Part shown: positions 1 through 64,000 of the stretch, piece by piece
Numbering within the stretch: position 1 is the first letter of the stretch
Layout: every line of letters starts with the position of its first letter
DNA from: Bacteroidaceae bacterium
GTDB lineage: Bacteria > Bacteroidota > Bacteroidia > Bacteroidales > Bacteroidaceae
NCBI GenBank assembly: GCA_017557635.1
Contig: JAFYYH010000021.1
Location: 1 to 64,000 of the forward strand
Length of the DNA stretch: 64,000 nucleotides
Direction of reading: 5' to 3'
Translations under genes and position numbers: made by a program
Notes under the pieces: model-generated
The model's input: the letters and a program-made list of their open reading frames with translations, nothing else
Database searches by the model: none
What the model was told of the DNA's origin: nothing

Positions 1-6
1 ACACAT

Positions 7-14
7 TACCTTTG
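7..14 (+). promoter_or_regulatory. Candidate -7 box for the DUF4419 gene
   Basis: TACCTTTG fits the Bacteroides -7 consensus TAnnTTTG. The -33 region would lie outside the window. If used, transcription would start near position 20 and leave a leader of roughly 220 bases before the likely ATG at 250. Confidence 0.4.
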
Positions 15-15
15 C

Positions 16-150
16 AATCAACTCTGGTTGCATACGAAACAATCCAACCACCAGTCAACTTATAACAGGAATAAGAATAACCAGAGTCAACTTCTCTTAG
101 GAATAAGACAATCCGAGTCAACCTTTTTTAGGAAAACACAAATTGCAACG
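16..150 (+). repeat. Degenerate tandem repeat in the leader of the DUF4419 gene
   Basis: A core close to AGTCAACTT followed about 10 bases later by AGGAATAAGA recurs at about 53, 85 and 117, with a weaker copy near 18. Unit spacing is about 30 to 37 bases. It is followed by a direct repeat of ATTGCAACGC at about 141 and 153. The stretch keeps an open frame from position 28 to 240, but the encoded residues look unlike a signal peptide and I read it as non-coding leader. Significance is uncertain. Confidence 0.35.
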
Positions 151-249
151 CTATTGCAACGCCTTAAGTTTGCTTTAAGACTTGGGGGCCGATACTTTTG
201 CCAAAGAAATGATTTAACATTTTGGCTAATCCGGTATTCTATGAGTAGT

Positions 250-1656
250 ATGAAAAGAATAAACGCATTTTTGTTTGCAGCGGCACTGCTGTGCGCAGTC
301 GCACCCGCCAGTGCCCAGAAGGCCCGCATTCTGGAACAGAAGCAGGGCAGTATAACGTTTGTGGTTGATGAGAACCTTCCCCAACCGCAAGATCAGTACT
401 TTAACGGCAAAGCTCAGTCTGAAAGGATTGAGTTCTTAGGCCGGGAGGAGTATTACGATCTGGATAACAGCTACATCGCAGCCAGTTTCTGGAATATGCC
501 GTTGACTGTCGATGACACTCCGTTCTTTACCGGAATGGTACGCGCATTTGCTGATCATCGGCCCATAACTCTCTCGCCCGATGTAATCTGGATGCTCATA
601 AGCCAGGCTTTCTCACATGACGTAAACGCTAATCCGGAGAAGTTCCGTGACAAACTGGTGGGGTTTGACGGAAAGATGGACCTTGTTGTCCAGGCTGAAT
701 ATCCGCTCTATCATCCCGACTTTGACTGGACCGAAACCATTGACGGTTTTGCCAGGCAGATAGATGACAACACCAGGAACGACGTGGCAAAACTCATAAC
801 GGCCGATTTCTCAACCACCGGAACCAATGAGCGTCTGGCATCAGAGATTGTGCTTATGGAGGCCACCAAGTCATTCTTTGAATTCATTATAATGTATGCC
901 GGATGCGGATTCCCGTCCATTACGCTGACAGGAACCGTAGAGGATTGGCAGGCTATAGTTGACAAGACCGCCCGTCTGCGTAAACTGGGTGCGGGCAAGT
1001 GGGCATCGGACCTTAAGCCTATTCTGGAAGAGTTCGTAGATGCCGCCAAGGGTAAGCCCGATCAGGCATTCTGGCAGGATATTGTAATGAAGAATACCCC
1101 TGAAAAACTGCGCGGCGGAGCCTGTTCGATGGATGAGCCCACTGAACTGGACGGCTGGTTCCTCAAGTTCATGCCATATGACAAAGACGGCAAGCCCACA
1201 CCTGCCACGGTTCCGCACAACTATAATAAGTTCCCCAAACAGATGGCATCGGTACCGGTCAAATACATTGAAGTAGACCCTCAGACCGGCCGTATAATAA
1301 ACACAATAACATTGGAGATGACGGGCGGTATAGCCGGATTCATGGCCGATGAAAACGACTGTGTCTCATTCCATCTGGGTTGGACCGTAGACGAGTCTGA
1401 AGCCGACAGGAACATGAAAATGTTCAGTGAGGCTGACGGCTGGGTAACACTGGAAATAAGCAAAGTTCCCGAAGAGTTGAAAGCCGTTGAGCACTACGAT
1501 GTGCTGGAACTGCGTTTTAAAGATAAGGTTGATATTCCCGATTGGTTTTATGATATGGATATCGACCAACTGATTATCAGAGGCAAAGTATCGTCTGCCC
1601 AGAAAAAGAAACTTGAGGAGCGTTTCGGAGAAGATAACGTCACCATCAGGAGGTGA
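250..1656 (+). CDS. Secreted DUF4419 domain protein
   Basis: About 468 residues. The N-terminus (MKRINAFLFAAALLCA, ending in ASAQ near residue 23) is a typical signal peptide, so I choose the ATG at 250 over the one at 241 or the longer open frame back to 28. The motif SPDVIWMLISQAFSHDV near residue 108 and the later GCGFPSITLTG and DEPTELDGWF segments match the DUF4419 family as I know it. That family occurs in fungi and bacteria and has no established biochemical role. The protein should be periplasmic or outer-membrane associated. The gene converges on folE, and its TGA stop is the first three bases of a short palindrome. The domain call is fairly firm; the function is unknown. Confidence 0.75.
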   Translation: MKRINAFLFAAALLCAVAPASAQKARILEQKQGSITFVVDENLPQPQDQYFNGKAQSERIEFLGREEYYDLDNSYIAASFWNMPLTVDDTPFFTGMVRAFADHRPITLSPDVIWMLISQAFSHDVNANPEKFRDKLVGFDGKMDLVVQAEYPLYHPDFDWTETIDGFARQIDDNTRNDVAKLITADFSTTGTNERLASEIVLMEATKSFFEFIIMYAGCGFPSITLTGTVEDWQAIVDKTARLRKLGAGKWASDLKPILEEFVDAAKGKPDQAFWQDIVMKNTPEKLRGGACSMDEPTELDGWFLKFMPYDKDGKPTPATVPHNYNKFPKQMASVPVKYIEVDPQTGRIINTITLEMTGGIAGFMADENDCVSFHLGWTVDESEADRNMKMFSEADGWVTLEISKVPEELKAVEHYDVLELRFKDKVDIPDWFYDMDIDQLIIRGKVSSAQKKKLEERFGEDNVTIRR

Positions 1657-1684
1657 CACAGTAGGGGCAGTCCCTATTGTGTCA
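1654..1684. repeat. Short palindrome (element E1) forming both convergent stop codons
   Basis: TGACACAGTAGGG and CCCTATTGTGTCA form the arms of a 31-base near-perfect palindrome with a GCAGT centre. The leftmost TGA is the stop of the DUF4419 gene and the rightmost TCA is the stop (TGA) of folE on the other strand. It resembles the termini of the larger GGGGACGG elements but lacks the GGTTC part. It may act as a bidirectional hairpin at the convergent ends, although no long T-tract follows. Confidence 0.6.
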
Positions 1685-2275
1685 CTTTCTGGAGATGAGA
1701 TTCATGAACTCCTCACGGGTCTTGGCGCGGTTGAAAGCGCCGGTAAAATCTGATGTAGTTGTAATGGAATTTTGTTTCTCCACGCCACGCATCTGCATGC
1801 ACATGTGACTGGCCTCTATGACCACCATCACGCCGAGCGGCTGGAGTGTTTCCTGAATGCAGTCCTTAATCTGTGAGGTCATGCGCTCCTGTACCTGGAG
1901 GCGGCGTGCAAAGGCATCTACCACGCGGGCAATCTTGCTCAGACCTGTAATGTAACCATTGGGGATATATGCCACGTGAGCCTTGCCGTAGAACGGCAGC
2001 ATATGGTGCTCACAAAGAGAATAGAAGTCAATATCTTTTACTATGACCATCTGGCTGTAGTCCTCCTTGAACATAGCCGATTTAAGGATGGCCGATGGGT
2101 CAATCTCATATCCGCTGGTAAAGTCCAGAAGCGTCTTTGCCACACGCAGAGGAGTGCGTACCAGACCCTCACGGCCGGCATCGGGCTCAATAAGTTTAAG
2201 TATCTCCTCGTAGTGATGCTTCAGTGCCAGAAACTTCTCGGACTGCTCATCGGAATATGGTATCAATGAACTCAT
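1682..2275 (-). CDS. folE: GTP cyclohydrolase I
   Basis: 197 residues, close to the usual length of the catalytic core family. The enzyme turns GTP into 7,8-dihydroneopterin triphosphate, the first step of folate synthesis and also the entry to queuosine-type deazapurines. Visible zinc ligands are C88 and H91 in the CEHHMLPF motif and C159 in HMCMQMRG. The [20 protein letters not shown] segment carries the conserved active-site helix. The start overlaps the stop of the upstream SPOR gene by ATGA, so it is translationally coupled and is the last gene of the operon that begins with the M23 peptidase. Its stop codon lies in the E1 palindrome. Confidence 0.96.
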
Positions 2276-2727
2276 AGCGGGATTGTAATATCCTGATTAC
2301 GTAAAATGATCATTCCCTTGTAGGGAGTTTCCTTTCTAAGTTTGCGCAATACGTCATAGGCCTCCTCATAATAGAGGAAATCACCTACGGTGCATAACCA
2401 GCGCGGGTTCTTGAACTCAGTGTGTACCGGCAGTTCGGGATACTTGGAGCGGATATAGCGGTCCGCCTCATTGGCCCTCTCCTTTGATGCACGCGTGTTG
2501 TTTCCTGCAAAGACCTGGATGCGGTATCCCTTGGCCTTGATCTTTGTGCCAGTATGTGCCTCAGATACCGTTCCGATAAGACTGTCCAGACGCGCGTCAC
2601 GTTCAACGCGTACCTGACCCTTACCGGGGATATCCCTCTCCAGTACCTGGACCAGTGTGGTTGTCTGTTGCGCACTGGCCAGGACTGTAAAGAGAAGCAG
2701 GAATACTATTAATCCTGTCTTTTTCAT
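2272..2727 (-). CDS. SPOR domain protein, exported
   Basis: 151 residues with an N-terminal signal peptide ([15 protein letters not shown], cut near residue 19). The C-terminal 80 residues ([23 protein letters not shown]... and [16 protein letters not shown]) match a SPOR fold, which binds denuded glycan strands of septal peptidoglycan. The protein should sit in the periplasm. It lies 7 bases after tpiA and overlaps folE by 4 bases. The same folE, SPOR, tpiA order is known to me from Bacteroides genomes, so the position is ancestral. The role in cell division is inferred from the domain alone. Confidence 0.85.
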
Positions 2728-2734
2728 ATCGTTT

Positions 2735-3496
2735 TTACTTCTTCCAAGCGTCGATGATGCCCTTGAAGTCGGCTACCTTAAGAGAGGCGCCACCGATAAG
2801 ACCACCGTCGATGTCGGGTTTTGCAAAGAGCTCACCAGCGTTTGAAGGCTTGCATGAGCCACCGTAAAGGATAGAAGTATCCTCAGCAATCTGCTTTCCG
2901 TACTTGTCAGCGATGACTGAACGGATGTAAGCGTGAATCTCCTCAGCCTGATCGGCAGTAGCGGTCTTACCGGTACCGATAGCCCAGATGGGCTCGTAGG
3001 CGATGGTGATATTCTTGAACTCCTCAGCTGAGAGATTGAATACTGAACCCTCGAGCTCAGCCTTAACAATCTGGTTCTGGATGCCCTTCTCGCGCTCGTC
3101 GAGTGACTCACCGATGCAGAAGATAACCTTCAGACCGTTGGCAAGAGCCAGCAGCACCTTCTCCTTGAGGATCTCATAGGTCTCGTGATAGTACTCACGA
3201 CGCTCTGAGTGGCCCAGGATTACATACTCGGCACCGGTTGACTTAACCATAGCGGCTGATACCTCACCGGTATAAGCACCTGACTCCTTATCGGCGCAGT
3301 TCTCAGCAGAGAGACCGATAACCTTGTGGTCAATGATATCAGAGATTTTTGCAAGATGAATGAACGGTGTGCCGATAACCACGTCGCAACCCGGTTTGTC
3401 AGCAGCCAACACCTGATTCAGCTCCTCAGCGAGAGCAATACCTTCCTGGAGAGTCTTGTTCATCTTCCAGTTTCCGGCAACAATTTTCTTTCTCAT
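2735..3496 (-). CDS. tpiA: Triosephosphate isomerase
   Basis: 253 residues, full length. It interconverts dihydroxyacetone phosphate and glyceraldehyde 3-phosphate in glycolysis. Catalytic residues are all present: N9 and K11 in GNWKMNK, H96 in LGHSERR and E168 in [14 protein letters not shown]. The phosphate-binding GGSCKP and GGLIGGASL loops are intact. It is a cytoplasmic (beta-alpha)8 barrel dimer by family knowledge. The ATG at 3496 gives the canonical N-terminus [11 protein letters not shown]. It is the fourth gene of the operon, 19 bases after the DoxX-like gene. Confidence 0.98.
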
Positions 3497-3515
3497 TTCA
3501 ATAAGTATTAAAGTG

Positions 3516-4646
3516 TTATTGTATCAATTCTTTCAGTCTGTCAATGGCCACAAGCAGAAGCAGCGGCAGTGCGAACAGCAGGGTTACAGCCCACGGGGTC
3601 CTGATGGGATCATGAGCGGGAACCTGTCCTACGCTTATCTGATCCAACGGTCCGGAGAGCTCTTCATCGGACGGGATGTTGGCGTGACTCCACTTGTTCA
3701 CTATCACACCGTCCCTGATGAGTACCAGACCCGGGTTGGAGCGTACTATGGTCTGCAGCGGAATCTCGTCGCAGAAATAGAACTGCAGATCGGCCCCGGC
3801 GTTCTCGGTCCACTGACGGATGGTCTCGGTGCCCGATGAGGTGAGTCCCATTATATTATATCCCCAGTTGGCGCAATAGTCAAATATGTCGTCAATCAGG
3901 TCCAGGTCACTCTCGCTGGCGTCCTCAAGGTGTGAGGATATTACCAGGAAGGTGTAACTTGAATCGTTCAGGACATCCATCGTCACGTCATCCATGTCAT
4001 CATTCATGATGCAGAAATCGGTGAATGTCATGTCGTGGTTCTCATAGGCGGTGCGCAGATCGGTCCCGATCTTATAGGGACGGAAATCCAGAACCGGCAG
4101 GTTGATGATGTTGCTCACCATGAACCTTACCGATATGGCTACGATGACCACTGTCACCATCCAGTGACGGCGCTCGGCCATGAACGGCACTATGAGTTTG
4201 TGCTTGATGAATACCAGCAGAGCCAGAGCCAGCAGGAAGACGTTCTTGGCAAAGGTCTGCCAGTTGCTCAGCACTACGGCGTCACCAAAGCAGCCGCAGT
4301 CCGATACGGGGTTCTTGATGGCCAGGTAGAGTGTGAAGGGTGTAAAGAACACCATCATGAGCAGAGCCAGCAGTGATGAGCCCCTGCCGAACGCGCCTAC
4401 CACCAGGTAAGAACCTATCAGTATCTCAAAACCTGCCAGGATGCAGGCCAGAATAAGCAGTGTGGATGCAAGAACGGATTCACCCATGCCAAAGGCATAG
4501 AGGTAATCGATGAGCTTGATCTGGGTACCGGTGGGGTCGATAGCCTTGACTATACCGGAGAACATGAATGTCAGACCCAGCAGGACCCGGCAGAAATTCA
4601 CCAGCACCTTAAGAGGCATTCCGCTATGTTTTGTCTCTGTACCCAT
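3516..4646 (-). CDS. DoxX/MauE-type membrane protein with thioredoxin-like tail (BT_3928-like)
   Basis: About 376 residues from the ATG at 4646; a GTG one codon earlier is also possible. The first 150 residues hold four hydrophobic segments typical of DoxX/MauE-like proteins ([19 protein letters not shown] is the first). The segment SDCGCFGDA carries a CxC motif between two membrane helices, as in vitamin-K-reductase or MauE-like redox proteins. A periplasmic region of about 170 residues follows and then a final membrane helix. The gene sits between DUF1599 and tpiA, an order I recall from Bacteroides, where the product is simply called BT_3928 family. A role in disulfide chemistry is an inference from the CxC motif. 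Confidence 0.75.
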
Positions 4647-4649
4647 CAC

Positions 4650-5216
4650 TTATGCTTTTGACTGTTCCTGTATCTTAATGAGTCCGAATACGGCGTAGTT
4701 GATCATATCCATGTAGTTGGCGTCGATGCCCTCGGATACCACCGTCTTGCCCTCATGACTCTCAATCTCCTTGGTACGGTTGATCTTGGTCAGGATAAGG
4801 TCGGTGTATGATGTGGTACGCATTCCGCGCCAGGCCTCGTCGTAGTCGTGGTTCTTCTTTTTCATCAAATCCAGGGCTGCCTGTGAGTACTTGTCATACT
4901 CCTTGAGCGCCCAGTCGGCATCCTTATCGACAGTATCGGAGAAACCGTGCTCCAACTGAATAAGAGCAATGACTCCGTAATTTACTATGCCGATGAGCTC
5001 GGACTTGATGCCCTCATCAATGAGTGAAACACCCTTGGTCTCGATGCTGCGTATGCGCTTGGCCTTGATGAATATCTGGTCGGTCAGAGACTCGGGACGC
5101 ATAATACGCCATGAAGCGCCGTAATCCTGCAGTTTCTTTACGTACAGGGCGCGGCACATCGCGATAACCTCCTCAAACTCCCTGTTGGTATCGGGAGTGT
5201 TTTTTTTCTCACTCAT
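4650..5216 (-). CDS. DUF1599 family protein
   Basis: 188 residues, no signal peptide, soluble. It contains two similar halves: LYVKKLQDYGASWRIMRP in the first and LMKKKNHDYDEAWRGMR in the second. Each is followed by SLTDQIFIKAKRIRSIE or SYTDLILTKINRTKEIE. This internal duplication is the hallmark of DUF1599, whose DYG/DYD and E residues resemble the metal-binding all-alpha NTP pyrophosphatase (MazG-like) fold; that relation is my inference. It lies between the M23 peptidase gene and the DoxX-like gene in one operon, with 10 bases to the former. The molecular function is not established. Confidence 0.8.
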   Translation of the reverse strand: MSEKKNTPDTNREFEEVIAMCRALYVKKLQDYGASWRIMRPESLTDQIFIKAKRIRSIETKGVSLIDEGIKSELIGIVNYGVIALIQLEHGFSDTVDKDADWALKEYDKYSQAALDLMKKKNHDYDEAWRGMRTTSYTDLILTKINRTKEIESHEGKTVVSEGIDANYMDMINYAVFGLIKIQEQSKA

Positions 5217-5226
5217 ATCAGTCCTG

Positions 5227-6063
5227 TCATTGTATCCTCAGCGTCTGTCCCGGCTTGATGACGGCCTTGCTTGTGATGCCGTTCAGCTTGCAGATATTGG
5301 ACACCGAGGTCTCGTTCTTTAATGCTATTCCACTCAAAGTATCCCCGCTCTTGACCCTGTAATAGACCGGGCGGGTATTCTTCTCGTACACGTAGAAGTC
5401 CGTCTGGGCCCGCTGGTGCGGGAAGTCAAACATCAGCGCGGGGTTGATGGCGTTACCCAGAATCCTGGTCTCAAAATGCAGATGAGGACCTGTGGAACGT
5501 CCCGTGTTGCCGCCCAACGCTATGGGATCACCGGCGTGTACTATTTCGTTTTCGGTCACCAGTTTCTTGGACAGGTGTCCGTAAAGCGTTTCAAGTCCGT
5601 TCGGATGGCGTATCACCAGATAGTGTCCGTAGCCTCTGCGCTCGTAGCGTGATATGCGGACCTTTCCGTCAAATGCCGCACGTATGGTGTCACCGGTCTT
5701 GATCCTTATGTCCAGGCCCATGTGCTGACGGCCGCGGCGGGGACGGTATCCGAACTTATCGGTTATGTATGTGCTGTCGGTGGGCATGCAGTATCCTTTC
5801 ATGGATATGATGACCGAATCCGGCAACCTTACATTGTCATAGTTGTGTACGTAGCTGTTGCTCCACTCCGGATAGAGGAATGATGCGGGATTCTCCAGAT
5901 CAACCGCCAGTCCGGGATTCAAGTGCTCGGGTATCTCGACCCTTGCCATCGGCATTACAGGCGTGACGCGTTCCGGCATCATATCCTGAGCGGCGGACTT
6001 TACCACCCCGAACACCATAACCGACATCAAAATCAAGAACCTGCAAACAGCCCTCATGTACAT
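5227..6063 (-). CDS. M23 family metallopeptidase with C-terminal LysM
   Basis: About 278 residues. A signal segment (VCRFLILMSVMVFGVVKSAAQ) is followed by an M23 peptidase with the zinc motifs HMGLD (HxxxD) and HLHFE (HxH), then a LysM domain (YRVKSGDTLSGIALKNETSV...). It should cleave or bind cell-wall peptidoglycan in the periplasm. The open frame extends to an ATG at 6084, but a -7 box (TACCTTTG at 6082-6089) overlaps that start, so I place the start at 6063 (the ATG at 6057 is also possible). It is the first gene of the operon running to folE. Confidence 0.88.
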   Translation of the reverse strand: MYMRAVCRFLILMSVMVFGVVKSAAQDMMPERVTPVMPMARVEIPEHLNPGLAVDLENPASFLYPEWSNSYVHNYDNVRLPDSVIISMKGYCMPTDSTYITDKFGYRPRRGRQHMGLDIRIKTGDTIRAAFDGKVRISRYERRGYGHYLVIRHPNGLETLYGHLSKKLVTENEIVHAGDPIALGGNTGRSTGPHLHFETRILGNAINPALMFDFPHQRAQTDFYVYEKNTRPVYYRVKSGDTLSGIALKNETSVSNICKLNGITSKAVIKPGQTLRIQ

Positions 6064-6081
6064 CTTTTTATTTTCAGACTG

Positions 6082-6089
6082 CAAAGGTA
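6082..6089 (-). promoter_or_regulatory. -7 box of the M23-to-folE operon
   Basis: On the minus strand TACCTTTG fits TAnnTTTG. It lies in the 34-base gap between recG and the M23 start and rules out the most upstream ATG of that gene. No convincing -33 TTTG was found at the normal distance. Confidence 0.45.
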
Positions 6090-6097
6090 GTTATTTG

Positions 6098-8194
6098 CTA
6101 CGATATTGACGACCAGTCGTACTCACTTTTCTTAAGACGGCGGAGCATACGTCCCAGCAGAACGTTCTCAGGGCGTGAGAGTTCAGCGTCCTGGGCAATG
6201 ATATCCTTTGCTATCTCGCGGACATGCTCAATCAGGGCTCCGTCACGGGCCAGATTGGCAAGTTTAAGGTCAAAGGCCATACCGCTCTGCTGCGTTCCCT
6301 CCAGATCACCGGGTCCGCGAAGTTTCAGATCGGCCTCGGCTATCTCGAATCCGTCACAGGTGGCGGTCATTATCTCTATGCGCTTGCGGGTATCCTCACT
6401 GAGCTGATACGGAGTTACCAGCAGGCAGAAGGACTGGTCGGCACCGCGGCCCACGCGACCGCGCAGCTGGTGCAGCTGTGAAAGGCCGAATCGGTTGGCG
6501 TTCTCAATTACCATGATGCTGGCGTTGGGAACATCGACCCCCACCTCAATCACGGTGGTGGCCACCATTATCTGGGTCTCGTTTCGCTTGAACCGCTGCA
6601 TCTCGGCATCCTTCTCGGCGGGTTTCATGCGGCCGTGAACCTTGCTCACGCCGTATCCCTGAAAGCGGTCGCAGATGGTCAGGTAGCCCTCCTCTAGGTT
6701 CTTGAGGTCTATCTTTTCACTCTCCTCAATGAGCGGATAGACTATGTATGCCTGGCGGCCCTTCTTGAGCTCGCGGTCCAGGAAGGCGTAGACTGACTTG
6801 TGGTTGCCGTCATAGTAGTGCTCGGTTTGGATGGGCTTGCGGCCGGGCGGCAACTGGTCAATAATCGATACGTCCAGATCACCGTAAAGAGTCATGGCCA
6901 ATGTGCGCGGGATGGGTGTGGCGGTCATTACCAGCACGTGAGGCGGCATGTTGCTCTTGGTCCAGAGGCGGGCTCTCTGAGCTACGCCAAAGCGGTGCTG
7001 CTCATCGATTACCACAAAGCCCAGACGGCTGAACTCTACGGGGTCCTCCAGCACGGCGTGGGTACTTACCAGTATGTTGACGCTGCCGTCCTTGAGTCCC
7101 TTGAGTATGGCCTCACGGCGTTTGCCCTTGATGCTGCCCGTAAGGAGTTCGGCACGCAGGCCCAAACCGTCGATGAAACGGCAGATATTTGCGTAATGCT
7201 GCTCGGAGAGTATCTCGGTGGGGGCCATGATGCAGGCCTGGTATCCGTTGTCTATGGCTATCAGGCTGGTCATGAGCGCAGCCATTGTCTTGCCGCTGCC
7301 CACATCACCCTGAAGCAGGCGGTTCATCTGGCGTCCGCTGCCCATGTCGTTACGGATCTCGCGTATCACACGCTTCTGGGCATCGGTCAGACTGAAGGGG
7401 AGTTTCTCGTTGTAGAAGCGGTTGAAGTTCTCACCCACTTTACTGAATACGAATCCCTTGAAGCGGCGCTGCCGGTCGCTGGCAAAGCGGGCCAGATTGA
7501 GCTGTATGTAGAAGAGCTCCTCAAACTTTACGCGCAGTTGAGCCAGGCGGAGTTCGAGCGGAGTGCGAGGGTTATGCAGTACCTTGAGGGCATCGGTCAG
7601 GGGCATAAGGTGCTCCTTCTCGCGGAGCCAGTCGGGAAGGGTCTCGGGCAGCGGCTCCACTATCAGGCCCATCAGGTTGTTTACCAGCTTGCGTATGGCG
7701 GTTGAGTTCAGACCCGCCTTCTTCATCTTCTCGGTGGTGTTGTAGTAGGGCTGCATTCCCATCTCCGAGAGGTTGATGTTGGCCTCCAGGTCTATCTCGG
7801 GATGTGCCACGTTGACGCGGCCTCCGAATATGGTGGGTTTGCCGAATACCACGTACTCCACACCGGGACGGTATCGGTCAAGTGTGTATTTGATTCCGCT
7901 GAACCATACCAGGTCGGCAACGGCGGTTCCATCGGTGAAATGGGCCACCAGACGCTGGCGTCGGCCCTCGCCTATCTGCTCAAAACTGAGTATCTTACCC
8001 TTGAGCTGGATATAGGGCATGGTGCCGTCAACCTCCTTTATCTGGAAGATACGGCTGCGGTCAATGTATTTGTACGGGAAGTAGTAGAGAAGATCCTGCA
8101 GCGTGTTTATCTGGAGCTCACCTTTAAGGAGGGCGGCTCTTGCCGGACCTACGCCGGGCAGGTACTTGACGTCACGCTGATCAAGATCAAGCAT
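6098..8194 (-). CDS. recG: ATP-dependent DNA helicase RecG
   Basis: 698 residues, standard RecG length. The enzyme regresses stalled replication forks and branch-migrates Holliday junctions. An N-terminal wedge (OB-fold) domain occupies about residues 50 to 150. Walker A is GDVGSGKT (296-303), the Walker B/DExH box is DEQH (397-400), and helicase motifs III (TATPIPRTLAM), V (ATTVIEVGVDVPNA) and VI (QLRGRVGRG) are all intact. The TRG-like motor extension GLSQLHQLRGRVGRG is present. The start codon overlaps the stop of the DJ-1 gene as TGATG, so the two are coupled. It is the last gene of the pdxJ operon. Confidence 0.97.
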   Translation of the reverse strand: MLDLDQRDVKYLPGVGPARAALLKGELQINTLQDLLYYFPYKYIDRSRIFQIKEVDGTMPYIQLKGKILSFEQIGEGRRQRLVAHFTDGTAVADLVWFSGIKYTLDRYRPGVEYVVFGKPTIFGGRVNVAHPEIDLEANINLSEMGMQPYYNTTEKMKKAGLNSTAIRKLVNNLMGLIVEPLPETLPDWLREKEHLMPLTDALKVLHNPRTPLELRLAQLRVKFEELFYIQLNLARFASDRQRRFKGFVFSKVGENFNRFYNEKLPFSLTDAQKRVIREIRNDMGSGRQMNRLLQGDVGSGKTMAALMTSLIAIDNGYQACIMAPTEILSEQHYANICRFIDGLGLRAELLTGSIKGKRREAILKGLKDGSVNILVSTHAVLEDPVEFSRLGFVVIDEQHRFGVAQRARLWTKSNMPPHVLVMTATPIPRTLAMTLYGDLDVSIIDQLPPGRKPIQTEHYYDGNHKSVYAFLDRELKKGRQAYIVYPLIEESEKIDLKNLEEGYLTICDRFQGYGVSKVHGRMKPAEKDAEMQRFKRNETQIMVATTVIEVGVDVPNASIMVIENANRFGLSQLHQLRGRVGRGADQSFCLLVTPYQLSEDTRKRIEIMTATCDGFEIAEADLKLRGPGDLEGTQQSGMAFDLKLANLARDGALIEHVREIAKDIIAQDAELSRPENVLLGRMLRRLKKSEYDWSSIS

Positions 8195-8742
8195 CAGGCA
8201 CGGCCGAACATCATCTTTTCACAAACCGAGGCTGTAACCTCGTCACCGCGAAGCAGGCTGATGATAGCCTTTGCAAACTCTACAGCAGCGGCGGGACCGC
8301 ATGCGGTAATCAGATTTCCGTCCTTTTCAACGAATGATTCCTTGCAGTCGGCACCCTTAAGCATACCCTCGCAACCGGGATAGCAGGTTGCCTTGCGGCC
8401 CTGCAGAAGTCCGTGCTTGCCCAGCACTGTGGGAGCGGCGCAGATGGCACCTACGGGAAGGTTCTTTGCAAATGCCTCACGCAACAGCACCTCCAGACCC
8501 TTGTGCTTGCCAAGGTTGGTGGAACCGGGCTGTCCGCCGGGCAGTATAAGCATCTCGGCGTCGCTGAAATCAGTGTTCTCAAACAGGTCATCGGCCTGAA
8601 CGGGAATACCCTGACTGCTCTTTACCAGGAACTCATCAGATATGGAGATGGTGTTCACATCGATTCCGGCACGGATAAGCATATCCAGCGGAGTGATTGT
8701 CTCTATGGCTTCAAAGCCTTCAGCGAGAAAGATGTATACCAT
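8194..8742 (-). CDS. DJ-1/PfpI family protein (DJ-1 type)
   Basis: 182 residues, the length of ThiJ/DJ-1 proteins. The nucleophile elbow VGAICAAPTVLGKHGLL places the conserved cysteine at C101, and the acidic partner is E15 or E11 in GFEAIETITPLDML. This subfamily has been linked to methylglyoxal handling (glyoxalase III or deglycase) and oxidative-stress protection; which activity applies here cannot be read from the sequence. Cytoplasmic. It lies 3 bases after the tonB-like gene and is coupled to recG by a TGATG overlap. Confidence 0.9.
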   Translation of the reverse strand: MVYIFLAEGFEAIETITPLDMLIRAGIDVNTISISDEFLVKSSQGIPVQADDLFENTDFSDAEMLILPGGQPGSTNLGKHKGLEVLLREAFAKNLPVGAICAAPTVLGKHGLLQGRKATCYPGCEGMLKGADCKESFVEKDGNLITACGPAAAVEFAKAIISLLRGDEVTASVCEKMMFGRA

Positions 8743-8745
8743 AAG

Positions 8746-9540
8746 TTATTTCAGTTTGAAGTAGTAGGTTATTGTTCCGGTCTGGTTGTTCTCACCGCCT
8801 ATGGCGTTGAACTTTGTCCTCTTGGCGGCCTGCTCAGCAGCCTGACGCAACTGAAGGTTTGTGGTGTTGGTACGGTTGTTGATTCTGGTGTCAATCACGT
8901 TACCCTCAGGATCTACTGTGATTGTTACAACGACACGACCCTCCTCCTGTATGCTGTACTGCGGACGCGGTAGTTCACCAAGCATATCACGTCCACCCAG
9001 ATCCCAGGTTCCGTAACTGCCCACGCCGGTAGGCTTACCCTGTGTGGCATTACCCTCGGTGGAGCCGGGAGTTCCTTCTGTCTCGGAGGTTTCCTCCTGT
9101 GAGGCGCTTGCCTGCATTGAACTGCTGCGGCCAAAGGCGTTGGCCATCAGGTTCTGAGCGGCCTCGGCTGCCTGGCGCTCCTGCTCGGCGCGGATCTCCT
9201 CGGGGGTAGGCTGCTTGGGAGTCTCGGCGGGCTTGACGGGTTTCTCCTTCTCGCCGCTCTCAATTGCTACCGTCTCCTCCAGGTTCTGGGTGATGGCGGG
9301 CTCCGCCTGCGGTGCCTTGGGAACGGGAACGGCGGCAGGTGCGGGAGCGGGCATTGAGTTGACCTCGGTAAACTCATAGTCGGTATCAAGGTTACCCATG
9401 TTGCCCAGCATTACGGGCACACCGCTCTCTGCCTGAGCCACCGGTTTGTTCAGGTGCAATACCAGCAGCAGCACTATAGCCAGTGCGTGGAGCAGGATGG
9501 TCCAAAGAACTGAGAATATGTCAAATTTCTCCCTTTTCAT
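8746..9540 (-). CDS. TonB/TolA-like energy transducer
   Basis: 264 residues. One N-terminal membrane helix (VLWTILLHALAIVLLLVLHL, about residues 11 to 30) is followed by a proline/alanine/glutamate-rich periplasmic spacer (about 60 to 140) with a charged coiled segment, and by a C-terminal TonB fold (RPQYSIQEEGRVVVTITVDPEG). The spacer AEQERQAAEAAQN resembles TolA. It follows exbB and exbD directly, 6 bases after exbD, so the three make a proton-driven energising complex for outer-membrane receptors or for the Tol-Pal system. I cannot decide between TonB and TolA. Confidence 0.88.
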   Translation of the reverse strand: MKREKFDIFSVLWTILLHALAIVLLLVLHLNKPVAQAESGVPVMLGNMGNLDTDYEFTEVNSMPAPAPAAVPVPKAPQAEPAITQNLEETVAIESGEKEKPVKPAETPKQPTPEEIRAEQERQAAEAAQNLMANAFGRSSSMQASASQEETSETEGTPGSTEGNATQGKPTGVGSYGTWDLGGRDMLGELPRPQYSIQEEGRVVVTITVDPEGNVIDTRINNRTNTTNLQLRQAAEQAAKRTKFNAIGGENNQTGTITYYFKLK

Positions 9541-9546
9541 CGGTCG

Positions 9547-9960
9547 TTATTTGCGGTCGGGACGGCGTGTGGCAAGCACCACCTTGAACTGGTTCTCATT
9601 AGCTATGTTCAGGACCTTTACGATCTCCTTGTAGGGGACGGACTCATCGGCATAAAGGGCTACGTACATTTCGGGCTCCTTCTGCGAGCAGTCAATCAGG
9701 AAATCGGTCAGTTCCTCAAACACGATGGGCATCTCGTCATCATTGCCGAACGCGGTGTAGTAGTTCAGGTCGCGGTCTATGATGACGCGGGTCAGCGGTT
9801 TGGCCGATGTCTGCTGCGAACTCTGCGGCAGCAGCACCTTGATGGCGTTGGGGCTGACCATCGTGGATGTTATCATAAAGAATATCAGCAGCAGGAATAT
9901 GATGTCGGTCATTGACGACATACTGAACTGCGGCGATACCTTATTGCGTCTCTTCAGCAT
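9547..9960 (-). CDS. exbD: ExbD/TolR family biopolymer transporter
   Basis: 137 residues with one N-terminal membrane helix (MTDIIFLLLIFFMITSTMV). The D of SSMTDIIF is the conserved proton-carrying aspartate of ExbD/TolR. The rest is a periplasmic domain. It lies one base after exbB and 6 bases before the tonB-like gene. Many Bacteroidetes have two exbD copies in this operon; here only one is present. Confidence 0.9.
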   Translation of the reverse strand: MLKRRNKVSPQFSMSSMTDIIFLLLIFFMITSTMVSPNAIKVLLPQSSQQTSAKPLTRVIIDRDLNYYTAFGNDDEMPIVFEELTDFLIDCSQKEPEMYVALYADESVPYKEIVKVLNIANENQFKVVLATRRPDRK

Positions 9961-9961
9961 A

Positions 9962-10663
9962 TCACTTCTCCAGATTTACGGTGAAATCCTGAATGAAGGA
10001 CTCCATCTCGTTTGCAATACTGTCCACGCGGGCTACCAGGTAGTTGTAACCGAACAGCGCGATGATACCTACAATCAGACCGCCTACAGTGGTGATCATA
10101 GCCTCATAGATACCGCTTGACAGCAGTGATACGTCAATGTTGTTACCTGCATTTGACATCTCCCAGAAGGCACGAACCATACCGATAACCGTTCCAAGGA
10201 AACCGATCATGGGAGCGGCACTGGCGATGGTTGAAAGACCCTTCAGGCCCTTCTCCAGATTGGCAATCTCAACATTTGCGGCGTTCTCCATACCCAGCTG
10301 GATATCCTTGGTATCATGCTCAGAGAGGCCGATGCCCTTCTCGACGATACGGCTCAGCGGAGAATTGGTTGCCTGGCAGAATATCTGGGCCGACTTGATC
10401 TCACCGCTCTTCATGTAGTCGTTGATGCGGTCCATGAAGTGGGGATCCTTGATGGCAGCCTTGCGGTAAATGGCTATACGGTTAAAGAAGATGTAGAAGC
10501 ATACTATTGACAGCAACAGCAGGACCAGCATGATCCAGCCGCCCTTGAGGGCCATGTCAAAAAGATTCATCTTGTCTGTAGCCTCCTCGGCCAACTGTGC
10601 GGCAACCGGGCTCTGAGCCACGGTATCGCCCAATGTCTGTGCAAGTGTTGATTGTAGGAACAT
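9962..10663 (-). CDS. exbB: MotA/TolQ/ExbB proton channel protein
   Basis: About 233 residues from the ATG at 10663, which directly follows the pdxJ stop; the longer open frame upstream lies inside pdxJ. The first membrane helix is KGGWIMLVLLLLSIVCFYIFF; the signature ANLEKGLKGLSTIASAAPMIGFLGTVIGMVRAFWEMS carries the two helices that line the proton path, and the last is MITTVGGLIVGIIALFGYNYLV. It forms the inner-membrane pentamer around ExbD. The extended N-terminus (VAAQLAEEATDKMN) is usual in this phylum. Confidence 0.92.
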   Translation of the reverse strand: MFLQSTLAQTLGDTVAQSPVAAQLAEEATDKMNLFDMALKGGWIMLVLLLLSIVCFYIFFNRIAIYRKAAIKDPHFMDRINDYMKSGEIKSAQIFCQATNSPLSRIVEKGIGLSEHDTKDIQLGMENAANVEIANLEKGLKGLSTIASAAPMIGFLGTVIGMVRAFWEMSNAGNNIDVSLLSSGIYEAMITTVGGLIVGIIALFGYNYLVARVDSIANEMESFIQDFTVNLEK

Positions 10664-10664
10664 A

Positions 10665-11381
10665 TTATTTAATGCAATTTTTGTACTCACTGATTGTCTT
10701 TTCAAGTCCCAGGTAGAGTGCGTCGCAAACCAGCGCGTGGCCTATCGACACCTCGTCAATCCAGGGAATCTGCTCCTTGAGGTAACGAAGGTTGACCAGG
10801 CTCAGGTCATGCCCCGCATTCAGGCCCATGCCGCACTCACGAGCCTTCTTGGCAGCAACCACAAAAGGCTTCACGGCAAACTCCGGACCCATCTTTATGT
10901 AGTCCGATGCATACGGCTCGGTATAGAGCTCGACCCTATCGGCCCCGGCCTTGGCGGCCAGCTCGACCATACGGGGATCGGCATCGACAAATACCGATGC
11001 GCGGATGCTGTTACGCTTAAGTTCGCTTATTATGTCTACCAGGAAATCCTGATAGTTGAGAGTGTTCCAACCGTGGTTTGAGGTTATCTGCTCGGGTGAG
11101 TCGGGCACCAGAGTCACCTGTGCAGGCTTGATCTTGGTAACCATCTCCATAAACTCAGGAGCGGGATAACCCTCGATGTTGAATTCCGTGGTAAGTACTT
11201 TCTTAAGGTCATATACGTCCTGACGGCGTATGTGTCTTTCGTCAGGTCTGGGATGCACCGTGATTCCGTCGGCACCAAAACGCTCGCAGTCAAGAGCGGT
11301 CTTGACTACGTCCGGATTGTTGCCTCCGCGGGCATTACGCAGGGTGGCTATCTTATTGATATTTACACTTAATCTTGTCAT
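10665..11381 (-). CDS. pdxJ: Pyridoxine 5'-phosphate synthase
   Basis: About 238 residues. The enzyme condenses 1-deoxyxylulose 5-phosphate with 3-amino-2-oxopropyl phosphate in the DXP-dependent pathway to vitamin B6. The canonical N-terminus is [55 protein letters not shown] and [10 protein letters not shown] are family signatures. The start at 11381 is preceded by AGGGGAC, a good ribosome site, so the GTG four codons upstream is rejected. It leads the operon pdxJ-exbB-exbD-tonB-DJ1-recG and is divergent from nadK. Confidence 0.97.
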
Positions 11382-11407
11382 AAGTCCCCTCACTTGAATA
11401 AAAAAAC

Positions 11408-11423
11408 TATCTTTGCAAAGGTA
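11408..11423. promoter_or_regulatory. Overlapping divergent -7 boxes for nadK and pdxJ
   Basis: TATCTTTGCAAAGGTA is nearly a perfect palindrome. Its left half (11408-11415) is a plus-strand TAnnTTTG box for nadK and its right half (11416-11423) is the minus-strand box for pdxJ. The two promoters meet head to head, so simultaneous occupancy seems unlikely. No clear -33 TTTG was seen on either side. Confidence 0.5.
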
Positions 11424-11444
11424 ACGAATAATTCGATATAACGT

Positions 11445-12317
11445 ATGCGTTTCGCCATATTCGGAAATACGTCACGTGACAAGTTCTGCGGCCATGAGCA
11501 GCAGTTCTTTAACCTGCTCCGCTCACTCGGTGACGGCATATCTGTGGACCGCCCGTACTACGAGTTCCTGACCCGCACCATGGGTCTTGAAATCCCCTGC
11601 GACACCCTGTTTGACGGCAGTGACTTTACGGCCGATGCAGTCATCAGCGTAGGCGGCGACGGCACATTCCTGCGCACCGCAACCCGCGTAGCCGACAAGG
11701 GCATCCCGATGGTAGGTATCAACACCGGCCGTCTGGGCTTTTTGGCCGATATCACCACCGACCGCATTACCGACGCCATCACCCGCATACACAACGGCCA
11801 ATACACTCTTGAGGAGCGTAACCTGCTGCAGATAAACATGGAGGGTCTGCCCCAGGGCCACACCCCCTACGCCCTCAACGACATAGCCATCCTTAAGCAC
11901 GATATCTCATCAATGATACAGGTTGCCACCAGCGTTGGCGGCACGCAGATGATCACCTATCAGGCCGACGGTCTGGTAGTGGCCACACCCACCGGCTCCA
12001 CCGCCTATTCTCTGAGTGTAGGTGGTCCGATAATCGCTCCCGGCACCAACGTCATCTGCCTGACCCCCGTAGCACCGCACAGCCTCACCATGCGTCCGCT
12101 GGTTCTGCCCGCTAACGAGACCATCCGTCTGGACGTAACCAGCCGCAGCCACAGCTTCCTGGTATCAATCGACGGCAAAAGCTTCAGCTGTCCCGAACAC
12201 ACAGCCATCGAAATCAGCCGCGCCCCCTTCAAGATCAGCGTCATGAAACCCGCCAAAGGCGATTTCTTCGCCACCCTAAGGGAAAAGATGCTCTGGGGCA
12301 CCGATTCCCGAAAGTGA
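11445..12317 (+). CDS. nadK: NAD kinase
   Basis: 290 residues, usual length. It phosphorylates NAD to NADP with ATP. The diagnostic GGDG motif is at residues 70-73 ([14 protein letters not shown]), followed by [11 protein letters not shown] and the NAD-binding [22 protein letters not shown] block. The gene is divergent from pdxJ and shares the 63-base intergenic region. Its TGA stop is formed by the first bases of palindromic element E2. Confidence 0.97.
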
Positions 12318-12429
12318 CATTGGGGACGGTTCTCTTTGGCACCAAAAAAAGATTCCATCTAGCACTTTTCGATGTTAGATGGAATTTTTAATTTTAGCTA
12401 TATGCCAAAGAGAACCGTCCCCAGTGTCA
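12315..12429. repeat. Palindromic element E2 (TGACA-GGGGACGGTTC family)
   Basis: 115 bases. The left arm begins TGACATTGGGGACGGTTC and continues TCTTTGGCA; the right arm is its reverse complement with TGACACTGGGGACGGTTC read on the minus strand. Between them ATTCCATCTA (12352-12361) pairs with TAGATGGAAT (12376-12385), flanked by A-runs and T-runs, which is a good bidirectional terminator. The left TGA is the nadK stop; the right end lies 5 bases past the argD stop. Other copies are at 18621, 23486 and 41285, and single arms or relatives at 1654, 20891 and 25147. Confidence 0.85.
12345..12391. terminator. Hairpin terminator inside element E2
   Basis: A 10-base stem (ATTCCATCTA with TAGATGGAAT) has seven A before it and a T-run after it, so it can end transcription from nadK and from argD. 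Confidence 0.65.
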
Positions 12430-12434
12430 CTTTG

Positions 12435-13562
12435 CTAGCCTTTGAGCACCTTGGAGTAGGACTCCAGGAAGTGATCTGCGTCTTGCTTGGTTATGCAGAG
12501 AGGGGGAAGTAGTCTAATTACATTTGTTCCGCTGACGCCGGTGAAGATGTGCTCTTCAAAGAGGAGGCGCTGACGGATTTCCTTGATGGGCTGGTCGAAC
12601 TCCATTCCTATCATGAGGCCGCGTCCGCGAACATCTTTGGGTCCGGGGATTGTCCGGAGTTGCTCAAGCAGGTAGGAACCTACGTTTGCGGCGTTCTCAA
12701 CCAGATGCTCGCTCTCGATGACGTCCATTACGGCGAGTGCTGCTGCGCAAGCCAGATGGTTGCCGCCGAATGTAGTACCAAGCTGGCCGATGACCGGCTG
12801 GAACATGGGGCTGATGAGCAGACCGGCACAGGGCAGACCGTTGGCGATACCCTTTGCTACGGTGATGAGGTCGGGCTTGATGCCGTTGTACTGGTGGGCA
12901 AAGAACTTGCCGCTGCGGCCGTAACCGCTCTGAATCTCATCCAGGATCATAACGGTGCCGTTGGCGGTGCAGGCCTCACGGAGTCCCTGCATGTACTCAT
13001 CGGTAGGAACCTGAATACCGCCTACACCCTGTATGCCCTCAATGATCAGGGCTGCGACATCACCCTTGGCCAGTTCAGCCTTAGCGGCCTCCAGGTCTCC
13101 CCACGGCAGGTAAGTTACGTGACCGCAGGCGTTGATGGGAGCAATGATCTTGGGGTTATCGGTAACCTCGACGGCAAGTGATGTGCGGCCGTGGAATGCT
13201 TTCTTGAGTGAGAGCACACGGCTGCGGCCGGTGTGGAACGATGCCAGCTTGAGGGCGTTCTCATTAGCCTCGGCACCGCTGTTGATCATGAACAGACTGT
13301 AATCTTCATATCCTGAGATATGACCCAGACGCTCAGCCACCTGCTCCTGCAAGCGGTTGATCACTGAGTTGGAATAAAAGCCCAATGTTGCAACCTGACG
13401 GCTGATTGCCTCAACATAATGCGGATGTGCATGACCGATGCTGATCACTGCATGACCGCCGTAAAGGTCCAGATACTCCTGACCTTTTTCATCCCACACT
13501 TTCTGGCCCTGTCCCTTGACGATGTTTACCGGGAACAGGCTATAGACTGGAAAAAGATTCAT
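12435..13562 (-). CDS. argD: Acetylornithine (or succinylornithine) aminotransferase
   Basis: About 375 residues from the ATG at 13562. It is a class-III PLP aminotransferase of arginine synthesis that swaps the amino group of glutamate for the aldehyde of the N-acylglutamate semialdehyde. The PLP lysine is K237 in LITVAKGIANG, the PLP-ring aspartate is D208 in ILDEIQSGYGRSGKFF, and NSGAEANENALKLA is the phosphate-site motif. Bacteroides species use N-succinyl intermediates, so the true substrate may be succinylated. It lies 10 bases after argC and ends the arginine operon just before element E2. Confidence 0.93.
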   Translation of the reverse strand: MNLFPVYSLFPVNIVKGQGQKVWDEKGQEYLDLYGGHAVISIGHAHPHYVEAISRQVATLGFYSNSVINRLQEQVAERLGHISGYEDYSLFMINSGAEANENALKLASFHTGRSRVLSLKKAFHGRTSLAVEVTDNPKIIAPINACGHVTYLPWGDLEAAKAELAKGDVAALIIEGIQGVGGIQVPTDEYMQGLREACTANGTVMILDEIQSGYGRSGKFFAHQYNGIKPDLITVAKGIANGLPCAGLLISPMFQPVIGQLGTTFGGNHLACAAALAVMDVIESEHLVENAANVGSYLLEQLRTIPGPKDVRGRGLMIGMEFDQPIKEIRQRLLFEEHIFTGVSGTNVIRLLPPLCITKQDADHFLESYSKVLKG

Positions 13563-13572
13563 CAATGGTAAA

Positions 13573-14541
13573 TTAGAATCCGGATGATTTCAAAATCAAA
13601 CCGGTGGTTTCTTTTAAATTGAAAAGCAAATTCATGTTATGCACTGCTGTGCCACTGGCGCCCTTGAGCAAATTATCTATGCAAGATACAACGAGCAGTT
13701 TGTCACCGTGCTTCTCCAGATGGATAAGGCACTTGTTGGTGTTAACCACCTGCTTCAGGTCTATCGGCTCCTCAACAACATGCACGAACGAATCGGCCTC
13801 ATAATACTCACGGTATATCTTGTAGAGCTCATCAATATCGACGGCGTTCTTGACAATTGCGGTAGCGAATATGCCGCGTGTAAAGTCACCGCGATAAGGG
13901 ATGAAGTTGATATCGGAGTTGAAGCTGCTCTGCAGGTGCTTGATGGACTGAATGATCTCAGGCAGATGCTGATGCGTGAAGGGCTTGTAGATGCTGATGT
14001 TGTTGTTACGCCAGCTGAAATGAGTTGTTGCACCGGGCTTTACACCTGCGCCTGTGCTGCCGGTGATGGCATTCACATAGATGTCATCATTGAGCATCAG
14101 GTTGCGGGCCAGGGGCAGCAAAGCAAGCTGTATGGCTGTGGCAAAGCAACCGGGATTGGCAACATACTGGCTCTTGCAGATTGCACGACGGTTCAGCTCG
14201 GGCAGTCCGTAGATGAACGGATTGTCCTCGGCCTCCAGACGGTAATCCATTGAGAGGTCTATCACCTTCAGGCCCTCGGGCAGGGTGTTGGCCTCCATGA
14301 ACTTGCGGGTATCGCCGTGAGCGGTGCAGAAGAACAGCACATCGATGGTATCAAGGGGCAGCTGGTCGGTGAAAACCATATCGGTCTCACCAATCAGTCC
14401 CTCGTGTACCGCACTCAGTTTGTTGCCGGCATTGCTCGTGCTGTTCACGAACACAATCTCGGCATCGGGATGACCCAGAAGTATGCGTATAAGTTCGCCG
14501 GCAGTGTAACCGGCACCTCCTATTATTCCTACTTTAATCAT
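13573..14541 (-). CDS. argC: N-acyl-gamma-glutamyl-phosphate reductase
   Basis: 322 residues, the short type of the family. It reduces N-acylglutamyl phosphate to the semialdehyde with NADPH. The dinucleotide site is [17 protein letters not shown] near the N-terminus, the catalytic cysteine is C132 in [11 protein letters not shown], and the late block [14 protein letters not shown] holds the active-site histidine region equivalent. The ATG overlaps the stop of the PspC gene as ATGA, so they are coupled. It belongs to the argR-GNAT-argG-pspC-argC-argD operon. Confidence 0.96.
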
Positions 14542-14729
14542 TTCTGCTCAGGCATGATCAATGCGCAGATCAGATAAGCCAAAAGGCCACTACCCACACA
14601 GAGCAGCAAAACGAGGAAGATAATACGGATGATAGTTACATCAACATCAAAATACTCGGCAAAACCACCGCATACTCCGAAAATCTTCTTGTCGGTCTTT
14701 GACCTGTACAGTTTCTTAGCTTCTGACAT
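14538..14729 (-). CDS. Small PspC-domain membrane protein
   Basis: 63 residues: a short charged N-terminus ([26 protein letters not shown]) carrying the PspC signature [13 protein letters not shown], then one membrane helix pair-like stretch ([28 protein letters not shown]). PspC domains bind the inner membrane and in other phyla help control the phage-shock response. Here the gene lies between argG and argC, overlapping argC by 4 bases, which makes it part of the arginine operon. No link to arginine is known to me. The gap to argG is 49 bases. Confidence 0.85.
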
Positions 14730-14778
14730 AATCTCTAATCTTTAAATTGTTAGTAAACAAGGGTAAATATAGTCATTT

Positions 14779-15981
14779 TTATCTTTCCTCATCCGGATGA
14801 ACGCTATAATAAGCGCGAAGCGGAGTCGAAGTGATCTTAATGAATCCCTTGGCATCGTCGGCAGTCCAGGCCTTTGCGCCCTCACCGTACTCACCCAGCT
14901 TGTTGTGTACCAGGTCATCGGGAGTGTCGCAACCTACGGTCTGGAAGCTGTAAGGACGAAGTTCCAGGGTTACGGTACCGTTCACGTTACGCTGTGAACT
15001 TGCCAGCATTGCCTCGATATCGGGCATTACGGGCTCCAGGTACTGTGACTCGTGAAGGAACATTCCGTACCAGTTGGCTACCTGATCCTTCCAGTACTGC
15101 TGCCACTTGGACAGAGTGTACTTCTCAAGGAAACGGTGTGCGCCGATGATAAGCATCGGGGCGGCAGCCTCAAAGCCCACGCGGCCCTTGATGCCGATGA
15201 TGGTGTCACCAACGTGACAGTCACGGCCGATGGCATATGCGGCACCTATCTTCTCAACCTCCTGGATGGCCTTGATGCGGTCATCGAACTTCTTGCCGTT
15301 TACGGCTACAAGCTCACCCTTCTCAAAGCCCAGGCTCAGGATCTCTGAACCCTCCTTGGTGGGGTGCTTCAGATAAGCGCTTTCGGGCAGACCCTGCTTG
15401 CTGTCCAGAATCTCACCGCCGCAGATCGATGTACCCCAGATACCCACGTTGTATGAGTACTTGAGTTTGGTGAAATCGGCGCTGAAACCGTTGGCGTTCA
15501 GATAATCAATCTCCTCCTTGCGGCTCAGGTTACGGTCGCGGGTAAGGGTGATGATCTCAACACCGGGAGCCTTTACCAGGAAGGTCATATCGAAACGGAT
15601 CTGGTCATTACCTGCACCGGTTGATCCGTGTGCTATGGCATCGGCTCCTATCTCGTTGGCATACTTGGCGATTGCCAGTGCCTGGAAGATTCTCTCTGAT
15701 GAGACGGATATGGGATAGCAATTGTTACGAAGAACATTGCCGTAAACCATATACTTGAGTGATTTTTCATAATACTCCTGAGTTACGTCAAGTGTTACGT
15801 ACTTGACAGCACCCAGCTTATAGGCGTTCTCCTCATTCTTCTTGAGCTGCTCAGGGCTGAAACCGCCGGTATTAGCGCATGCGGCATAAACCTCATAACC
15901 CATTTCCTTGGTCAGATACATCACGTTGTAGCTTGTATCCAGACCACCTGAAAAAGCAACTACTACTTTCTTCTTAGCCAT
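14779..15981 (-). CDS. argG: Argininosuccinate synthase
   Basis: 400 residues, standard length. It joins citrulline and aspartate with ATP to form argininosuccinate. The ATP motif is VVVAFSGGLDTSYNVMYL near the N-terminus, and HGSTGAGNDQIRFD and SSERIFQALAIAKYA are family signatures. The C-terminus VHPDEER ends before a 49-base gap to pspC. It lies 3 bases after the GNAT gene. The N-terminal MAKKKVVVAFSGG start is unambiguous. Confidence 0.97.
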   Translation of the reverse strand: MAKKKVVVAFSGGLDTSYNVMYLTKEMGYEVYAACANTGGFSPEQLKKNEENAYKLGAVKYVTLDVTQEYYEKSLKYMVYGNVLRNNCYPISVSSERIFQALAIAKYANEIGADAIAHGSTGAGNDQIRFDMTFLVKAPGVEIITLTRDRNLSRKEEIDYLNANGFSADFTKLKYSYNVGIWGTSICGGEILDSKQGLPESAYLKHPTKEGSEILSLGFEKGELVAVNGKKFDDRIKAIQEVEKIGAAYAIGRDCHVGDTIIGIKGRVGFEAAAPMLIIGAHRFLEKYTLSKWQQYWKDQVANWYGMFLHESQYLEPVMPDIEAMLASSQRNVNGTVTLELRPYSFQTVGCDTPDDLVHNKLGEYGEGAKAWTADDAKGFIKITSTPLRAYYSVHPDEER

Positions 15982-15984
15982 TTC

Positions 15985-16584
15985 TTATTTGTTGTTTTCT
16001 ATTTCCTTGATTCTTTTAAGCACATCGTCCGATATCTTAGCGGGCAGATACTCCTCGGGGTCATACAGCATTCCGGTACAGATGCAGTATCTGCGGCCAG
16101 TACGGTGCAGTATATCAACATTCACGCAACCCTCGCAACCCTTCCAGAAAGCTTCATCCTGGGTAAGGTCGGCAAACGTGACGGGCTTGTAACCCAGCTG
16201 GGTGTTCATGGCCATTACCGCAGCACCGCTTGTAAGCGAGAATATTTTGGCGTGCGGCCAGCGGATACGGGCCAGTGTGAATGTCATGTCCTTGATACGT
16301 TTGGCAAGACCGCGTCCACGGTAATCAGGGTGAACAATCAGACCTGACGTGGTTACGTATTTCTTGTCCTGCCAGGTCTCAATGTAACTGAAACCGGCGA
16401 ATGTGTCACCATCGAGCGCAATGACCGCCTTGGCCTCGCGCATCTTGTTGAGTAAATATTCGTGGGTACGCTTGGCGATACCTGTTCCACGCACTTTAGC
16501 AGCTTCAGATATGGTTTCCAGAATCGTATCCACGTATTTCTCGTGGGACTCATCGGCAACCACTACCTCAATATTGTCTTTCAT
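15985..16584 (-). CDS. GNAT acyltransferase of the arginine operon, candidate N-acylglutamate synthase
   Basis: 199 residues. The acyl-CoA site is VHPDYRGRGLAKRIKDM (the R/Q-x-x-G-x-G/A motif) around residues 85 to 105. A cysteine-rich tail (KGCEGC then RRYCICTGMLYDPEEYLP) is unusual for GNATs. The gene sits between argR and argG, 3 bases before argG. Since no argA or argJ lies in the window, I infer that this enzyme may supply the first acylated glutamate of the pathway, acetylated or succinylated. The fold call is firm; the reaction is an inference from context. Confidence 0.7.
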   Translation of the reverse strand: MKDNIEVVVADESHEKYVDTILETISEAAKVRGTGIAKRTHEYLLNKMREAKAVIALDGDTFAGFSYIETWQDKKYVTTSGLIVHPDYRGRGLAKRIKDMTFTLARIRWPHAKIFSLTSGAAVMAMNTQLGYKPVTFADLTQDEAFWKGCEGCVNVDILHRTGRRYCICTGMLYDPEEYLPAKISDDVLKRIKEIENNK

Positions 16585-16610
16585 TTTAGACAGTAAGTGT
16601 TTTTTGTTCT

Positions 16611-17093
16611 TTATAGTGATATTATGATCGGTTCGAGCAAACGCTTTATCTCCATGCGATTGGCACCCTCGGCCAGTACTATGAGCAGAGTGTCATCACC
16701 TGCAATGGTACCCAGCACACCGGGAAGGTTATGGTTGTCAACGTCATAGGCCAGACTGCTTGCATAACCGGGCTTGGTCTTGATGACTGCCATGTTACCG
16801 GAGAAGTTAAGTGATACAAAACCGTAACGGGGCTGGTTCAGAACTGATTCGTCCGATGCTCCGTTACCGCTCTTTTTCTGCAGTATTGCATGGTTGGGCA
16901 GTACATAGAGATAATCGCCGTAGGTATTGGCAACCTTTGAGATCTTCATCTTCTTGAGGTCGCGTGAGAGAGTGGCCTGGGTCACGGAGTAACCCTTGGA
17001 GTTCAGAACCTGAAGCAGCTGGTCCTGATTCTTGATGTCCTGCTCCGAAATTATGAGCCGGATTGCTTCCAAACGATTGTTCTTATTCTTCAT
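16611..17093 (-). CDS. argR: Arginine repressor
   Basis: About 160 residues from the ATG at 17093; the longer open frame starts in the promoter region. The N-terminal winged helix includes SEQDIKNQDQLLQVLNSKGYSVTQATLSRDLKKMKI, whose TQATLSRDL is the recognition-helix signature. The C-terminal oligomerisation and arginine site includes GTIAGDDTLLIVLAEG (the GTIAGDDT motif). It heads the operon it should control, in the order argR, GNAT, argG, pspC, argC, argD, and is likely autoregulated. Confidence 0.95.
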   Translation of the reverse strand: MKNKNNRLEAIRLIISEQDIKNQDQLLQVLNSKGYSVTQATLSRDLKKMKISKVANTYGDYLYVLPNHAILQKKSGNGASDESVLNQPRYGFVSLNFSGNMAVIKTKPGYASSLAYDVDNHNLPGVLGTIAGDDTLLIVLAEGANRMEIKRLLEPIIISL

Positions 17094-17120
17094 ATTGCAT
17101 AAATATTCTCGTTTCGGGTG

Positions 17121-17148
17121 CAAAATTAGTTATAAATGCAATTCAATA
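17121..17148 (-). promoter_or_regulatory. argR operon promoter with possible ARG box
   Basis: On the minus strand TAATTTTG (17121-17128) fits the -7 consensus. Immediately upstream, the plus-strand sequence TATAAATGCAATTCAATA (17131-17148) contains ATTCA and TAAAT halves that resemble an ArgR half-site pair, with a 3-base rather than 4-base spacer. Binding here would block the promoter. The box is a weak match. Confidence 0.4.
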
Positions 17149-17183
17149 TACAAAAAATCGGGAAATAATTATGCAAAAATCAT

Positions 17184-17221
17184 TAAAAAAATAAGGAGAC
17201 GACTGTCTGGGTCGCCTCCTT
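17184..17221 (-). terminator. Terminator of ino1
   Basis: On the minus strand AAGGAGGCGAC and GTCGTCTCCTT form an 11-base stem with one mismatch or wobble, a 7-base loop, and are followed by ATTTTTTTAA. It lies 24 bases after the ino1 stop and before the argR promoter. Confidence 0.8.
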
Positions 17222-17245
17222 ATACTGTATAATGTATATACCAAA

Positions 17246-18571
17246 TCAATCGAGTTCCTGATCGGCCTCATATCCGCCAAGCAGACGAATCTGGTTCTTG
17301 AGCATTGCAAACTGCTGGAACAGGTCGTGTACGGGGCGCTCATCGTCATAAGTCATAGGCTTCTTGACGTAGAATGAGAGCCACTCCTGAACGCCGCTCA
17401 TGCCGGCTCTGAGTGCCAGGTCGGTGAATATGAGCAGATCCAGGCAGATAGGTGCTGCAAGTATGGAGTCGCGGCACAGGAAATTGACCTTTATCTGCAT
17501 GGGATAGTTCATCCAGCCGAATATGTCGATGTTGTCCCAGCTCTCCTTGTTGTCCTTGCGGGGCGGATAGTAGTTGATCTTTACCTTATGATATATATCG
17601 GTGTAGAGCTCGGGATATTCATCCTGCTCCAGGATCCACTCTATTGATGATGCCTTGCTGATACGCTTGGTCTCAAAGTTGTCGGGATGTTCAATCACCT
17701 GACCGTCACGGTTACCCAGGATGTTGGTCGAGAACCAGCCCTCAACACCCAGCAGACGGGTGCGGAAGATGGGAGCCATAGCGCTCTTCATCATGGTCTG
17801 ACCGCTCTTGAAGTCCTTGCCTACGATGGGAAGGTTCTGCTTCCTGGAGAGCTCGAACATGGCGGGTATGTCGACGCACACATTGGGAGCACCCATAATG
17901 AACGGGCAGCCCTCCATCAGTGCGGCGTATGCATAAATCATGCTGGGAGACAGGTGTTCGCGGTCATCGGCCTTCATGGCGGCCTCGAATCCTGCAAGCG
18001 TGCCGTGAACCTGCTCGTTGCGCGGGGTATATTTCTCGGTGCTGGCAATCCAGAATACGATTACGCGGTCGCAGCAGTTCTCCTTCTTGAAGTTCTGGAT
18101 GTCGCGGCGCAGGTTCTGGGCATAGTTCCAGCGGGTATCGGTGGGCATTGCCCACAGCGGATCGGGAACACGGCCGAATGAGGGATCGATAAGATTCTTG
18201 GCGTACTCGGGATCAAAGCAGGCCTTCATGGGTTTGATGCGCTCCAACTCGTCACGAACGGGTTCGATGTCCTCTTTCTTGAGTACCTGGCAGTAAAGTG
18301 CGCTTTCGTATGCGTTATCGGTAAATACGTCCCATGCGCCGAACACTACATCGTTCAGATTGGTCAGCGGAACAATATCACCTACATGCTTATATTGTTT
18401 CTTCTCCCCGCGTCCCACACGCATCTTGCCTAACTGGGAGAATGAGCCAACGGGATTTGCCAGACCTTTGCGGGCCATCAGAGTACCGGTAATCAACGTT
18501 GTTGATACAGCACCCAATCCTACGCAAAGAACTCCAAGCTTACCGTTTGCCGGTTTTATGTCAATAGCCAT
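17246..18571 (-). CDS. myo-Inositol-1-phosphate synthase
   Basis: About 441 residues from the ATG at 18571 (MAIDIKPANGKLGVLCVGLGAVSTT). It isomerises glucose 6-phosphate to myo-inositol 3-phosphate (often called 1-phosphate) with NAD. The NAD-binding GVLCVGLGAVSTTLI and the family blocks MEGCPFIMGAPNVCVDIPA, VGKDFKSGQTMMKS and STNILGNRDGQ are present. In Bacteroides this enzyme feeds inositol phospholipid or sphingolipid synthesis, but there it sits beside a phosphatidyl-inositol-phosphate synthase; here it is alone, between argR and a BlaI gene. It has its own promoter and terminator. Confidence 0.92.
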   Translation of the reverse strand: MAIDIKPANGKLGVLCVGLGAVSTTLITGTLMARKGLANPVGSFSQLGKMRVGRGEKKQYKHVGDIVPLTNLNDVVFGAWDVFTDNAYESALYCQVLKKEDIEPVRDELERIKPMKACFDPEYAKNLIDPSFGRVPDPLWAMPTDTRWNYAQNLRRDIQNFKKENCCDRVIVFWIASTEKYTPRNEQVHGTLAGFEAAMKADDREHLSPSMIYAYAALMEGCPFIMGAPNVCVDIPAMFELSRKQNLPIVGKDFKSGQTMMKSAMAPIFRTRLLGVEGWFSTNILGNRDGQVIEHPDNFETKRISKASSIEWILEQDEYPELYTDIYHKVKINYYPPRKDNKESWDNIDIFGWMNYPMQIKVNFLCRDSILAAPICLDLLIFTDLALRAGMSGVQEWLSFYVKKPMTYDDERPVHDLFQQFAMLKNQIRLLGGYEADQELD

Positions 18572-18595
18572 TTTTACCTTGTTTTTAGTAAATGG

Positions 18596-18627
18596 CAAAT
18601 GTACTCCAAAAAACCGAAAGTGAGCAA
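18596..18627 (-). promoter_or_regulatory. Promoter of ino1, with -33 box inside element E3
   Basis: Minus strand: -7 box TACATTTG (18596-18603), 21-base spacer, -33 TTG (18625-18627). The spacing fits Bacteroides promoters (19 to 21). The TTG lies in the outer arm of palindromic element E3 (CCCTAATTGCTCA), so the element appears to provide part of the promoter. Confidence 0.45.
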
Positions 18628-18722
18628 TTAGGGACGGTTCTTTTTTGCGCGTTTGATTTTTAGTTCATTTAATGAGGAAATTTTCCATGAACGCGCAAAA
18701 GAGAACCGTCCCTAATTGCTCA
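18621..18722. repeat. Palindromic element E3
   Basis: 102 bases. Arms begin TGAGCAATTAGGGACGG on each strand and continue GTTCTTTTTTGCGCG on the left and GGTTCTCTTTTGCGCG on the right (minus strand). The inner part has GTTCAT (18663) pairing with ATGAAC (18687) and GGAAA with TTTCC. The right-hand TGA (18720-18722, minus strand) is the BlaI stop codon; the left end borders the ino1 promoter. The arm sequence differs from E2 and E5 but matches within the element. Confidence 0.85.
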
Positions 18723-19082
18723 CCTCTTCAGCTCAGCCAGGAGTGATTCAAGTTCCTGAATATCGGACTCCGTGAGATCGTTGTCGCGGATGAATGTGTT
18801 GAGCAGGGATTTGGCCGATCCGCCGAACAGGTTGTCTTTCATATGCTTAAGTGACCACCTGTTGTACTCCGGCTTCTCTATAAGCGGGTAGAATATGAAC
18901 TTCTTGCCGTCACGCTTATGGGCCAGGAACCCCTTCTCCTCAAGAATCTTCATGAAGGTCTGAACCGTATTGTATGCAGGCTTGGGCTCCGGCAGGCGCT
19001 GCAGGACATCCTCCACGCAGCAGTTGCGCACCTCCCAGATGACATTCATCACCTCCTGTTCTCTTTCTGACAGTGCTTTCAT
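18720..19082 (-). CDS. BlaI/MecI/CopY family repressor
   Basis: About 120 residues from the ATG at 19082 with AAAGAG just upstream; the M56 gene stops 4 bases before. The winged helix spans LSEREQEVMNVIWEVRNCCVEDVLQRLPEPKPAYNTVQTFMKILEEKGFLAHKRDGKKF, where PAYNTVQTFMKILEEKG is the family DNA-recognition and dimer signature. The rest is the C-terminal dimerisation helix region. It should repress its own operon; cleavage by the partner protease lifts repression in known systems. The tandem dyads at 21275-21313 are its probable operator. Order is protease first, repressor second. Confidence 0.93.
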   Translation of the reverse strand: MKALSEREQEVMNVIWEVRNCCVEDVLQRLPEPKPAYNTVQTFMKILEEKGFLAHKRDGKKFIFYPLIEKPEYNRWSLKHMKDNLFGGSAKSLLNTFIRDNDLTESDIQELESLLAELKR

Positions 19083-19086
19083 CTCT

Positions 19087-21222
19087 TTATTCAATATGTT
19101 TGGGGCTCACGTACAGACGGCGGGTGAATGTGGTTACCCAACCCTCCATCTTTGTAAGCAGTTTATCCAGAAACTCTACCGGTACGGACTCATCATCCAT
19201 GGGCAGTTCAAGGAGAACTATTGCGCTGCGCTCATTGCCGTCAGGGCAGTTGGCCTTGAAGTAAGGAACCAGATCGTCAAATGCCAGAGGTGCCAGTTTT
19301 GAAGGATCATTACCCTTGCATACGCAGAGCTGTCCGTTTACGAATGCCATACGGAAGAACTCCTCCTTGTCCTTATTGTCGTTATACCATTTCATGTTCT
19401 TGACATGGCGCTTGCGACCGCTGTCATCACCATACTTTCCAAGGATAATGTAGTCAATTGAATCCCTGCGAGTCATGTTGGCAGGACCTTTGTTGGCCTC
19501 GGCACGGGTGTACTTCAAATCGGCCATCAATACTTCCATTTCTCTCCACATACGAATGGAACTGGTACGGTCAATATCAACACTGTACTTTACTTTGGAT
19601 CCTGCGCCGGGATAAAATTTCTCCAAATCGGCCTTGAGTTCCTTATAACTGCCAACTGTACGGGTCGCCTTTTTCTGAACCGGTTCGCCCACGGGAGATA
19701 CATTATAAGCCGTATACATCAGCTTATTGTCGGCATTCACCTGTATGGCAACGTACTTATCCTTATCGGTATTGACATTGTAGCCCCAGCTTTCAACACC
19801 TGCCGGTGGAGGCGGAACGGTACGTTTGAGTGAGAATACAACAATCTTATCGGAGGCATAGGTCTTGGACAGTATCTCCACTAACTGGGCACACTTCTCA
19901 ATCTGATCCTGAGTTTCAAAATGTACAAACACCATGTCTGGATTAGGATTCTTGAATGTATTCTCTTTCTTAATGCGTTCAAACTCTTTCTCAAAATTGG
20001 CAAGAGTTGCAGGATGGAAAGTCTTGTTGCCGTCAACAGAAATCCAAATGGAACCATCCTTTTCAACAATGACAAATATATCTGCCATATCGACCTTGTT
20101 GGGTCTGGGATATTTCTTCAGGAATGCATCGGCATCAAACGGTTCCTTTTGAGCCACAGACTGTGCAGTGGGCTGGACGGCAGGCGCCGGAGCTGATTCT
20201 ATGGCAGGCTCAGACTGAGCTACATCAGAATTACCCTGGGCGGCATCAGACTTGCAGGCCGATGACATCAGGATGAGAACTGCCACTGCGGGCAACAAAA
20301 GCAAAGCTCTAAAGCAAGCAAAGGGAGAAGATTGATTGCGTTTCATCATCGTTATACGTTTTTTGGTTGAACAATCGGCAAAATTGCTGGTCACATACCC
20401 TATCCTGCCGCTGAGTGCGGCCTGGACAAGGCAGAGCTGGTACTGGCGCTCGTTGCGTCCGTCGGCCAGCACGGCGGCATCGGCCTCATACTCGTGCACC
20501 TCCTGGAGGCTGCGCTTGAGGGCCCACACGGCGGGATTGAACCACTGCAGGGCGCAAACCATTTGGGCCAGCATCACATCGATCGAGTGACGGTGGTGTA
20601 TATGCGCCTGCTCATGCTCTATTATCATACGGGAGTTGTCCGATTCATAATCACTGCGGCTTATTATAATGGTCCTGCGCCAGCTGGTGGGCTGGAACTC
20701 ACCGTCGCAAACAAGCAGTTTGGAGCCGTCAGGAAGTTCACGTCCGCCAAGCCTGCAGAGCGTCTCGGCCCGGGTAATACCCACAAGAAGCCTGATCATA
20801 AAGAACACCACACCCATCAGATATAAATAGGTGATTATACTAACCCAATCCATCTGAGTCACCGTCTCCGCCACCTTCACACCCGCGATCAATTGGGGAC
20901 GGTTCTGTTTTGCACGTGAAACGGTTAACTCTTGGGCAGGCTCTTGCTCGTTCAAAACTGAACTAGCCACAATTGCATCATCCCAAACAACTGACTCCGC
21001 AATATAGACAGGTTCATCTTGGGGCTCCTGCTCTGCCTTGGTATTCAAGTCAAAGTGAACTCCCTGTATTTTTACAGCCGGAAGTATTGCAGAAAGTCCG
21101 ATTATGGAAAGCAGCATGATCCTGTTGAACCGATGCAAGGTAGTGCGGCTCATCGCCAACCGGTAAACCCCGTAAAGAAGGGCCAGGCACAATGAAGATA
21201 AAACAAGGTAAATCATAATCAT
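19087..21222 (-). CDS. BlaR1-like M56 sensor metalloprotease with large C-terminal extension
   Basis: About 711 residues from the ATG at 21222 (MIMIYLVLSS); a start at 21216 is also possible. The first 170 residues hold three hydrophobic segments, then IIEHEQAHIHHRHS gives the zinc motif HEQAH (about 203-207), with the third ligand region in EVHEYEADAAV. A further helix (LLLLPAVAVLILMSSACKS) precedes an extracytoplasmic tail of about 400 residues that includes an ExbD-like stretch (ADIFVIVEKDGSIWISV). The segment RAKQNRPQ (about 103-110) in the loop between helices is encoded by one arm of the GGGGACGG repeat. It senses an unknown signal and should trigger loss of BlaI. Confidence 0.85.
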   Translation of the reverse strand: MIMIYLVLSSLCLALLYGVYRLAMSRTTLHRFNRIMLLSIIGLSAILPAVKIQGVHFDLNTKAEQEPQDEPVYIAESVVWDDAIVASSVLNEQEPAQELTVSRAKQNRPQLIAGVKVAETVTQMDWVSIITYLYLMGVVFFMIRLLVGITRAETLCRLGGRELPDGSKLLVCDGEFQPTSWRRTIIISRSDYESDNSRMIIEHEQAHIHHRHSIDVMLAQMVCALQWFNPAVWALKRSLQEVHEYEADAAVLADGRNERQYQLCLVQAALSGRIGYVTSNFADCSTKKRITMMKRNQSSPFACFRALLLLPAVAVLILMSSACKSDAAQGNSDVAQSEPAIESAPAPAVQPTAQSVAQKEPFDADAFLKKYPRPNKVDMADIFVIVEKDGSIWISVDGNKTFHPATLANFEKEFERIKKENTFKNPNPDMVFVHFETQDQIEKCAQLVEILSKTYASDKIVVFSLKRTVPPPPAGVESWGYNVNTDKDKYVAIQVNADNKLMYTAYNVSPVGEPVQKKATRTVGSYKELKADLEKFYPGAGSKVKYSVDIDRTSSIRMWREMEVLMADLKYTRAEANKGPANMTRRDSIDYIILGKYGDDSGRKRHVKNMKWYNDNKDKEEFFRMAFVNGQLCVCKGNDPSKLAPLAFDDLVPYFKANCPDGNERSAIVLLELPMDDESVPVEFLDKLLTKMEGWVTTFTRRLYVSPKHIE
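20891..20917. repeat. Single arm of the GGGGACGG element inside the M56 gene
   Basis: AATTGGGGACGGTTCTGTTT followed by TGCACG is a clear copy of one arm of E2, E3, E5 and E7. No second arm is nearby. It reads in frame as RAKQNRPQ in the protease, without interrupting the gene, and lies in a poorly constrained extracytoplasmic loop. Confidence 0.75.
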
Positions 21223-21274
21223 TGGAGCAATTAGGTTAATCTCTGCGACAAAGAAAAACTCCAAAAATCTCAAA

Positions 21275-21313
21275 TCCTAACATTTTAGGAGAAAAAGTCC
21301 TAAAGTCTTAGGA
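21275..21313. promoter_or_regulatory. Tandem dyad operator for the BlaI-like repressor
   Basis: TCCTAACATTTTAGGA (21275-21290) and TCCTAAAGTCTTAGGA (21298-21313) are 16-base dyads with identical TCCTAA/TTAGGA halves. They start 23 bases apart, about two helical turns. A further half-site TTAGGA is at 21329-21334. They lie about 55 to 90 bases upstream of the M56 start, with a weak -7-like TTCTTTG downstream. This is the arrangement expected of a BlaI operator. Confidence 0.65.
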
Positions 21314-21362
21314 TTTTAACCTTTATTATTAGGACTTAGGCAGTTAGCTTAAAAAATGCGTG

Positions 21363-22568
21363 TCATTCCGGAGTCTTGAGTCTGATCTCAACTATTACCG
21401 GATTATCGTCCGGTTTCAGAGAGGGTATCTGATCCTGGGCGTATTTTGCCGGAACAGAAGTTACGATGGTGTTGGTTTCCCATTCAACGCAGTATATCTT
21501 ATACTGATACATATACGAAGCGTTATCGACCGGAACGATAACCGTCGATCCGAACGACGCGGCCGATGATGCCACATACCTGCCGTTCTCCTTTTCCCAG
21601 ATTCCGGTATAGAACAGTCCGGCATGCTGATACGTCACGAACACATAGTCTTTCGACTCAAACAGATCCCGGATGTAAAACATGGGAGCCTTCTGATCCC
21701 TTGAATCCAAACTCAGGTTACTTACGGTCGGCATAAGATTCTCAGGTATATCCAATATTATAGCCGGGGTAAATGACCTGTCATTATTGACCTCAAAGAC
21801 GGTATCACTCTCCAGACTGCGGCAAAGGATTCTCCTGTCACTCTTATAGACCTGGTTAGATGTCAGAACAGTCAATTCGGTCTTCCCCTCTATCAGTCTT
21901 CGCAATGCCCTGTATGAGAAGACGGTGTCCGATACGTTGAAATCAGAATCAAGGAAATAATACAACGGATGCCACCCCTTCTCGCTATTGTTCCTTTGGG
22001 CCATACTGTTATCCGGCGAGATAAGGTCGCCGTTTCCAAGAACTGCTGTCATGTTGGATAAGTCCAGCGACACATCCGCCCTAATGACACTCTTTTTATG
22101 TGTGGTCAAATCAAGCATGATGACTTTTCCCGAACCGAAATACAACAACCTCTTATTGATAAAATCATGAACGGGCAGACAGCTCATAGGCAGTTCAGAC
22201 GGTCCGTTACCTATAATCAGGGAGTCCTCAATATAACTGCCGTCAGGTCCGAACACCTTGACACCCCTAAAGTACACCTCTCTGTCCTCAACGACATAAT
22301 TACCGCCAATCTTATAGATATTGCCGCCGCCAATCAGACTCTTCTCATTAGTCTCAAGAGGAATATACTTTATATCCTCAATGAGATTTTCCCTTGTGAT
22401 TACATTATATAGAGGTCTGGTCCTGTCATCAATATGAATCGTAACAAGACTCCGGGCCGAATCCTCATCGGCCGTTTCCGATACCTGCTTGGTTTTACTT
22501 GCATTATTCCTGCACGACAGGACCAAAAGAGCACAAACTGCTGAAAAAAGGACAATTACACGTTTCAT
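21363..22568 (-). CDS. 6-bladed beta-propeller lipoprotein
   Basis: About 401 residues from the ATG at 22568; the longer frame upstream begins in the promoter. The lipobox is LLVLSC (cysteine near residue 18), so the protein should be lipid-anchored at the outer membrane. The central part has repeated strand patterns (KVFGPDGSYIEDSLIIGNGPSELP, HKKSVIRADVSLDL) of the 6-bladed propeller family common in Bacteroidetes. Its function is unknown. It is followed by the BlaI operator region, not by an obvious partner gene. Confidence 0.7.
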   Translation of the reverse strand: MKRVIVLFSAVCALLVLSCRNNASKTKQVSETADEDSARSLVTIHIDDRTRPLYNVITRENLIEDIKYIPLETNEKSLIGGGNIYKIGGNYVVEDREVYFRGVKVFGPDGSYIEDSLIIGNGPSELPMSCLPVHDFINKRLLYFGSGKVIMLDLTTHKKSVIRADVSLDLSNMTAVLGNGDLISPDNSMAQRNNSEKGWHPLYYFLDSDFNVSDTVFSYRALRRLIEGKTELTVLTSNQVYKSDRRILCRSLESDTVFEVNNDRSFTPAIILDIPENLMPTVSNLSLDSRDQKAPMFYIRDLFESKDYVFVTYQHAGLFYTGIWEKENGRYVASSAASFGSTVIVPVDNASYMYQYKIYCVEWETNTIVTSVPAKYAQDQIPSLKPDDNPVIVEIRLKTPE

Positions 22569-22598
22569 AAGCAAAAAGGATGAGGTTACTCTTGTCAG

Positions 22599-22629
22599 CA
22601 AATATAAGCTAATCCACCTGATCCGACAA
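22599..22629 (-). promoter_or_regulatory. Promoter of the propeller lipoprotein gene
   Basis: Minus strand: -7 TATATTTG (22599-22606), 20-base spacer, -33 TTG (22627-22629). Both boxes and the spacing match Bacteroides promoters. The transcript would have a 5' leader of about 25 bases. Confidence 0.55.
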
Positions 22630-22722
22630 TAAAAAAAAGGCCAAAACAACTGACCTCATTGATAAAAGCTGTTTCTTTGTAAAAGTATGGATAAACTGAT
22701 TGTTTATTAGTATGAAAGGATT

Positions 22723-23157
22723 ATGAAAGCAGTTAAGAACGGATGGATTGTTCCGGCAATCGTTATCATAGTGAACGTGTGTGCTATCTGGATCAGTTGG
22801 AAATCACTGCCTGAGACACTTCCGGCACATTTTGACCCGCAGGGAAACGCCAGCGGCTCAATGGCCCGCAACACCCTGATATACTTTCCCGTAATAAGCT
22901 TTTTGAGCACACTTGCGGCATACGGCATCGCCACGTTTGCCAGAAATCTGTTCTTAAAGCCCGATGACAGCGGACTGCGCCTGCTTGGACTTCATTGTCT
23001 TACATCGGCCATAACCCTAACCATCCTCTCCTCATCACTGGTAACCCTTACGTTCGGCACCAAACCCATCTTCATGTTTGCCGAACCCGTAATCATGGTA
23101 TTAGGCCTGGCAGCCTTTATAATCTGCCTTCTCAAATCCCGCAACAAAGCAAAATAA
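22723..23157 (+). CDS. DUF1648 membrane protein
   Basis: 144 residues with about four hydrophobic segments. The motif SLPETLPAHFDPQGNASGSMAR after the first helix is the hallmark of DUF1648, which also forms the front of SdpI-type immunity proteins. No role is known for the stand-alone form. It is divergent from the propeller lipoprotein gene and followed 22 bases later by another small membrane protein gene, so the two may be co-transcribed. Confidence 0.8.
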   Translation: MKAVKNGWIVPAIVIIVNVCAIWISWKSLPETLPAHFDPQGNASGSMARNTLIYFPVISFLSTLAAYGIATFARNLFLKPDDSGLRLLGLHCLTSAITLTILSSSLVTLTFGTKPIFMFAEPVIMVLGLAAFIICLLKSRNKAK

Positions 23158-23179
23158 TCCTTGACAATACAGTAGCGTT

Positions 23180-23488
23180 ATGGCTGAATTAATAGTTTCA
23201 ATAGTCCTTGCAACCTTCAACCTAGTTTTGGGAATATTCGTTCTGATGGGTAAATGCGACAACTTTATCCTGGGTGGTTTCAGCTTTCCTACAAGCAAAG
23301 ATGCCGAGAAATTTGACATCAGACGCCTGAGAATTCTTATCGGCATATTCCTGTTAATTATGGCACCGTTGTTCTTAAGTCTTAACATCGAAGGATCCAA
23401 ATGGCCGGGACACTACTTCTCAGTCACCATCTTTTCTATCCTCATCATCTATTACATTCTGGTCTACACCTGGGCCAAGAAAAGATGA
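23180..23488 (+). CDS. Small membrane protein, DUF3784-like
   Basis: 102 residues with an N-terminal helix (LIVSIVLATFNLVLGIFVLMGK), a central soluble segment (SKDAEKFDIRRLRILIG) and two further helices. Length, layout and the KDAEKFDIRRLR segment resemble DUF3784 proteins, though I am not certain. It follows the DUF1648 gene in the same direction. Its TGA stop is the first three bases of element E5. Confidence 0.6.
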   Translation: MAELIVSIVLATFNLVLGIFVLMGKCDNFILGGFSFPTSKDAEKFDIRRLRILIGIFLLIMAPLFLSLNIEGSKWPGHYFSVTIFSILIIYYILVYTWAKKR

Positions 23489-23603
23489 CAAAGGGGACGG
23501 TTCCGTTTGGCACGTCTTCAAAGCGCAAAAATCCCATCTGAGCATACTGTAGCGCAGATGGGATTCTTTTTTAGCGTGCCAAACGGAACCGTCCCCTTTG
23601 TCA
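23486..23603. repeat. Palindromic element E5
   Basis: 118 bases. Both arms start TGACAAAGGGGACGG, then GTTCCGTTTGGCACG on the left and the exact complement on the right. The inner hairpin ATCCCATCTG (23531-23540) with CAGATGGGAT (23555-23564) is followed by CTTTTTTAG and preceded by A-runs, making a bidirectional terminator. The two end TGA trinucleotides are the stop codons of the convergent genes at 23180 and 23601. Confidence 0.88.
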
Positions 23604-24092
23604 CTTCACCTGGATGATGACCACGCCGCCGGCGCCTTCCTCGCCGAAAACGGTCTCGGCGGCCTTACCCTTCAGGACCGAGATGGACTTGACGTTTGAC
23701 TGCTTGATGCCGTTCACCTTCTCCTTTTCCACCTTTTCATCGTTAACAATCCAGAGTACCTTATCCATTTCATCGGGTGTTATTCCCGAGATAGAGACTT
23801 TATCATCCGAATTGGAATCTACGGATATGGATACGCTATTGGTCGTTATGGAAGAGGATGTTGTCTTATGTGCCTTTGAAGTAGTGATGGTGTGCTTGCG
23901 CACCACCTTACCCTTCTCTTTTGAAACGCTAATGTCATAGTCGGCTATTGACAAACCCACAAGCTGCGAGCCGTCAAAGTTGGAGACCGCCTTTCCGTCA
24001 ATAGTGTATTGATTGATTGTGTCGGCCTGGGCCGATATTTCTCCGATATTGGGAGTAGTAGCGAAAATCGCTGATAGTAATAATGTAAGCAT
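23601..24092 (-). CDS. Secreted protein with a TonB-receptor plug-like end
   Basis: 163 residues with a signal peptide (MLTLLLSAIFATTPNIGEISAQA). The last 60 residues (WIVNDEKVEKEKVNGIKQSNVKSISVLKGKAAETVFGEEGAGGVVIIQVK) copy the pattern of the SusC plug domain (ILVDG ... IESIEVLKDASA ... GANGVILI). The middle is serine-rich. It is too short to be a receptor. It follows an anti-sigma and ECF sigma pair by 15 bases in the same direction and may interact with a receptor or the anti-sigma protein; this is inference. Confidence 0.65.
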   Translation of the reverse strand: MLTLLLSAIFATTPNIGEISAQADTINQYTIDGKAVSNFDGSQLVGLSIADYDISVSKEKGKVVRKHTITTSKAHKTTSSSITTNSVSISVDSNSDDKVSISGITPDEMDKVLWIVNDEKVEKEKVNGIKQSNVKSISVLKGKAAETVFGEEGAGGVVIIQVK

Positions 24093-24107
24093 GATTCTAG
24101 GTTGTTT

Positions 24108-24590
24108 TTAATTGTTACGTGCAAGTATCCTGGTGGAGCCGTCCTTCCAGCTGCGGACCATGACGAAGGTGCTCGAGCTTCCGTCCTTCATCGTTGCTGT
24201 CAGTATCACCCTGGTACCTTTGGGCTCTGCAACAACCGATTCCACATTCTGGCTGTCCAGTTGCATCAGTATATTTATGTTCTCTGCTATCTCAACCATA
24301 GTAAATTCCCTCACCAGAAGAGGCCTGACCCACATTATCAAAAGTGCGATGCAAGCGGCCACAGCAGTAAATGTAAGACTGAACTGCCTGATCCGGCTCT
24401 TTCTTTCGGGGTCCGATAAGATATCGGCCTTGGGGTAATCCATAAGGATCAGGCGGGCCACATCGGCCTCATCGGCCCCGACCTTATGGGTGCGGTAGTA
24501 TTCGGCCAGCATTATCTCCTCCTGGACGGTGGTATCGGCCTCCAGGTATCTGGCTATGAGTTTCTGTCTGTATTTCCTGTCCTTTATCAT
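24108..24590 (-). CDS. Single-pass membrane protein, probable anti-sigma factor
   Basis: 160 residues: a cytoplasmic N-terminus of about 80 residues (KYRQKLIARYLEADTTVQEEIMLAEYY), one membrane helix (LTFTAVAACIALLIMWVRPLL) and a short periplasmic tail. It overlaps the ECF sigma gene by 4 bases, the classical position of an anti-sigma factor. No zinc-binding motif is seen. The name rests on position and topology. Confidence 0.6.
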   Translation of the reverse strand: MIKDRKYRQKLIARYLEADTTVQEEIMLAEYYRTHKVGADEADVARLILMDYPKADILSDPERKSRIRQFSLTFTAVAACIALLIMWVRPLLVREFTMVEIAENINILMQLDSQNVESVVAEPKGTRVILTATMKDGSSSTFVMVRSWKDGSTRILARNN

Positions 24591-25087
24591 ATCGGTTTGC
24601 GTATTTGCTCCAGCAACTGCTTGCGTGCTGCTGATAAGGTTGATTTTATGCTAGTCTTGGGCTTTCCGGTCATCTTGGCTATGTCATCCAGTGAAAGTCC
24701 CATCTCATTTCTGAGTTCCAGATAGTTGCGCTGGGTATCGGACAGCGATTTGTAGAGTTCTTCACGAATGGTGCGGCGGTCCTGCTCATCGGTCAGTTCC
24801 GTGGCCGATGCCCCTCCCTCTATGTCAATGTCCGATACGGAGACGGAGTCTGCCTTCTGACGTCGCACGCTGGCGGCAGCAAGGTTCCTGGTGATCTTTA
24901 CGGCAATGGCCTCATTGTCCCTGACAGGATAGCCGCCCGTAATAAGACGCCATAGCGTGAGCAGAGCATCCTGGACAATGTCCTCAGGATCATCCTTCAT
25001 ATCGGCACTGGCCTTGTAACGCCAGGCCAACGCCAGAAGCTTGCTCCTGACCGATACTGCAAATGTGTCGAATTCGTGCCTCGTCAT
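24587..25087 (-). CDS. ECF-type RNA polymerase sigma factor
   Basis: About 166 residues from the ATG at 25087 (MTRHEFDTFAVSVR). Region 2 is LALAWRYKASADMKDDPEDIVQDALLTLWRL (with DPEDIVQDALL as the core contact) and region 4 is SDTQRNYLELRNEMGLSLDDIAKMTGKPKTSIKSTLSAARKQL, a helix-turn-helix. It should direct transcription of a small regulon, perhaps including its own operon, under control of the overlapping anti-sigma gene. Confidence 0.92.
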   Translation of the reverse strand: MTRHEFDTFAVSVRSKLLALAWRYKASADMKDDPEDIVQDALLTLWRLITGGYPVRDNEAIAVKITRNLAAASVRRQKADSVSVSDIDIEGGASATELTDEQDRRTIREELYKSLSDTQRNYLELRNEMGLSLDDIAKMTGKPKTSIKSTLSAARKQLLEQIRKPI

Positions 25088-25146
25088 TTTTTTACATCCT
25101 CTGTATATAGGTTGCAAAAAAGGGCCAAAAGTAAAAGCGAAAAAAA

Positions 25147-25174
25147 CACAAAGGGGATAGTCCCTACTGTGTCA
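25147..25174. repeat. Short palindrome E6, related to E1
   Basis: On the minus strand TGACACAGTAGGG and CCCTTTGTG flank ACTATC, close to E1 (1654-1684). The GH97 gene ends inside it: the frame reads ACA GTG ACA CAG TAG, so the stop TAG and the last residues TVTQ come from the palindrome. Confidence 0.6.
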
Positions 25175-26933
25175 CTGTTGCAACGAAACCTCCGCGGGCG
25201 GGAAGAGTGAGTTTGCCGGCCGATATATCCTGACCTATGTTGAAGCCCTTGCCCGGCTCGCCGCCATTATCGGTAATGAGAGTCTTGAGAACTACTGACC
25301 CACCTATTCTGGAATAATCAGGCTCAACCTCCAGTTCATCGGCCGTTCCGTTTATTCCCGCGATATACCATGTATCACCACTGCGGCGCGCAATGACTGC
25401 AAACTGTCCCGGGTAGCCGGCAAGCAGGCGTGTATCATCCCAGGCCGACGGCAGACCGCTCAGCAGTTCCCTTACAGGCTCCGGCAGGCTCAGATAAGCC
25501 TCGGGACGGTCAGCCATATGCTGTAGACCCGACTCAAACAGGATGGGCAGCGCCAGCTCATGACAATCGGTCGTAATATGCGGATTCTGGCTGTCAGTAA
25601 AAGTACAAGGCGTATAATCCATCGGGCCGATGACATTGCGCGTGAACGGCAGGGTCGCATTATGTGATGCAGCGGCATTCGTCATGCGGCGGTTGTTGTT
25701 ATACCACTCGGCGCCGTAGACTGATTCCATTGACATCAGGTTGGGCCAGGTACGGCTCCATCCGCGCGGAATAGTACATCCGTGGAAATCAACCAGCAGA
25801 TGATGACGGGCGGCATCCTCCAGAATATCCAAATAGTAGTCAACCATCTCGTGGCCGTCGGGCAGGAAGAAATCCACCTTGATTCCGGTAACGCCCATCT
25901 GCTCCAGGCGCGTCATCTCCTGCTCACGAGCCTCTTTTGTACGCAGACGGTCCTGCGGTCCGGGAGCACCGGGGCCTATCCACGATGTGCCGGAGTTGTA
26001 CCAAAGGTTGGCCTTGACGCCTTTCTCGCGTGCGTACGCGAGCGCATCCTCTATATTACCTCCGTTAGCCATCTCATCCCACTCCCAGTCAATCAGAGTG
26101 TAGGGCCAGCCCATGTCATGCGCCAGGTCAACGTACTCCTTGACCTTCTGGAAATCCTTTGAGCTGTGGTTGTATGCCCAGTAAATCCAAGACGAAACAC
26201 CGGGTTGGATCCATGATGTATCGGTCACAGTGCCGTTTCCGGCCACATCGGTCACAAGCGTCGATTCGACGATATCGGCCAGATCGCCCATAATTATAAC
26301 TCTCCACGGGTGCGCAAGACCCTCATCTGAGTCAGTATAAGTTACGGTGTAGTTATCGCCGTCACATGTCAGATACGAGCAACTGTTTCCGTGGGATATT
26401 CCCGACTCGGTAATGAGCCCGAACAACCCTCCGCCATATTCAATAAGGGCAGGATAATTGAACTTGCCTCTTACGGCCGATGTGCTCTCCTGGTAGAATC
26501 CCTCATAATCAGTCTTCTGTCGCTGCAGCCAGCGCTTGGTTCCATCGGGAATAACGAATGACACGTTCTCTTCGCCACCGTTGAACCTGAACGCAACACC
26601 GTCATTTGATACTCTGACAAGCAGATTGCGTCCGTCCGATTCGGTGCGTGTCATTGCCCTGTAAACATATGAACATTCCCTGCGCTTGCCGGAAAGCATC
26701 CGGTAATTCTCCTCAACTGTCTCCACTATGTGCGATGTTTCGCTCCAGTTGCATTCTCCCAGTCTGACAGTCTGGACTACCTTTTTTTTATACTTTACGG
26801 TCAATGTGCTGTCATCAACAGTTACGCAGATATTCTTATCGGGCGAATAGACTTTTGGCTTTTTAGGAACAAAATACCATGTCAGGGCTGCAATTACCAA
26901 TACTGCAATTAAAAGGACTTCAGACTTTTTCAT
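25164..26933 (-). CDS. GH97 family glycoside hydrolase
   Basis: About 589 residues from the ATG at 26933. The N-terminus has a hydrophobic helix (VLLIAVLVIAALTWYFVP) and may stay anchored. The GH97 N-terminal super-sandwich is followed by the barrel with GVTGIKVDFFLPDGHEMVDYYLDILE, LLVDFHGCTIPRGWSRTWPNLMSMESVYGAEWY and AASHNATLPFTRNVIGPMDYTP. GH97 includes inverting alpha-glucosidases (SusB type) and retaining alpha-galactosidases. The aspartate in KVDFF fits the retaining type, but I cannot settle the substrate. It stands alone, divergent from a tonB gene. Confidence 0.88.
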   Translation of the reverse strand: MKKSEVLLIAVLVIAALTWYFVPKKPKVYSPDKNICVTVDDSTLTVKYKKKVVQTVRLGECNWSETSHIVETVEENYRMLSGKRRECSYVYRAMTRTESDGRNLLVRVSNDGVAFRFNGGEENVSFVIPDGTKRWLQRQKTDYEGFYQESTSAVRGKFNYPALIEYGGGLFGLITESGISHGNSCSYLTCDGDNYTVTYTDSDEGLAHPWRVIIMGDLADIVESTLVTDVAGNGTVTDTSWIQPGVSSWIYWAYNHSSKDFQKVKEYVDLAHDMGWPYTLIDWEWDEMANGGNIEDALAYAREKGVKANLWYNSGTSWIGPGAPGPQDRLRTKEAREQEMTRLEQMGVTGIKVDFFLPDGHEMVDYYLDILEDAARHHLLVDFHGCTIPRGWSRTWPNLMSMESVYGAEWYNNNRRMTNAAASHNATLPFTRNVIGPMDYTPCTFTDSQNPHITTDCHELALPILFESGLQHMADRPEAYLSLPEPVRELLSGLPSAWDDTRLLAGYPGQFAVIARRSGDTWYIAGINGTADELEVEPDYSRIGGSVVLKTLITDNGGEPGKGFNIGQDISAGKLTLPARGGFVATVTQ

Positions 26934-26952
26934 AAGCACAATCATTATATGG

Positions 26953-26960
26953 CAAAGATA
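26953..26960 (-). promoter_or_regulatory. -7 box of the GH97 gene
   Basis: Minus strand TATCTTTG fits the consensus and lies 20 bases upstream of the chosen ATG at 26933. This supports that start over the more upstream open frame. Confidence 0.45.
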
Positions 26961-27109
26961 AACATTGTTTAATAATAAATTACGACATTTTATCATATCG
27001 GCATGACGTATCGCATTTTTACTGCCGTTTTGAAAGTGAAAAGCAGAAGGAAAAACCTTTATGATGAGTGAGGTCCAAAAATGTTTGTTCAACCTAAAAA
27101 GAATGAATT

Positions 27110-27793
27110 ATGGAAATCAAGAAATCAAAACGCGCCGACATAGGCAATGAGAAGGGTACATCCCTTATGATTGGACTGGTAATAAGTCTTTCTATCATGT
27201 TCGTGGCTCTCGAGTGGACCCAAAAAGATGAAGTTGACGATGAGGTTGCCTATACAACAGTATCATTTGTTCCCGATGAGATGATTCCCATCACACTTCC
27301 CGAGAAGAAGACCGTTCCGCCTCCACCTGCAGCCGTTACAAAAGCCGATATCATAGAGATTGTGGATGATGATGCCGATGTAGACGATGACATCATGGCT
27401 TCACCCGAAGATAATCAGGATTGGATTGATCCGCAGGATTATGATGTTATGTTCGTGGAGCCCGAGCCTGAGCCCGATGAAGTATTTATGGTGGTTGAGG
27501 ATCAGCCTGAGTTCCCGGGTGGGACTGCGGCTCTTCTGGAGTATCTCCGTAAGAACATCAAGTATCCGGCAATCTGCCGTGAGAACAACATCCAGGGCAA
27601 GGTGATTGTAACCTTTGTAGTAAACAAGGATGGCTCAATCGTAGATATCGAGGTAATAAAGAGTGTCAACCCGTCGCTCGACAAGGAGGCAATCCGAGTA
27701 ATCTCACAAATGCCCAAATGGAAACCGGGATCACAGCGCGGCAAACCAGTACGTGTTAAGTACAGCGTACCTGTGAACTTCCGACTGAACTAA
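27110..27793 (+). CDS. TonB-family energy transducer
   Basis: 227 residues. One N-terminal helix (MIGLVISLSIMFVALEW) is followed by a proline-rich stretch (PPPPAAVTKAD), an unusually acidic segment (DDDADVDDDIMASPEDNQDW) and a C-terminal TonB domain from PEFPGGTAALLEYLRKNIKYP to the end (GKVIVTFVVNKDGSIVDIEV, KWKPGSQRGKPVRVKYSVPVNF). It should couple an ExbBD complex to outer-membrane receptors. The gene stands alone, converging on tRNA-Phe with a shared terminator. Confidence 0.9.
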   Translation: MEIKKSKRADIGNEKGTSLMIGLVISLSIMFVALEWTQKDEVDDEVAYTTVSFVPDEMIPITLPEKKTVPPPPAAVTKADIIEIVDDDADVDDDIMASPEDNQDWIDPQDYDVMFVEPEPEPDEVFMVVEDQPEFPGGTAALLEYLRKNIKYPAICRENNIQGKVIVTFVVNKDGSIVDIEVIKSVNPSLDKEAIRVISQMPKWKPGSQRGKPVRVKYSVPVNFRLN

Positions 27794-27794
27794 A

Positions 27795-27826
27795 AAAGAA
27801 AGAGGCGCTTTTGCGTCTCTTTCTTT
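27795..27826. terminator. Bidirectional terminator between tonB and tRNA-Phe
   Basis: AAAGAAAGAGGCGC and GCGTCTCTTTCTTT form a stem of about 13 pairs with a TTTT loop directly after the tonB stop. In the other direction it ends tRNA-Phe transcription. Confidence 0.8.
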
Positions 27827-27829
27827 CTG

Positions 27830-27902
27830 TGGTGCCACCGGGAATCGAACCAGGGACACAAGGATTTTCAGTCCTTTGCTCTACCAACTGAGCTATGACA
27901 CC
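27830..27902 (-). tRNA. tRNA-Phe (anticodon GAA)
   Basis: 73 bases on the minus strand. The acceptor stem GGTGTCA pairs with TGGCACC, the discriminator is A, and the anticodon loop ACTGAAAAT gives GAA. The T-arm has GGTTCGATTCC. The CCA end is not encoded. The gene faces the tonB gene tail-to-tail. Confidence 0.97.
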
Positions 27903-27928
27903 AGAAACATTTGTCTCAAATGCGGGTG

Positions 27929-27958
27929 CAAAGATACGCACTTTTTTAAGTCCGGCAA
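27929..27958 (-). promoter_or_regulatory. Promoter of tRNA-Phe
   Basis: Minus strand: -7 TATCTTTG (27929-27936), 19-base spacer, -33 TTG (27956-27958). The -7 box lies about 27 bases upstream of the mature tRNA 5' end. Confidence 0.55.
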
Positions 27959-27999
27959 GTTTTTGGACACAAAAAAGTGCATATCACGAAAAAATCCAT

Positions 28000-28007
28000 T
28001 ACCTTTG
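28000..28007 (+). promoter_or_regulatory. -7 box of tRNA-Pro
   Basis: TACCTTTG fits TAnnTTTG and lies 20 bases before the tRNA 5' end. No clear -33 box was found. Confidence 0.5.
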
Positions 28008-28027
28008 CACCGCAATTACGCAAGGAT

Positions 28028-28100
28028 CGGAATGTAGCGCAGTTGGTAGCGCACTACGTTCGGGACGTAGGGGTCGGGCGTTCGAGTCGCCTCATTCCGA
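28028..28100 (+). tRNA. tRNA-Pro (anticodon CGG)
   Basis: 73 bases. Acceptor CGGAATG pairs with CATTCCG, discriminator A, anticodon stem CTACG/CGTAG with loop TTCGGGA giving CGG. The T-arm has GTTCGAGTC. CCA is not encoded. It is divergent from tRNA-Phe, with about 125 bases between them. Confidence 0.96.
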
Positions 28101-28142
28101 CAAATTAGGGAGCCTATAAAGCTCCCTAATTTTGTCGGAATG
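28092..28142 (+). terminator. Long hairpin after tRNA-Pro that includes its 3' acceptor strand
   Basis: AAATTAGGGAGC (28102-28113) pairs with GCTCCCTAATTT (28121-28132), loop CTATAAA. The stem can be extended outward because CGGAATG (28136-28142) is the inverse complement of the tRNA acceptor strand CATTCCG (28093-28099). It probably terminates the tRNA transcript, and its base competes with the acceptor stem. Confidence 0.75.
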
Positions 28143-28204
28143 GTTTTATTTCGCTCCGCGAAAGAGCGGCCTCCGGCCGATCTCGTTCCACTCGATTATT
28201 TTGT

Positions 28205-28212
28205 TATCTTTG
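28205..28212 (+). promoter_or_regulatory. -7 box of the EamA transporter gene
   Basis: TATCTTTG fits the consensus and lies 25 bases before the ATG at 28238. Between it and the tRNA-Pro hairpin are two mini-hairpins at 28149-28163 and 28167-28179. Confidence 0.45.
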
Positions 28213-28237
28213 CACGCCGAAAACACGAAAGCATTTC

Positions 28238-29173
28238 ATGAACCACATTGGCCAAATCATTTCACTGATTGTTGCGGTACTTTGGACAGTTACCGCCATT
28301 TATTCCGACAAAGCAAGCCACCGCATCGGTGCAATGTCTGCCAACGTTGCCAGACTTACACTCTCAACCTTTCTGCTGGCTGCAATTCTCTGGGTTACCA
28401 TAGGGCATCCCTATCCTATATATGCCGATGCACGCACCTGGTTCTGGCTGGCGTTATCGGCCGTAGTGGGTTATGTGTTCGGTGACTGGTGCCTGTTTAA
28501 CTGCTACGTCACAATAGGTGCACGTTTCGGACAGCTCTTTATGACTCTTGCACCGCCTATGGCCGCTCTGGCCGGATGGGTTCTGCTGGGCGAGCAGCTC
28601 TCATGGCGCACCGCACTGGCCATGCTGGTTACACTGAGCGGTATTGCAATATCAATCCTTAGCCGTGACCGCGAGCACTATCTCAAGTTCACCCTGCCCC
28701 TAAAGGGTATACTACTTGGAATCGGTGCCGGAATGGGTCAGGGCGTAGGTCTGGTACTCAGTAAAATAGGCCTGGAACACTACTCCGCCGCTCTGCCCGC
28801 ACAGGCTCCCGCTATGATGGAGACCATGCTGCCGTTTGCATCGACCATGATTCGTGCCATATTCGGAAGTATCGGATTCATACTACTTGTGATAATAAGC
28901 AAGGATCTGCCAAAACTCAAACAGGCTGCACGTGACCGCAAAGCAATGCTTTACGTAGTCATCATGAGCCTGTTCGGTCCTGTTGTGGGAGTATCACTCT
29001 CACTTATGGCTGTGCGTTACACCGATGCCGGTATCGCCTCAACGCTGATGGCGCTTACTCCGGTGCTGATACTCATTCCCGCCGCAGTCTTTGACAAGCA
29101 GAAAATCCGTTTCAAAGAGATCCTTGGCGTGACGGTCAGCATGATCGGCGTCGCCCTCTTCTTCCTGCTTTAG
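28238..29173 (+). CDS. DMT-family transporter (EamA)
   Basis: 311 residues with about ten hydrophobic segments in two similar halves, as in EamA drug/metabolite transporters. The first half includes AVVGYVFGDWCLFNCYVTIGARFGQLFMTLAPPMAALAGWVLLGEQLSWR (the family LGE motif near GEQLSW), the second half GPVVGVSLSLMAVRYTDAGIASTLMALTPVLILIPA. The substrate is not predictable. It lies in the inner membrane. The stop is 1 base from overlapping the convergent GH9 gene, which shares the last bases (29170-29173). Confidence 0.85.
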   Translation: MNHIGQIISLIVAVLWTVTAIYSDKASHRIGAMSANVARLTLSTFLLAAILWVTIGHPYPIYADARTWFWLALSAVVGYVFGDWCLFNCYVTIGARFGQLFMTLAPPMAALAGWVLLGEQLSWRTALAMLVTLSGIAISILSRDREHYLKFTLPLKGILLGIGAGMGQGVGLVLSKIGLEHYSAALPAQAPAMMETMLPFASTMIRAIFGSIGFILLVIISKDLPKLKQAARDRKAMLYVVIMSLFGPVVGVSLSLMAVRYTDAGIASTLMALTPVLILIPAAVFDKQKIRFKEILGVTVSMIGVALFFLL

Positions 29174-31725
29174 TCCTTCGCCATCTGCTTGAAGGCCTCG
29201 CCGAAGATGTAATAGCTGGTGTTACCGGCTATGGTACCCTCGTTCTGGCCCCACAGGAATGGCCAATCATCAAAGTTTTCAAAATGGTCGGGCTTGCGGA
29301 ACAGCAGTCCGGGAGCCACGTTACCCGGTATGAATGACAGATCTGCGCGGTTGTTGCCGTAGAACACCTGCTTGGGACGTGCGGCACCAACAGTTGCAAC
29401 CAATGAGTAGTTGTGGTACGGGTGGCATCCGAACATGAATGCGGCAGCGTTATACGCGTATTTCTTGTCAATGATATCCGGGAAGTAGAGGTTTGCAAAG
29501 GTTGCAGTGGTTCCGTAAGTTACTACGGCGCCGCTGCCGGCCCAGTTACCCTCACCGATAGGCACACCATAAGGATTGTTGTTGGAAACCTGCTCCAGAT
29601 ACTCCTTATACTTCTCGGCATACGGACGCAGACGCTCCTTGTAGGCGGCATCCATATAAGGTATAGCATCCATCGCTGTACGGATACTGTTGTTCACGTT
29701 GCGGTCCAAAGCCGGCCAAATCTGCTCTACAAACTGGTCAAGGTATGACTTCTCACCGGTTGCTACGTAAAGCTGCAGGTTTGTCGCCAGATTACCTCCA
29801 CCACGCATGTTCTGGCCGCCCTGACGTCCGCGCATGCCTGCGCCGCGCTGGCTCATCAGTTTTGTAGCCTCCTCCTGGAGTCTCTTGGACTGCTTCAGAC
29901 AGCGGGCCGACAGATTATCGTTGTAGCCCTTGAGCACACGGCTTGCGGCAGCGAACATATTGGCCGCATTGATATCATTGTTCAGGTTGCGGTTGGTGAA
30001 TGCCCACATATCGTCAGGAGTACCGCTGCGCTTGCCATCGGCCGATTTCACATACTTGGGCAGGCTGGGATCATAGTGCAGACCGTCTGTGATGGCGGCA
30101 GCATCACCCAGGTGATGGTAGTTGTCAAGAACTGAGTTGGACAGTGTCTGTGACATGAAGCCGATGTTCTCGGCCTGGGCCAGCAGGTTCAGAACGCCGT
30201 GCTCGATGTACTGCAGCAGGTCGGGTTTGCCGTCCGGACGGTGCAGGTCAACATAACGCTGCTCCTCACTTACGAACGTCTCGTCACGCATTGGATGGAA
30301 CAGCTCCCATGCTGCAACCATGTTCTGTACAACGCTGATGTTTGATCCGGTCTCGATGTCAAAGTCACCGGCATCAAAGTAACCGCCCACGTTCAGGCCC
30401 GGGATGAGCTCGTAGGGTTTGTACTTGGTGTTGGTCTGTGCACCCTGTGAGTGAAGGTCAAAGTGATCACTCTGGGGAGCCTGCAGATAACCCTCCTTGA
30501 ACGGCTCGCCGTGCCAGATGCGGTAACCCTCGTTTACGGTCATATGGTTCATGTGGATAGGAATCCATACGTCACTGGTGGCATCGGTTATCCAGTTATA
30601 GACAGAATTGTCGATGATGAAATTGCCGGTCTTGTAATCGCCATACTTGATGTAGTAGACACCGGGGGTCTTGACATCGGTAAAGTCAAATTTCACGTAG
30701 TTGTACTTGTAGTACATGCCCCAGACGTCGATGTTACCCTTGTAAGCAACCTTCTCGCTGCCGTCATCCTCTATCTTGATGATTGAAGCGGTCTTGAGAG
30801 GCTTGTCCATCTTGTCAAGCTCGATAATGGCAACCTTGGGCTGTGAAGGAATGTAACCCACCTGTGAGAAACCTATGTTGGGCTCTCTTATCCAGCCGGG
30901 AATGGCATGAGGTTCAACAGTCCAGGTAACCACCATGCCGGTCTTGCCTGCGGGCAGGACTGAACGCAGAACGAACCAGCCGTTCTGAGCCAGCATACGT
31001 CCGTCGTACAGCTCCAGCATTGCATCATCAGAGTTGATCTTGATCATACGTTCGGGTGCATCGGGAGCAATCAGGATGGAGTGACCTGTCTCAAGAGGCA
31101 GCGGATCAACGAACTCACCTGTACCGCGGTCATCATATGTACGGAATCCCTTGAACTGACGGGGTTTCTCATCATTAGATACGGCCTGGGTCTGGCTGAC
31201 TGCATAGCGCGGGAATCGGTTAGGACGTCCGTCCATCAGATAGGTTTTGCCCCAGTACTGTGACGGCAGGAACTCCAGGTTGAAACCGGCCTTGCCTGCA
31301 AGGAACTCAGGTACGGGCTTGTCCAGATATACCGCAATCTCCACAGCCTTACCCTTTGCGGTAACCACTACGCGTGAGTCAAAGTCGTAATCTGCATAAC
31401 GCATGGTCACCTCGATGGAGTTGTTGATTGAATCAACCACACGTGAAGGTGATGCAGGTACCAGGTCCCACTGCTCGGGGGTCTTGTTAAGACGGACGGC
31501 ACCGCCCTGAACGGTACGTACACCGTGATGGATTATTTCTATTCCGGAGTTCTTCTCATCATTGAATCCACCGGAGAAAGTGTTGCTGAACACCAGGACG
31601 TTCACACCCTGCGTTTCAAAATACTCCTTGTCATTCAGCTTAAGGTCTGCAGCCTCCTTAGGCGCATTGTCACAAGCGGCCACAAGAAGAGCCGCCAATC
31701 CCATAAGAATCAAATTCCTTTTCAT
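29170..31725 (-). CDS. GH9 family glycoside hydrolase lipoprotein
   Basis: 851 residues. A lipobox LLVAAC (cysteine near residue 18) anchors it to a membrane. An Ig-like CelD-N domain (IGFSQVGYIPSQPKVAIIELDK... YYIKYGDYKTGNFIID) precedes the (alpha/alpha)6 barrel, where GGYFDAGDFD carries the catalytic aspartates and NEGTIAGNTSYYIFG near the end carries the acid glutamate. The first 280 residues are an additional beta-rich region. GH9 enzymes are mostly endo-glucanases; the extra N-terminal module and lipoprotein form leave the substrate open. A glycine/arginine/methionine-rich insert (GAGMRGRQGGQNMRGGG) lies near residue 630. Confidence 0.88.
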   Translation of the reverse strand: MKRNLILMGLAALLVAACDNAPKEAADLKLNDKEYFETQGVNVLVFSNTFSGGFNDEKNSGIEIIHHGVRTVQGGAVRLNKTPEQWDLVPASPSRVVDSINNSIEVTMRYADYDFDSRVVVTAKGKAVEIAVYLDKPVPEFLAGKAGFNLEFLPSQYWGKTYLMDGRPNRFPRYAVSQTQAVSNDEKPRQFKGFRTYDDRGTGEFVDPLPLETGHSILIAPDAPERMIKINSDDAMLELYDGRMLAQNGWFVLRSVLPAGKTGMVVTWTVEPHAIPGWIREPNIGFSQVGYIPSQPKVAIIELDKMDKPLKTASIIKIEDDGSEKVAYKGNIDVWGMYYKYNYVKFDFTDVKTPGVYYIKYGDYKTGNFIIDNSVYNWITDATSDVWIPIHMNHMTVNEGYRIWHGEPFKEGYLQAPQSDHFDLHSQGAQTNTKYKPYELIPGLNVGGYFDAGDFDIETGSNISVVQNMVAAWELFHPMRDETFVSEEQRYVDLHRPDGKPDLLQYIEHGVLNLLAQAENIGFMSQTLSNSVLDNYHHLGDAAAITDGLHYDPSLPKYVKSADGKRSGTPDDMWAFTNRNLNNDINAANMFAAASRVLKGYNDNLSARCLKQSKRLQEEATKLMSQRGAGMRGRQGGQNMRGGGNLATNLQLYVATGEKSYLDQFVEQIWPALDRNVNNSIRTAMDAIPYMDAAYKERLRPYAEKYKEYLEQVSNNNPYGVPIGEGNWAGSGAVVTYGTTATFANLYFPDIIDKKYAYNAAAFMFGCHPYHNYSLVATVGAARPKQVFYGNNRADLSFIPGNVAPGLLFRKPDHFENFDDWPFLWGQNEGTIAGNTSYYIFGEAFKQMAKD

Positions 31726-31797
31726 ATTTGTGTAAGGCTAATAAGTAATTGACTAGGTTAGTGTCTGCTAATATAAGGAAAACAATTTAATAAGCAC

Positions 31798-31805
31798 TAT
31801 CTTTG
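31798..31805 (+). promoter_or_regulatory. -7 box of the HAD phosphatase gene
   Basis: TATCTTTG lies only 8 bases before the ATG at 31814, so the transcript would be nearly leaderless. Confidence 0.45.
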
Positions 31806-31813
31806 CGGCCGAT

Positions 31814-32479
31814 ATGAACAAACTGGTGATTTTTGATCTGGACGGCACGCTGCTCAACACCATCGCGGATTTGGGTAACGCAGCCAACCATACGCTTGCT
31901 GAGCTGGGTCTGCCCCGGCATGAACTTGATGAGTACCGTCTGATGGTAGGCAACGGAATGCGCAAACTGATTGAGCGTGCGCTTCCTGCCGATAAGGCCG
32001 CTGATGATGCATTTGTTGACAGCACTCTGGCAAGTTTTCTGGCATACTACGCAGAGCATATAGATCTTTACACCCGTCCCTATCCCGGAATCCCGGAACT
32101 CATCAGCACTCTTGCCGCACAAGGCTATAAACTTGCCGTAGCATCAAACAAGATTCAGACCGGAGCCGAAAAACTGATAGCAAAATTCTTCCCTGATACA
32201 GACTTCGTTGCGGTAATGGGCAACAGCCCCCAGTATCCCCTCAAGCCCGATGCCGCCCTGGTTCAGTACATAATGGACAAGGCCGGAACAGACCGAGCCC
32301 ACACCATGATGATAGGTGATTCAGGGACCGATATCCAGACCGCCCGTAACGCAGGAATACCAGTAATAGCCGTAAGCTGGGGTTTCCGCCCGCGTCACGA
32401 ACTCACTGCCGCCGACCATATCGCCGACAACACAGATCAGATTCAACGTATTTTGGAAAGCAGCGATTCCAACGCCTGA
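31814..32479 (+). CDS. HAD-superfamily hydrolase, phosphoglycolate-phosphatase-like
   Basis: 221 residues. Motif I is FDLDGTLLNT, motif II is VASNKIQTG, motif III/IV is MIGDSGTDIQTARNAG, and YPGIPELISTLAAQGYKLAVAS is the cap-core link typical of Gph. It dephosphorylates a small phosphate ester; phosphoglycolate is likely but not proven. It stands divergent from the GH9 gene and overlaps the 3' end of the GSCFA gene by 37 bases. Confidence 0.88.
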   Translation: MNKLVIFDLDGTLLNTIADLGNAANHTLAELGLPRHELDEYRLMVGNGMRKLIERALPADKAADDAFVDSTLASFLAYYAEHIDLYTRPYPGIPELISTLAAQGYKLAVASNKIQTGAEKLIAKFFPDTDFVAVMGNSPQYPLKPDAALVQYIMDKAGTDRAHTMMIGDSGTDIQTARNAGIPVIAVSWGFRPRHELTAADHIADNTDQIQRILESSDSNA

Positions 32480-33384
32480 TTGCGCTGGGCCTCGAACTTT
32501 GCCGCCTGAGCCGTACCGGCATTCAGGATGCGGTGCTGCATCATGCCGTGAACCTTTTCGGCCTCGGCCAATAAAGGACGGTCGCTGTCGGCAAGTGCAA
32601 AATCCATAAATCGATCAAAGATATAATCGGCTGCCTGTGCCGACGGATGCATCATGTCATCGGCATAGAAACGGTAGTCACGGAGTTCATCCATCAGGAT
32701 CTCGTATGCCGGGAAGTAATGTGCGTTGGGGTATCGCTCCACCAGTTTCTGAACGCCCAGATGCAGCGTAGCCTTACTCAGGGTATTTGCATGCAGGCCG
32801 TCTGCCAGATGACGCACTGGACTGACGGTAAAGATCCATTGTCTGCCGGGACGCGCAGCCACATACTGGCTCAGCGCATCATATACCTGATCGGCATCAA
32901 TCATAGTGCGCTCAAAACGGTCGGCCGGCAACTTGTGGCAGTTGGCTACCACATTGCCCGACTCCTTATCCGTATAAATGAATGCCGTACCCAATGTAAC
33001 CACAACCCAGCCCTCACGGTAATAGAAGTCCGATGCATCCGCAAGCACCTTGTTTGCGTTGTCCAGGAACTCCTGTGCAGTCGGACGGGCCAGACTGCCG
33101 TGATGATGGAAAGAGCAGAATCCACCGCCGGTTTCAATAACGTCATCGGGTATGAAACTGCACTGCTCGGCGTTTATTCCGTAGCCCTCAAGCAGTCCCA
33201 GACAGTCAGATATCGAGCAGGGGTTGAAAAGGACGCCGAACGGATTCACCCGTGTATCAAAATAACGCTCAGTGCAGCGACGGCCTATCTCGTCGGCAAA
33301 GCATGAGCCCACAAAAAGGATGCTGTCCTTGTAGGTCAGCCTCTTTTCAAGCGGTTTTATCTCAACGGGTGTGTTCAGTTTCAT
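32443..33384 (-). CDS. GSCFA domain protein
   Basis: 313 residues. The N-terminal SILFVGSCFADEIGRRCTE holds the GSCFA motif that names the family, and AVSPVRHLADGLHANTLSKATLHL and YFPAYEILMDELRDYRFYADDMMHPS are further family blocks. The fold is thought to be SGNH-hydrolase-like, with the GSCFA serine in the nucleophile position and DxxH (DDMMHPS) as the rest of the triad. The substrate is unknown; acyl-ester processing is an inference. It overlaps the nucleotidyltransferase gene by 4 bases (ATGA) and the HAD gene by 37 bases, convergently. Confidence 0.85.
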   Translation of the reverse strand: MKLNTPVEIKPLEKRLTYKDSILFVGSCFADEIGRRCTERYFDTRVNPFGVLFNPCSISDCLGLLEGYGINAEQCSFIPDDVIETGGGFCSFHHHGSLARPTAQEFLDNANKVLADASDFYYREGWVVVTLGTAFIYTDKESGNVVANCHKLPADRFERTMIDADQVYDALSQYVAARPGRQWIFTVSPVRHLADGLHANTLSKATLHLGVQKLVERYPNAHYFPAYEILMDELRDYRFYADDMMHPSAQAADYIFDRFMDFALADSDRPLLAEAEKVHGMMQHRILNAGTAQAAKFEAQRNQALESLLSKIR

Positions 33385-34118
33385 TTTGTAATGCCTTTAT
33401 ATTCGGCGCAGACCTTGTGATATGATTCAAGGTTACCTATGTCGTAACGGCGGCCGGGCATCTCCATCGCATAGACGGGAGTCTGGGTGCAGAGCCATGC
33501 TATGTAACTGCCGGGAGCATCGGTACCGCATCCGGCTGCAATGCCTGCGGGAACCAGTCGGGCATCGGCCTTGGTGTAGAAGTAGAACGGCGGACAGCAC
33601 CAGTTGGATTTGGGCTGCGCGGGTTTCTCCTCCATTCCCAGGATTCTGTCATCGGGAGCTACCTCTACTATTCCGCACTTTACCAGTCTGGCGGTATCAG
33701 GCTCAAAGTAACGCATTATGCAGGATGTCTGCTTGGAGTGTGCGTAACGGACAAACTTCTGCAGACTGAAATCAAGCACGTTGTCACCGGCTATCACCAG
33801 CATGTCATCGTCCAGACCCAGTTTGTCAATGGCGAACTGGATGTCACGGACGGCTCCCAGACGGGTCTCGTTGGTGCTGGTTCCGTCATCCACAACGGTA
33901 ATCTTTACGCTCTTGCCTGCTGCCCACTCGTCAAAGTGGTGTGCGAACTTATGGTTTGAAATAACCACGTATTCATCGACCAATCCGGCACCCTCAATGT
34001 CATCAATGAGCCAGTCCAGGATGGTCTTGTCACCAACCTTGAGCAACGGTTTGGGGAAGTTCTCGGTAAGCGGATACAACCTGGTTGCATAACCCGCTGC
34101 AAGTATCAGGCACTTCAT
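33381..34118 (-). CDS. Sugar-phosphate nucleotidyltransferase
   Basis: 245 residues. The N-terminal LILAAGYATRLYPLTENFPKPLLKVGDK is the G-x-G-T/A-R-L-P-x-x-x-x-x-P-K signature of nucleotidyltransferases, and LVIAGDNVLDFSL holds the metal-binding aspartate. It is shorter than dTDP- or UDP-glucose pyrophosphorylases. It activates a sugar 1-phosphate. It overlaps both neighbours by ATGA: the GHMP kinase upstream and the GSCFA gene downstream. The kinase product is its likely substrate. Confidence 0.85.
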   Translation of the reverse strand: MKCLILAAGYATRLYPLTENFPKPLLKVGDKTILDWLIDDIEGAGLVDEYVVISNHKFAHHFDEWAAGKSVKITVVDDGTSTNETRLGAVRDIQFAIDKLGLDDDMLVIAGDNVLDFSLQKFVRYAHSKQTSCIMRYFEPDTARLVKCGIVEVAPDDRILGMEEKPAQPKSNWCCPPFYFYTKADARLVPAGIAAGCGTDAPGSYIAWLCTQTPVYAMEMPGRRYDIGNLESYHKVCAEYKGITK

Positions 34119-35287
34119 AGTTTCAGTCCGTCGGCCGAGTGGCAGATGGTTGCCATATATTTGCCCTCAAGTGCAGGGAACGCCTTGAGGTACTCCTTTG
34201 AAACCTTGTCAATGATGCTCTCGCGGTAAGCGGGATCAATCAGAGCCATGCAGCATCCCTTGAATCCGGCACCGCTGAAACGGCCACCGTAGATGCCCTC
34301 GGTGCGGGTCATGATGTCATACAGGGTCTTGAGTTCAGGTGAACCTGTCTCCCAGTTATAGATTGATGAGTTGCCCGACTGGAAACTCAGACGGCCGTAC
34401 TCCTCAATGTCACCCCTGCGCCATGCCTCGGCTCCTGCAACCACACGCTCCTGCTCGGTGTACCAGTGCTCGGCACGCTTGCGCCAGTTATCGGGCAGAC
34501 GGTCCTTGTAGGTATCATACACATCACGCGGAACCTGACGGAAGTAGGTCTCACCGAATTTTCCGTACTCCATACCTGCATAAGCAAGAAGGGCGTATGC
34601 GGCGCTGCGGCACTCATCGACCCTCATGTTGAACTTGCTGCCTGCCAGCGTACGCTCCACGCCGCTGAAGAATATCGCTATCTCATACGGCTTCATCTTT
34701 GGAGATGTAGGTATGAGTTCATAAGTATCGTCCTTGGTGTCCAGGTAGAGCAGATGGTCCTTCTTGGAGTACATCTCGCAGCTCTGGTCCAGCTTGCCGC
34801 TGTTCACGCCCACGTAATTGTTCTCGGACGCCATAGCGATCATGATCATCTCCAGTGCGGTCAGTTTTATGTTGTTGACCTTGCAAAGGGCCGACAGGAA
34901 CACCAGACAGACGGCGGCCGATGATGACAGTCCGCCAATGGGCAGCGTACCCTCAATCACACCGCAAAGACCGGTGGAAAGGGTATATTTCTGTGAAAGT
35001 GCGATGGTGACACCGCGCAGGTAATCGGCCCAGTCGTTCTGCTTGATATCGGCTATCTCGCGGATATGGAACTGGGCGCGCTTGTCAAACTGCAGCGACT
35101 GAAGTTCAATCACGCCGTTCTGTTTGGGGCTGTAGGCAAAGTAAATGCCACGGTCTATGGCGATACCGGTTATGCGGCCCAACTGATGGTCCACATGCGC
35201 TCCGATGGGACAGATTCTGTAGGGGCAGAACGCTACGTCCTCAGGTGCCTTGCGGTAAGTCTCTTCAAATATCTCCTCGCACTTCAT
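34115..35287 (-). CDS. GHMP sugar kinase, galacturonokinase/galactokinase-like
   Basis: 390 residues. The sugar-site motif is PYRICPIGAHVDHQLGR, where classical galactokinases have GRVNLIGEHTDY. It resembles the plant galacturonokinase motif APYRISPLGAHIDHQGG more than GalK. The ATP loop is GTLPIGGLSSSAAV, and GRFSGAGFKGCCMAL is motif 3. It should phosphorylate a galactose-type sugar (galactose or galacturonate) at C1. It overlaps the nucleotidyltransferase gene and follows galE by 36 bases. In the 36-base gap TCTCAATTC is repeated imperfectly. Confidence 0.8.
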   Translation of the reverse strand: MKCEEIFEETYRKAPEDVAFCPYRICPIGAHVDHQLGRITGIAIDRGIYFAYSPKQNGVIELQSLQFDKRAQFHIREIADIKQNDWADYLRGVTIALSQKYTLSTGLCGVIEGTLPIGGLSSSAAVCLVFLSALCKVNNIKLTALEMIMIAMASENNYVGVNSGKLDQSCEMYSKKDHLLYLDTKDDTYELIPTSPKMKPYEIAIFFSGVERTLAGSKFNMRVDECRSAAYALLAYAGMEYGKFGETYFRQVPRDVYDTYKDRLPDNWRKRAEHWYTEQERVVAGAEAWRRGDIEEYGRLSFQSGNSSIYNWETGSPELKTLYDIMTRTEGIYGGRFSGAGFKGCCMALIDPAYRESIIDKVSKEYLKAFPALEGKYMATICHSADGLKL

Positions 35288-35323
35288 ATCTCAATTCTAA
35301 ATTCTCAAGTCTCAATTCTCAAT
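35288..35323 (-). repeat. Imperfect microrepeat between galE and the kinase gene
   Basis: On the plus strand the 9-mer TCTCAATTC occurs twice within TCAATTCTAAATTCTCAAG and the following bases. It is a short A/T-rich stretch without a stem. Confidence 0.35.
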
Positions 35324-36337
35324 TCAAAACCCGTTAGGGTTCTGGCGCTGCCAGTTCCAACTGTCACGAACCATCTCGTCAAGTCCGAACTCAGCCTTCC
35401 AGCCCAGCTCACGCTCTGCCTTTGAGGGGTCGCTGTAGCAGGTTGCAATGTCGCCCGGGCGACGCGGTTTTATGCTGTACGGAACCTTTACACCGTTTAC
35501 TCTTTCAAATGCCTTGACTACGTCCAGCACCGAGTAGCCGTGACCGGTACCCAGATTGTAGAGTCCCAGTCCGCACTTACGCTCGATTGCCTTGAGGGCG
35601 CACACATGACCGCGTGCCAGATCCACAACATGGATGTAGTCGCGCACGCCTGTGCCGTCAGGGGTATCATAGTCATTGCCGAAAACGCCCAATTCATCGC
35701 GTTTTCCTACTGCTACCTGGGTTACATATGGCATCAGGTTATTGGGTATGCCGTTGGGGTTCTCACCTATCAGACCGCTCGGATGAGCGCCTATGGGGTT
35801 GAAGTAACGGAGCAGCACTACGTTCCACTCCTTGTCGGCTGCCTGCATATCGGTCAATACCTGCTCCAGCATGCTCTTGGTCCATCCGTAGGGGTTAGTG
35901 CAGACACCTTTGGGGCACTCCTCGGTAATGGGGATTATCTCGGGGTTGCCGTAGACGGTGGCGCTTGATGAGAATATGATGTTCTTGACACCGTGCTCAC
36001 GCATGGCCTGTACCAGAACCAGCGTTCCGCTAATGTTGTTCTCATAATACTCAATGGGCATTGACACTGACTCGCCCACAGCCTTGAGACCTGCAAAATG
36101 TATGCAGGCGTCAAACTTGTACTGCTCCAGCACCTTGTCCAGTCCCTTGCGGTCGCGGATATCGACCTTATGGAAAGGAATCTCAGTGCCGCCCAGAATC
36201 TTGGACACACGCCTCAGGCTCTCGGGGTTGGAGTTACTCAGATTGTCAACAACTACGGCGGTATGACCGGCCTTGTAAAGTTCAATAATTGTGTGTGAGC
36301 CGATAAAACCGGCGCCACCTGTAACCAGTATATTCAT
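35324..36337 (-). CDS. galE: UDP-glucose 4-epimerase
   Basis: About 337 residues. It interconverts UDP-glucose and UDP-galactose. The NAD site is ILVTGGAGFIGSHT, the catalytic YxxxK is Y and K in NPYGWTKSMLEQ, and the serine is in FSSSATVYGNPE. The ATG at 36337 overlaps the upstream hydrolase stop as ATGA; the TTG one codon earlier is not needed. It completes a small sugar-nucleotide operon with the kinase and nucleotidyltransferase. Confidence 0.97.
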   Translation of the reverse strand: MNILVTGGAGFIGSHTIIELYKAGHTAVVVDNLSNSNPESLRRVSKILGGTEIPFHKVDIRDRKGLDKVLEQYKFDACIHFAGLKAVGESVSMPIEYYENNISGTLVLVQAMREHGVKNIIFSSSATVYGNPEIIPITEECPKGVCTNPYGWTKSMLEQVLTDMQAADKEWNVVLLRYFNPIGAHPSGLIGENPNGIPNNLMPYVTQVAVGKRDELGVFGNDYDTPDGTGVRDYIHVVDLARGHVCALKAIERKCGLGLYNLGTGHGYSVLDVVKAFERVNGVKVPYSIKPRRPGDIATCYSDPSKAERELGWKAEFGLDEMVRDSWNWQRQNPNGF

Positions 36338-37227
36338 CAATCGATCTTTTTCTTTTCAACTGTCCAGTCGGGACGTGACTCCAAACCGCAGGGTTTACCC
36401 TTGAGCATGGCTGCTGCCTCCTTGTCGCCCTTGAGCTGCCACTCGAGCCAGGCCAACGCGGCAATTGAGAACTCACCGCCGTGAGGCTGTCCGTATGTGC
36501 CGCCGTGACCTACGGGGTAGTTCACTGCAACTGCGGGAACATGGTCTATGCGCTTGAAATCATCCATTCCGTTCTCATATGCTATGTCGGTAGGACCGCC
36601 CAGCAGATACATTACCGGAGTGTGGATCTTCAAGAGGTCCTCCTTAGCGGGCATCGGCATACCGGGAACTGCACCTGACGGGTCGATGAACGAACCGCTG
36701 TTGCATATCATGATAGCCTTGAGACGCTTGTCGGCTGCATTTACCAGAGTCTGCAGACCGCCGCATGACATACCCGCTGCAGCAATGTTCTTAACGTCCA
36801 GCTTATTGTAATAAGGGCTGTTCTTATCGGAATTCTGAGCTATTGCCCAGTCAAGTCCCTCAATCTGCTGCTCGGCTTTGGACTGTGCGCCGCGGTAACG
36901 CTCACCCTCGGCAGGCCAGTAACCTATGGCAACTACCAGGAATCCGTGTGATGCAATCTCGCTCAGGAAGTTCTGATGCTCCCAGGGTGAGTTGGTGCAG
37001 GCACCGTTACCCCAAACCAGGATAGGCAGAGGGTTCTTCTTGCTGAAAGCACTCAAATCAGCGGGACGGAAAATGGTATGGGCCTCAAGACTGGGCTCCT
37101 CAACCATTATTGCCTTGTAAGGGCCTGTACCGCCATCCTCTACAGTGCGGTTCTTAGTATAAGTCTCCTGAGCATTCAAGCCCATCACAAACGCTGCACC
37201 CAGCAGCAAAGAAAGAATCCTTTTCAT
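36337..37227 (-). CDS. Secreted alpha/beta hydrolase, esterase-like
   Basis: About 296 residues from the ATG at 37227 with a signal peptide (MKRILSLLLGAAFVMGLNAQ). The nucleophile elbow is AAAGMSCGGLQTL; a histidine is in YPVGHGGTYGQPHGG and an acid in GGPTDIAYE. It resembles dienelactone-hydrolase or chlorophyllase-like secreted proteins. Such enzymes in this phylum often remove acetyl or feruloyl groups from polysaccharides, but the substrate is not readable. It leads the operon to galE, the GHMP kinase, nucleotidyltransferase and GSCFA. Confidence 0.8.
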   Translation of the reverse strand: MKRILSLLLGAAFVMGLNAQETYTKNRTVEDGGTGPYKAIMVEEPSLEAHTIFRPADLSAFSKKNPLPILVWGNGACTNSPWEHQNFLSEIASHGFLVVAIGYWPAEGERYRGAQSKAEQQIEGLDWAIAQNSDKNSPYYNKLDVKNIAAAGMSCGGLQTLVNAADKRLKAIMICNSGSFIDPSGAVPGMPMPAKEDLLKIHTPVMYLLGGPTDIAYENGMDDFKRIDHVPAVAVNYPVGHGGTYGQPHGGEFSIAALAWLEWQLKGDKEAAAMLKGKPCGLESRPDWTVEKKKID

Positions 37228-37253
37228 ATTCAAAAATATTTATAGTCGTTTCG

Positions 37254-37282
37254 CAAATATACAACAAAACCCATTTAACAAA
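37254..37282 (-). promoter_or_regulatory. Promoter of the esterase-galE operon
   Basis: Minus strand: -7 TATATTTG (37254-37261), 17-base spacer, -33 TTTG (37279-37282). The spacer is slightly short. Confidence 0.45.
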
Positions 37283-37296
37283 GATTCCCCGTGAGC

Positions 37297-37428
37297 GGAA
37301 CTTTTGGGGGTATCGGTATCAGAAACCATAGACGCCCATGTCTCTGTGAATGGGAGGGGCCCGCTCCGTAGGAGTGGGAGGGATAGGCCGAAGGCCGTAG
37401 TTTCAGATACTGATACCCCAAAAGTTCC
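37297..37428. repeat. Palindromic element, third family
   Basis: 132 bases. The left arm GGAACTTTTGGGGGTATC plus GGTATCAGAAAC pairs with the right arm GTTTCAGATACTGATACC plus CCAAAAGTTCC (about 29 bases, few mismatches). The centre is GC-rich with GGAGGGGCCCGCTCC, GGAGTGGGAGGG and AGGCCGAAGGCC, which fold into smaller hairpins. It lies between the GH51 stop and the esterase promoter. Confidence 0.75.
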
Positions 37429-37440
37429 CTTCAAAACCTG

Positions 37441-40044
37441 TTAAAAGTTCCTAGTTATTGTCAGAACACCTGCTGAGAGAGCGGGAACATCCAGTATCAC
37501 ATCATTGCCGTCAATCTGACCTTGTGCCTTCTGCAGGGCAACGGCGTTCTTGTTCTCCATGCTGTTGGCAACGGTCAGCGAGCCCGGAGCATAGTACTCG
37601 AACTCTGTGGCCGATACGCCCGTCCAGTCACCCTTGATGCGGATCTTTCCGGCCTCCTCGGTGGGGTTGACAACCTTTACGATCACATCGGCACCGTTCT
37701 CAGACATGGTGGTGCTTACGCTGATATTGCCGGTTTCACCGGTGAATGCAAGACGGTACTTTGAGAAGTGGTCATACCAGAGTTCGGTTACCTGGCAGTT
37801 GGGAGCCTTGAAAAGATCCTTATAGTCAAAGTTGATGAACGCGTTGTTCCAGTCAGGAGCATCGGTACGGCGTATGAACAGTGCGGCTGCACCCATGGCA
37901 ACCACGTCGCGGGCCTCACACATATTCAGGAATCCGCCGGCAAACAGACCTGTGCGCCAATCGATGCTGTTCAGGTTCCACTCTGAGATAAAGAGCTTGA
38001 TGTTGGGGTTGGGACCCTCGGCAATCATCTTGGCATAACGGTCGTACTGCTGGCCCAGACGTGCGGGACCGGTAGCGTAACCGCCCTGCTGCTCGTAATG
38101 GTGCAGGCTCAGATAGTCAAAGTAATTACCGCTGCGCTTGATGAACTGCTCGTCCTCACCGAATCCGCCGCAGGCAATGATCTTGATTGACGGGTCGATC
38201 TTGCGCATGGCGGTGCTGAAGTCACGAACGCACTTCTCATAGCGCTCAATACCCATCTCCCACATCTCGTTGTCAATCTCCCAGTACTTGACGTTATAGG
38301 GCTCGGGATGTCCGTTGGCGGCACGCTTTGCACCCCACTCATCGGTGGCGGGAGCATTGCAGTAACGCAGCCAGTTCACGGCATCCTCAAGAATCCGGTC
38401 GTATTCATCGGCCGGACGCTCAAACTTGACGCTTACCACGATCACGGGCTCGGAGTTGACCTCGCGGCAGAACTTTATGAACTCATCGGTACCAAAGCAG
38501 TTCTGGTCATAGTCCATCCACATCCAGTGTGCCCAGCGCTCACGGTTCTCTTGCGGGCCGATACCCCACTGCCAGTCATACTGAGCAACGTATCCGCCGC
38601 CCGGCCAGCGCAGACATGTAGGATGCAGTTCCTTAACGGCCTGAAGGATGTCGGGACGGAAACCGCCAAGGTCCTTACCGGTCTGAGTTGAAAGGGTAAC
38701 CATATCAACCTGTACGGTGCCTCCCTTTACAACGATCGCAAAATCACCGTCGCCGCTTATCTGCTCAACCTTGCCGCCGACTATCTTCATCCTAAGGTTC
38801 ATATTCTCCTGTGTTCCTTCGCCAAGAGCCTGAGGCTCAAGGGTGAACTCATATTTCTTCCACTCCTTGCTGTTTATCTTGCCAAGTGACTGACGAGCCA
38901 CGAAATCACCTTTCTCATTACGCAGTCCTACTATCAGTTCACCCTTGCCCTTGGCATAGATTGAACCTACATACTTCTCACGGACAATTATATTCTGCGG
39001 GCCCTGTGCCATGCCGGCCTCAGCCTTCTTGCCGGCCGTAATCTCCTGTGAGTAACGCATGTTCACGGCATCGTCTTTAATAAGACGGTACTTACCCTCG
39101 CCGAATGCGGTCCACTCGGGAGCGACCTCGGGAATCTGAACATCCTTGGGAGTACCGGTGAATACGGTGTTTTCACCGCTCTTTACAACGATGTTGCGGT
39201 ATGTAGCCTCGGTGTAGTTGACCCAGAAAACCAGGTCGTTCTTACCGGTCTGCTCCAGGCCGCTGTACTTTACAACCTCCTTGTCATCAAAGTACATGGT
39301 AACATCGGCACCCTTACGGCTTATGCGAAGTTTGTGCCAGTCCTGTTTCTCGTTCACCTGATCCTTTGTGGCAGGGGCCGATGCCAGAGCGGACAGTGTA
39401 TTCATGCGTCTGCCCGGACGTCCGCCGAATCCCTGTGATTCACGAACCTCCATGGCGCAGATTGAGAAATCTGCAGTGGAGCTCTGCGGCTGCAAGGCGG
39501 CGCGTGCGTTTGCCTCATTGGCAGCGGCAATCTGTGACTCGGTCTGTGCGGGTGTGAATGTGCGTCCCTCATAATAGGGATCGTGGATGCGTGCAAAATA
39601 TGCGCTTCCATCGGCCTTTTGTCCGAATGCGAACCTTATATCCATCAGTCCGCCGCTCCATGAACGGCGTGCCAGCTTGTATGAACGCCAGTTAAGGTCC
39701 ATTGTTATCTCGTAGTCATCGGACTCGATGGTGGCTATATTCAGAGGTTGCTCGTAACGTGTGGGTGAATGCAGGATCATGTCATCATCCATGAACCATC
39801 CGTCAAAGTAACCGTCACGAGGCGGAATTCCGGGATACTGCTCGGGTTCGAATGAACGGCCGTATATCAGCTCCTGCCAGACACCGTTGTTGGCGCTGAA
39901 GTAGATGTGCTCGAACAGCTGTCCGTACAGCATCTCGTCAATGATACCTGAGGGCTGCTTGCTCTCAACTGTGATTTCATACTCGTTTTGCGCCCCAGCC
40001 TGTAAGGTCAGCAGCGACAGGGCAATGGTCAGTAATTTTTTCAT
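37441..40044 (-). CDS. GH51 alpha-L-arabinofuranosidase
   Basis: 867 residues with a signal peptide (MKKLLTIALSLLTLQAGAQ). The catalytic acid/base is the second glutamate of WEIDNEMW and the nucleophile is the glutamate of ISEWN; GGYVAQYDWQWGIGPQENR and LRWPGGG are family blocks. A laminin-G/CBM-like insert spans roughly residues 100 to 310, longer than most GH51 enzymes. It removes arabinofuranosyl side chains from arabinoxylan or arabinan. It follows the U32 gene by 12 bases, in the same direction. Confidence 0.93.
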   Translation of the reverse strand: MKKLLTIALSLLTLQAGAQNEYEITVESKQPSGIIDEMLYGQLFEHIYFSANNGVWQELIYGRSFEPEQYPGIPPRDGYFDGWFMDDDMILHSPTRYEQPLNIATIESDDYEITMDLNWRSYKLARRSWSGGLMDIRFAFGQKADGSAYFARIHDPYYEGRTFTPAQTESQIAAANEANARAALQPQSSTADFSICAMEVRESQGFGGRPGRRMNTLSALASAPATKDQVNEKQDWHKLRISRKGADVTMYFDDKEVVKYSGLEQTGKNDLVFWVNYTEATYRNIVVKSGENTVFTGTPKDVQIPEVAPEWTAFGEGKYRLIKDDAVNMRYSQEITAGKKAEAGMAQGPQNIIVREKYVGSIYAKGKGELIVGLRNEKGDFVARQSLGKINSKEWKKYEFTLEPQALGEGTQENMNLRMKIVGGKVEQISGDGDFAIVVKGGTVQVDMVTLSTQTGKDLGGFRPDILQAVKELHPTCLRWPGGGYVAQYDWQWGIGPQENRERWAHWMWMDYDQNCFGTDEFIKFCREVNSEPVIVVSVKFERPADEYDRILEDAVNWLRYCNAPATDEWGAKRAANGHPEPYNVKYWEIDNEMWEMGIERYEKCVRDFSTAMRKIDPSIKIIACGGFGEDEQFIKRSGNYFDYLSLHHYEQQGGYATGPARLGQQYDRYAKMIAEGPNPNIKLFISEWNLNSIDWRTGLFAGGFLNMCEARDVVAMGAAALFIRRTDAPDWNNAFINFDYKDLFKAPNCQVTELWYDHFSKYRLAFTGETGNISVSTTMSENGADVIVKVVNPTEEAGKIRIKGDWTGVSATEFEYYAPGSLTVANSMENKNAVALQKAQGQIDGNDVILDVPALSAGVLTITRNF

Positions 40045-40056
40045 ATCTGTAATTGA

Positions 40057-41328
40057 TTATCGTGATACAACTTTAAAGAGCTTGTCACCGCGGCGCACAC
40101 GCTCCGGAGTCTTGAATGATACTCGTACTCCCTGCGGCACGGTCTCAACGGTCTTGAGGTCAACTCGCGGATCATCCAGGTTGAATGTGATGCATCCGGT
40201 AGTGGCACCGGTTACCATCAGTTTGTCGCCTGCGCTGATGGGTGCGGCCTCAATGCTGAACTCGGCAACCTCAATCTTTGAGAACCAGTCGGTGCACTTG
40301 CCTACATAGACCTTGGTCTCGGTGGCCTGAGATCCGTACACATCATTCCACTCGCCTAGACGCTGGCCCAGATAGTAGCCGTCCCAGAATCCTCGGTTGA
40401 ATACCGTAGCCAGGCGCTTGTCCCAATTATCCTTCTTTTCATCGGTGAAATCGCCGTCCAGAACAGCCTGGATTGCCTCACCGTAGCACTCGGCAACAGT
40501 GCGTACGTATTCAGGTCCGCGGGCACGGCCCTCGATCTTGAACACCTGTACGCCGGCCTCGATCATACGGTCCATGAAGCGTATGGTCTTGAGGTCCTTG
40601 GGCGACATTATGTACTGGTTTTCAATAGCCAGTTCTATATCGGTCTCTCGGTCCTTTACAATATATCCGCGGCGGCACAGCTGCATGCATGCACCGCGGT
40701 TGGCGCTTGCGTTCATCTCGTTAAGGCTCAGGTAGCACTTGCCGCTTATGGCCATGCAGAGAGCTCCGTGGCAGAACATCTCAATGCGGATACGCTCGCC
40801 CTTGGGTCCGCGTATATCCTGCTCTATTATCTGCTTATGGATTTCAGTCACCTGATCCAGATTCAGCTCACGCGCCAGCACCACCACATCAGCAAACTGG
40901 GCATAGAACTTGAGCGCCTCGATGTTGCTTATGTTGAGCTGGGTTGAAAGATGCACCTCCATGCCCACCTTGTTGCAGTAGGTCATCACCGCAATATCGC
41001 ATGCTATTATGGCCGATATCCCCGCCTCCAATGCGGCATCCACAATCTCATGCACCAGAGGAATGTCCTCACCGTACATCACGGTGTTCAGGGTCAGGTA
41101 ACTCTTGACTCCGTGCGCGTCACACTGGCTGGCAATCTCACGCAGATCATCCAGCGTAAAATGGCTGGCACTGCGCGAACGCATGTTCAGTTTCTCCACA
41201 CCGAAGTAGATTGATCCCGCTCCGGCCTGGAATGCAGCGGCCAAAGACTCCCACGAGCCTACCGGCGCCATAATTTCGAAATCATGCCATTGGGGACGGT
41301 TCTCTTTGGCACTACTTTTAGAATCCAT
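40057..41328 (-). CDS. Peptidase U32 family protein with repeat-derived N-terminus
   Basis: 423 residues if started at 41328. The U32 core starts at MAPVGSWESLAAAFQAGAGSIYFGVEKLNMRSRSA, with RIRIEMFCHGALCMAISGKCYLS as the family iron-sulphur-like cysteine block. Some family members are collagenases and others modify tRNA or make ubiquinone. The first 19 residues (MDSKSSAKENRPQWHDFEI) come from element E7: AKENRPQ is the same translation as the arm in the M56 gene. The core ATG at 41271 is an alternative start, but conserved relatives begin a few residues earlier, so the element may supply the start codon. Confidence 0.85.
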   Translation of the reverse strand: MDSKSSAKENRPQWHDFEIMAPVGSWESLAAAFQAGAGSIYFGVEKLNMRSRSASHFTLDDLREIASQCDAHGVKSYLTLNTVMYGEDIPLVHEIVDAALEAGISAIIACDIAVMTYCNKVGMEVHLSTQLNISNIEALKFYAQFADVVVLARELNLDQVTEIHKQIIEQDIRGPKGERIRIEMFCHGALCMAISGKCYLSLNEMNASANRGACMQLCRRGYIVKDRETDIELAIENQYIMSPKDLKTIRFMDRMIEAGVQVFKIEGRARGPEYVRTVAECYGEAIQAVLDGDFTDEKKDNWDKRLATVFNRGFWDGYYLGQRLGEWNDVYGSQATETKVYVGKCTDWFSKIEVAEFSIEAAPISAGDKLMVTGATTGCITFNLDDPRVDLKTVETVPQGVRVSFKTPERVRRGDKLFKVVSR

Positions 41329-41399
41329 ATTGCGCTATTTATACTTTTTCAAAATCGCTTTCCTCAGATTGATGCCAAAGAGAACCGTCCCCACTGGCA
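41285..41399. repeat. Palindromic element E7 fused to two genes
   Basis: 115 bases. Left arm TGCCATTGGGGACGGTTC then TCTTTGGCAC; right arm on the minus strand TGCCAGTGGGGACGGTTC then TCTTTGGCAT. The left arm lies inside the U32 N-terminus and the right arm inside the dusB C-terminus. Unlike E2 and E5 its tips are TGCCA, not TGACA, and the centre has no clear hairpin. Confidence 0.85.
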
Positions 41400-42376
41400 C
41401 CCCAGCGTCCGGAGATTCGGTCCATAATAGCAAACAGATCTGCTACAGTCTCGGCACGCAGCATCTCAATACGTGTATGCCTGAAATCCTCCAATCCTTT
41501 GAAGAGGGGGCTTGCAGCGAGGTGACGGCGGATGTGCACTATGCCTCGGCGCTCGTCCAGACGGGCTATGCTGTCCAGGGTCTCCTGCTTGAGCACATCC
41601 ATCTTCCACTGGAATCCGGGATCCTGCCATTTCTCACCGGTCTCAAGGTAGTGCTTGACCTCCTCAAAGATCCAAGGCCTGCCAAAACTGCCTCGGCCAA
41701 TCATTATCGCATCCACCCCGTATCGGTCAAAACACTCTTTGGCGCGCTCCGGAGTAGTGATATCGCCATTGCCGATGATAGGGATTTTCATGCGGGGATT
41801 CTCCTTGACCTTGCCTATGAGCGTCCAGTCGGCCTGACCGGTGTACATCTGAGCGCGGGTACGGCCGTGAATGGTCAGCGCCTGAATGCCGCAGTCCTGT
41901 AACTGCTCGGCCAGCTCCACGATGATCTTGCTTTCATCGTTCCAGCCCAGGCGGGTCTTGACGGTTACGGGAATCTTTACCGCATCCACCACCGCACGGG
42001 TAATCTCAAGCATCTTGGGAATATTCTGCAGCATGCCTGCACCACCGCCCTTGCCTGCCACCTTCTTGACCGGGCAGCCAAAGTTCAGGTCCAGCACATC
42101 GGGCCCGGCAGCCTCGACCATCTTGGCGGCACCCACCATAGCCTCGGTGTCCTTGCCGTAAATCTGAATGGCCACGGGACGCTCCTCATCACTGATGGTC
42201 AGTTTCTGCATGGTACGGTTCACCTCGCGTATCAGAGCATCGCTTGACACGAACTCGGTATAGACCATATCGGCCCCGAACCGCTTGCAAAGCAGACGGA
42301 ACGCCGGATCAGTCACATCCTCCATCGGAGCCAGAAAAACCGGCCTCTCCCCAAAATCAATATTCCCTATCTTCAT
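41339..42376 (-). CDS. dusB: tRNA-dihydrouridine synthase
   Basis: 345 residues. It reduces uridine to dihydrouridine in tRNA D-loops with FMN and NADPH. The FMN-binding and catalytic blocks are FLAPMEDVTDPAFRLLCK, LDLNFGCPVKKVAGKGGGAGML (with the catalytic cysteine), ALTIHGRTRAQMYTGQADW and PIIGNGDITTPERAKE. The last residues (GASGDGSLWHQSEESDFEKV) are not part of the family and are encoded by the arm and centre of element E7. It precedes the U32 gene in the same direction. Confidence 0.93.
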   Translation of the reverse strand: MKIGNIDFGERPVFLAPMEDVTDPAFRLLCKRFGADMVYTEFVSSDALIREVNRTMQKLTISDEERPVAIQIYGKDTEAMVGAAKMVEAAGPDVLDLNFGCPVKKVAGKGGGAGMLQNIPKMLEITRAVVDAVKIPVTVKTRLGWNDESKIIVELAEQLQDCGIQALTIHGRTRAQMYTGQADWTLIGKVKENPRMKIPIIGNGDITTPERAKECFDRYGVDAIMIGRGSFGRPWIFEEVKHYLETGEKWQDPGFQWKMDVLKQETLDSIARLDERRGIVHIRRHLAASPLFKGLEDFRHTRIEMLRAETVADLFAIMDRISGRWGASGDGSLWHQSEESDFEKV

Positions 42377-42429
42377 TTAAGGTGCTAAATTACTGAATTA
42401 TCCCAAACCCTCCACTCCTTCCCATCACA

Positions 42430-42447
42430 AAATACGCCCGCACCTGC
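42430..42447 (-). repeat. Partial REP copy next to the third RAYT-linked REP
   Basis: AATACGCCCGCACCTGCG matches the inner part of the REP at 42500-42593 in the same orientation but is not followed by the rest. The sequence between them (42448-42499) is C-rich and of unknown role. Confidence 0.5.
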
Positions 42448-42499
42448 GCACCCGCGCGCCCACTATGACCCCAAAACCACCCCCAAACCCATCGCACCA

Positions 42500-42593
42500 G
42501 CCCAAGCGTCCCACAATACGCCCGCACCTGCGTGGAGAGCGGACACTCCGACCGGATACTCGCGTGCAAGCGTATTATTCAGCCCAAGTGTCC
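42500..42593 (-). repeat. REP sequence, RAYT-linked family, minus orientation
   Basis: On the minus strand it begins GGACACTTGGGCTGA and runs through AATACGCTTGCACGCG, GGTCGGAGTGTCCG and GTGCGGGCGTATT to GGGACGCTTGGGC. It matches the two copies flanking the RAYT gene (46361 and 47479) with few changes. It lies between dusB and the porin gene, about 3.8 kb from the RAYT. Confidence 0.8.
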
Positions 42594-42630
42594 ACAAAAA
42601 AACACCAGCCCTGCTAGCAGAACTGGTGCT
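42594..42630 (-). terminator. Terminator of the porin-like gene
   Basis: On the minus strand CACCAGTTCTGC pairs with GCAGGGCTGGTG (12 pairs including two G-T) and is followed by TTTTTTTG. It lies 23 bases after the stop. Confidence 0.8.
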
Positions 42631-42652
42631 TTATGCGTGCTGACAGTGCTTA

Positions 42653-43897
42653 TCAGAAGGCGTACATAGCGGACAGCAGCAGACGGTTGTTGCTGACGTT
42701 GTGCGTATCGGTTACAGTACCGTTGGCATTGATAAGGGGTAAACCAGTGAGGTCATCGCGGTTTGCGTATGCAACAGTGGTGAGTTCATATTCGATTCCA
42801 AGATTCAGATTTCCCACTGTGTACTGGAGGTTGGGAGCAACTCTCCACATGTTACCGATTGTTCCGTTTTCAACGGCAGATACGGTACCCGGGATGAGGT
42901 CCTTGCCGGCACCCCAGTTGCTCATGTAACCGCACATGATACCGCCCTTGAGAGCACCGCCGTACTGAACCTGGAACCATGATGAAGAGGCTGCCAGAGG
43001 AGCATACTCAATGCGTCCCGGATCCAGATGGTCAACCTGTCCGAATCCTGAGCAGATACCCAGGTGTGACATATCGTGACCTATCAGGGTCTTGGCCTTT
43101 ACTGCCAGTTTATCCTTGTTGTACTGTGCCTGAATCATTCCGCACAGACCGTTCTCGTAGTACTTCTTGTTGTTATCGGCCAGGTCAATCATCGGTGAAA
43201 TACGCTTGTACTCCAGACCACCGCCGACCTTGAAATCACCGAATGTGAAGTCAACGCCTGCGTAGAGCATGGGCACGATGGATCTGCGTGCATAATTGTA
43301 AGTCTTTCCGGCAGGGCCTATTGACGGGTTTCCGGCCTGGAATATTGCAGCGCCTGTCAACTTAATCTTTTTGTCATCACCCATGAAATACTCATAACGC
43401 AACTGCGGGCTACGGTTGAGGGCGTTGAAAGGTGAGCCGATGGCAATGCCCACGGTGCTGGGGAAGAGGTCGTTCATGGGATGCCAGGTCTGACCCAGGG
43501 TGAGTGTGCTGTTTTCCCAATCAAGAGCCATGAAGGCGTGACGGTAAAGAATGCTGCCCGGAGCGGAGTGGCCTGAGAACTCAAGTTCTGCCTTTGCGCG
43601 GCTGGCTGCACCGAAGATTTCGGGGCCTTTCAGTACAAAGCCCAGACGGGCCATTGTGCCGAACCATGAGCCCTGAGGAACGGCTCTCTGATCGTGCTGA
43701 TCAACAGGATCCTGAGCACGGTCTGTGGGATACAGGTAGAGGAAGCCTTCAGCACCGGCTACACTCTCATGTGTGTTTATCCATGACTGTGCGGCAACAA
43801 AGCCGTACCAATCGATTGAAACTTGTTTCTGAGCGTTTGCACTCAGAGGAAGCAGGCAGACTACAAGGACCTGCAGGATTAAAGATTTGAATTTCAT
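42653..43897 (-). CDS. Outer-membrane porin-like protein
   Basis: 414 residues with a signal peptide (QVLVVCLLPLSANAQ, cut near residue 22). The protein is rich in alternating strands (GDFKVGGGLEYKRISP, YNKDKLAVKAKTLIG, LNLGIEYELTTVAYA) and ends in LLLSAMYAF, a terminal aromatic residue typical of outer-membrane beta-barrels. It resembles DcaP-like trimeric porins that pass small hydrophilic or dicarboxylate solutes, but this is tentative. It lies 18 bases after the GH95 gene, so the two are probably co-transcribed. Confidence 0.7.
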   Translation of the reverse strand: MKFKSLILQVLVVCLLPLSANAQKQVSIDWYGFVAAQSWINTHESVAGAEGFLYLYPTDRAQDPVDQHDQRAVPQGSWFGTMARLGFVLKGPEIFGAASRAKAELEFSGHSAPGSILYRHAFMALDWENSTLTLGQTWHPMNDLFPSTVGIAIGSPFNALNRSPQLRYEYFMGDDKKIKLTGAAIFQAGNPSIGPAGKTYNYARRSIVPMLYAGVDFTFGDFKVGGGLEYKRISPMIDLADNNKKYYENGLCGMIQAQYNKDKLAVKAKTLIGHDMSHLGICSGFGQVDHLDPGRIEYAPLAASSSWFQVQYGGALKGGIMCGYMSNWGAGKDLIPGTVSAVENGTIGNMWRVAPNLQYTVGNLNLGIEYELTTVAYANRDDLTGLPLINANGTVTDTHNVSNNRLLLSAMYAF

Positions 43898-43915
43898 TGT
43901 TTATTGTTTAGGTAT

Positions 43916-46282
43916 TCAAAATGCGATGGTATATGTCTTGCCGGACTTGGTGTCGATGCTCTGATCCTTACCGTTCCAGCTGATGTTCAACTTGCCTCCT
44001 ACCGTAGAGCGAACGGTTACTGTTGCGGGCTTGCCATCCTTCCAGGTGAGTTCGTCAAGCACAAATCCGCCGCGGCAGCACAGCCCCTTTACGGTTCCGT
44101 CCTTCCATACGTCGGGCAGAGCGGGCAGAAGCACGATCTTACCGGTGTGGCTCTGAACGAGCATTTCGGCTATACCTGCGGTGCAACCGAAGTTTCCGTC
44201 AATCTGGAATGGCGGGTGGGCATCGAACAGGTTGTTGTATGTACCGCCGCGACCGCCGAATCCGCGTCCGCCGGCAGGCTTGATCTGATCCTGAATGAGT
44301 TTGTAGGCATGGTTGCCGTCAAGCAGGCGGGCCCACAGGCAGACCTTCCAACCCATTGACCATCCGGTTGACTCGTCACCGCGTGCCTCGAGGCTGGTGC
44401 GTACTGCTTTAAAGAGGTCAGGGGTGCCGTCGGCCGTAATCTGACGTCCGGGATACATACCCCACAGGTGTGATACGTGACGGTGGTTGTCCTTGGGATC
44501 ATCCCAATCCTCGAACCACTCCTGCAACTGTCCCCAGCTACCTATCTTCATGGGAGCCAGACGACCCTTGACTTCACTGAGTTTTTTCACGAATTCACCG
44601 TCCTTTTCGCCCATCAGAGCGGCAGCCTCGATGGTGTTTCCAAAGAGGTCGGCCATCATCTGGTTATCCATTGTGGCGCCGAACACGGTGGTTATGTTGC
44701 CCTTGCCCAGAACGTCCTGTACGTGGGGTGCGTTCTCAGGTGAATATGACGGTGCAATCACAAGATATTTGTTGCCCGATACGGGTTCCTCAACAAGGAA
44801 GTCGATGAAGAACTCGCAGGCACTCTTCATGATGGGATATATCTCCTTAAGATATTTGGGATCCTGGTTGAACAGGTAGCCGTCCCATATCTGCTGGCAG
44901 AACCATGCAGCACCGGTGGGCCACATTCCGTTGTAGGCGCCGTCAACAGCACCGGTGGAACGCCAGATATCGGTGTTGTGGTGCAATGTCCATCCGCGGC
45001 AGCCGTACATCTCGGCGGTCTCCTTTCCGTGCTCTGCGCAATCCTTTACCAACTGCAGGAAGGGATCGAATGTCTGGGAGATACCGCAGACGAATGCGGG
45101 CCAGTAGTTCATCTCAACATTGATGTTGGTGGTGTACTTGCCGTCCCACGGAGCCTGGCGGCTCTCGTTCCAGATACCCTGCAGGTTGGCGGCCTGTCCG
45201 CCCGGCTGTGAGCAGCATATGAGCAGGTATCGGCCGAACTGGAAGTAGAGTGTTACCAGCTGCGGGTCAAAGTTGCTTGCGAACTGGGCTACACGCTGGT
45301 CGGTTGGCAGCTTGGCCTGGTCATTGGTGCCCAGGTCCATTGTTACGGTGTGGAACTGCTTCTGGTATGCGCTTATGTGGTCTGCAAGTACCTTGTCATA
45401 TTTCTTCTTGCCCTTGCTGAAGGGCTCCATCCAGCGGTCGGCAGCCTGATTTTCGTTGCCGTTCACGCTCTGGTAGTTCACAAAGTTGGTACCTATTGAG
45501 ATATAGATGGTAACTGCATCGGCTCCGTTAACGGTGATGGCGTTGTCATCGGCTGTCATCTGACCGCCCTCGGGTACGATCAGGGTCTTGTCGGTGAAAC
45601 GGATCTTACCCTCAATGCCTTCGTGGTCGTCGCCCTTGCAGGATACGGTCATCACGGCCTGCTTGCCTGTAATCTCGGCCGAGCGGCTTAAGATGCGGTC
45701 CTCGCGGTACGGCAGGTCATAGCGTGCCTTAAATGAGAGAGCACCTTTGGCCGATGCGGTCAGGCGCACTACGATAACCTGGTCGGGGAATGAGACGAAA
45801 CACTCACGGGTGTACTCAGTTCCGTTTGCCTTGAAGCGGGTCAGAGCTACGGCCTTATCGATGTCCAGTTCCCTGTAATAGTCGGTGAAATCGGTGATTC
45901 CGTCAAAATCAAGCATCAGCGAGCCGGCTGTCTGGTAGGGCATTCCGTGCGCGCTCTTGGATGAGATGTACTCATCGCAAAGGGCCTGTGCATCGGACCT
46001 ACGTCCCTCCCAGAGGGCGGTGCGGATCTGCTCCAGTCCGTCCTTGGCGGCGTAGTTCACATTGTTGTGAGGGCCGCCGCCCCAGATGGTCTCCTCGTTT
46101 ATCTGGATACGCTCCTGTGCGGGTGTTCCGAACACCATTGCACCAAGGCGGCCGTTACCCAACGGGAGGGCATCGGTCCACTGGCGCGCAGGCGCATCGT
46201 ACCATAATTTCAGGTTCTCAGTCTGTGAGCAGCATGTCAGTGACACAAGCGCCACTGCTGCAAATAGCAAAGTCTTTTTCAT
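43916..46282 (-). CDS. GH95 family glycoside hydrolase (alpha-L-fucosidase type)
   Basis: 788 residues with a signal peptide; a cysteine pair (LTCCSQ) near residue 18 might serve as a lipobox. The N-terminal blocks LWYDAPARQWTDALPLGNGRLGAMVFG and QINEETIWGGGPHNN are GH95 signatures, and NINVEMNYWPAFVCG, APSYSPENAP and HRHVSHLWGMYPG are from the barrel with its catalytic residues. The family hydrolyses alpha-1,2-L-fucosyl or alpha-L-galactosyl bonds, for example on xyloglucan or host glycans. Confidence 0.93.
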   Translation of the reverse strand: MKKTLLFAAVALVSLTCCSQTENLKLWYDAPARQWTDALPLGNGRLGAMVFGTPAQERIQINEETIWGGGPHNNVNYAAKDGLEQIRTALWEGRRSDAQALCDEYISSKSAHGMPYQTAGSLMLDFDGITDFTDYYRELDIDKAVALTRFKANGTEYTRECFVSFPDQVIVVRLTASAKGALSFKARYDLPYREDRILSRSAEITGKQAVMTVSCKGDDHEGIEGKIRFTDKTLIVPEGGQMTADDNAITVNGADAVTIYISIGTNFVNYQSVNGNENQAADRWMEPFSKGKKKYDKVLADHISAYQKQFHTVTMDLGTNDQAKLPTDQRVAQFASNFDPQLVTLYFQFGRYLLICCSQPGGQAANLQGIWNESRQAPWDGKYTTNINVEMNYWPAFVCGISQTFDPFLQLVKDCAEHGKETAEMYGCRGWTLHHNTDIWRSTGAVDGAYNGMWPTGAAWFCQQIWDGYLFNQDPKYLKEIYPIMKSACEFFIDFLVEEPVSGNKYLVIAPSYSPENAPHVQDVLGKGNITTVFGATMDNQMMADLFGNTIEAAALMGEKDGEFVKKLSEVKGRLAPMKIGSWGQLQEWFEDWDDPKDNHRHVSHLWGMYPGRQITADGTPDLFKAVRTSLEARGDESTGWSMGWKVCLWARLLDGNHAYKLIQDQIKPAGGRGFGGRGGTYNNLFDAHPPFQIDGNFGCTAGIAEMLVQSHTGKIVLLPALPDVWKDGTVKGLCCRGGFVLDELTWKDGKPATVTVRSTVGGKLNISWNGKDQSIDTKSGKTYTIAF

Positions 46283-46323
46283 TGTCGGGTTTGGTTAGTG
46301 GCAATTATCTAATTATCTGACCT

Positions 46324-46331
46324 CAAAAGTA
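46324..46331 (-). promoter_or_regulatory. Possible -7 box of the GH95-porin operon
   Basis: Minus strand TACTTTTG fits TAnnTTTG and lies 42 bases upstream of the GH95 ATG. No -33 box was recognised. Confidence 0.35.
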
Positions 46332-46360
46332 CTCATTTTTTGCATACGGCCCTAATTATT

Positions 46361-46453
46361 GGACACTTGGGCTGAATAATACGCTTGTACGCAGGTATCC
46401 GGTCGGAGTGTCCGCGCTCCACGCAAGTGCGGGGGTATTTTGGGACACTACGA
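46361..46453 (+). repeat. REP sequence upstream of the RAYT gene
   Basis: It begins GGACACTTGGGCTGA, then AATAATACGCTTGTACGC, GGTCGGAGTGTCCGCGCTCC (a short hairpin) and GTGCGGGGGTATTT, ending at GGGACACTA. AATACGC and the late GTATT pair as an outer stem. It has the same orientation as the copy after the gene. A partial second unit (AATACGTTTGCACGC, 46459 to about 46495) follows. Confidence 0.85.
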
Positions 46454-46524
46454 CATAACAATACGTTTGCACGCAGAAAACGCGTCGTAACGTCCGTGTA
46501 TTTGGCCGCCCCAACCATTATTGT

Positions 46525-46532
46525 TAGATTTG
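46525..46532 (+). promoter_or_regulatory. Possible -7 box of the RAYT gene
   Basis: TAGATTTG fits the consensus, 28 bases before the ATG at 46561, just after the REP units. Confidence 0.35.
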
Positions 46533-46560
46533 CGGAAACACTATCCTAGTACCAATTGTT

Positions 46561-47493
46561 ATGAGAAATCTCTACCATCTGTGTGTAGCATCACACAACG
46601 AAGTCCTTTTCAGGGATGAGTCTGATTTTCTGGCGTTTACAAACCTGATGGCGCTGGCTGCGTACAAGACAAATGAGGAGTTACTGGCCGATGCGCTTAT
46701 GTCAACCCACTATCATCTGGCGGTCATGTCGCATGATCCGGCCCCATTTATATCCAGTCTGCGGCACAGTTACGGCCGATACTTCAACTACAAATACAAT
46801 CGAACGGGCAGACTCGGCCCCAAGGGGTTCTTCCAGACCCGGATAGACGGAATGAAGCACCGAAACGCCGCATTGAGTTACATCCTGAGGAATGGGCTGC
46901 ACCATGCGCAAAGCCCGACCCCGTTCGGTTACAGGCACTGTACCATCAATTCCGTTTTTAACAAGGAGATGGGCCGAAGCAAGGAACGCCACCTTATTAC
47001 CTCCCGGTCGGAGATTGCAACGTACTTACCCCGACATGCGGTATTTCCCGATCATTATGTAATGAATGAAGACGGTGTATTCCTTCGCGAATCATTTATG
47101 GAGATACCACAGCTGGAATTGTTGTTCGTAACTCCGCGAGGATTCCTGTATCAGATGAACCGATTGTCCGATGAAGTCTGGCAAAAAGAACAGTTGGAAG
47201 AGAACCCGAACGAACCGCCTGTCACGTTGAATACCATTGAACGTCCGTTTGACAAGAAGAGCGTACTTTCGATGCTGGAATGTGAGAAGGGTTTCAAGTA
47301 CGATGCGTCCAAAATGAATGATGTCGCGGTGTGTGACATCATTGATAATCAGCTGATCAAACGATATAAGAAGGCGTCAGTATACGCCCTTGACGAAACG
47401 CAGAAAAACAAGATCGCACAGGTGCTTAAAAACGATTTCCGCATCCCCCAGTACCAGATAAACCGATGCCTGGTATGTGGACACTTGGGCTGA
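46561..47493 (+). CDS. REP-associated tyrosine transposase (RAYT, Y1 HUH family)
   Basis: 310 residues. The HUH-type metal site is STHYHLAVM (HxH) near residue 56, and the catalytic tyrosine is in HSYGRYFNYKYNRTGRLGPKGFFQTRI near residue 80. The C-terminus (QKNKIAQVLKNDFRIPQYQINRCL) looks like the DnaA/HTH tail of RAYTs. In family knowledge these enzymes bind and cleave REP hairpins. Here the gene is bounded by same-orientation REP copies, and the final residues VCGHLG and the TGA stop are encoded by the first bases of the downstream REP. No sign of terminal target duplication was found. Confidence 0.88.
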   Translation: MRNLYHLCVASHNEVLFRDESDFLAFTNLMALAAYKTNEELLADALMSTHYHLAVMSHDPAPFISSLRHSYGRYFNYKYNRTGRLGPKGFFQTRIDGMKHRNAALSYILRNGLHHAQSPTPFGYRHCTINSVFNKEMGRSKERHLITSRSEIATYLPRHAVFPDHYVMNEDGVFLRESFMEIPQLELLFVTPRGFLYQMNRLSDEVWQKEQLEENPNEPPVTLNTIERPFDKKSVLSMLECEKGFKYDASKMNDVAVCDIIDNQLIKRYKKASVYALDETQKNKIAQVLKNDFRIPQYQINRCLVCGHLG

Positions 47494-47571
47494 ATAATAC
47501 GCTTGCACGCGGGTTTACGGTCGGAGCGTCCGCGCTCCACGCAGGTGCGGGCGTATTAATGGACGCTTGGA
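47479..47571 (+). repeat. REP sequence overlapping the RAYT stop codon
   Basis: It begins GGACACTTGGGCTGA, whose TGA is the RAYT stop, then AATACGCTTGCACGCG, GGTCGGAGCGTCCGCGCTCC and GTGCGGGCGTATT, ending at GGACGCTTGGAC. A partial second unit (AATACGCTCGTACACGG, 47579 to about 47595) follows. Confidence 0.88.
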
Positions 47572-47688
47572 CAACACAATACGCTCGTACACGGAAAACA
47601 CGTTGAAGCGTCCACGCACCATGCGGAAAACGTCCCCACAACGCAAAAGAAAATAGCGCTGTACGATAGAGGTTTCGGTTATTATGAC

Positions 47689-47696
47689 TACCTTTG
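47689..47696 (+). promoter_or_regulatory. -7 box of xylB
   Basis: TACCTTTG fits the consensus and lies 52 bases before the ATG at 47748, after the RAYT-linked REP units. Confidence 0.45.
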
Positions 47697-47747
47697 TTTG
47701 CCCTAATGCAAAGCAAGGAAAATTACAATCAATTATAAGGAAAAACT

Positions 47748-49226
47748 ATGTATCTGTTAGGTTATGACATAGGCAGCTCTTCAGTGAAGTGCAGTCTTGT
47801 AGATGCCCAGAACGGCAGTTGCGTTGCAACCGCGTTCGCCCCAAAGAGTGAAGCACCCATTAAAGCAGTCAACCCCGGATGGGCTGAGCAGAACCCTGAA
47901 GACTGGTGGTCATACCTCAAGGCAGCCACTGCCGATGTAATGTCACAGTGCAAGGTCGATGTCAAGGACATCAAGGCCATCGGAATCTCCTATCAGATGC
48001 ACGGACTGGTGTGCGTTGACAAGAACCAGAAGGTACTTCGCCCCGCCATCATATGGTGTGACTCCCGCGCAGTAGGCATCGGCGAGAACGCATTCCAGGA
48101 ACTGGGCCGTTCACAGTGCCTCACCCACCTGCTCAACACCCCCGGCAACTTCACAGCCTCAAAACTGGCATGGGTAAAGCAGAACGAACCCAAGATCTTT
48201 GACAAGATCGACAAGATCATGCTCCCCGGTGACTACATCGCAATGCGTCTGACCGGCGAGATCGCAACCACAATATCAGGCCTGAGTGAAGGTATGTTCT
48301 GGGACTTCCAGACCGGCAAGGTTGCCGACTTCCTGCTTGATTTCTACGGAATACCCCGCACTTTCATACCCAACATCGTTCCCACCTTCGCAGAGCAGGG
48401 CCGTCTGACCGCCGCCGCTGCCAAGGAACTGAACCTGGCCGAGGGCACACCCGTTACCTACCGTGCCGGTGACCAGCCCAACAACGCCCTTTCACTGAAC
48501 GTATTCGAGCCCGGTGAAATCGCCTCAACCGCAGGTACATCAGGTGTTGTATACGGTGTGAACGGTGAGATCAGTTACGATCCCAAGTCAAGAGTGAACA
48601 CATTCGCCCACGTAAACCACAAGACCGGTTTCAACCGTCTGGGTATCCTACTCTGCATCAACGGTACAGGTATCCTCAATGCGTGGATGAAGCGCAACAT
48701 AGTACCCGAGGGTATCGGTTATGCCGAGATGAACGACCTGGCCGCCCAGGCACCCATCGGTGCAGCAGGCGTATCAGTACTGCCTTTCGGTAACGGTGCC
48801 GAGCGTGTTCTTGAGAACAAGGAGCGCGGCTGCAGCTTCAACGGTGTGAACTTCAACATCCACAACCGCTCACATCTGCTTCGTGCAGCTCAGGAAGGTA
48901 TCGTATTCTCATTCAAATACGGTATCGAGATAATGGAGGATATGGGTATGCCCGTGAACAAGATTCACGCCGGCAACGCCAACATGTTCCTCAGCCCGCT
49001 CTTCCGCGACACTCTGGCCGGTGTAACCGGTGCCACCATCGAACTTTACGACACAGACGGTTCAATAGGTGCAGCCAAGGGTGCAGGTATGGGAGCCCAC
49101 ATCTACAATGACCACAACGAGGCCTTCGCATCACTGCAGAAAATCCGTGTCATCGAGCCTAAGGCTTCCGATATGCCCGCTTACGATGAGGCATACCAGC
49201 TCTGGAAATCATACATTCAACAATAA
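47748..49226 (+). CDS. xylB: Xylulokinase (FGGY family)
   Basis: 492 residues. It phosphorylates D-xylulose to xylulose 5-phosphate, the entry to the pentose phosphate pathway. LLGYDIGSSSVKCSLVDA is the ATP/sugar phosphate-1 motif; AGDQPNNALSLN and GTSGVVYGVNG are the FGGY signatures, with the catalytic aspartate in AGDQ. Xylulokinase rather than other FGGY kinases is supported by QMHGLVCVD and by the partner GH8 gene 20 bases downstream. The gene is not followed by xylA in the window. Confidence 0.9.
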   Translation: MYLLGYDIGSSSVKCSLVDAQNGSCVATAFAPKSEAPIKAVNPGWAEQNPEDWWSYLKAATADVMSQCKVDVKDIKAIGISYQMHGLVCVDKNQKVLRPAIIWCDSRAVGIGENAFQELGRSQCLTHLLNTPGNFTASKLAWVKQNEPKIFDKIDKIMLPGDYIAMRLTGEIATTISGLSEGMFWDFQTGKVADFLLDFYGIPRTFIPNIVPTFAEQGRLTAAAAKELNLAEGTPVTYRAGDQPNNALSLNVFEPGEIASTAGTSGVVYGVNGEISYDPKSRVNTFAHVNHKTGFNRLGILLCINGTGILNAWMKRNIVPEGIGYAEMNDLAAQAPIGAAGVSVLPFGNGAERVLENKERGCSFNGVNFNIHNRSHLLRAAQEGIVFSFKYGIEIMEDMGMPVNKIHAGNANMFLSPLFRDTLAGVTGATIELYDTDGSIGAAKGAGMGAHIYNDHNEAFASLQKIRVIEPKASDMPAYDEAYQLWKSYIQQ

Positions 49227-49246
49227 AAAGCCAAATTACTGACAAA

Positions 49247-50539
49247 ATGAGAACAAACAAGACAACCACGATCATTATGGCTGCCCTCTGCTTAGTCCTG
49301 GGCATTGCCGCATGTTCATCATCCAAGAGTGCATCCAAACTGGCTCCCGCCAAGAAGGGATACGCCGAGACCGGAAAGTACCGCAACTACCTTAAGGAAC
49401 TCGGTTTCAGCCAGGAGGAGATTGACGGAAAGATTCAGGAAATCTACTCAGTCATATTCGAGGGTGAAGGAGCCGCTTACCACGATGTTGACGTTGAGGT
49501 TGACGGCAAGATGATACCCATGGGTTACATATCGGACGTAAAGAACAACGACGTTCGTACCGAGGGCCAGTCATACGCAATGATGATAGCTGTCCAGCTG
49601 GACAAACCTGAATTATTCAACAGAGTATGGCGCTGGTCAAAGCACTATATGCGTCACAACGAGGACGGTCCCTCACACGGTCTGTTTGCATGGTCATGCC
49701 GTACCAACGGCCGCCGCACATCAAACGGATCAGCCAGTGACGGTGAGCTCTACTACGTAACCGACCTTCTGCTGGCATCACGCCGCTGGGGAAGCTATGA
49801 GGAGTTCAACTACCTGGCCGAGGCACAGGAGCTGCTTAACGACCTCTTCTCAAAGGACGGTACAGGTGGTGTAACCAACATCATCAACATGGAGAAGAAG
49901 CTCATCAACTTCTGCCCCGATGTTCGTTCAAACGAGTGGACCGATCCTTCATATCACCTGCCCGCATTCTATGAAATCTGGGCCGAGACTGCCAAGGACG
50001 GTCGTGAGGCAATCTACCGCGAGCTGGCTGACAGCGCACGTGCATACCTGCACCGCGCCTGCGACCCTGTTACCGGTATCAACCCCGACCAGAGCCAGTT
50101 TGACGGTACTCCCAACCGCGGCAGCGAGTTCCACTATGACTCATGGCGCGTTCCTATGAACATCGCTATGGACTTCACATGGTACCACAAGGATGCTCAG
50201 TGGCAGACCGAGTATGCCACCAAGTTCCAGAACACCATCCTGGGCCGCTACGGCATCACCGAGTTCCCCGATCAGTTCGCACTCAACGGTGACGTATCAG
50301 CACGTCCCATGGGCGGCGGCCGCTGGCGTCCCAACCTGCGTCACTCAATCGGTTTTGTAGGCACCATGGCCACCACAGCCCTGATGTGTGACAGCGAGTA
50401 CAACCAGGAACTGGTAAAGCATATGTTCTCACTCAAGCACGAGCCCTATGAGGACGGCTACTACGATGTATACTACGACGGTTTGATTTACCTTTTCGCC
50501 CTGTTGCACCTTAGCGGCAACTATCGCATGAACTGGTAA
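49247..50539 (+). CDS. GH8 reducing-end xylose-releasing exo-oligoxylanase (Rex type)
   Basis: 430 residues with a lipobox (GIAACSSSKSA, cysteine near residue 24), so lipid-anchored. The catalytic acid is in VRTEGQSYAMMI and the base in NGSASDGELYYVTDL; SYHLPAFYEIW and VPMNIAMDFTWYHK match Rex enzymes of GH8. These cut single xylose units from the reducing end of xylo-oligosaccharides, which supplies xylose for XylB. The gene follows xylB by 20 bases and ends in a strong terminator. Confidence 0.9.
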   Translation: MRTNKTTTIIMAALCLVLGIAACSSSKSASKLAPAKKGYAETGKYRNYLKELGFSQEEIDGKIQEIYSVIFEGEGAAYHDVDVEVDGKMIPMGYISDVKNNDVRTEGQSYAMMIAVQLDKPELFNRVWRWSKHYMRHNEDGPSHGLFAWSCRTNGRRTSNGSASDGELYYVTDLLLASRRWGSYEEFNYLAEAQELLNDLFSKDGTGGVTNIINMEKKLINFCPDVRSNEWTDPSYHLPAFYEIWAETAKDGREAIYRELADSARAYLHRACDPVTGINPDQSQFDGTPNRGSEFHYDSWRVPMNIAMDFTWYHKDAQWQTEYATKFQNTILGRYGITEFPDQFALNGDVSARPMGGGRWRPNLRHSIGFVGTMATTALMCDSEYNQELVKHMFSLKHEPYEDGYYDVYYDGLIYLFALLHLSGNYRMNW

Positions 50540-50559
50540 AATATACAGATACCATACGG

Positions 50560-50600
50560 AGCGTCCCGGCCATTTTGTTTTGGTCGGGACGTTCTTTTTT
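50560..50600 (+). terminator. Terminator after the GH8 gene
   Basis: AGCGTCCCGGCC and GGTCGGGACGTT form an 11 to 12 pair stem with an ATTTTGTTTT loop, followed by CTTTTTT. Confidence 0.85.
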
Positions 50601-50644
50601 ACAAAAAAACAACTGCCGATAGCTTCGCTTTCTAAAATTCTTGT

Positions 50645-50652
50645 TATCTTTA
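50645..50652 (+). promoter_or_regulatory. Possible -7 box of the fasciclin gene
   Basis: TATCTTTA differs from TAnnTTTG at the last base. It lies about 95 bases before the ATG; the leader contains an inverted repeat at 50662-50703. Confidence 0.3.
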
Positions 50653-50661
50653 CGCGCTATA

Positions 50662-50703
50662 TAAGTACATGCGTACATACGCGCGAGCGAGCGCATATAC
50701 TTA
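50662..50703 (+). repeat. Inverted repeat in the fasciclin gene leader
   Basis: TAAGTACATGCG (50662-50673) pairs with CGCATATACTTA (50692-50703) with one mismatch; the centre holds GCGCGAGCGAG. The transcript leader would fold at this site. Confidence 0.5.
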
Positions 50704-50746
50704 GGTACCAGACCCTAATAGGACTAAATAATTAATAACCAAAGAT

Positions 50747-53002
50747 ATGAAAATCAACAAAAGACTGTTCAGAAAGTCAGTACTGGCCGTTGCAGCCATC
50801 GCATTCCTCGGATTGGGAGTATCCTGTAAAGATCTCTGGAGCGAGCAGCACCCGGGTACTTACTACACAAACAATGGTGAAACTGTAGCCGACTACCTTA
50901 CCGGTAGGGTTAAGAATCACGGTGATTATTCTTACTTCATCGCCATCCTGGAGAAGGCTGAGCTTTGGGGTCAGATGAGAACCTACGGCACATACACCTG
51001 CTTTGCCCCTGATGACAAAGCCATGCAGGCATACTTCGACGAGAGACGTGCCGAAGCCCCCAACGACTCAGTACGCACTGTATTTGCAAGCCTTGAAAAT
51101 GTTCTGCAGAACCGCAAGCTTTGCGATACCATCGCACGCACCCACCTGTTCAACAACGCCATGTATGCTTCAGATTTGAACGGTGACGGAGTTCTCCAGC
51201 ATCCTAACATGCTTGACCGTTATGTAACATACAACTCATTCCCCGATTCAACTGATAAGGTTGTTGATGCAAACGGCAATGTGATTAAGGCTCATGACGG
51301 TACAGATTCCGTCAACATCAAACTGAAGTACCTCATCAACATGCAGGCATCACTTATCAAGACCGATGACTCTGTACAGAACGGTGTTGTACACAAGGTT
51401 GACAAGGTTATCCGTTCTTCAAATCAGTTCCTCCCCGGTCTGATGAAGGAGAACCCCAACCTCACAATATTCTACGGAGCTCTTGTATCCACAAAACTCA
51501 TCAACAAGATGGAGGGTGTCTATTTTGATGAGACTTATCCCGCAATTGATTATGAGTGGACCGAGCAGGCTCTCCGTGACAACTATGCCGGACTTCACAA
51601 GAACGAGACAGCATTCGAAACCGGTGATAACGCAGACCGCATTGCTTACCCCGAAAAACGTGAGTTCAAGTTCACGATGTTCGTAATGCCTGATACCGCT
51701 CTTGCAACATACAGTGACAATTACTGGTCAGGTGGTATTAAAGATGTAAATGATCTGCGTGAGTATGCCAAGAAGGTATATAACGATGCCGAGCACATCA
51801 ACGATGCAGACTCTCTGCCTACCAGCCCGCTGTATCAGCTTATCGCTTATCATATCCTGCCGTGCTGGCTCTCATATGACCAGTTCAACACCCGTCAGAT
51901 TCAGTTGCGTCAGCGTCACCTCCATTTCCAGGAGCATGACATGGAGGACTTCTTCGAGACCATGCTTCCTCACTCAATCATGCGTATAAGCACTCCTTAC
52001 CCCACCAACGAGAACCCGCTGGGTATCTTCATCAACCGTCGTGGTACTATCACAACCGGTCTGATTTCCGAGGGTGTAAGAATTGCTCAGAATGCAAGTG
52101 AGTATAATCTGCCGGGCAGCCTGACCAACATCTGCGTAAACGGCGGATACCATTACATCAACAAGCTTCTTGTATATGATGATTTCACCCGCAATACCGC
52201 ACTCCAGTGCCGTATGAGAATCATGTGCTGCACTCTGTCACCTGACTTCATCAACAGCCGCGGCCGTGGCCGTCTGAACGGTGAGACCAACATCAAGAAT
52301 ATTGACAAGATGTCAATGGCATACAAGATGGGTTATTGCACCAACTTCCTGTGGGTTGAGGATCAGACCAAGTTCTTTGTAAGATATCGTGACGCAAGTT
52401 TCGGAACATATAACGGTGATGAGCTCACAATCCGCGGTAGTTATGACCTCGCATTCAAACTGCCTCCTGTACCTGCCGACGGTACTTATGAGATCCGTGT
52501 ATGGAACAACTCTCTTGCCAGCAGCGGCCGTGGTGACCGTGGTATCGTTCAGTTCTACCTGCACCAGTACAATCCTGTAGAGGATGCCAATACATACTGG
52601 CGTAACTGGAAGTGGGATCCGCAGGGTATTCCTGTTGACCTTCGCTTAGGTGGTAGTGATTCACGTATCGGTATGGTACCTGACAATGATGACAGATACA
52701 GTGGAATGTCTGCAACTCAGGTGGAAGAGGCCATTAAACTCAACGACCGTGCTATGCGTATCCGTGGCTTCCTTAAGGCTCCGGATTCATACACCAGCGG
52801 TTCATCAACAGACTACAGCGGTGATCCTATCCGTGTAGATGAGAACTGCTACCGCAAGATCATGTCCAATGAATATCTCAAGGCCGACAACGACTATTGG
52901 GTTCGTATGCGTCAGGTTTATGAGGAGGACGGTGTATTCCCGTTCAGCTTCATCGAGATTGTACCTAAGAGCGTATATGAGGGTGCCGAGGATCAGCATT
53001 GA
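50747..53002 (+). CDS. Fasciclin-domain lipoprotein
   Basis: 751 residues with a lipobox (FLGLGVSCKD, cysteine near residue 27). Two FAS1-like domains are seen: the first from about YSYFIAILEKAELWGQM to VHKVDKVIRSS, the second around FTMFVMPDTALATYSDN and YQLIAYHILPCWLS to GGYHYINKLLVYD. A C-terminal part of about 250 residues (FVRYRDASFGTYNGDELTIRGSYDLAF...) is beta-rich, like a carbohydrate or surface domain. Such proteins are common in Bacteroidetes polysaccharide loci at the outer membrane. It faces the opposite way to the susD-type genes. Confidence 0.8.
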   Translation: MKINKRLFRKSVLAVAAIAFLGLGVSCKDLWSEQHPGTYYTNNGETVADYLTGRVKNHGDYSYFIAILEKAELWGQMRTYGTYTCFAPDDKAMQAYFDERRAEAPNDSVRTVFASLENVLQNRKLCDTIARTHLFNNAMYASDLNGDGVLQHPNMLDRYVTYNSFPDSTDKVVDANGNVIKAHDGTDSVNIKLKYLINMQASLIKTDDSVQNGVVHKVDKVIRSSNQFLPGLMKENPNLTIFYGALVSTKLINKMEGVYFDETYPAIDYEWTEQALRDNYAGLHKNETAFETGDNADRIAYPEKREFKFTMFVMPDTALATYSDNYWSGGIKDVNDLREYAKKVYNDAEHINDADSLPTSPLYQLIAYHILPCWLSYDQFNTRQIQLRQRHLHFQEHDMEDFFETMLPHSIMRISTPYPTNENPLGIFINRRGTITTGLISEGVRIAQNASEYNLPGSLTNICVNGGYHYINKLLVYDDFTRNTALQCRMRIMCCTLSPDFINSRGRGRLNGETNIKNIDKMSMAYKMGYCTNFLWVEDQTKFFVRYRDASFGTYNGDELTIRGSYDLAFKLPPVPADGTYEIRVWNNSLASSGRGDRGIVQFYLHQYNPVEDANTYWRNWKWDPQGIPVDLRLGGSDSRIGMVPDNDDRYSGMSATQVEEAIKLNDRAMRIRGFLKAPDSYTSGSSTDYSGDPIRVDENCYRKIMSNEYLKADNDYWVRMRQVYEEDGVFPFSFIEIVPKSVYEGAEDQH

Positions 53003-53019
53003 TCCCCGCCCCCTTACAT

Positions 53020-53057
53020 AAAAAAATATCGGAGCAGAAATGCTCCGATATTTTTTT
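53020..53057. terminator. Bidirectional terminator after the fasciclin gene
   Basis: AAATATCGGAGCA and TGCTCCGATATTT form a perfect stem with a GAAA loop and A/T runs on both sides, so it serves the fasciclin gene and the convergent gene at 53080. Confidence 0.9.
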
Positions 53058-53079
53058 GTCTATCAGTTGAAGATTTTGA

Positions 53080-53877
53080 TTAACGTGTTCCTCCCGGACG
53101 GAACTGTTGACCGGGTATTTGCTGGCCGTTCTGCTGGCCACCTCTCTGAGGATTAAATCCAGGACCGAAACCGGGACCGAACTGTCCGGGCTGACCAGTC
53201 TGAGGGAATTGTCCCTGAGGGCCAAAAGGCTGGCCCTGAGGAGCGAACTGCTGGCGGCGCTGCTGCCACAGGCTGTCGCGGTTCTCAAAGCGTCTGCGGT
53301 TCTCCTGCATACGACGTATCATTGCAGTATCAGGCTGACCCCAGTTCTTCCAGTAGTTCTCCCACCACTGCTGCTGCTGTTCATCGGCCTGCTGCATTTC
53401 ACGCTGACGGTGACGCTGGAAATCAAACATATGGGGCTGCATCATGAACTGCGGGTTCATCATGTTCCACTGACCCATCACCTGGAACTGACGCTCATTA
53501 TGTATACGGGTCTGCTCTGATCTTTCGCCCCAAACCTTCTGGCCAAGCTCCCACTGAGCAATACCCACTTTCTGGCGGGTAGAGTCAGGCAGAGCCTTGT
53601 CTAGTTTCTGCATATAGCTGGAGTTTATCTCCTGCCAACGCTTCATGTAATCACGTGATTCAGGCTTGAGTTCACGATTCAGTTTAACCAACTGCTCGTT
53701 ATACTCAATGTAGATCTTAGCAAACTTCTCGTACTCTTTCTTAGTGAGATTTGCATTCTCCTTTATGAAACGCAGGGACGCATTGATCATCTGCTCGTCC
53801 CTGTCCTGCGCCATAACTGACGGAGAGGTCAGGAGCAAACCTGCCAGAATCAACAATGCTGTCCAACGCTTTTTCAT
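53080..53877 (-). CDS. Periplasmic Gln-rich protein, Spy/DUF4890-like
   Basis: 265 residues with a signal peptide (ALLILAGLLLTSPSVMAQ). The first half is helical and charged (FIKENANLTKKEYEKFAKIYIEYNEQLVKLNRELKP), like Spy/CpxP chaperone or DUF4890 regions. The second half is rich in Q, P, G, R and M (QREMQQADEQQQQWWENYW, then QFAPQGQPFGPQG repeats). It sits 2 bases after an anti-sigma-like gene and an ECF sigma factor, in one direction, and may sense or respond to envelope stress. Function is not established. Confidence 0.6.
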   Translation of the reverse strand: MKKRWTALLILAGLLLTSPSVMAQDRDEQMINASLRFIKENANLTKKEYEKFAKIYIEYNEQLVKLNRELKPESRDYMKRWQEINSSYMQKLDKALPDSTRQKVGIAQWELGQKVWGERSEQTRIHNERQFQVMGQWNMMNPQFMMQPHMFDFQRHRQREMQQADEQQQQWWENYWKNWGQPDTAMIRRMQENRRRFENRDSLWQQRRQQFAPQGQPFGPQGQFPQTGQPGQFGPGFGPGFNPQRGGQQNGQQIPGQQFRPGGTR

Positions 53878-53879
53878 AA

Positions 53880-54206
53880 TCAGTTGCCGTAGTAGTTGCT
53901 CATCATTGAATAGACGCCAAGTTCATCGGCTGTCATATTCTGCAACACCTCATCCACGCTTGCGCACTGTGAGATGCTGTCATAGTCGGGAATATCAATC
54001 CCGCCACCAAAGGGATGCAGGAACAGCAGTGCAACTGCAGCCACGCTTGCTGCGCTTGCGAACAGAGCAACAATCCTGCGCTCTACGCGATGCTTGCGCT
54101 GCTTTCCAATCTGGGCTACGACACGTTCTGTCATGTCGTCAAGGAAATGCTCAGGCATTCTGTAAGGCATTTCTCTGCTTAAACTTTCCAGATCAAAATC
54201 TTTCAT
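53880..54206 (-). CDS. Small membrane protein, probable anti-sigma factor
   Basis: 108 residues: a 45-residue cytoplasmic N-terminus (LSREMPYRMPEHFLDDMTERVVAQ), one membrane helix (RRIVALFASAASVAAVALLFLHPF) and a short periplasmic tail. It overlaps the ECF sigma gene by ATGA, the usual place of an anti-sigma factor. No further domain is recognised. Confidence 0.6.
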   Translation of the reverse strand: MKDFDLESLSREMPYRMPEHFLDDMTERVVAQIGKQRKHRVERRIVALFASAASVAAVALLFLHPFGGGIDIPDYDSISQCASVDEVLQNMTADELGVYSMMSNYYGN

Positions 54207-54793
54207 AACTGATGTTCTAAAATATAATCCTTTATCTTCTGTACTGCGTAATGATAGTTGGTCTTAAGCGTATTCACACTGTCTCCTACTATCTGGTGAA
54301 TCTCCTCATAACTCTTGTCATCGTAATATCTGAGGTTAAACACCATCTTCTGCTTGGCCGGCAGGAGTGCAATTGCCTCCTGGAGGAGTATCAGAGTCTC
54401 ATCGGCATCCGGACTTGCTTCCTCTCGTACGCTGTCCTTAAGCGAGTCGCCCAAATCATCGACCGACATAGTGAAACCGGAACGGTTCTTGAGCAGTTTA
54501 AGACTCTCATTTGTCGCTATCTTATAGAGCCATGATGAAAGCGGATACTCGTTGGAGTACGTACTCCTGTACTTATATACGTTTATCATTGTCTCCTGAA
54601 GACAGTCCTCCGCATCATCATGGGCCACCACCATTCGGCGAATGTGCCAATATAACGGCTCTCCGTATTTCTTCATGATGAGGCGTACGGCCTCCTCTAC
54701 GTGATTATCATCACATAGCAGACGGGCAATGGATTCGTCGCTAACTGAAAGAGATCCTTGGCTGTTCACTATGCTATCTTCCTCACGTTTCAT
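54203..54793 (-). CDS. ECF-type RNA polymerase sigma factor
   Basis: 196 residues. Region 2 is LYWHIRRMVVAHDDAEDCLQETMINVYKYRSTY (with DDAEDCLQET as core), then SSWLYKIATNESLKLLKNR, and region 4 is LPAKQKMVFNLRYYDDKSYEEIHQIVGDSVNTLKTNYHYAVQKIK. It belongs to the sigma-70 ECF class. It leads the operon sigma, anti-sigma, Gln-rich protein and precedes the GH43 operon on the same strand by 52 bases without overlap. Confidence 0.93.
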   Translation of the reverse strand: MKREEDSIVNSQGSLSVSDESIARLLCDDNHVEEAVRLIMKKYGEPLYWHIRRMVVAHDDAEDCLQETMINVYKYRSTYSNEYPLSSWLYKIATNESLKLLKNRSGFTMSVDDLGDSLKDSVREEASPDADETLILLQEAIALLPAKQKMVFNLRYYDDKSYEEIHQIVGDSVNTLKTNYHYAVQKIKDYILEHQL

Positions 54794-54845
54794 CCTTAAT
54801 ATATCGGATAGGTGCAGAAGTTAAATTATTATACTATTTTAACTG

Positions 54846-56477
54846 TTAATACGCAGCCTGATGGAAGTAATCAAAGTCTGCATAACCGCCAGCCTTTTCA
54901 GTGCAGAAACTGTACAGACCCGTGCGGTAACCGGTAAAGTAATCCAGACTGAATGACATCTGCAGTACAGCGTCAACATCGGTCCAACTCTTACCGTCCA
55001 GTGAGTAGCTCATGAAAGCCTGGTCGGCACGCTCACCTTCCTCCTGAGGAGTAAAGACATAACGGATCTTGAGCCATACCTTATCCTGTGTAAGAGGAAT
55101 ACGCAATGCTTCAGTATCAGGACTGGGCTGCTGGGCACCCTGAGCCTGAGGTCCGCGGCGCCGTCCCATATTACGGTGAGTCATCGCTACAAGGCTCTTG
55201 CTACCGTCATCGGCCACTTCTACACCAATGGTGCAGTAATTGCTCTGGAAGGCAATTATACCGGCTCTATCGCCCGGTTTCATGCCGCTGGCATCCATCA
55301 GAACCTCACTATAGCAGCGAGGGCCTACAGTACGTTGGGTAAGAGTGTTGCGGGCATTGGTTACATCGGTAGCCACCTGACCGGTCTTGAGACGGAGCCA
55401 ACCCTTGCGCTCGGTTACAGACCATGCGCTGTTGTCAGGTTTGTGGTTCCACTGCCATACCAGATCAAGTTCGTTCTTCTTATACTTGAACTCGTCATTA
55501 TCCCAAGTACGGTTCTTACCGCTTTCGGGAAGATTGACTGTAAACTGCTTTACAGGTACGGTTTCATCGCCAAGTATAGGCCATCCGTCAACCCACTTCA
55601 TAGGCTGGAGAGTCGGGATACGGCCTACTGCACCATGATCCTGGAACATGATTGAATACCAGTCACCGTTCTGTGTCTCCATGATGGCACCCTGAGCTAC
55701 ACCGTCACCGCGGCCGTCAAACGCACCGCTCAGTATGGTCTTACTCTCATACGGGCCCATCAGGTCCTTTGAGCGCCAGCAGGTCTCAGTACGTACGCCA
55801 CCGCTGGGCCAGTCAATTACAATCACATAGTAATAATCACCTATGTGGTAGATATGGGCACCCTCGGCACGGAGGTTATAGCCCTGACGCGGAGAGTCAA
55901 TGATGATCTTCTCTTCGGCACCGGCCTTGATAGCTGAACCATCGGGTTCAAGTTCAATGATACGGATTTCACCGTTGCCCCATACCACATAAAGATGACC
56001 ATCCTCAAAGAGCATGGATGCATCATGGAACGGACGGTTAATCACTGAACGTTCCCAGTTGCTCTTGGTAATATCATTGGTCTTGTAGATATATGTCTTG
56101 TTCTGGTCATTAGCAATGAACAGGGCATAGAAGGTTCCGTCAACATAACGGAGTGATGTAGCCCACTGTCCCTTACCATAGGCGTTACGGCCGTTACGCA
56201 GGTTATAGACATCATCATCTTCAAGGAAATCATACACATAACTCACCAGTTCCCAGTGAACCAGGTCCTTGGAGTGCATAATGGGAGCACCCGGGCAGAA
56301 ATACATGGTGGTGCTTACCATATAGTAATCATCACCTACTCTGATCCAGTCATTATCCGGTATATCGGTATAAGTGAGAGGATTGATACATTCAGTCTGC
56401 TTGTTTTTAGCAGTGCATCCTGACCATGCAAACAGAAGCATGGCCAGGATGGCTGTAAGTATAGTCTTAGTTTTCAT
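54846..56477 (-). CDS. GH43 family glycoside hydrolase (beta-xylosidase/arabinofuranosidase type)
   Basis: About 543 residues from the ATG at 56477, with a lipobox (AWSGCTAKN). The five-bladed propeller starts NPLTYTDIPDNDWIRVGDDYYM with the catalytic base D of the DxDWI pattern; FHDASMLFEDGHLYVVWG and YNLRAEGAHIYHIGDYYYV hold the pKa-modulating aspartate and the acid glutamate. A C-terminal beta-sandwich (from about residue 340) with WLRLKTG is typical of GH43 xylosidases. It is the second GH43 gene of its operon, with 17 bases between the two. Confidence 0.87.
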   Translation of the reverse strand: MKTKTILTAILAMLLFAWSGCTAKNKQTECINPLTYTDIPDNDWIRVGDDYYMVSTTMYFCPGAPIMHSKDLVHWELVSYVYDFLEDDDVYNLRNGRNAYGKGQWATSLRYVDGTFYALFIANDQNKTYIYKTNDITKSNWERSVINRPFHDASMLFEDGHLYVVWGNGEIRIIELEPDGSAIKAGAEEKIIIDSPRQGYNLRAEGAHIYHIGDYYYVIVIDWPSGGVRTETCWRSKDLMGPYESKTILSGAFDGRGDGVAQGAIMETQNGDWYSIMFQDHGAVGRIPTLQPMKWVDGWPILGDETVPVKQFTVNLPESGKNRTWDNDEFKYKKNELDLVWQWNHKPDNSAWSVTERKGWLRLKTGQVATDVTNARNTLTQRTVGPRCYSEVLMDASGMKPGDRAGIIAFQSNYCTIGVEVADDGSKSLVAMTHRNMGRRRGPQAQGAQQPSPDTEALRIPLTQDKVWLKIRYVFTPQEEGERADQAFMSYSLDGKSWTDVDAVLQMSFSLDYFTGYRTGLYSFCTEKAGGYADFDYFHQAAY

Positions 56478-56494
56478 GTCACACAACGTTGGCT

Positions 56495-57847
56495 TTATTC
56501 AAATGAGATCCAGTCTACCTGAGCGTTACCCTTTGAGGCAAGACGGACCTTGAGGTGATGTACACCGGTAGAGGCACCCTTTACAGCAGCAACGATCTCA
56601 GATGCTGTGTTCTTGGGGCTGAGTTTAACCTTTGAGATAACCTTATCATCCTGCAGGATCTCAAGTGTTCCTGTTGAAGGAGCTGCAACCTTAACCTTTA
56701 CTCTCTGGGGAGCATTCTCAAAGTTTACTGTATTGTACTTAACCCAAGCACCCTGCTCGTAGAATACGGTCTTCCAACCTGCAAAATAGTTGGTTGTGTC
56801 AAGATATGCGATTGAATCACCGTTCTGGCTGATCTCTGAATAACGGTCTATCTGAATCTGAGTATTAGCCTGGGTTACGCCGATACCACGGAGTGAGGGC
56901 TTAACCATGCGGATGCTTCCGTCCGGCTCAAAGAAGATACTGTCAGCGCAAACTGAACGGTTCTTGTCAAATGCCGGTGAATAGTCATTGTGATGATAGA
57001 ACAGATAGGTCTGACCCTTAAACTCAATGATTGAGTGGTGGTTGGTCCAGCACTTGTTTGCGTGCTCCTCAAAGAATACACCCATAAACTTGTAGGGGCC
57101 GAAGATGTTGTCGGCCATGCAGTATGCCAGAACCTCCTCGACGTCACGGGCCCAGGGGAATGTCATATAGTACTTGCCGTTATGCTTGAACAGATACGGA
57201 CCCTCAACGAGACCCTTGGTGGGAACCTCCTCAACACGATGACGGTCTGCGGGATCAGTAGATACTGAAAGCCAGTCATCATTCATCTTGGTGATAGTGA
57301 TGCCGGGCATAACCAGGTAAGCCTGACCGTCATCATCAACAAAGATACAGGGGTCGATACCGCCTACACCTTCCAGAGGAGTAGCCTGAGGAATATAGGG
57401 GCCGAAGGGGTTGTGGGCAATGGCAACACCTACACGGTTACCACCCATACCACGACGTCCGTTTGCACTGGGCTGGGGCTTTGAACCGGCAGGCCAGAAG
57501 AAATAATAATCACCTGTATTGGGGTTCTGCTTGCAGTCAGGAGCCCACATTGAGTAGCCCTTTTCATTTACCCAGGGTGCAGTCCACTGGTCAACAATTA
57601 CACCATGATCCTTCCAGTCAGTAAGGTTATCGCTGGAAAAAACATGGTAATCAGCCATGCAGAACCAGTCCTTACGTGCATATTCATCAGGAGCGGGAAT
57701 ATCATGTGAAGGGAATACATAAACGCGATCACCTACTACCAGAGCCGAAGGGTCTGCCGAGAACTGATCACGGATAATAGGGTTCTGTGCCTGAGCGGCA
57801 ATGCCGGCCAGCATCAGAGCGGCCAGGAGTGAAAATCTTGCTTTCAT
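56495..57847 (-). CDS. GH43 family glycoside hydrolase with CBM6
   Basis: 450 residues with a signal peptide (ALMLAGIAAQAQ). The propeller begins NPIIRDQFSADPSALVVGDRVYVF, with the base aspartate in DPSAL; MWAPDCKQNPNTGDYYFFWP and VEGPYLFKHNGKYYMTF give the aspartate and acid glutamate (E in EGPY). The last 130 residues (WVKYNTVNFENAPQRVKVKVAAPSTG... VHHLKVRLASKGNAQVDWISFE) form a CBM6. Such enzymes act as xylosidase or arabinofuranosidase on xylan chains. It follows the 1390-residue protein gene, separated by a terminator. Confidence 0.9.
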   Translation of the reverse strand: MKARFSLLAALMLAGIAAQAQNPIIRDQFSADPSALVVGDRVYVFPSHDIPAPDEYARKDWFCMADYHVFSSDNLTDWKDHGVIVDQWTAPWVNEKGYSMWAPDCKQNPNTGDYYFFWPAGSKPQPSANGRRGMGGNRVGVAIAHNPFGPYIPQATPLEGVGGIDPCIFVDDDGQAYLVMPGITITKMNDDWLSVSTDPADRHRVEEVPTKGLVEGPYLFKHNGKYYMTFPWARDVEEVLAYCMADNIFGPYKFMGVFFEEHANKCWTNHHSIIEFKGQTYLFYHHNDYSPAFDKNRSVCADSIFFEPDGSIRMVKPSLRGIGVTQANTQIQIDRYSEISQNGDSIAYLDTTNYFAGWKTVFYEQGAWVKYNTVNFENAPQRVKVKVAAPSTGTLEILQDDKVISKVKLSPKNTASEIVAAVKGASTGVHHLKVRLASKGNAQVDWISFE

Positions 57848-57949
57848 CTGTTGATTATAAAGAGGTTAATAATATACATATTTGGTAAGCGAGTATAAAG
57901 ATACCCTCTTTTGGGCAAACCGCATAACACACACACTAAAAAAGTGATA

Positions 57950-58000
57950 AAAAGAGAATCGGCGGGGAGCCTTGCGCTCTCCGCCGATTCATTATAGATC
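57950..58000 (-). terminator. Terminator of the 1390-residue surface protein gene
   Basis: On the minus strand GAATCGGCGGAGAGC pairs with GCTCCCCGCCGATTC (loop GCAAG), followed by TCTTTTTA. It separates the SusD-linked operon from the GH43 operon. Confidence 0.8.
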
Positions 58001-58013
58001 AGTTGTTACTTAA

Positions 58014-61000
58014 TCACTTAAGCAGAACCTTGTCAACAACAACCTTACCGTTAACGTTGGTCTTGCGGATCAGGATCTGACCAGCCTTAGGAGCTGCTAC
58101 CTGAACACCACCAAGAGTGTAGTACTCAACGTTAGCTGCGATAGCCTTGGCAGGACTTACGATGGTCAGGAGCTCTGTCATCTTAGCCTGCTCACCAGCT
58201 ACTGCTGCGGTATAGTTGAAGTTCTTGTCCGGAACAAACAGCAGTGAGAAGTTGTCGGCACGTGACCAACCGTTCTGTGATCTCAGCATGAATGTTACGT
58301 CAAGTGTATCGGTTGCACCAACCAGGATGCTGTCAACAGCAAGCTTCTGAGCGCCGCTGGTTGTAGCCTCTGCACTGTATGTGCTGTCGGGCAGAACAAC
58401 AGTCATCTTAGCAATCTTACCTTCTGAATCCTTAGGAGTGAACTCTGTCAGCTGAACACCAAGCTCATACAAACCTGCAGGCAGGTCAGCTACCTTAGTG
58501 TACAACTCAGCCTTACCGTTCCAGTCCATACCGATTTCAGCATCGAATACGGGCATACCCTTAACGTAAGCGTCATAGCTCTTGTCACCGGTTACCATTG
58601 AGTTACCCTCGTTGAATGCCTTAACAGTCCAACCCGGATAGAGGTTGTCATAAACAACATTGGTAATCATAACCCAGATAGGCATCTTGCCATTGAGGCT
58701 ACCAGAGTTGTACTTGTGCTGTGTGTACTGCATGTTTGCACCATGATCAGCAGGACCGGCGGTATTGTTGTCCGGCATGTTCTTATCTGAACGGTCAACA
58801 ATTCTAGGAGTCTGGTAGAGGTTGTAGTTCTTGATGAACGGAGTTACATCCAGACTGTCAATCAGCTTGTCATTGATGTTGGCAGCAGCCTTCTGGTAGA
58901 TAGCCAGCTTAATAGCCTGCTTGAATGCATCGGCAATAAGATCAGCATCACCCTCAAGATTCTCAAGAGCGGTCTTGATGTCAGCAGTATCAGCAATGGT
59001 AGAACCAAGCTTGGTTGCCAGAGCCTGCAGAGCAACGATACGAACTGTAGCAGCGTCGAATCCGATTACTCTGAAGTCGTAAGCATCGGCAGCACCCTTA
59101 ACTGTTGCAACAGCAGTCTTAACAGCGTCATCAGCAGGAGTGATAAGGTTGTACTCGAACCACTCATCATAAGTATCCTGCAGAGCATCATACTCAGCAT
59201 ACTCAGTGTGCTCAGCAGCATCAAGCAACTTCTTTGATCTCTTGATCTGATTTACGAACTCCTTGTTGTCTGCAACACGTGCATCAAGAGCCTTGATCTG
59301 ATCGTCCATCAACTTGATGAATGCTGTCAACTCAGCGTTTGTATGATCAGCGAATACATATGTATCAACTGATTCCTTAGTAGCCTTAAGTGCAGTGTAA
59401 GAAGCAAGATCCTTCCAACCAATGCTGTCAGCAACAACACTAGCCAGCTTTGAATCAGACTCTGCCTGCTTAGCGAATACCAGGTCAACGGTATCCATGC
59501 GGAGTTTCAGAGCCTCATTTGCAGCATCAATTTCATTAGCAGCAGCAAACCAGTCTGAAGGTGAAGAGCTTGCGTACGGAGATGCAGCATCAGCCTTGTA
59601 AGTATCAACGAGTCTGGAAGCAGCAGCCAAGATCGGGCCAGCGTACTTAGCGTCAGTTGCAGTTGCAATGCGAGCCTGAGTAGCAGCAACAGCCTCGTTA
59701 ACGCGATAGATAGGACCGTATGTTACAGGGTTCCTGCTAAGAACGAAGTTGGTGAATGCCATTGAAGGATAGCCCTCAGAACCGTTGTTGGCAGGATCTA
59801 CGCGTACCTCAATGATGTATCTGCCCTCGTCAGCAATTGTGATAATATCGCTGAACGGCTGTGTAACGATAGTATCAGGATTGTTGTCAGCATTCTTGAT
59901 CTTGGACTCTCCATAGTTCTTAGTAAATGTGTACTTAGAAACGAGTGTCTTGTCATCATCAGGCATAACATTAGGCTCAGCATCGTATCTGTAAACAAAA
60001 ATCTTGAATCCAAAGTTCTTGTTGATAGCCATAGCCTTGTAGTCCAGCTTATAGCCTCCAGGAGTCAGGTTGATAGGATCACCATAGCCCAGATATACAG
60101 CAGCATAGTTGTCGGCGTTGTTACGCGGGCAGATGACAAGTACTCTCTTGTTAACCAGACCATCTGTTGAATAACGATACAGACGAGCGGCATTCAGCTC
60201 TGACTTTCCATCCAGAACCTGCCAAGAGATTCCGCCACCCCAACCATCCTTGTACCAATAGCAAGCTGTTCCAGCAGGTGAGTTCTTACCGGTAGTACCA
60301 GGGTTGAATGTCTCATCAAGGAACTTAGAGTTCCATACCTCAGTGAATGTAGCTGATGAGAGGTCTCTGTTGATAGGACGGGTGAAGTTATAACTTACAG
60401 ATACGTTTGCACCCTTATTGGTTGTGTTGGGTACATAGATAGACTTGATCTCAATAATAACATCACCTGTCAGAGGACTTGTATAAGAAGCAGGACGGGT
60501 AACGGTCAGAGTTGAATCAGCCTCGTTCCACTCACGGTCCCAAATCTCTGAGCCTGCATAAACGATACACTTCTCACGAAGCTCCTTATTTGCAGGATTA
60601 TCAATCTCCATCTCACGTGAGAACTTGAACTTGAATTCTCTCATGGTTCCGTCAAGACCGAATGAACCATCCTCAAGATAAGCCTTCTGCATAACAGGAG
60701 CTCTGTCATACATTGAATATACGTTAGCGAATACGTAGGGGTTCAAAGCAGCAACCTCGTTGCTGAAGTCAAGAACTCTCTTTCCAGCCCTGATCCACTC
60801 CTTGTTGGTAGCCTGCGGGAACAGTTTACCGGTATAGTGAAGTGCAAGTTCTTCCTCGGTCGGGTTGATGAATGATACAAGTACAGTATCATACTGATCG
60901 AAAGTGTAACGCTTCTTCTCACCAGTTACGGGATCATCATAGAAGTCAGCGAACAGGTACATGTAACCGTCACCCTGGTACTCAGCAGAAGCTATACCGG

Positions 61001-62186
61001 TAGGCTCCCATGTGCCATCTGAATACTTACCCCAAACATCAAAGTAATCACCGGGGATCTCAACTGCTTCAATCTTGTTCTTCTTGAAAGCAGCCTTTGC
61101 CTGTTTCTTAAGGTCAGTCTCATAACCGAAGTTTACACGCAGCTTGTCCTGATAGTACTCAACACCACCGATGGTTGATCTGGTCAGTGACATGTTATCA
61201 ATTGCGAATACTGATGAGTCAGATGCAAAACCAAGACGTACAAAGAACTTATCGGGCTGAACGGTGTAGTTCAGGTCATAGCTCTTGGGGTTGGTTGAAC
61301 CAGCTGAATCCTTTGAATGCCATGTCCAGTCACCGCTTGCCCACCAGTAACCGTCAACGAATACATAGTAGTTGGCAATTGAGTCGGTCAGATAGTAGGT
61401 CATGTATGTGCACTTCTCCCACTCATCAGCTTTGAAGTCATTCTTGGTGAACTCGAACTTGTTGTTGTACTCGAGGTTGCTGGAACTGCTCTTATAACCC
61501 ATTGTAAAAGGCTTCTCTGCATGGAAGTAACCACGCATGATGTCTGTGTACAAAGTAGGAACTATAGAACTACCGGCGTTACGTGTCTTAGCCTTTGCAT
61601 AGAAAGTAAGTCTGTAAGAGGTGTTGTCCTGAATATCCAGACCACGTACAAAAAGGTTACGACGATAACGGGCAGCCAGACCGTTAGAATATGAATTGTT
61701 TCCACTGGGCAGTTTGGGTGCTGAATCAGATGTGAACTGGAAATAATAGTTACCACCGTTGTCAGCCTCACCGAAAGCAGCCATTGCTGACTGACGGGCA
61801 GTCTTCTCCGCACCGGCATCCTGTACAATCTGAACGTTCTGCTCTACTGTCTCAGTCCATTTCTCTGCAACGTTATCATAAACTACAACACCGTTGTAAA
61901 GAATCATAGTGGTATCCCTGAAAATACCCTTCTGCCATTTATCCGGCTCGTCCCAGGGTTTGAAGCTGGTACCGTTTGAATTACCCTCATGATCGTAGTA
62001 CTCCATCTGGGTAATAGAATCCACACGGATTTTTGACCAAGTAGCGAAGTCAGCCTCGAAGTCCTGACTGAAGATCAACTTGGCGTCTTTGTCTGCATCA
62101 AACAGTGGCTCTGTAATGCCCGGCTGAGCAAACGCGGGAGCTGCAAAAAGCAACAACCCTGCAAATAATAAGTCTCGTTGTTTCAT
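58014..62186 (-). CDS. Large secreted surface protein, SusD-linked
   Basis: 1390 residues with a signal peptide (LLFAGLLLFAAPAFAQ). The first 750 residues are beta-rich with carbohydrate-binding-like patterns (YRLTFYAKAKTRN, IDNMSLTRSTIGGVEYYQDKL). Residues about 830 to 1110 are alanine-rich helices with repeated units (AAVAATQARIATATDAKY, ADAASPYASSSPSDWFAA). The end, YYTLGGVQVAAPKAGQILIRKT... VVVDKVLLK, resembles the T9SS-type C-terminal sorting tail of Bacteroidetes. It follows susD by 141 bases, so it may bind the same glycan at the cell surface. No enzyme motif was seen. Confidence 0.65.
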   Translation of the reverse strand: MKQRDLLFAGLLLFAAPAFAQPGITEPLFDADKDAKLIFSQDFEADFATWSKIRVDSITQMEYYDHEGNSNGTSFKPWDEPDKWQKGIFRDTTMILYNGVVVYDNVAEKWTETVEQNVQIVQDAGAEKTARQSAMAAFGEADNGGNYYFQFTSDSAPKLPSGNNSYSNGLAARYRRNLFVRGLDIQDNTSYRLTFYAKAKTRNAGSSIVPTLYTDIMRGYFHAEKPFTMGYKSSSSNLEYNNKFEFTKNDFKADEWEKCTYMTYYLTDSIANYYVFVDGYWWASGDWTWHSKDSAGSTNPKSYDLNYTVQPDKFFVRLGFASDSSVFAIDNMSLTRSTIGGVEYYQDKLRVNFGYETDLKKQAKAAFKKNKIEAVEIPGDYFDVWGKYSDGTWEPTGIASAEYQGDGYMYLFADFYDDPVTGEKKRYTFDQYDTVLVSFINPTEEELALHYTGKLFPQATNKEWIRAGKRVLDFSNEVAALNPYVFANVYSMYDRAPVMQKAYLEDGSFGLDGTMREFKFKFSREMEIDNPANKELREKCIVYAGSEIWDREWNEADSTLTVTRPASYTSPLTGDVIIEIKSIYVPNTTNKGANVSVSYNFTRPINRDLSSATFTEVWNSKFLDETFNPGTTGKNSPAGTACYWYKDGWGGGISWQVLDGKSELNAARLYRYSTDGLVNKRVLVICPRNNADNYAAVYLGYGDPINLTPGGYKLDYKAMAINKNFGFKIFVYRYDAEPNVMPDDDKTLVSKYTFTKNYGESKIKNADNNPDTIVTQPFSDIITIADEGRYIIEVRVDPANNGSEGYPSMAFTNFVLSRNPVTYGPIYRVNEAVAATQARIATATDAKYAGPILAAASRLVDTYKADAASPYASSSPSDWFAAANEIDAANEALKLRMDTVDLVFAKQAESDSKLASVVADSIGWKDLASYTALKATKESVDTYVFADHTNAELTAFIKLMDDQIKALDARVADNKEFVNQIKRSKKLLDAAEHTEYAEYDALQDTYDEWFEYNLITPADDAVKTAVATVKGAADAYDFRVIGFDAATVRIVALQALATKLGSTIADTADIKTALENLEGDADLIADAFKQAIKLAIYQKAAANINDKLIDSLDVTPFIKNYNLYQTPRIVDRSDKNMPDNNTAGPADHGANMQYTQHKYNSGSLNGKMPIWVMITNVVYDNLYPGWTVKAFNEGNSMVTGDKSYDAYVKGMPVFDAEIGMDWNGKAELYTKVADLPAGLYELGVQLTEFTPKDSEGKIAKMTVVLPDSTYSAEATTSGAQKLAVDSILVGATDTLDVTFMLRSQNGWSRADNFSLLFVPDKNFNYTAAVAGEQAKMTELLTIVSPAKAIAANVEYYTLGGVQVAAPKAGQILIRKTNVNGKVVVDKVLLK

Positions 62187-62282
62187 AAAAAATTGTTAAT
62201 TAATAAATAGGTTAAATAACTCGTTGTCTCTCTCTTAAGTTTTTGTCAATAGGTTAATTAATAAGTTAAACTATCACCAAAA

Positions 62283-62321
62283 CCTGCACCCGCGGGGACA
62301 GTTCCCCACAGGTCCAGGTGT
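62283..62321 (-). repeat. Stem-loop between susD and the 1390-residue gene
   Basis: GGGGACAGTTCCCC is a near-palindrome at about 62294, flanked by ACCTGCACC and CAGGTCCAGGT, which can extend the stem. It could tune downstream expression. The GGGGACAG core echoes the GGGGACGG elements but is shorter. Confidence 0.5.
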
Positions 62322-62327
62322 ATTTTT

Positions 62328-64000
62328 TTATTTCTCGTCAGGGAGTACCAGGAACCACGATTTGTTGAGTGATTTACCGTCACCGTTCAACTTGTTGTAC
62401 AGGTTCATGTCCATGTCGCGGTAGTAATCTACCTTGTCATCCAGAACAGCTGTCTCACGGGTTGCAACACGGCGGGCAAGGAAATCATTCTCAGCAAAAC
62501 CGCCATATCCGGGTGAACTGGGATCCTGAGCGCGATGCATCGAAATACGCAGCAGGTCGCCAAAGCGGTAGCCCTCAAAACAGGTCTCCAGAGCCATCTC
62601 GTCAATCAGTCTCTCCTCTACGCCACGGATTGAATCCTCAAGTGTGGGAACTCTGCCTGCGGTTGTATCAACCGGTATACGATAGTTGGGATCGTAATCG
62701 GCATCACCGCATCCGCGAGAGTGGATACCAAAGGTATTTCCTTCATCCAGCCAATATGAAATATAGGCATTGGTAGTACCTACACCGGCTGAGAAGCTGA
62801 CATCCTCCCAAGAAGTCTTTGCCTTCTTGAAGTCTTCGGTAGCAAAAGTGTAAATCTCAGAAATGTCAACACCGTTAACATTCTTGGCTCTGAGCTTTTC
62901 ACCCTGACTAATACTGTCAATGGTCGCCTTGCAGAGACCGCTTTTAAGTATGGCAAATGCCGTCTGAGGTAGCTCACAACGGTTCAGTGCCTCTGCAAGC
63001 CTCAAATATACGACGTCCTTACGATATAACCAAATTTTTTCTGAATTAATTTTATTTAACGTTTGGTATTCACTGTTGTAGTTACTTGAAGCAATGTCAC
63101 CCTCGTCAAATATAAGATATTCGGTCTCAAGAACTGACTGAAGTCTCAAGTCTCCGCGACGCAGAAGGATAAGTTCATCCTCCTTGTTGGCCATATAAGC
63201 AGGATACTCAAAACGGCTATCGGCAGACAGTTTTGCATGATAGCAGTAGTTCTGGCGTACGCTGGTGGCGGTAAGGCCGCGTGAACGTGTCAACTGATAC
63301 CAATAGTAATTGTCTTCGGTTGAATTGTAGATGTTCATCAGGTCAGTTACAGTACCGCTGTACTGATCGGCTTCCATGGGGATGTAGCAGATATAACCGT
63401 TGTTGCTGAAGATATTACGGGTATAAGTATCCCATGAAGAGGTGATATCCGGTCCAAAGTAGAGGAAGTCATTGGTAAGCCATCTTACATCATAAACTCC
63501 AACAGTATATCTGCGGTTGTCACCGGCCAGGAAATCATGATAGTAAAGGGCTGCATGAGCATAGTCCTCGGCCCAAAGATAGAGATCACCCAGAATCAGA
63601 CGGATAGGAATGAAGAGTTCCTTTGACTGATGCTCGGTTGTCTTTGAACCGTCACCCAGCTGCTCGCCACCAAACTTACCGTAGTTGGGAGAGTACTTAT
63701 CCATATACTCAATGAAGTTCTTCTCCTTTCCTTTGAACTCCTCAAGTAATGCCTGAGCTACCTCCTTGATGTTCAGCTTCTGAACGTTGCCTGCGATATC
63801 ACCAGTGATGGGTTTGTCAAAATAAGGAACCTCACCGTAGATCTGGGCAAGCTGCAGATAAGCCCAGGCCTTGTAGCACAACATAACGATGTACTCACCC
63901 TTCATGATGGGGTGCTGCTGGTTACGGGTGAATGTGGTATCAACCTGATTCAGGAAGAAGTTGCAGTTGTTGATGATTGAATAGTAATCAAGAGCCTGAT
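62328..64000 (-). CDS. SusD/RagB-family glycan-binding lipoprotein (5' end cut by the window)
   Basis: At least 556 residues; the frame stays open to the last base, where it reads ALDYYSIINNCNFFLNQV. The segment YYSIINNCNFFLNQV followed by YIVMLCYKAWAYLQLAQIYGEVPYFDKPIT is the SusD tetratricopeptide signature, and YRFGDLLRISMHRA and YYRDMDMNLYN close the family pattern. It binds glycans with a SusC partner, which should lie beyond the window. It leads the gene pair susD and the 1390-residue protein. Confidence 0.93.
   Translation of the reverse strand, partial: QALDYYSIINNCNFFLNQVDTTFTRNQQHPIMKGEYIVMLCYKAWAYLQLAQIYGEVPYFDKPITGDIAGNVQKLNIKEVAQALLEEFKGKEKNFIEYMDKYSPNYGKFGGEQLGDGSKTTEHQSKELFIPIRLILGDLYLWAEDYAHAALYYHDFLAGDNRRYTVGVYDVRWLTNDFLYFGPDITSSWDTYTRNIFSNNGYICYIPMEADQYSGTVTDLMNIYNSTEDNYYWYQLTRSRGLTATSVRQNYCYHAKLSADSRFEYPAYMANKEDELILLRRGDLRLQSVLETEYLIFDEGDIASSNYNSEYQTLNKINSEKIWLYRKDVVYLRLAEALNRCELPQTAFAILKSGLCKATIDSISQGEKLRAKNVNGVDISEIYTFATEDFKKAKTSWEDVSFSAGVGTTNAYISYWLDEGNTFGIHSRGCGDADYDPNYRIPVDTTAGRVPTLEDSIRGVEERLIDEMALETCFEGYRFGDLLRISMHRAQDPSSPGYGGFAENDFLARRVATRETAVLDDKVDYYRDMDMNLYNKLNGDGKSLNKSWFLVLPDEK

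Follow-up and report, generated by a model that had tools for sequence, protein, structure and literature searches.

REPIN-like inverted doublets at gene ends in a Bacteroidaceae genome and their link to Y1 transposase genes

In the parts of PMC3733652 and PMC6006769 devoted to them, TIRYT elements (TIRtrons) are described as Y1 transposase genes flanked by GGGGWSAS inverted repeats, which in some genomes are dispersed as dimers and clusters. In its part on subclass 2.1 genes, PMC6006769 reports that no REP-like sequences were found beside them and treats the equation of subclass 2.1 with the TIRYT group as still awaiting confirmation by further analysis. We studied a window of 64,000 nt from a Bacteroidaceae bacterium (GCA_017557635.1, contig JAFYYH010000021.1, positions 1-64,000, forward strand). 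Its palindromes are copies of one small mobile element family, REPIN-like inverted doublets of the RAYT/TIRYT kind.

Palindromes in the window and across the genome

We scanned the window for inverted repeats with arms of at least 16 nt lying at most 400 nt apart. The top four of the 21 repeats listed were E2, E3, E5 and E7, with arms of 27-34 nt that are 96-100% complementary; the repeats ranked 5-9 showed 75-91% complementarity. E2 (12311..12433) is a long doublet of the 99-nt class. Its 31-nt arms (12311-12341 and 12403-12433) are 97% complementary and the left one contains the TGA of the plus-strand frame 11445-12317. The inner hairpin (12348..12389) is terminator-like in both directions, with an A-run before and a T-run after it. 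E5 (23486..23603) belongs to the 102-nt class and has fully complementary arms of 29 nt (23486-23514 and 23575-23603), which contain the stops of both convergent frames (TGA 23486-23488, TCA 23601-23603) and enclose a terminator-like hairpin (23527..23568). E3 (18620..18723) is a long doublet of the 82-nt TTTTGCGCG type with 34-nt arms (18620-18653 and 18690-18723, 97% complementary); in its loop, the sole 82-nt loop tested, there was no strong inner hairpin (z 0.0). E7 (41285..41399) is of the 99-nt class and has lost the inner terminator stem; its 27-nt arms (41285-41311 and 41373-41399) are 96% complementary. It supplies the N-terminus (MDSKSSAKENRPQWH...) of the predicted minus-strand frame 40057-41328 as well as the last residues (...GDGSLWHQSEESDFEKV, then the stop) of the predicted minus-strand frame 41339-42376. 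A near-identical copy occupies the same place in the relative G029, and E7 is absent from the corresponding place in G032, G018 and G031.

The window also holds single units. E1 (1653..1685) is a diverged unit, GTGACACAGTAGGGGCAGTCCCTATTGTGTCAC, whose two ends hold the stops of both convergent frames (TGA 1654-1656, TCA 1682-1684); single units of this type with the exact core occur elsewhere in the genome at C2:33346, C13:202774 and C18:93159. The unit GATCAATTGGGGACGGTTCTGTTTTGCACGTG (20887..20918, plus strand) lies within the open minus-strand frame 19087-21273, and the matching stretch of G033 contains several units of another core. A search of the window against Rfam at the gathering threshold returned two tRNAs and nothing else.

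Each arm is a single repeat unit in which the core GGG(G)ACGGTTC stands between a variable foot and a foot pairing back, and a doublet is two such units inverted around a loop. The core GGGACGGTTC occurs 199 times genome-wide (105 + 94) compared to 2 + 0 times for the reversed control. The 400,579 bases that we examined hold 169 of the 199 exact cores, the other 30 lying outside, and contain 67 head-in pairs. As in REPINs, inverted unit pairs surround a spacer, occur in high copy number and are mostly extragenic; their presence or absence differs between species. The feet differ by type (TGACAAAG, YRRTACC, GCC and TGAACAATTA). We called doublets of 60 nt or more long; the short ones (43-54 nt) have small loops and two unlike arms. 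According to gene calls from a home-made ORF scorer, 20 long doublets lie between convergent genes, 13 between co-directional and none between divergent genes (n=33; 4 of the 67 pairs were omitted for inexact cores). With the same gene calls, 94 of the 169 exact-core arms examined face a 3' gene end, and in 48 of these 94 a stop codon lies exactly 5, 7 or 8 nt from the core.

Transposase genes and loop hairpins

The initial annotation had raised the prospect of a linked mobility gene, and we found two Y1_Tnp (Y1, HUH) transposase genes in the genome, both flanked on each side by doublets with the family core. Both proteins carry NHVH and YIHQNP, that is the HUH and Y---NP motifs of RAYT or TnpA-REP proteins, and YIHQNP is the Y motif given for TnpA-REP subclass 2.6. 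They match PF01797 with 43 bits (cut-off 23), and there is a weak match to the solved TnpA-REP 4er8 (E 0.0085). The scores for NCBIfam NF047646, 59.3 and 58.5 bits (E 3.7e-16 and 6.6e-16), lie below its curated cut-off of 80 bits. TnpA-REP subclass 2.1 (RAYT group 1) is marked by a helix-turn-helix tail and an FQ motif. By eye the C-terminal tails are helix-turn-helix-like, and Pfam gave no HTH match; the stretch GHLFQDRFRSE contains FQ.

We then looked at a genus sample of 30 transposase loci, 27 of which have the NH-u-H motif. A core GGG[AT]C[AG]G was found at most 200 nt from the gene on both sides at 19 of these 27 loci and on at least one side at 25, and the core density is 6.75 per kb near the gene vs 0.55 beyond 400 nt. 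Core types, labelled by eye at 24 of the 27 loci, cluster on the transposase tree with 4 changes compared to 10.7 for shuffled labels (0 of 200 shuffles as low). At 13 of the 24 labelled loci the repeats read GGG(G)ACAG or GGG(G)TCAG, in agreement with GGGGWSAS; ACGG, one base off, is present at the other 11 including both of the source genome. The family thus has the tie of REPINs to a RAYT gene flanked by the matching repeat, and the transposases probably move the doublets.

For the loops we obtained folding z-scores against composition (not dinucleotide) shuffles, 60 per loop and 40 per control. For 114 of the 117 long inner sequences the mean z was −4.28, with 82% below −2, compared to −0.18 and 6% for 150 random window segments. 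Loops of about 97 nt and more mostly contain a terminator-like hairpin, and no strong hairpin was found by this test in loops of 74-84 nt. The suggestion that the inner hairpins of E2 and E5 are terminator-like is borne out by the z-scores and, in E2, by the A-run and T-run; the count of such runs over all loops has no control behind it. We infer that the loop hairpins terminate transcription.

Compensatory change between the arms had also been taken as a sign that the folded form is maintained, and the inner stem is indeed kept by such change in eleven loops that we chose from the 99-nt class and its kin. In these 227 of 241 cells are paired, vs 31-48% for slid partners, the stem scored having been computed from that very alignment; among the 22 pairs, 8 had changes on both sides, including 6 in the inner stem. 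The eleven loops comprise 10 of the 17 listed loops of 97-101 nt plus C13:305283. The seven others, including E7 and its G029 copy, were omitted because the stem is not common to them. The arms of the short doublets do not support the proposal.

Arm matching and the sites in relatives

The observation that arms are alike inside a copy and unlike between copies is correct, and the arm words quoted for it are present on both arms, with one difference between the arms of E3 (TTTTTT vs TCTTTT). We compared the arms of 62 of the 67 pairs (33 long, 29 short) with exact or near-exact cores; the other 5 have inexact cores. At outer positions −7 to −11 the long doublets match in 82, 91, 73, 76 and 70% of the cases, and the short ones in 66, 55, 34, 24 and 34%. 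Shuffling partners within the two types tested covers 28 of the 33 long and 25 of the 29 short doublets. Long doublets of the GTACC type (12 copies) match at 61 of 72 positions compared to 46.1 ± 3.9 (0 of 20,000 shuffles), and those of the GGC type (16 copies) at 57 of 96 compared to 43.9 ± 4.2 (p 0.002). The short types showed no excess matching (18 of 42 vs 24.8, and 41 of 108 vs 47.8). Arm matching therefore does not extend to every class of the family: most copies have mismatched arms in the short class alone, whereas the long class matches beyond the within-type shuffles. We prefer these within-type tests to an arm-extension test that shuffled partners across types, the means of which overstate the effect.

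We formed a second set of 81 long doublets taken from 16 named genomes. In the 79 of them that were used (2 were too close to the locus end), positions −9 to −12 match in 218 of 316 cases vs 194.0 ± 7.1 (0 of 5,000 shuffles), with no clear excess at positions −13 to −20 (212 of 632 vs 197.1 ± 12.6, p 0.13). Pairing of outer and inner foot within an arm, considered as the main signal, is not significant within types (p 0.14, 0.57, 0.65 and 0.06). By eye, feet pair between transposase types. Some copies have long site-specific matching ends (L230 with 21 nt, L243 with 20 nt contiguous), and in L202 and L240 a doublet is nested symmetrically within another, with 28 and 30 nt matching.

The clearest comparison with relatives is the site behind tRNA-Tyr, readable at 28 of 30 loci. 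A plain terminator hairpin with no REP in reach was found at 24 of the 28, a doublet at three (the source genome among them) and neither at one. In G033 the host palindrome GAATCCATCTTCACCCACAA...TTGCGGGTGAGATGGATTC survives around the doublet as its outer arms. We compared 63 tRNAs, including those of overlapping loci, with the positions of cores; a core lies at most 45 nt away only at tRNA-Tyr, in three genomes. The site C13:329231, filled in the source genome, is a hairpin (−15.5 kcal/mol) without the element in G032, which could be an excision footprint rather than a target. At C19:316627 a host hairpin (−9.4 to −10.5) is present in four relatives and another doublet in G035, the sixth relative being unreadable; the feet of the source-genome copy are unlike that hairpin and the resemblance is found in the G035 copy. 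At tRNA-Tyr (G033), C13:329231 and C19:316627 (G035) a relative without the element has a hairpin or inverted repeat, parts of which correspond to the outer arm ends found where the site is filled. The host hairpin probably preceded the doublet. At C19:305270 a plain terminator-like hairpin is present in three of six relatives and a REP-like hairpin in G034, whereas G018 and G032 have an upstream one only; CTGAA in the left arm mirrors the TTCAG of the host sequence on the right, and G018 lacks CTGAA at this place.

Other sites look different. No strong host hairpin was found in relatives without the element at the sites of E2 (CGCAAATAATTATTTCAG in G032 and G011), E7 and L041:976, and the one at E3 is weak. 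An origin from host hairpins therefore is not the whole story, given E2 and E7. Strict feet-only scars (CCANTG...CANTGG) number 7 vs 7 in one shuffle and give no sign of many such excisions; looser patterns are in excess (129 vs 87, and 40 vs 14 for TGACA...TGTCA).

Explanations and comparison with known systems

We favour, with a probability of about 0.68, the reading that REPIN-like doublets are moved by Y1 transposases and settle at gene ends, sometimes within or replacing host hairpins. The doublets would be non-autonomous elements, and the Y1 (HUH) transposases that serve them would be encoded at other places in the genome. They sit at gene 3' ends, where the foot often contains the stop codon, and the long ones are mostly between convergent genes. 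At some sites the doublet lies inside or in place of a hairpin known from relatives, such as the terminator behind tRNA-Tyr; the remainder of the host palindrome would stay as outer arm ends and the doublet's own terminator would take over. The occupation of host hairpins would partly explain why arm ends agree inside a copy but vary from one copy to the next. The foot is partly element-typical (TGACAAAG in the 102-nt class) and the match therefore cannot be wholly host-derived. A direct hairpin-for-hairpin exchange, with host terminator hairpins at gene ends as the substrate that the HUH transposase replaces by the doublet, is a tentative idea that we consider doubtful. Were it true, the doublet would bring a two-way terminator and in-frame stops, and a mobile element would rebuild gene 3' ends cheaply.

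Arms might instead be homogenised: in the course of replication or transposition, template switching or fold-back synthesis would copy one arm from the other and extend the palindrome into the flank. The 48 of 48 matching inner positions of the long GTACC-type doublets, the ends of L230 and L243 and the mirrored CTGAA at C19:305270 agree with this. However, template switching should be easiest in short doublets, yet their arms stay unlike, and the tRNA-Tyr palindrome is present in relatives without the element; we regard this explanation as rather unlikely. The self-complementary synthesis considered in the initial annotation is unneeded at tRNA-Tyr, C13:329231 and C19:316627, where relatives have the hairpin or inverted repeat, and possible for copies such as L230. 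Selection on the folded RNA alone, as a terminator or mRNA-end stabiliser, would keep arms complementary by compensatory mutation after insertion. It would fit the compensatory pairs of the inner stem and the doublets at 3' ends of convergent genes, but a terminator needs the inner hairpin alone, and in E2 more than 30 nt separate this hairpin from the outer ends. Across the class the outer ends match although they are beyond that hairpin, and paired substitutions would be required at many sites, which makes this account improbable. That the palindromes are fixed, immobile bidirectional terminators alike by convergence would explain their terminator-like loops, but is scarcely credible given 199 copies of one exact core vs 2 in the reversed control, the presence/absence differences between species and the transposase genes flanked by family repeats.

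If the favoured reading of transposase-moved doublets is true, it explains how a compact genome of 2.4 Mb can accommodate ~70 or more doublets of a small mobile element at little cost, and the replacement of terminators by a HUH transposase becomes directly testable. Transposases of the TIRYT sort would gain a dispersed partner repeat, and within one genus the core type of this repeat tracks the transposase tree; for their probable subclass the relevant part of one survey (PMC6006769) found no REP-like partner.

The relatives' cores GGGGACAG and GGGGTCAG fit the GGGGWSAS described for TIRYT, and the source-genome core GGGGACGG is one base off. The TIRYT descriptions in the parts of PMC3733652 and PMC6006769 concerned mention neither terminators in TIR loops nor TIRs located at terminators of the host. 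As in the account of Pseudomonas REPINs in PMC3116915, the inverted doublets form one long hairpin and are tied to a RAYT; the portion concerned describes how long the spacer is and whether it can form a hairpin and does not call it a terminator, and the likeness is one of description, not of sequence. GTAG REPs, as portrayed in the relevant part of PMC3733652, also adjoin the 3' ends of convergent and co-directional genes, often provide the stop codon with their ends and in some families lie within longer palindromes. They differ in their GT[AG]G foot: here the feet vary, GTAG occurs in some copies only and it depends on the type whether the stop is TGA, TAG or TAA. In the portions of the literature on REPIN/RAYT, TIRYT, REP or MITE terminators that we covered, terminator-carrying doublets at host terminators were not found. 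REPIN-like doublets are a known kind, and their terminator-carrying form at host terminators may be new.

Repeat family and transposase genes

Four palindromes of the window, E2 (12311..12433), E3 (18620..18723), E5 (23486..23603) and E7 (41285..41399), are real elements: they head its list of inverted repeats and belong to a family with the core GGGACGGTTC, which occurs 199 times in the genome compared to 2 occurrences of the reversed control. We retrieved 400,579 bases around the copies, containing 169 of the 199 exact cores, and detected 67 head-in inverted pairs in them. Each such doublet consists of two inverted units, core plus variable foot, around a loop. By core-to-core distance, the 62 pairs with exact or near-exact cores fall into 29 short doublets (43-54 nt) and 33 long ones (72-121 nt); E2, E3, E5 and E7 are all long. 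A lone unit (20887-20918) lies within the open frame 19087-21273, and the corresponding stretch in the relative G033 has several units of a different core type.

The search for a linked mobility gene revealed two Y1 transposase genes (PF01797) in the genome, both with NHVH and YIHQNP motifs and both flanked by family copies, of GTTTGGTA type at C20:126786 (contig:position) and of CTCTTTGGC type at C20:227676. Short doublets were densely clustered around the transposase gene in locus L041 (C20:215001-234999); such clusters also occur on contigs C7, C10, C13 and C18. In the genus as a whole, a Y1 match above the cut-off was present in 23 of 37 genomes, and 27 of 30 transposase loci had an NH-u-H motif. 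In 19 of these 27 loci both flanks contained the core GGG[AT]C[AG]G at a distance of up to 200 nt, and 25 had it on at least one side; its density was 6.75 per kb near the transposase gene and fell to 0.55 per kb at distances above 400 nt. Three core types (ACGG, ACAG and TCAG, assigned by eye at 24 loci) cluster on the transposase tree with 4 changes against a shuffled mean of 10.7 (0 of 200 shuffles as low), though near-copies by themselves can cluster a label.

Matching of the outer arms

The initial annotation stated that the arms vary between copies yet match within each copy. The outer ends of long doublets match to about -12, whereas short doublets show no match. The excess for long doublets persisted after within-type partner shuffling in this genome. 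It also persisted under within-type shuffling in a second set of 79, drawn from 16 named genomes, of which most are uncultured Bacteroidales and the others Butyrivibrio, Acetatifactor, Clostridium and Bacillota records. The statement is therefore true for long doublets and false for short ones.

There are several possible sources of the matching ends. For C13:329231, the corresponding site in G032 forms a hairpin (-15.5 kcal/mol) with stems similar to the outer ends in this genome. A host hairpin is present at C19:316627 in four relatives, and G035 carries another doublet within it; the copy in this genome has not kept the hairpin. Two loci (L202 and L240) have one doublet symmetrically within another. 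The relatives gave a mixed picture at C19:305270, the E3 site without the element forms a weak hairpin, and no strong host hairpin was seen in relatives lacking the element at E2, E7 and L041:976. As hairpins occur at some element-free sites and strong ones are missing at others, host hairpins explain part of the matching, and the remainder is due to element-typical feet and possibly to arm copying.

Inner hairpins and terminator positions

The suggestion that the inner hairpins are terminator-like agrees with the strong folding of long inner sequences. Against composition shuffles their central part reached a mean z of -4.28, with 82% below -2 (n = 114), compared to -0.18 and 6% for random window segments; the strong hairpin was present at lengths of ∼97 nt and more and absent at 74-84 nt. 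Of the 95 inner sequences with a stem of at least 7 bp, 65 looked like two-way terminators, the stem being preceded by an A-run and followed by a T-run (a raw, uncontrolled count). We selected eleven loops with a common stem that are related to the 99-nt class; in these, 227 of 241 cells were paired, compared to 31-48% when the partners were slid. Both sides had changed in 8 of the 22 pairs, and 6 of these 8 belong to the inner stem.

According to gene calls from a home-made scorer, 20 of the 33 long doublets lie between convergent genes, 13 between co-directional and none between divergent genes; for 30 short doublets the numbers were 9, 18 and 2, with one undecided. In 48 of 94 arms facing a gene 3' end, the foot contained the stop codon of that gene, at exactly 5, 7 or 8 nt from the core. 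E1 (1653..1685) and E5 contain the stops of both neighbouring frames and E2 that of one.

Downstream of tRNA-Tyr, 28 of 30 loci were readable: 24 had a plain terminator hairpin with no REP in reach, three a doublet and one neither. In G030 REP units are present further on. In many relatives the terminator is nested in a longer palindrome mirroring the tRNA 3' end (CACCCACAAA...TTTGTGGGCGGAGATGGATTC); none was seen in the stretches inspected for G001, G004, G009 and G013. In loci L305-L322, from many genomes of the genus, the mirror of the 3' end lies downstream of the terminator (GAATCCATC...GATGGATTC). In G033 a 99-nt doublet occupies the place of the terminator and the palindrome persists as its outer arm ends. 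This genome has a 121-nt doublet in the terminator position, with the right-hand host arm mostly gone, and G027 a doublet of GGGACAG type.

Turnover and relation to known repeats

The E2 site was anchorable in 19 of 20 relatives' loci. In four of them the conserved flanks are separated by 7-20 nt. An E5-type doublet occupies the site in G029 and a GGGTCAG doublet in G035; the remaining 13 carry other inserts of at least 59 nt, several containing other palindromes. E7 has an almost identical copy in G029 and is absent in G032, G018 and G031. It lies within two predicted frames and would, judging from these, contribute coding sequence to both neighbouring genes, for the N-terminus in one and for the final residues in the other. 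In the G029 comparison E7 is conserved above its flanks (85-90%), which may be because it lacks the terminator stem and lies inside these frames.

A second, larger palindromic element (37290-37435; GGAACTTTTGGGGGTATCGGTATCAGAAAC...GTTTCAGATACTGATACCCCAAAAGTTCC) is missing at its site in G032, G018, G029 and G011 and has a different arm type in G031. Copies in relatives have several arm types (GGAACAGAAGGGGATATAGTCTC, GGAACAAGTAGTATATACTCTC); by eye the arms match within each, and some share a recurring interior.

The elements are REPIN-like doublets of a RAYT/TIRYT transposase, a kind already known. Passages in PMC3116915 report compensatory change in REPINs, and parts of PMC3733652 describe REPs within longer palindromes and GTAG REPs that often provide the stop to flanking ORFs. 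As far as literature text searches tell, three features are new: the conservation of two-way terminator-like hairpins in the loops, the contrast in arm matching between long and short doublets, and doublets in positions where relatives carry a terminator.
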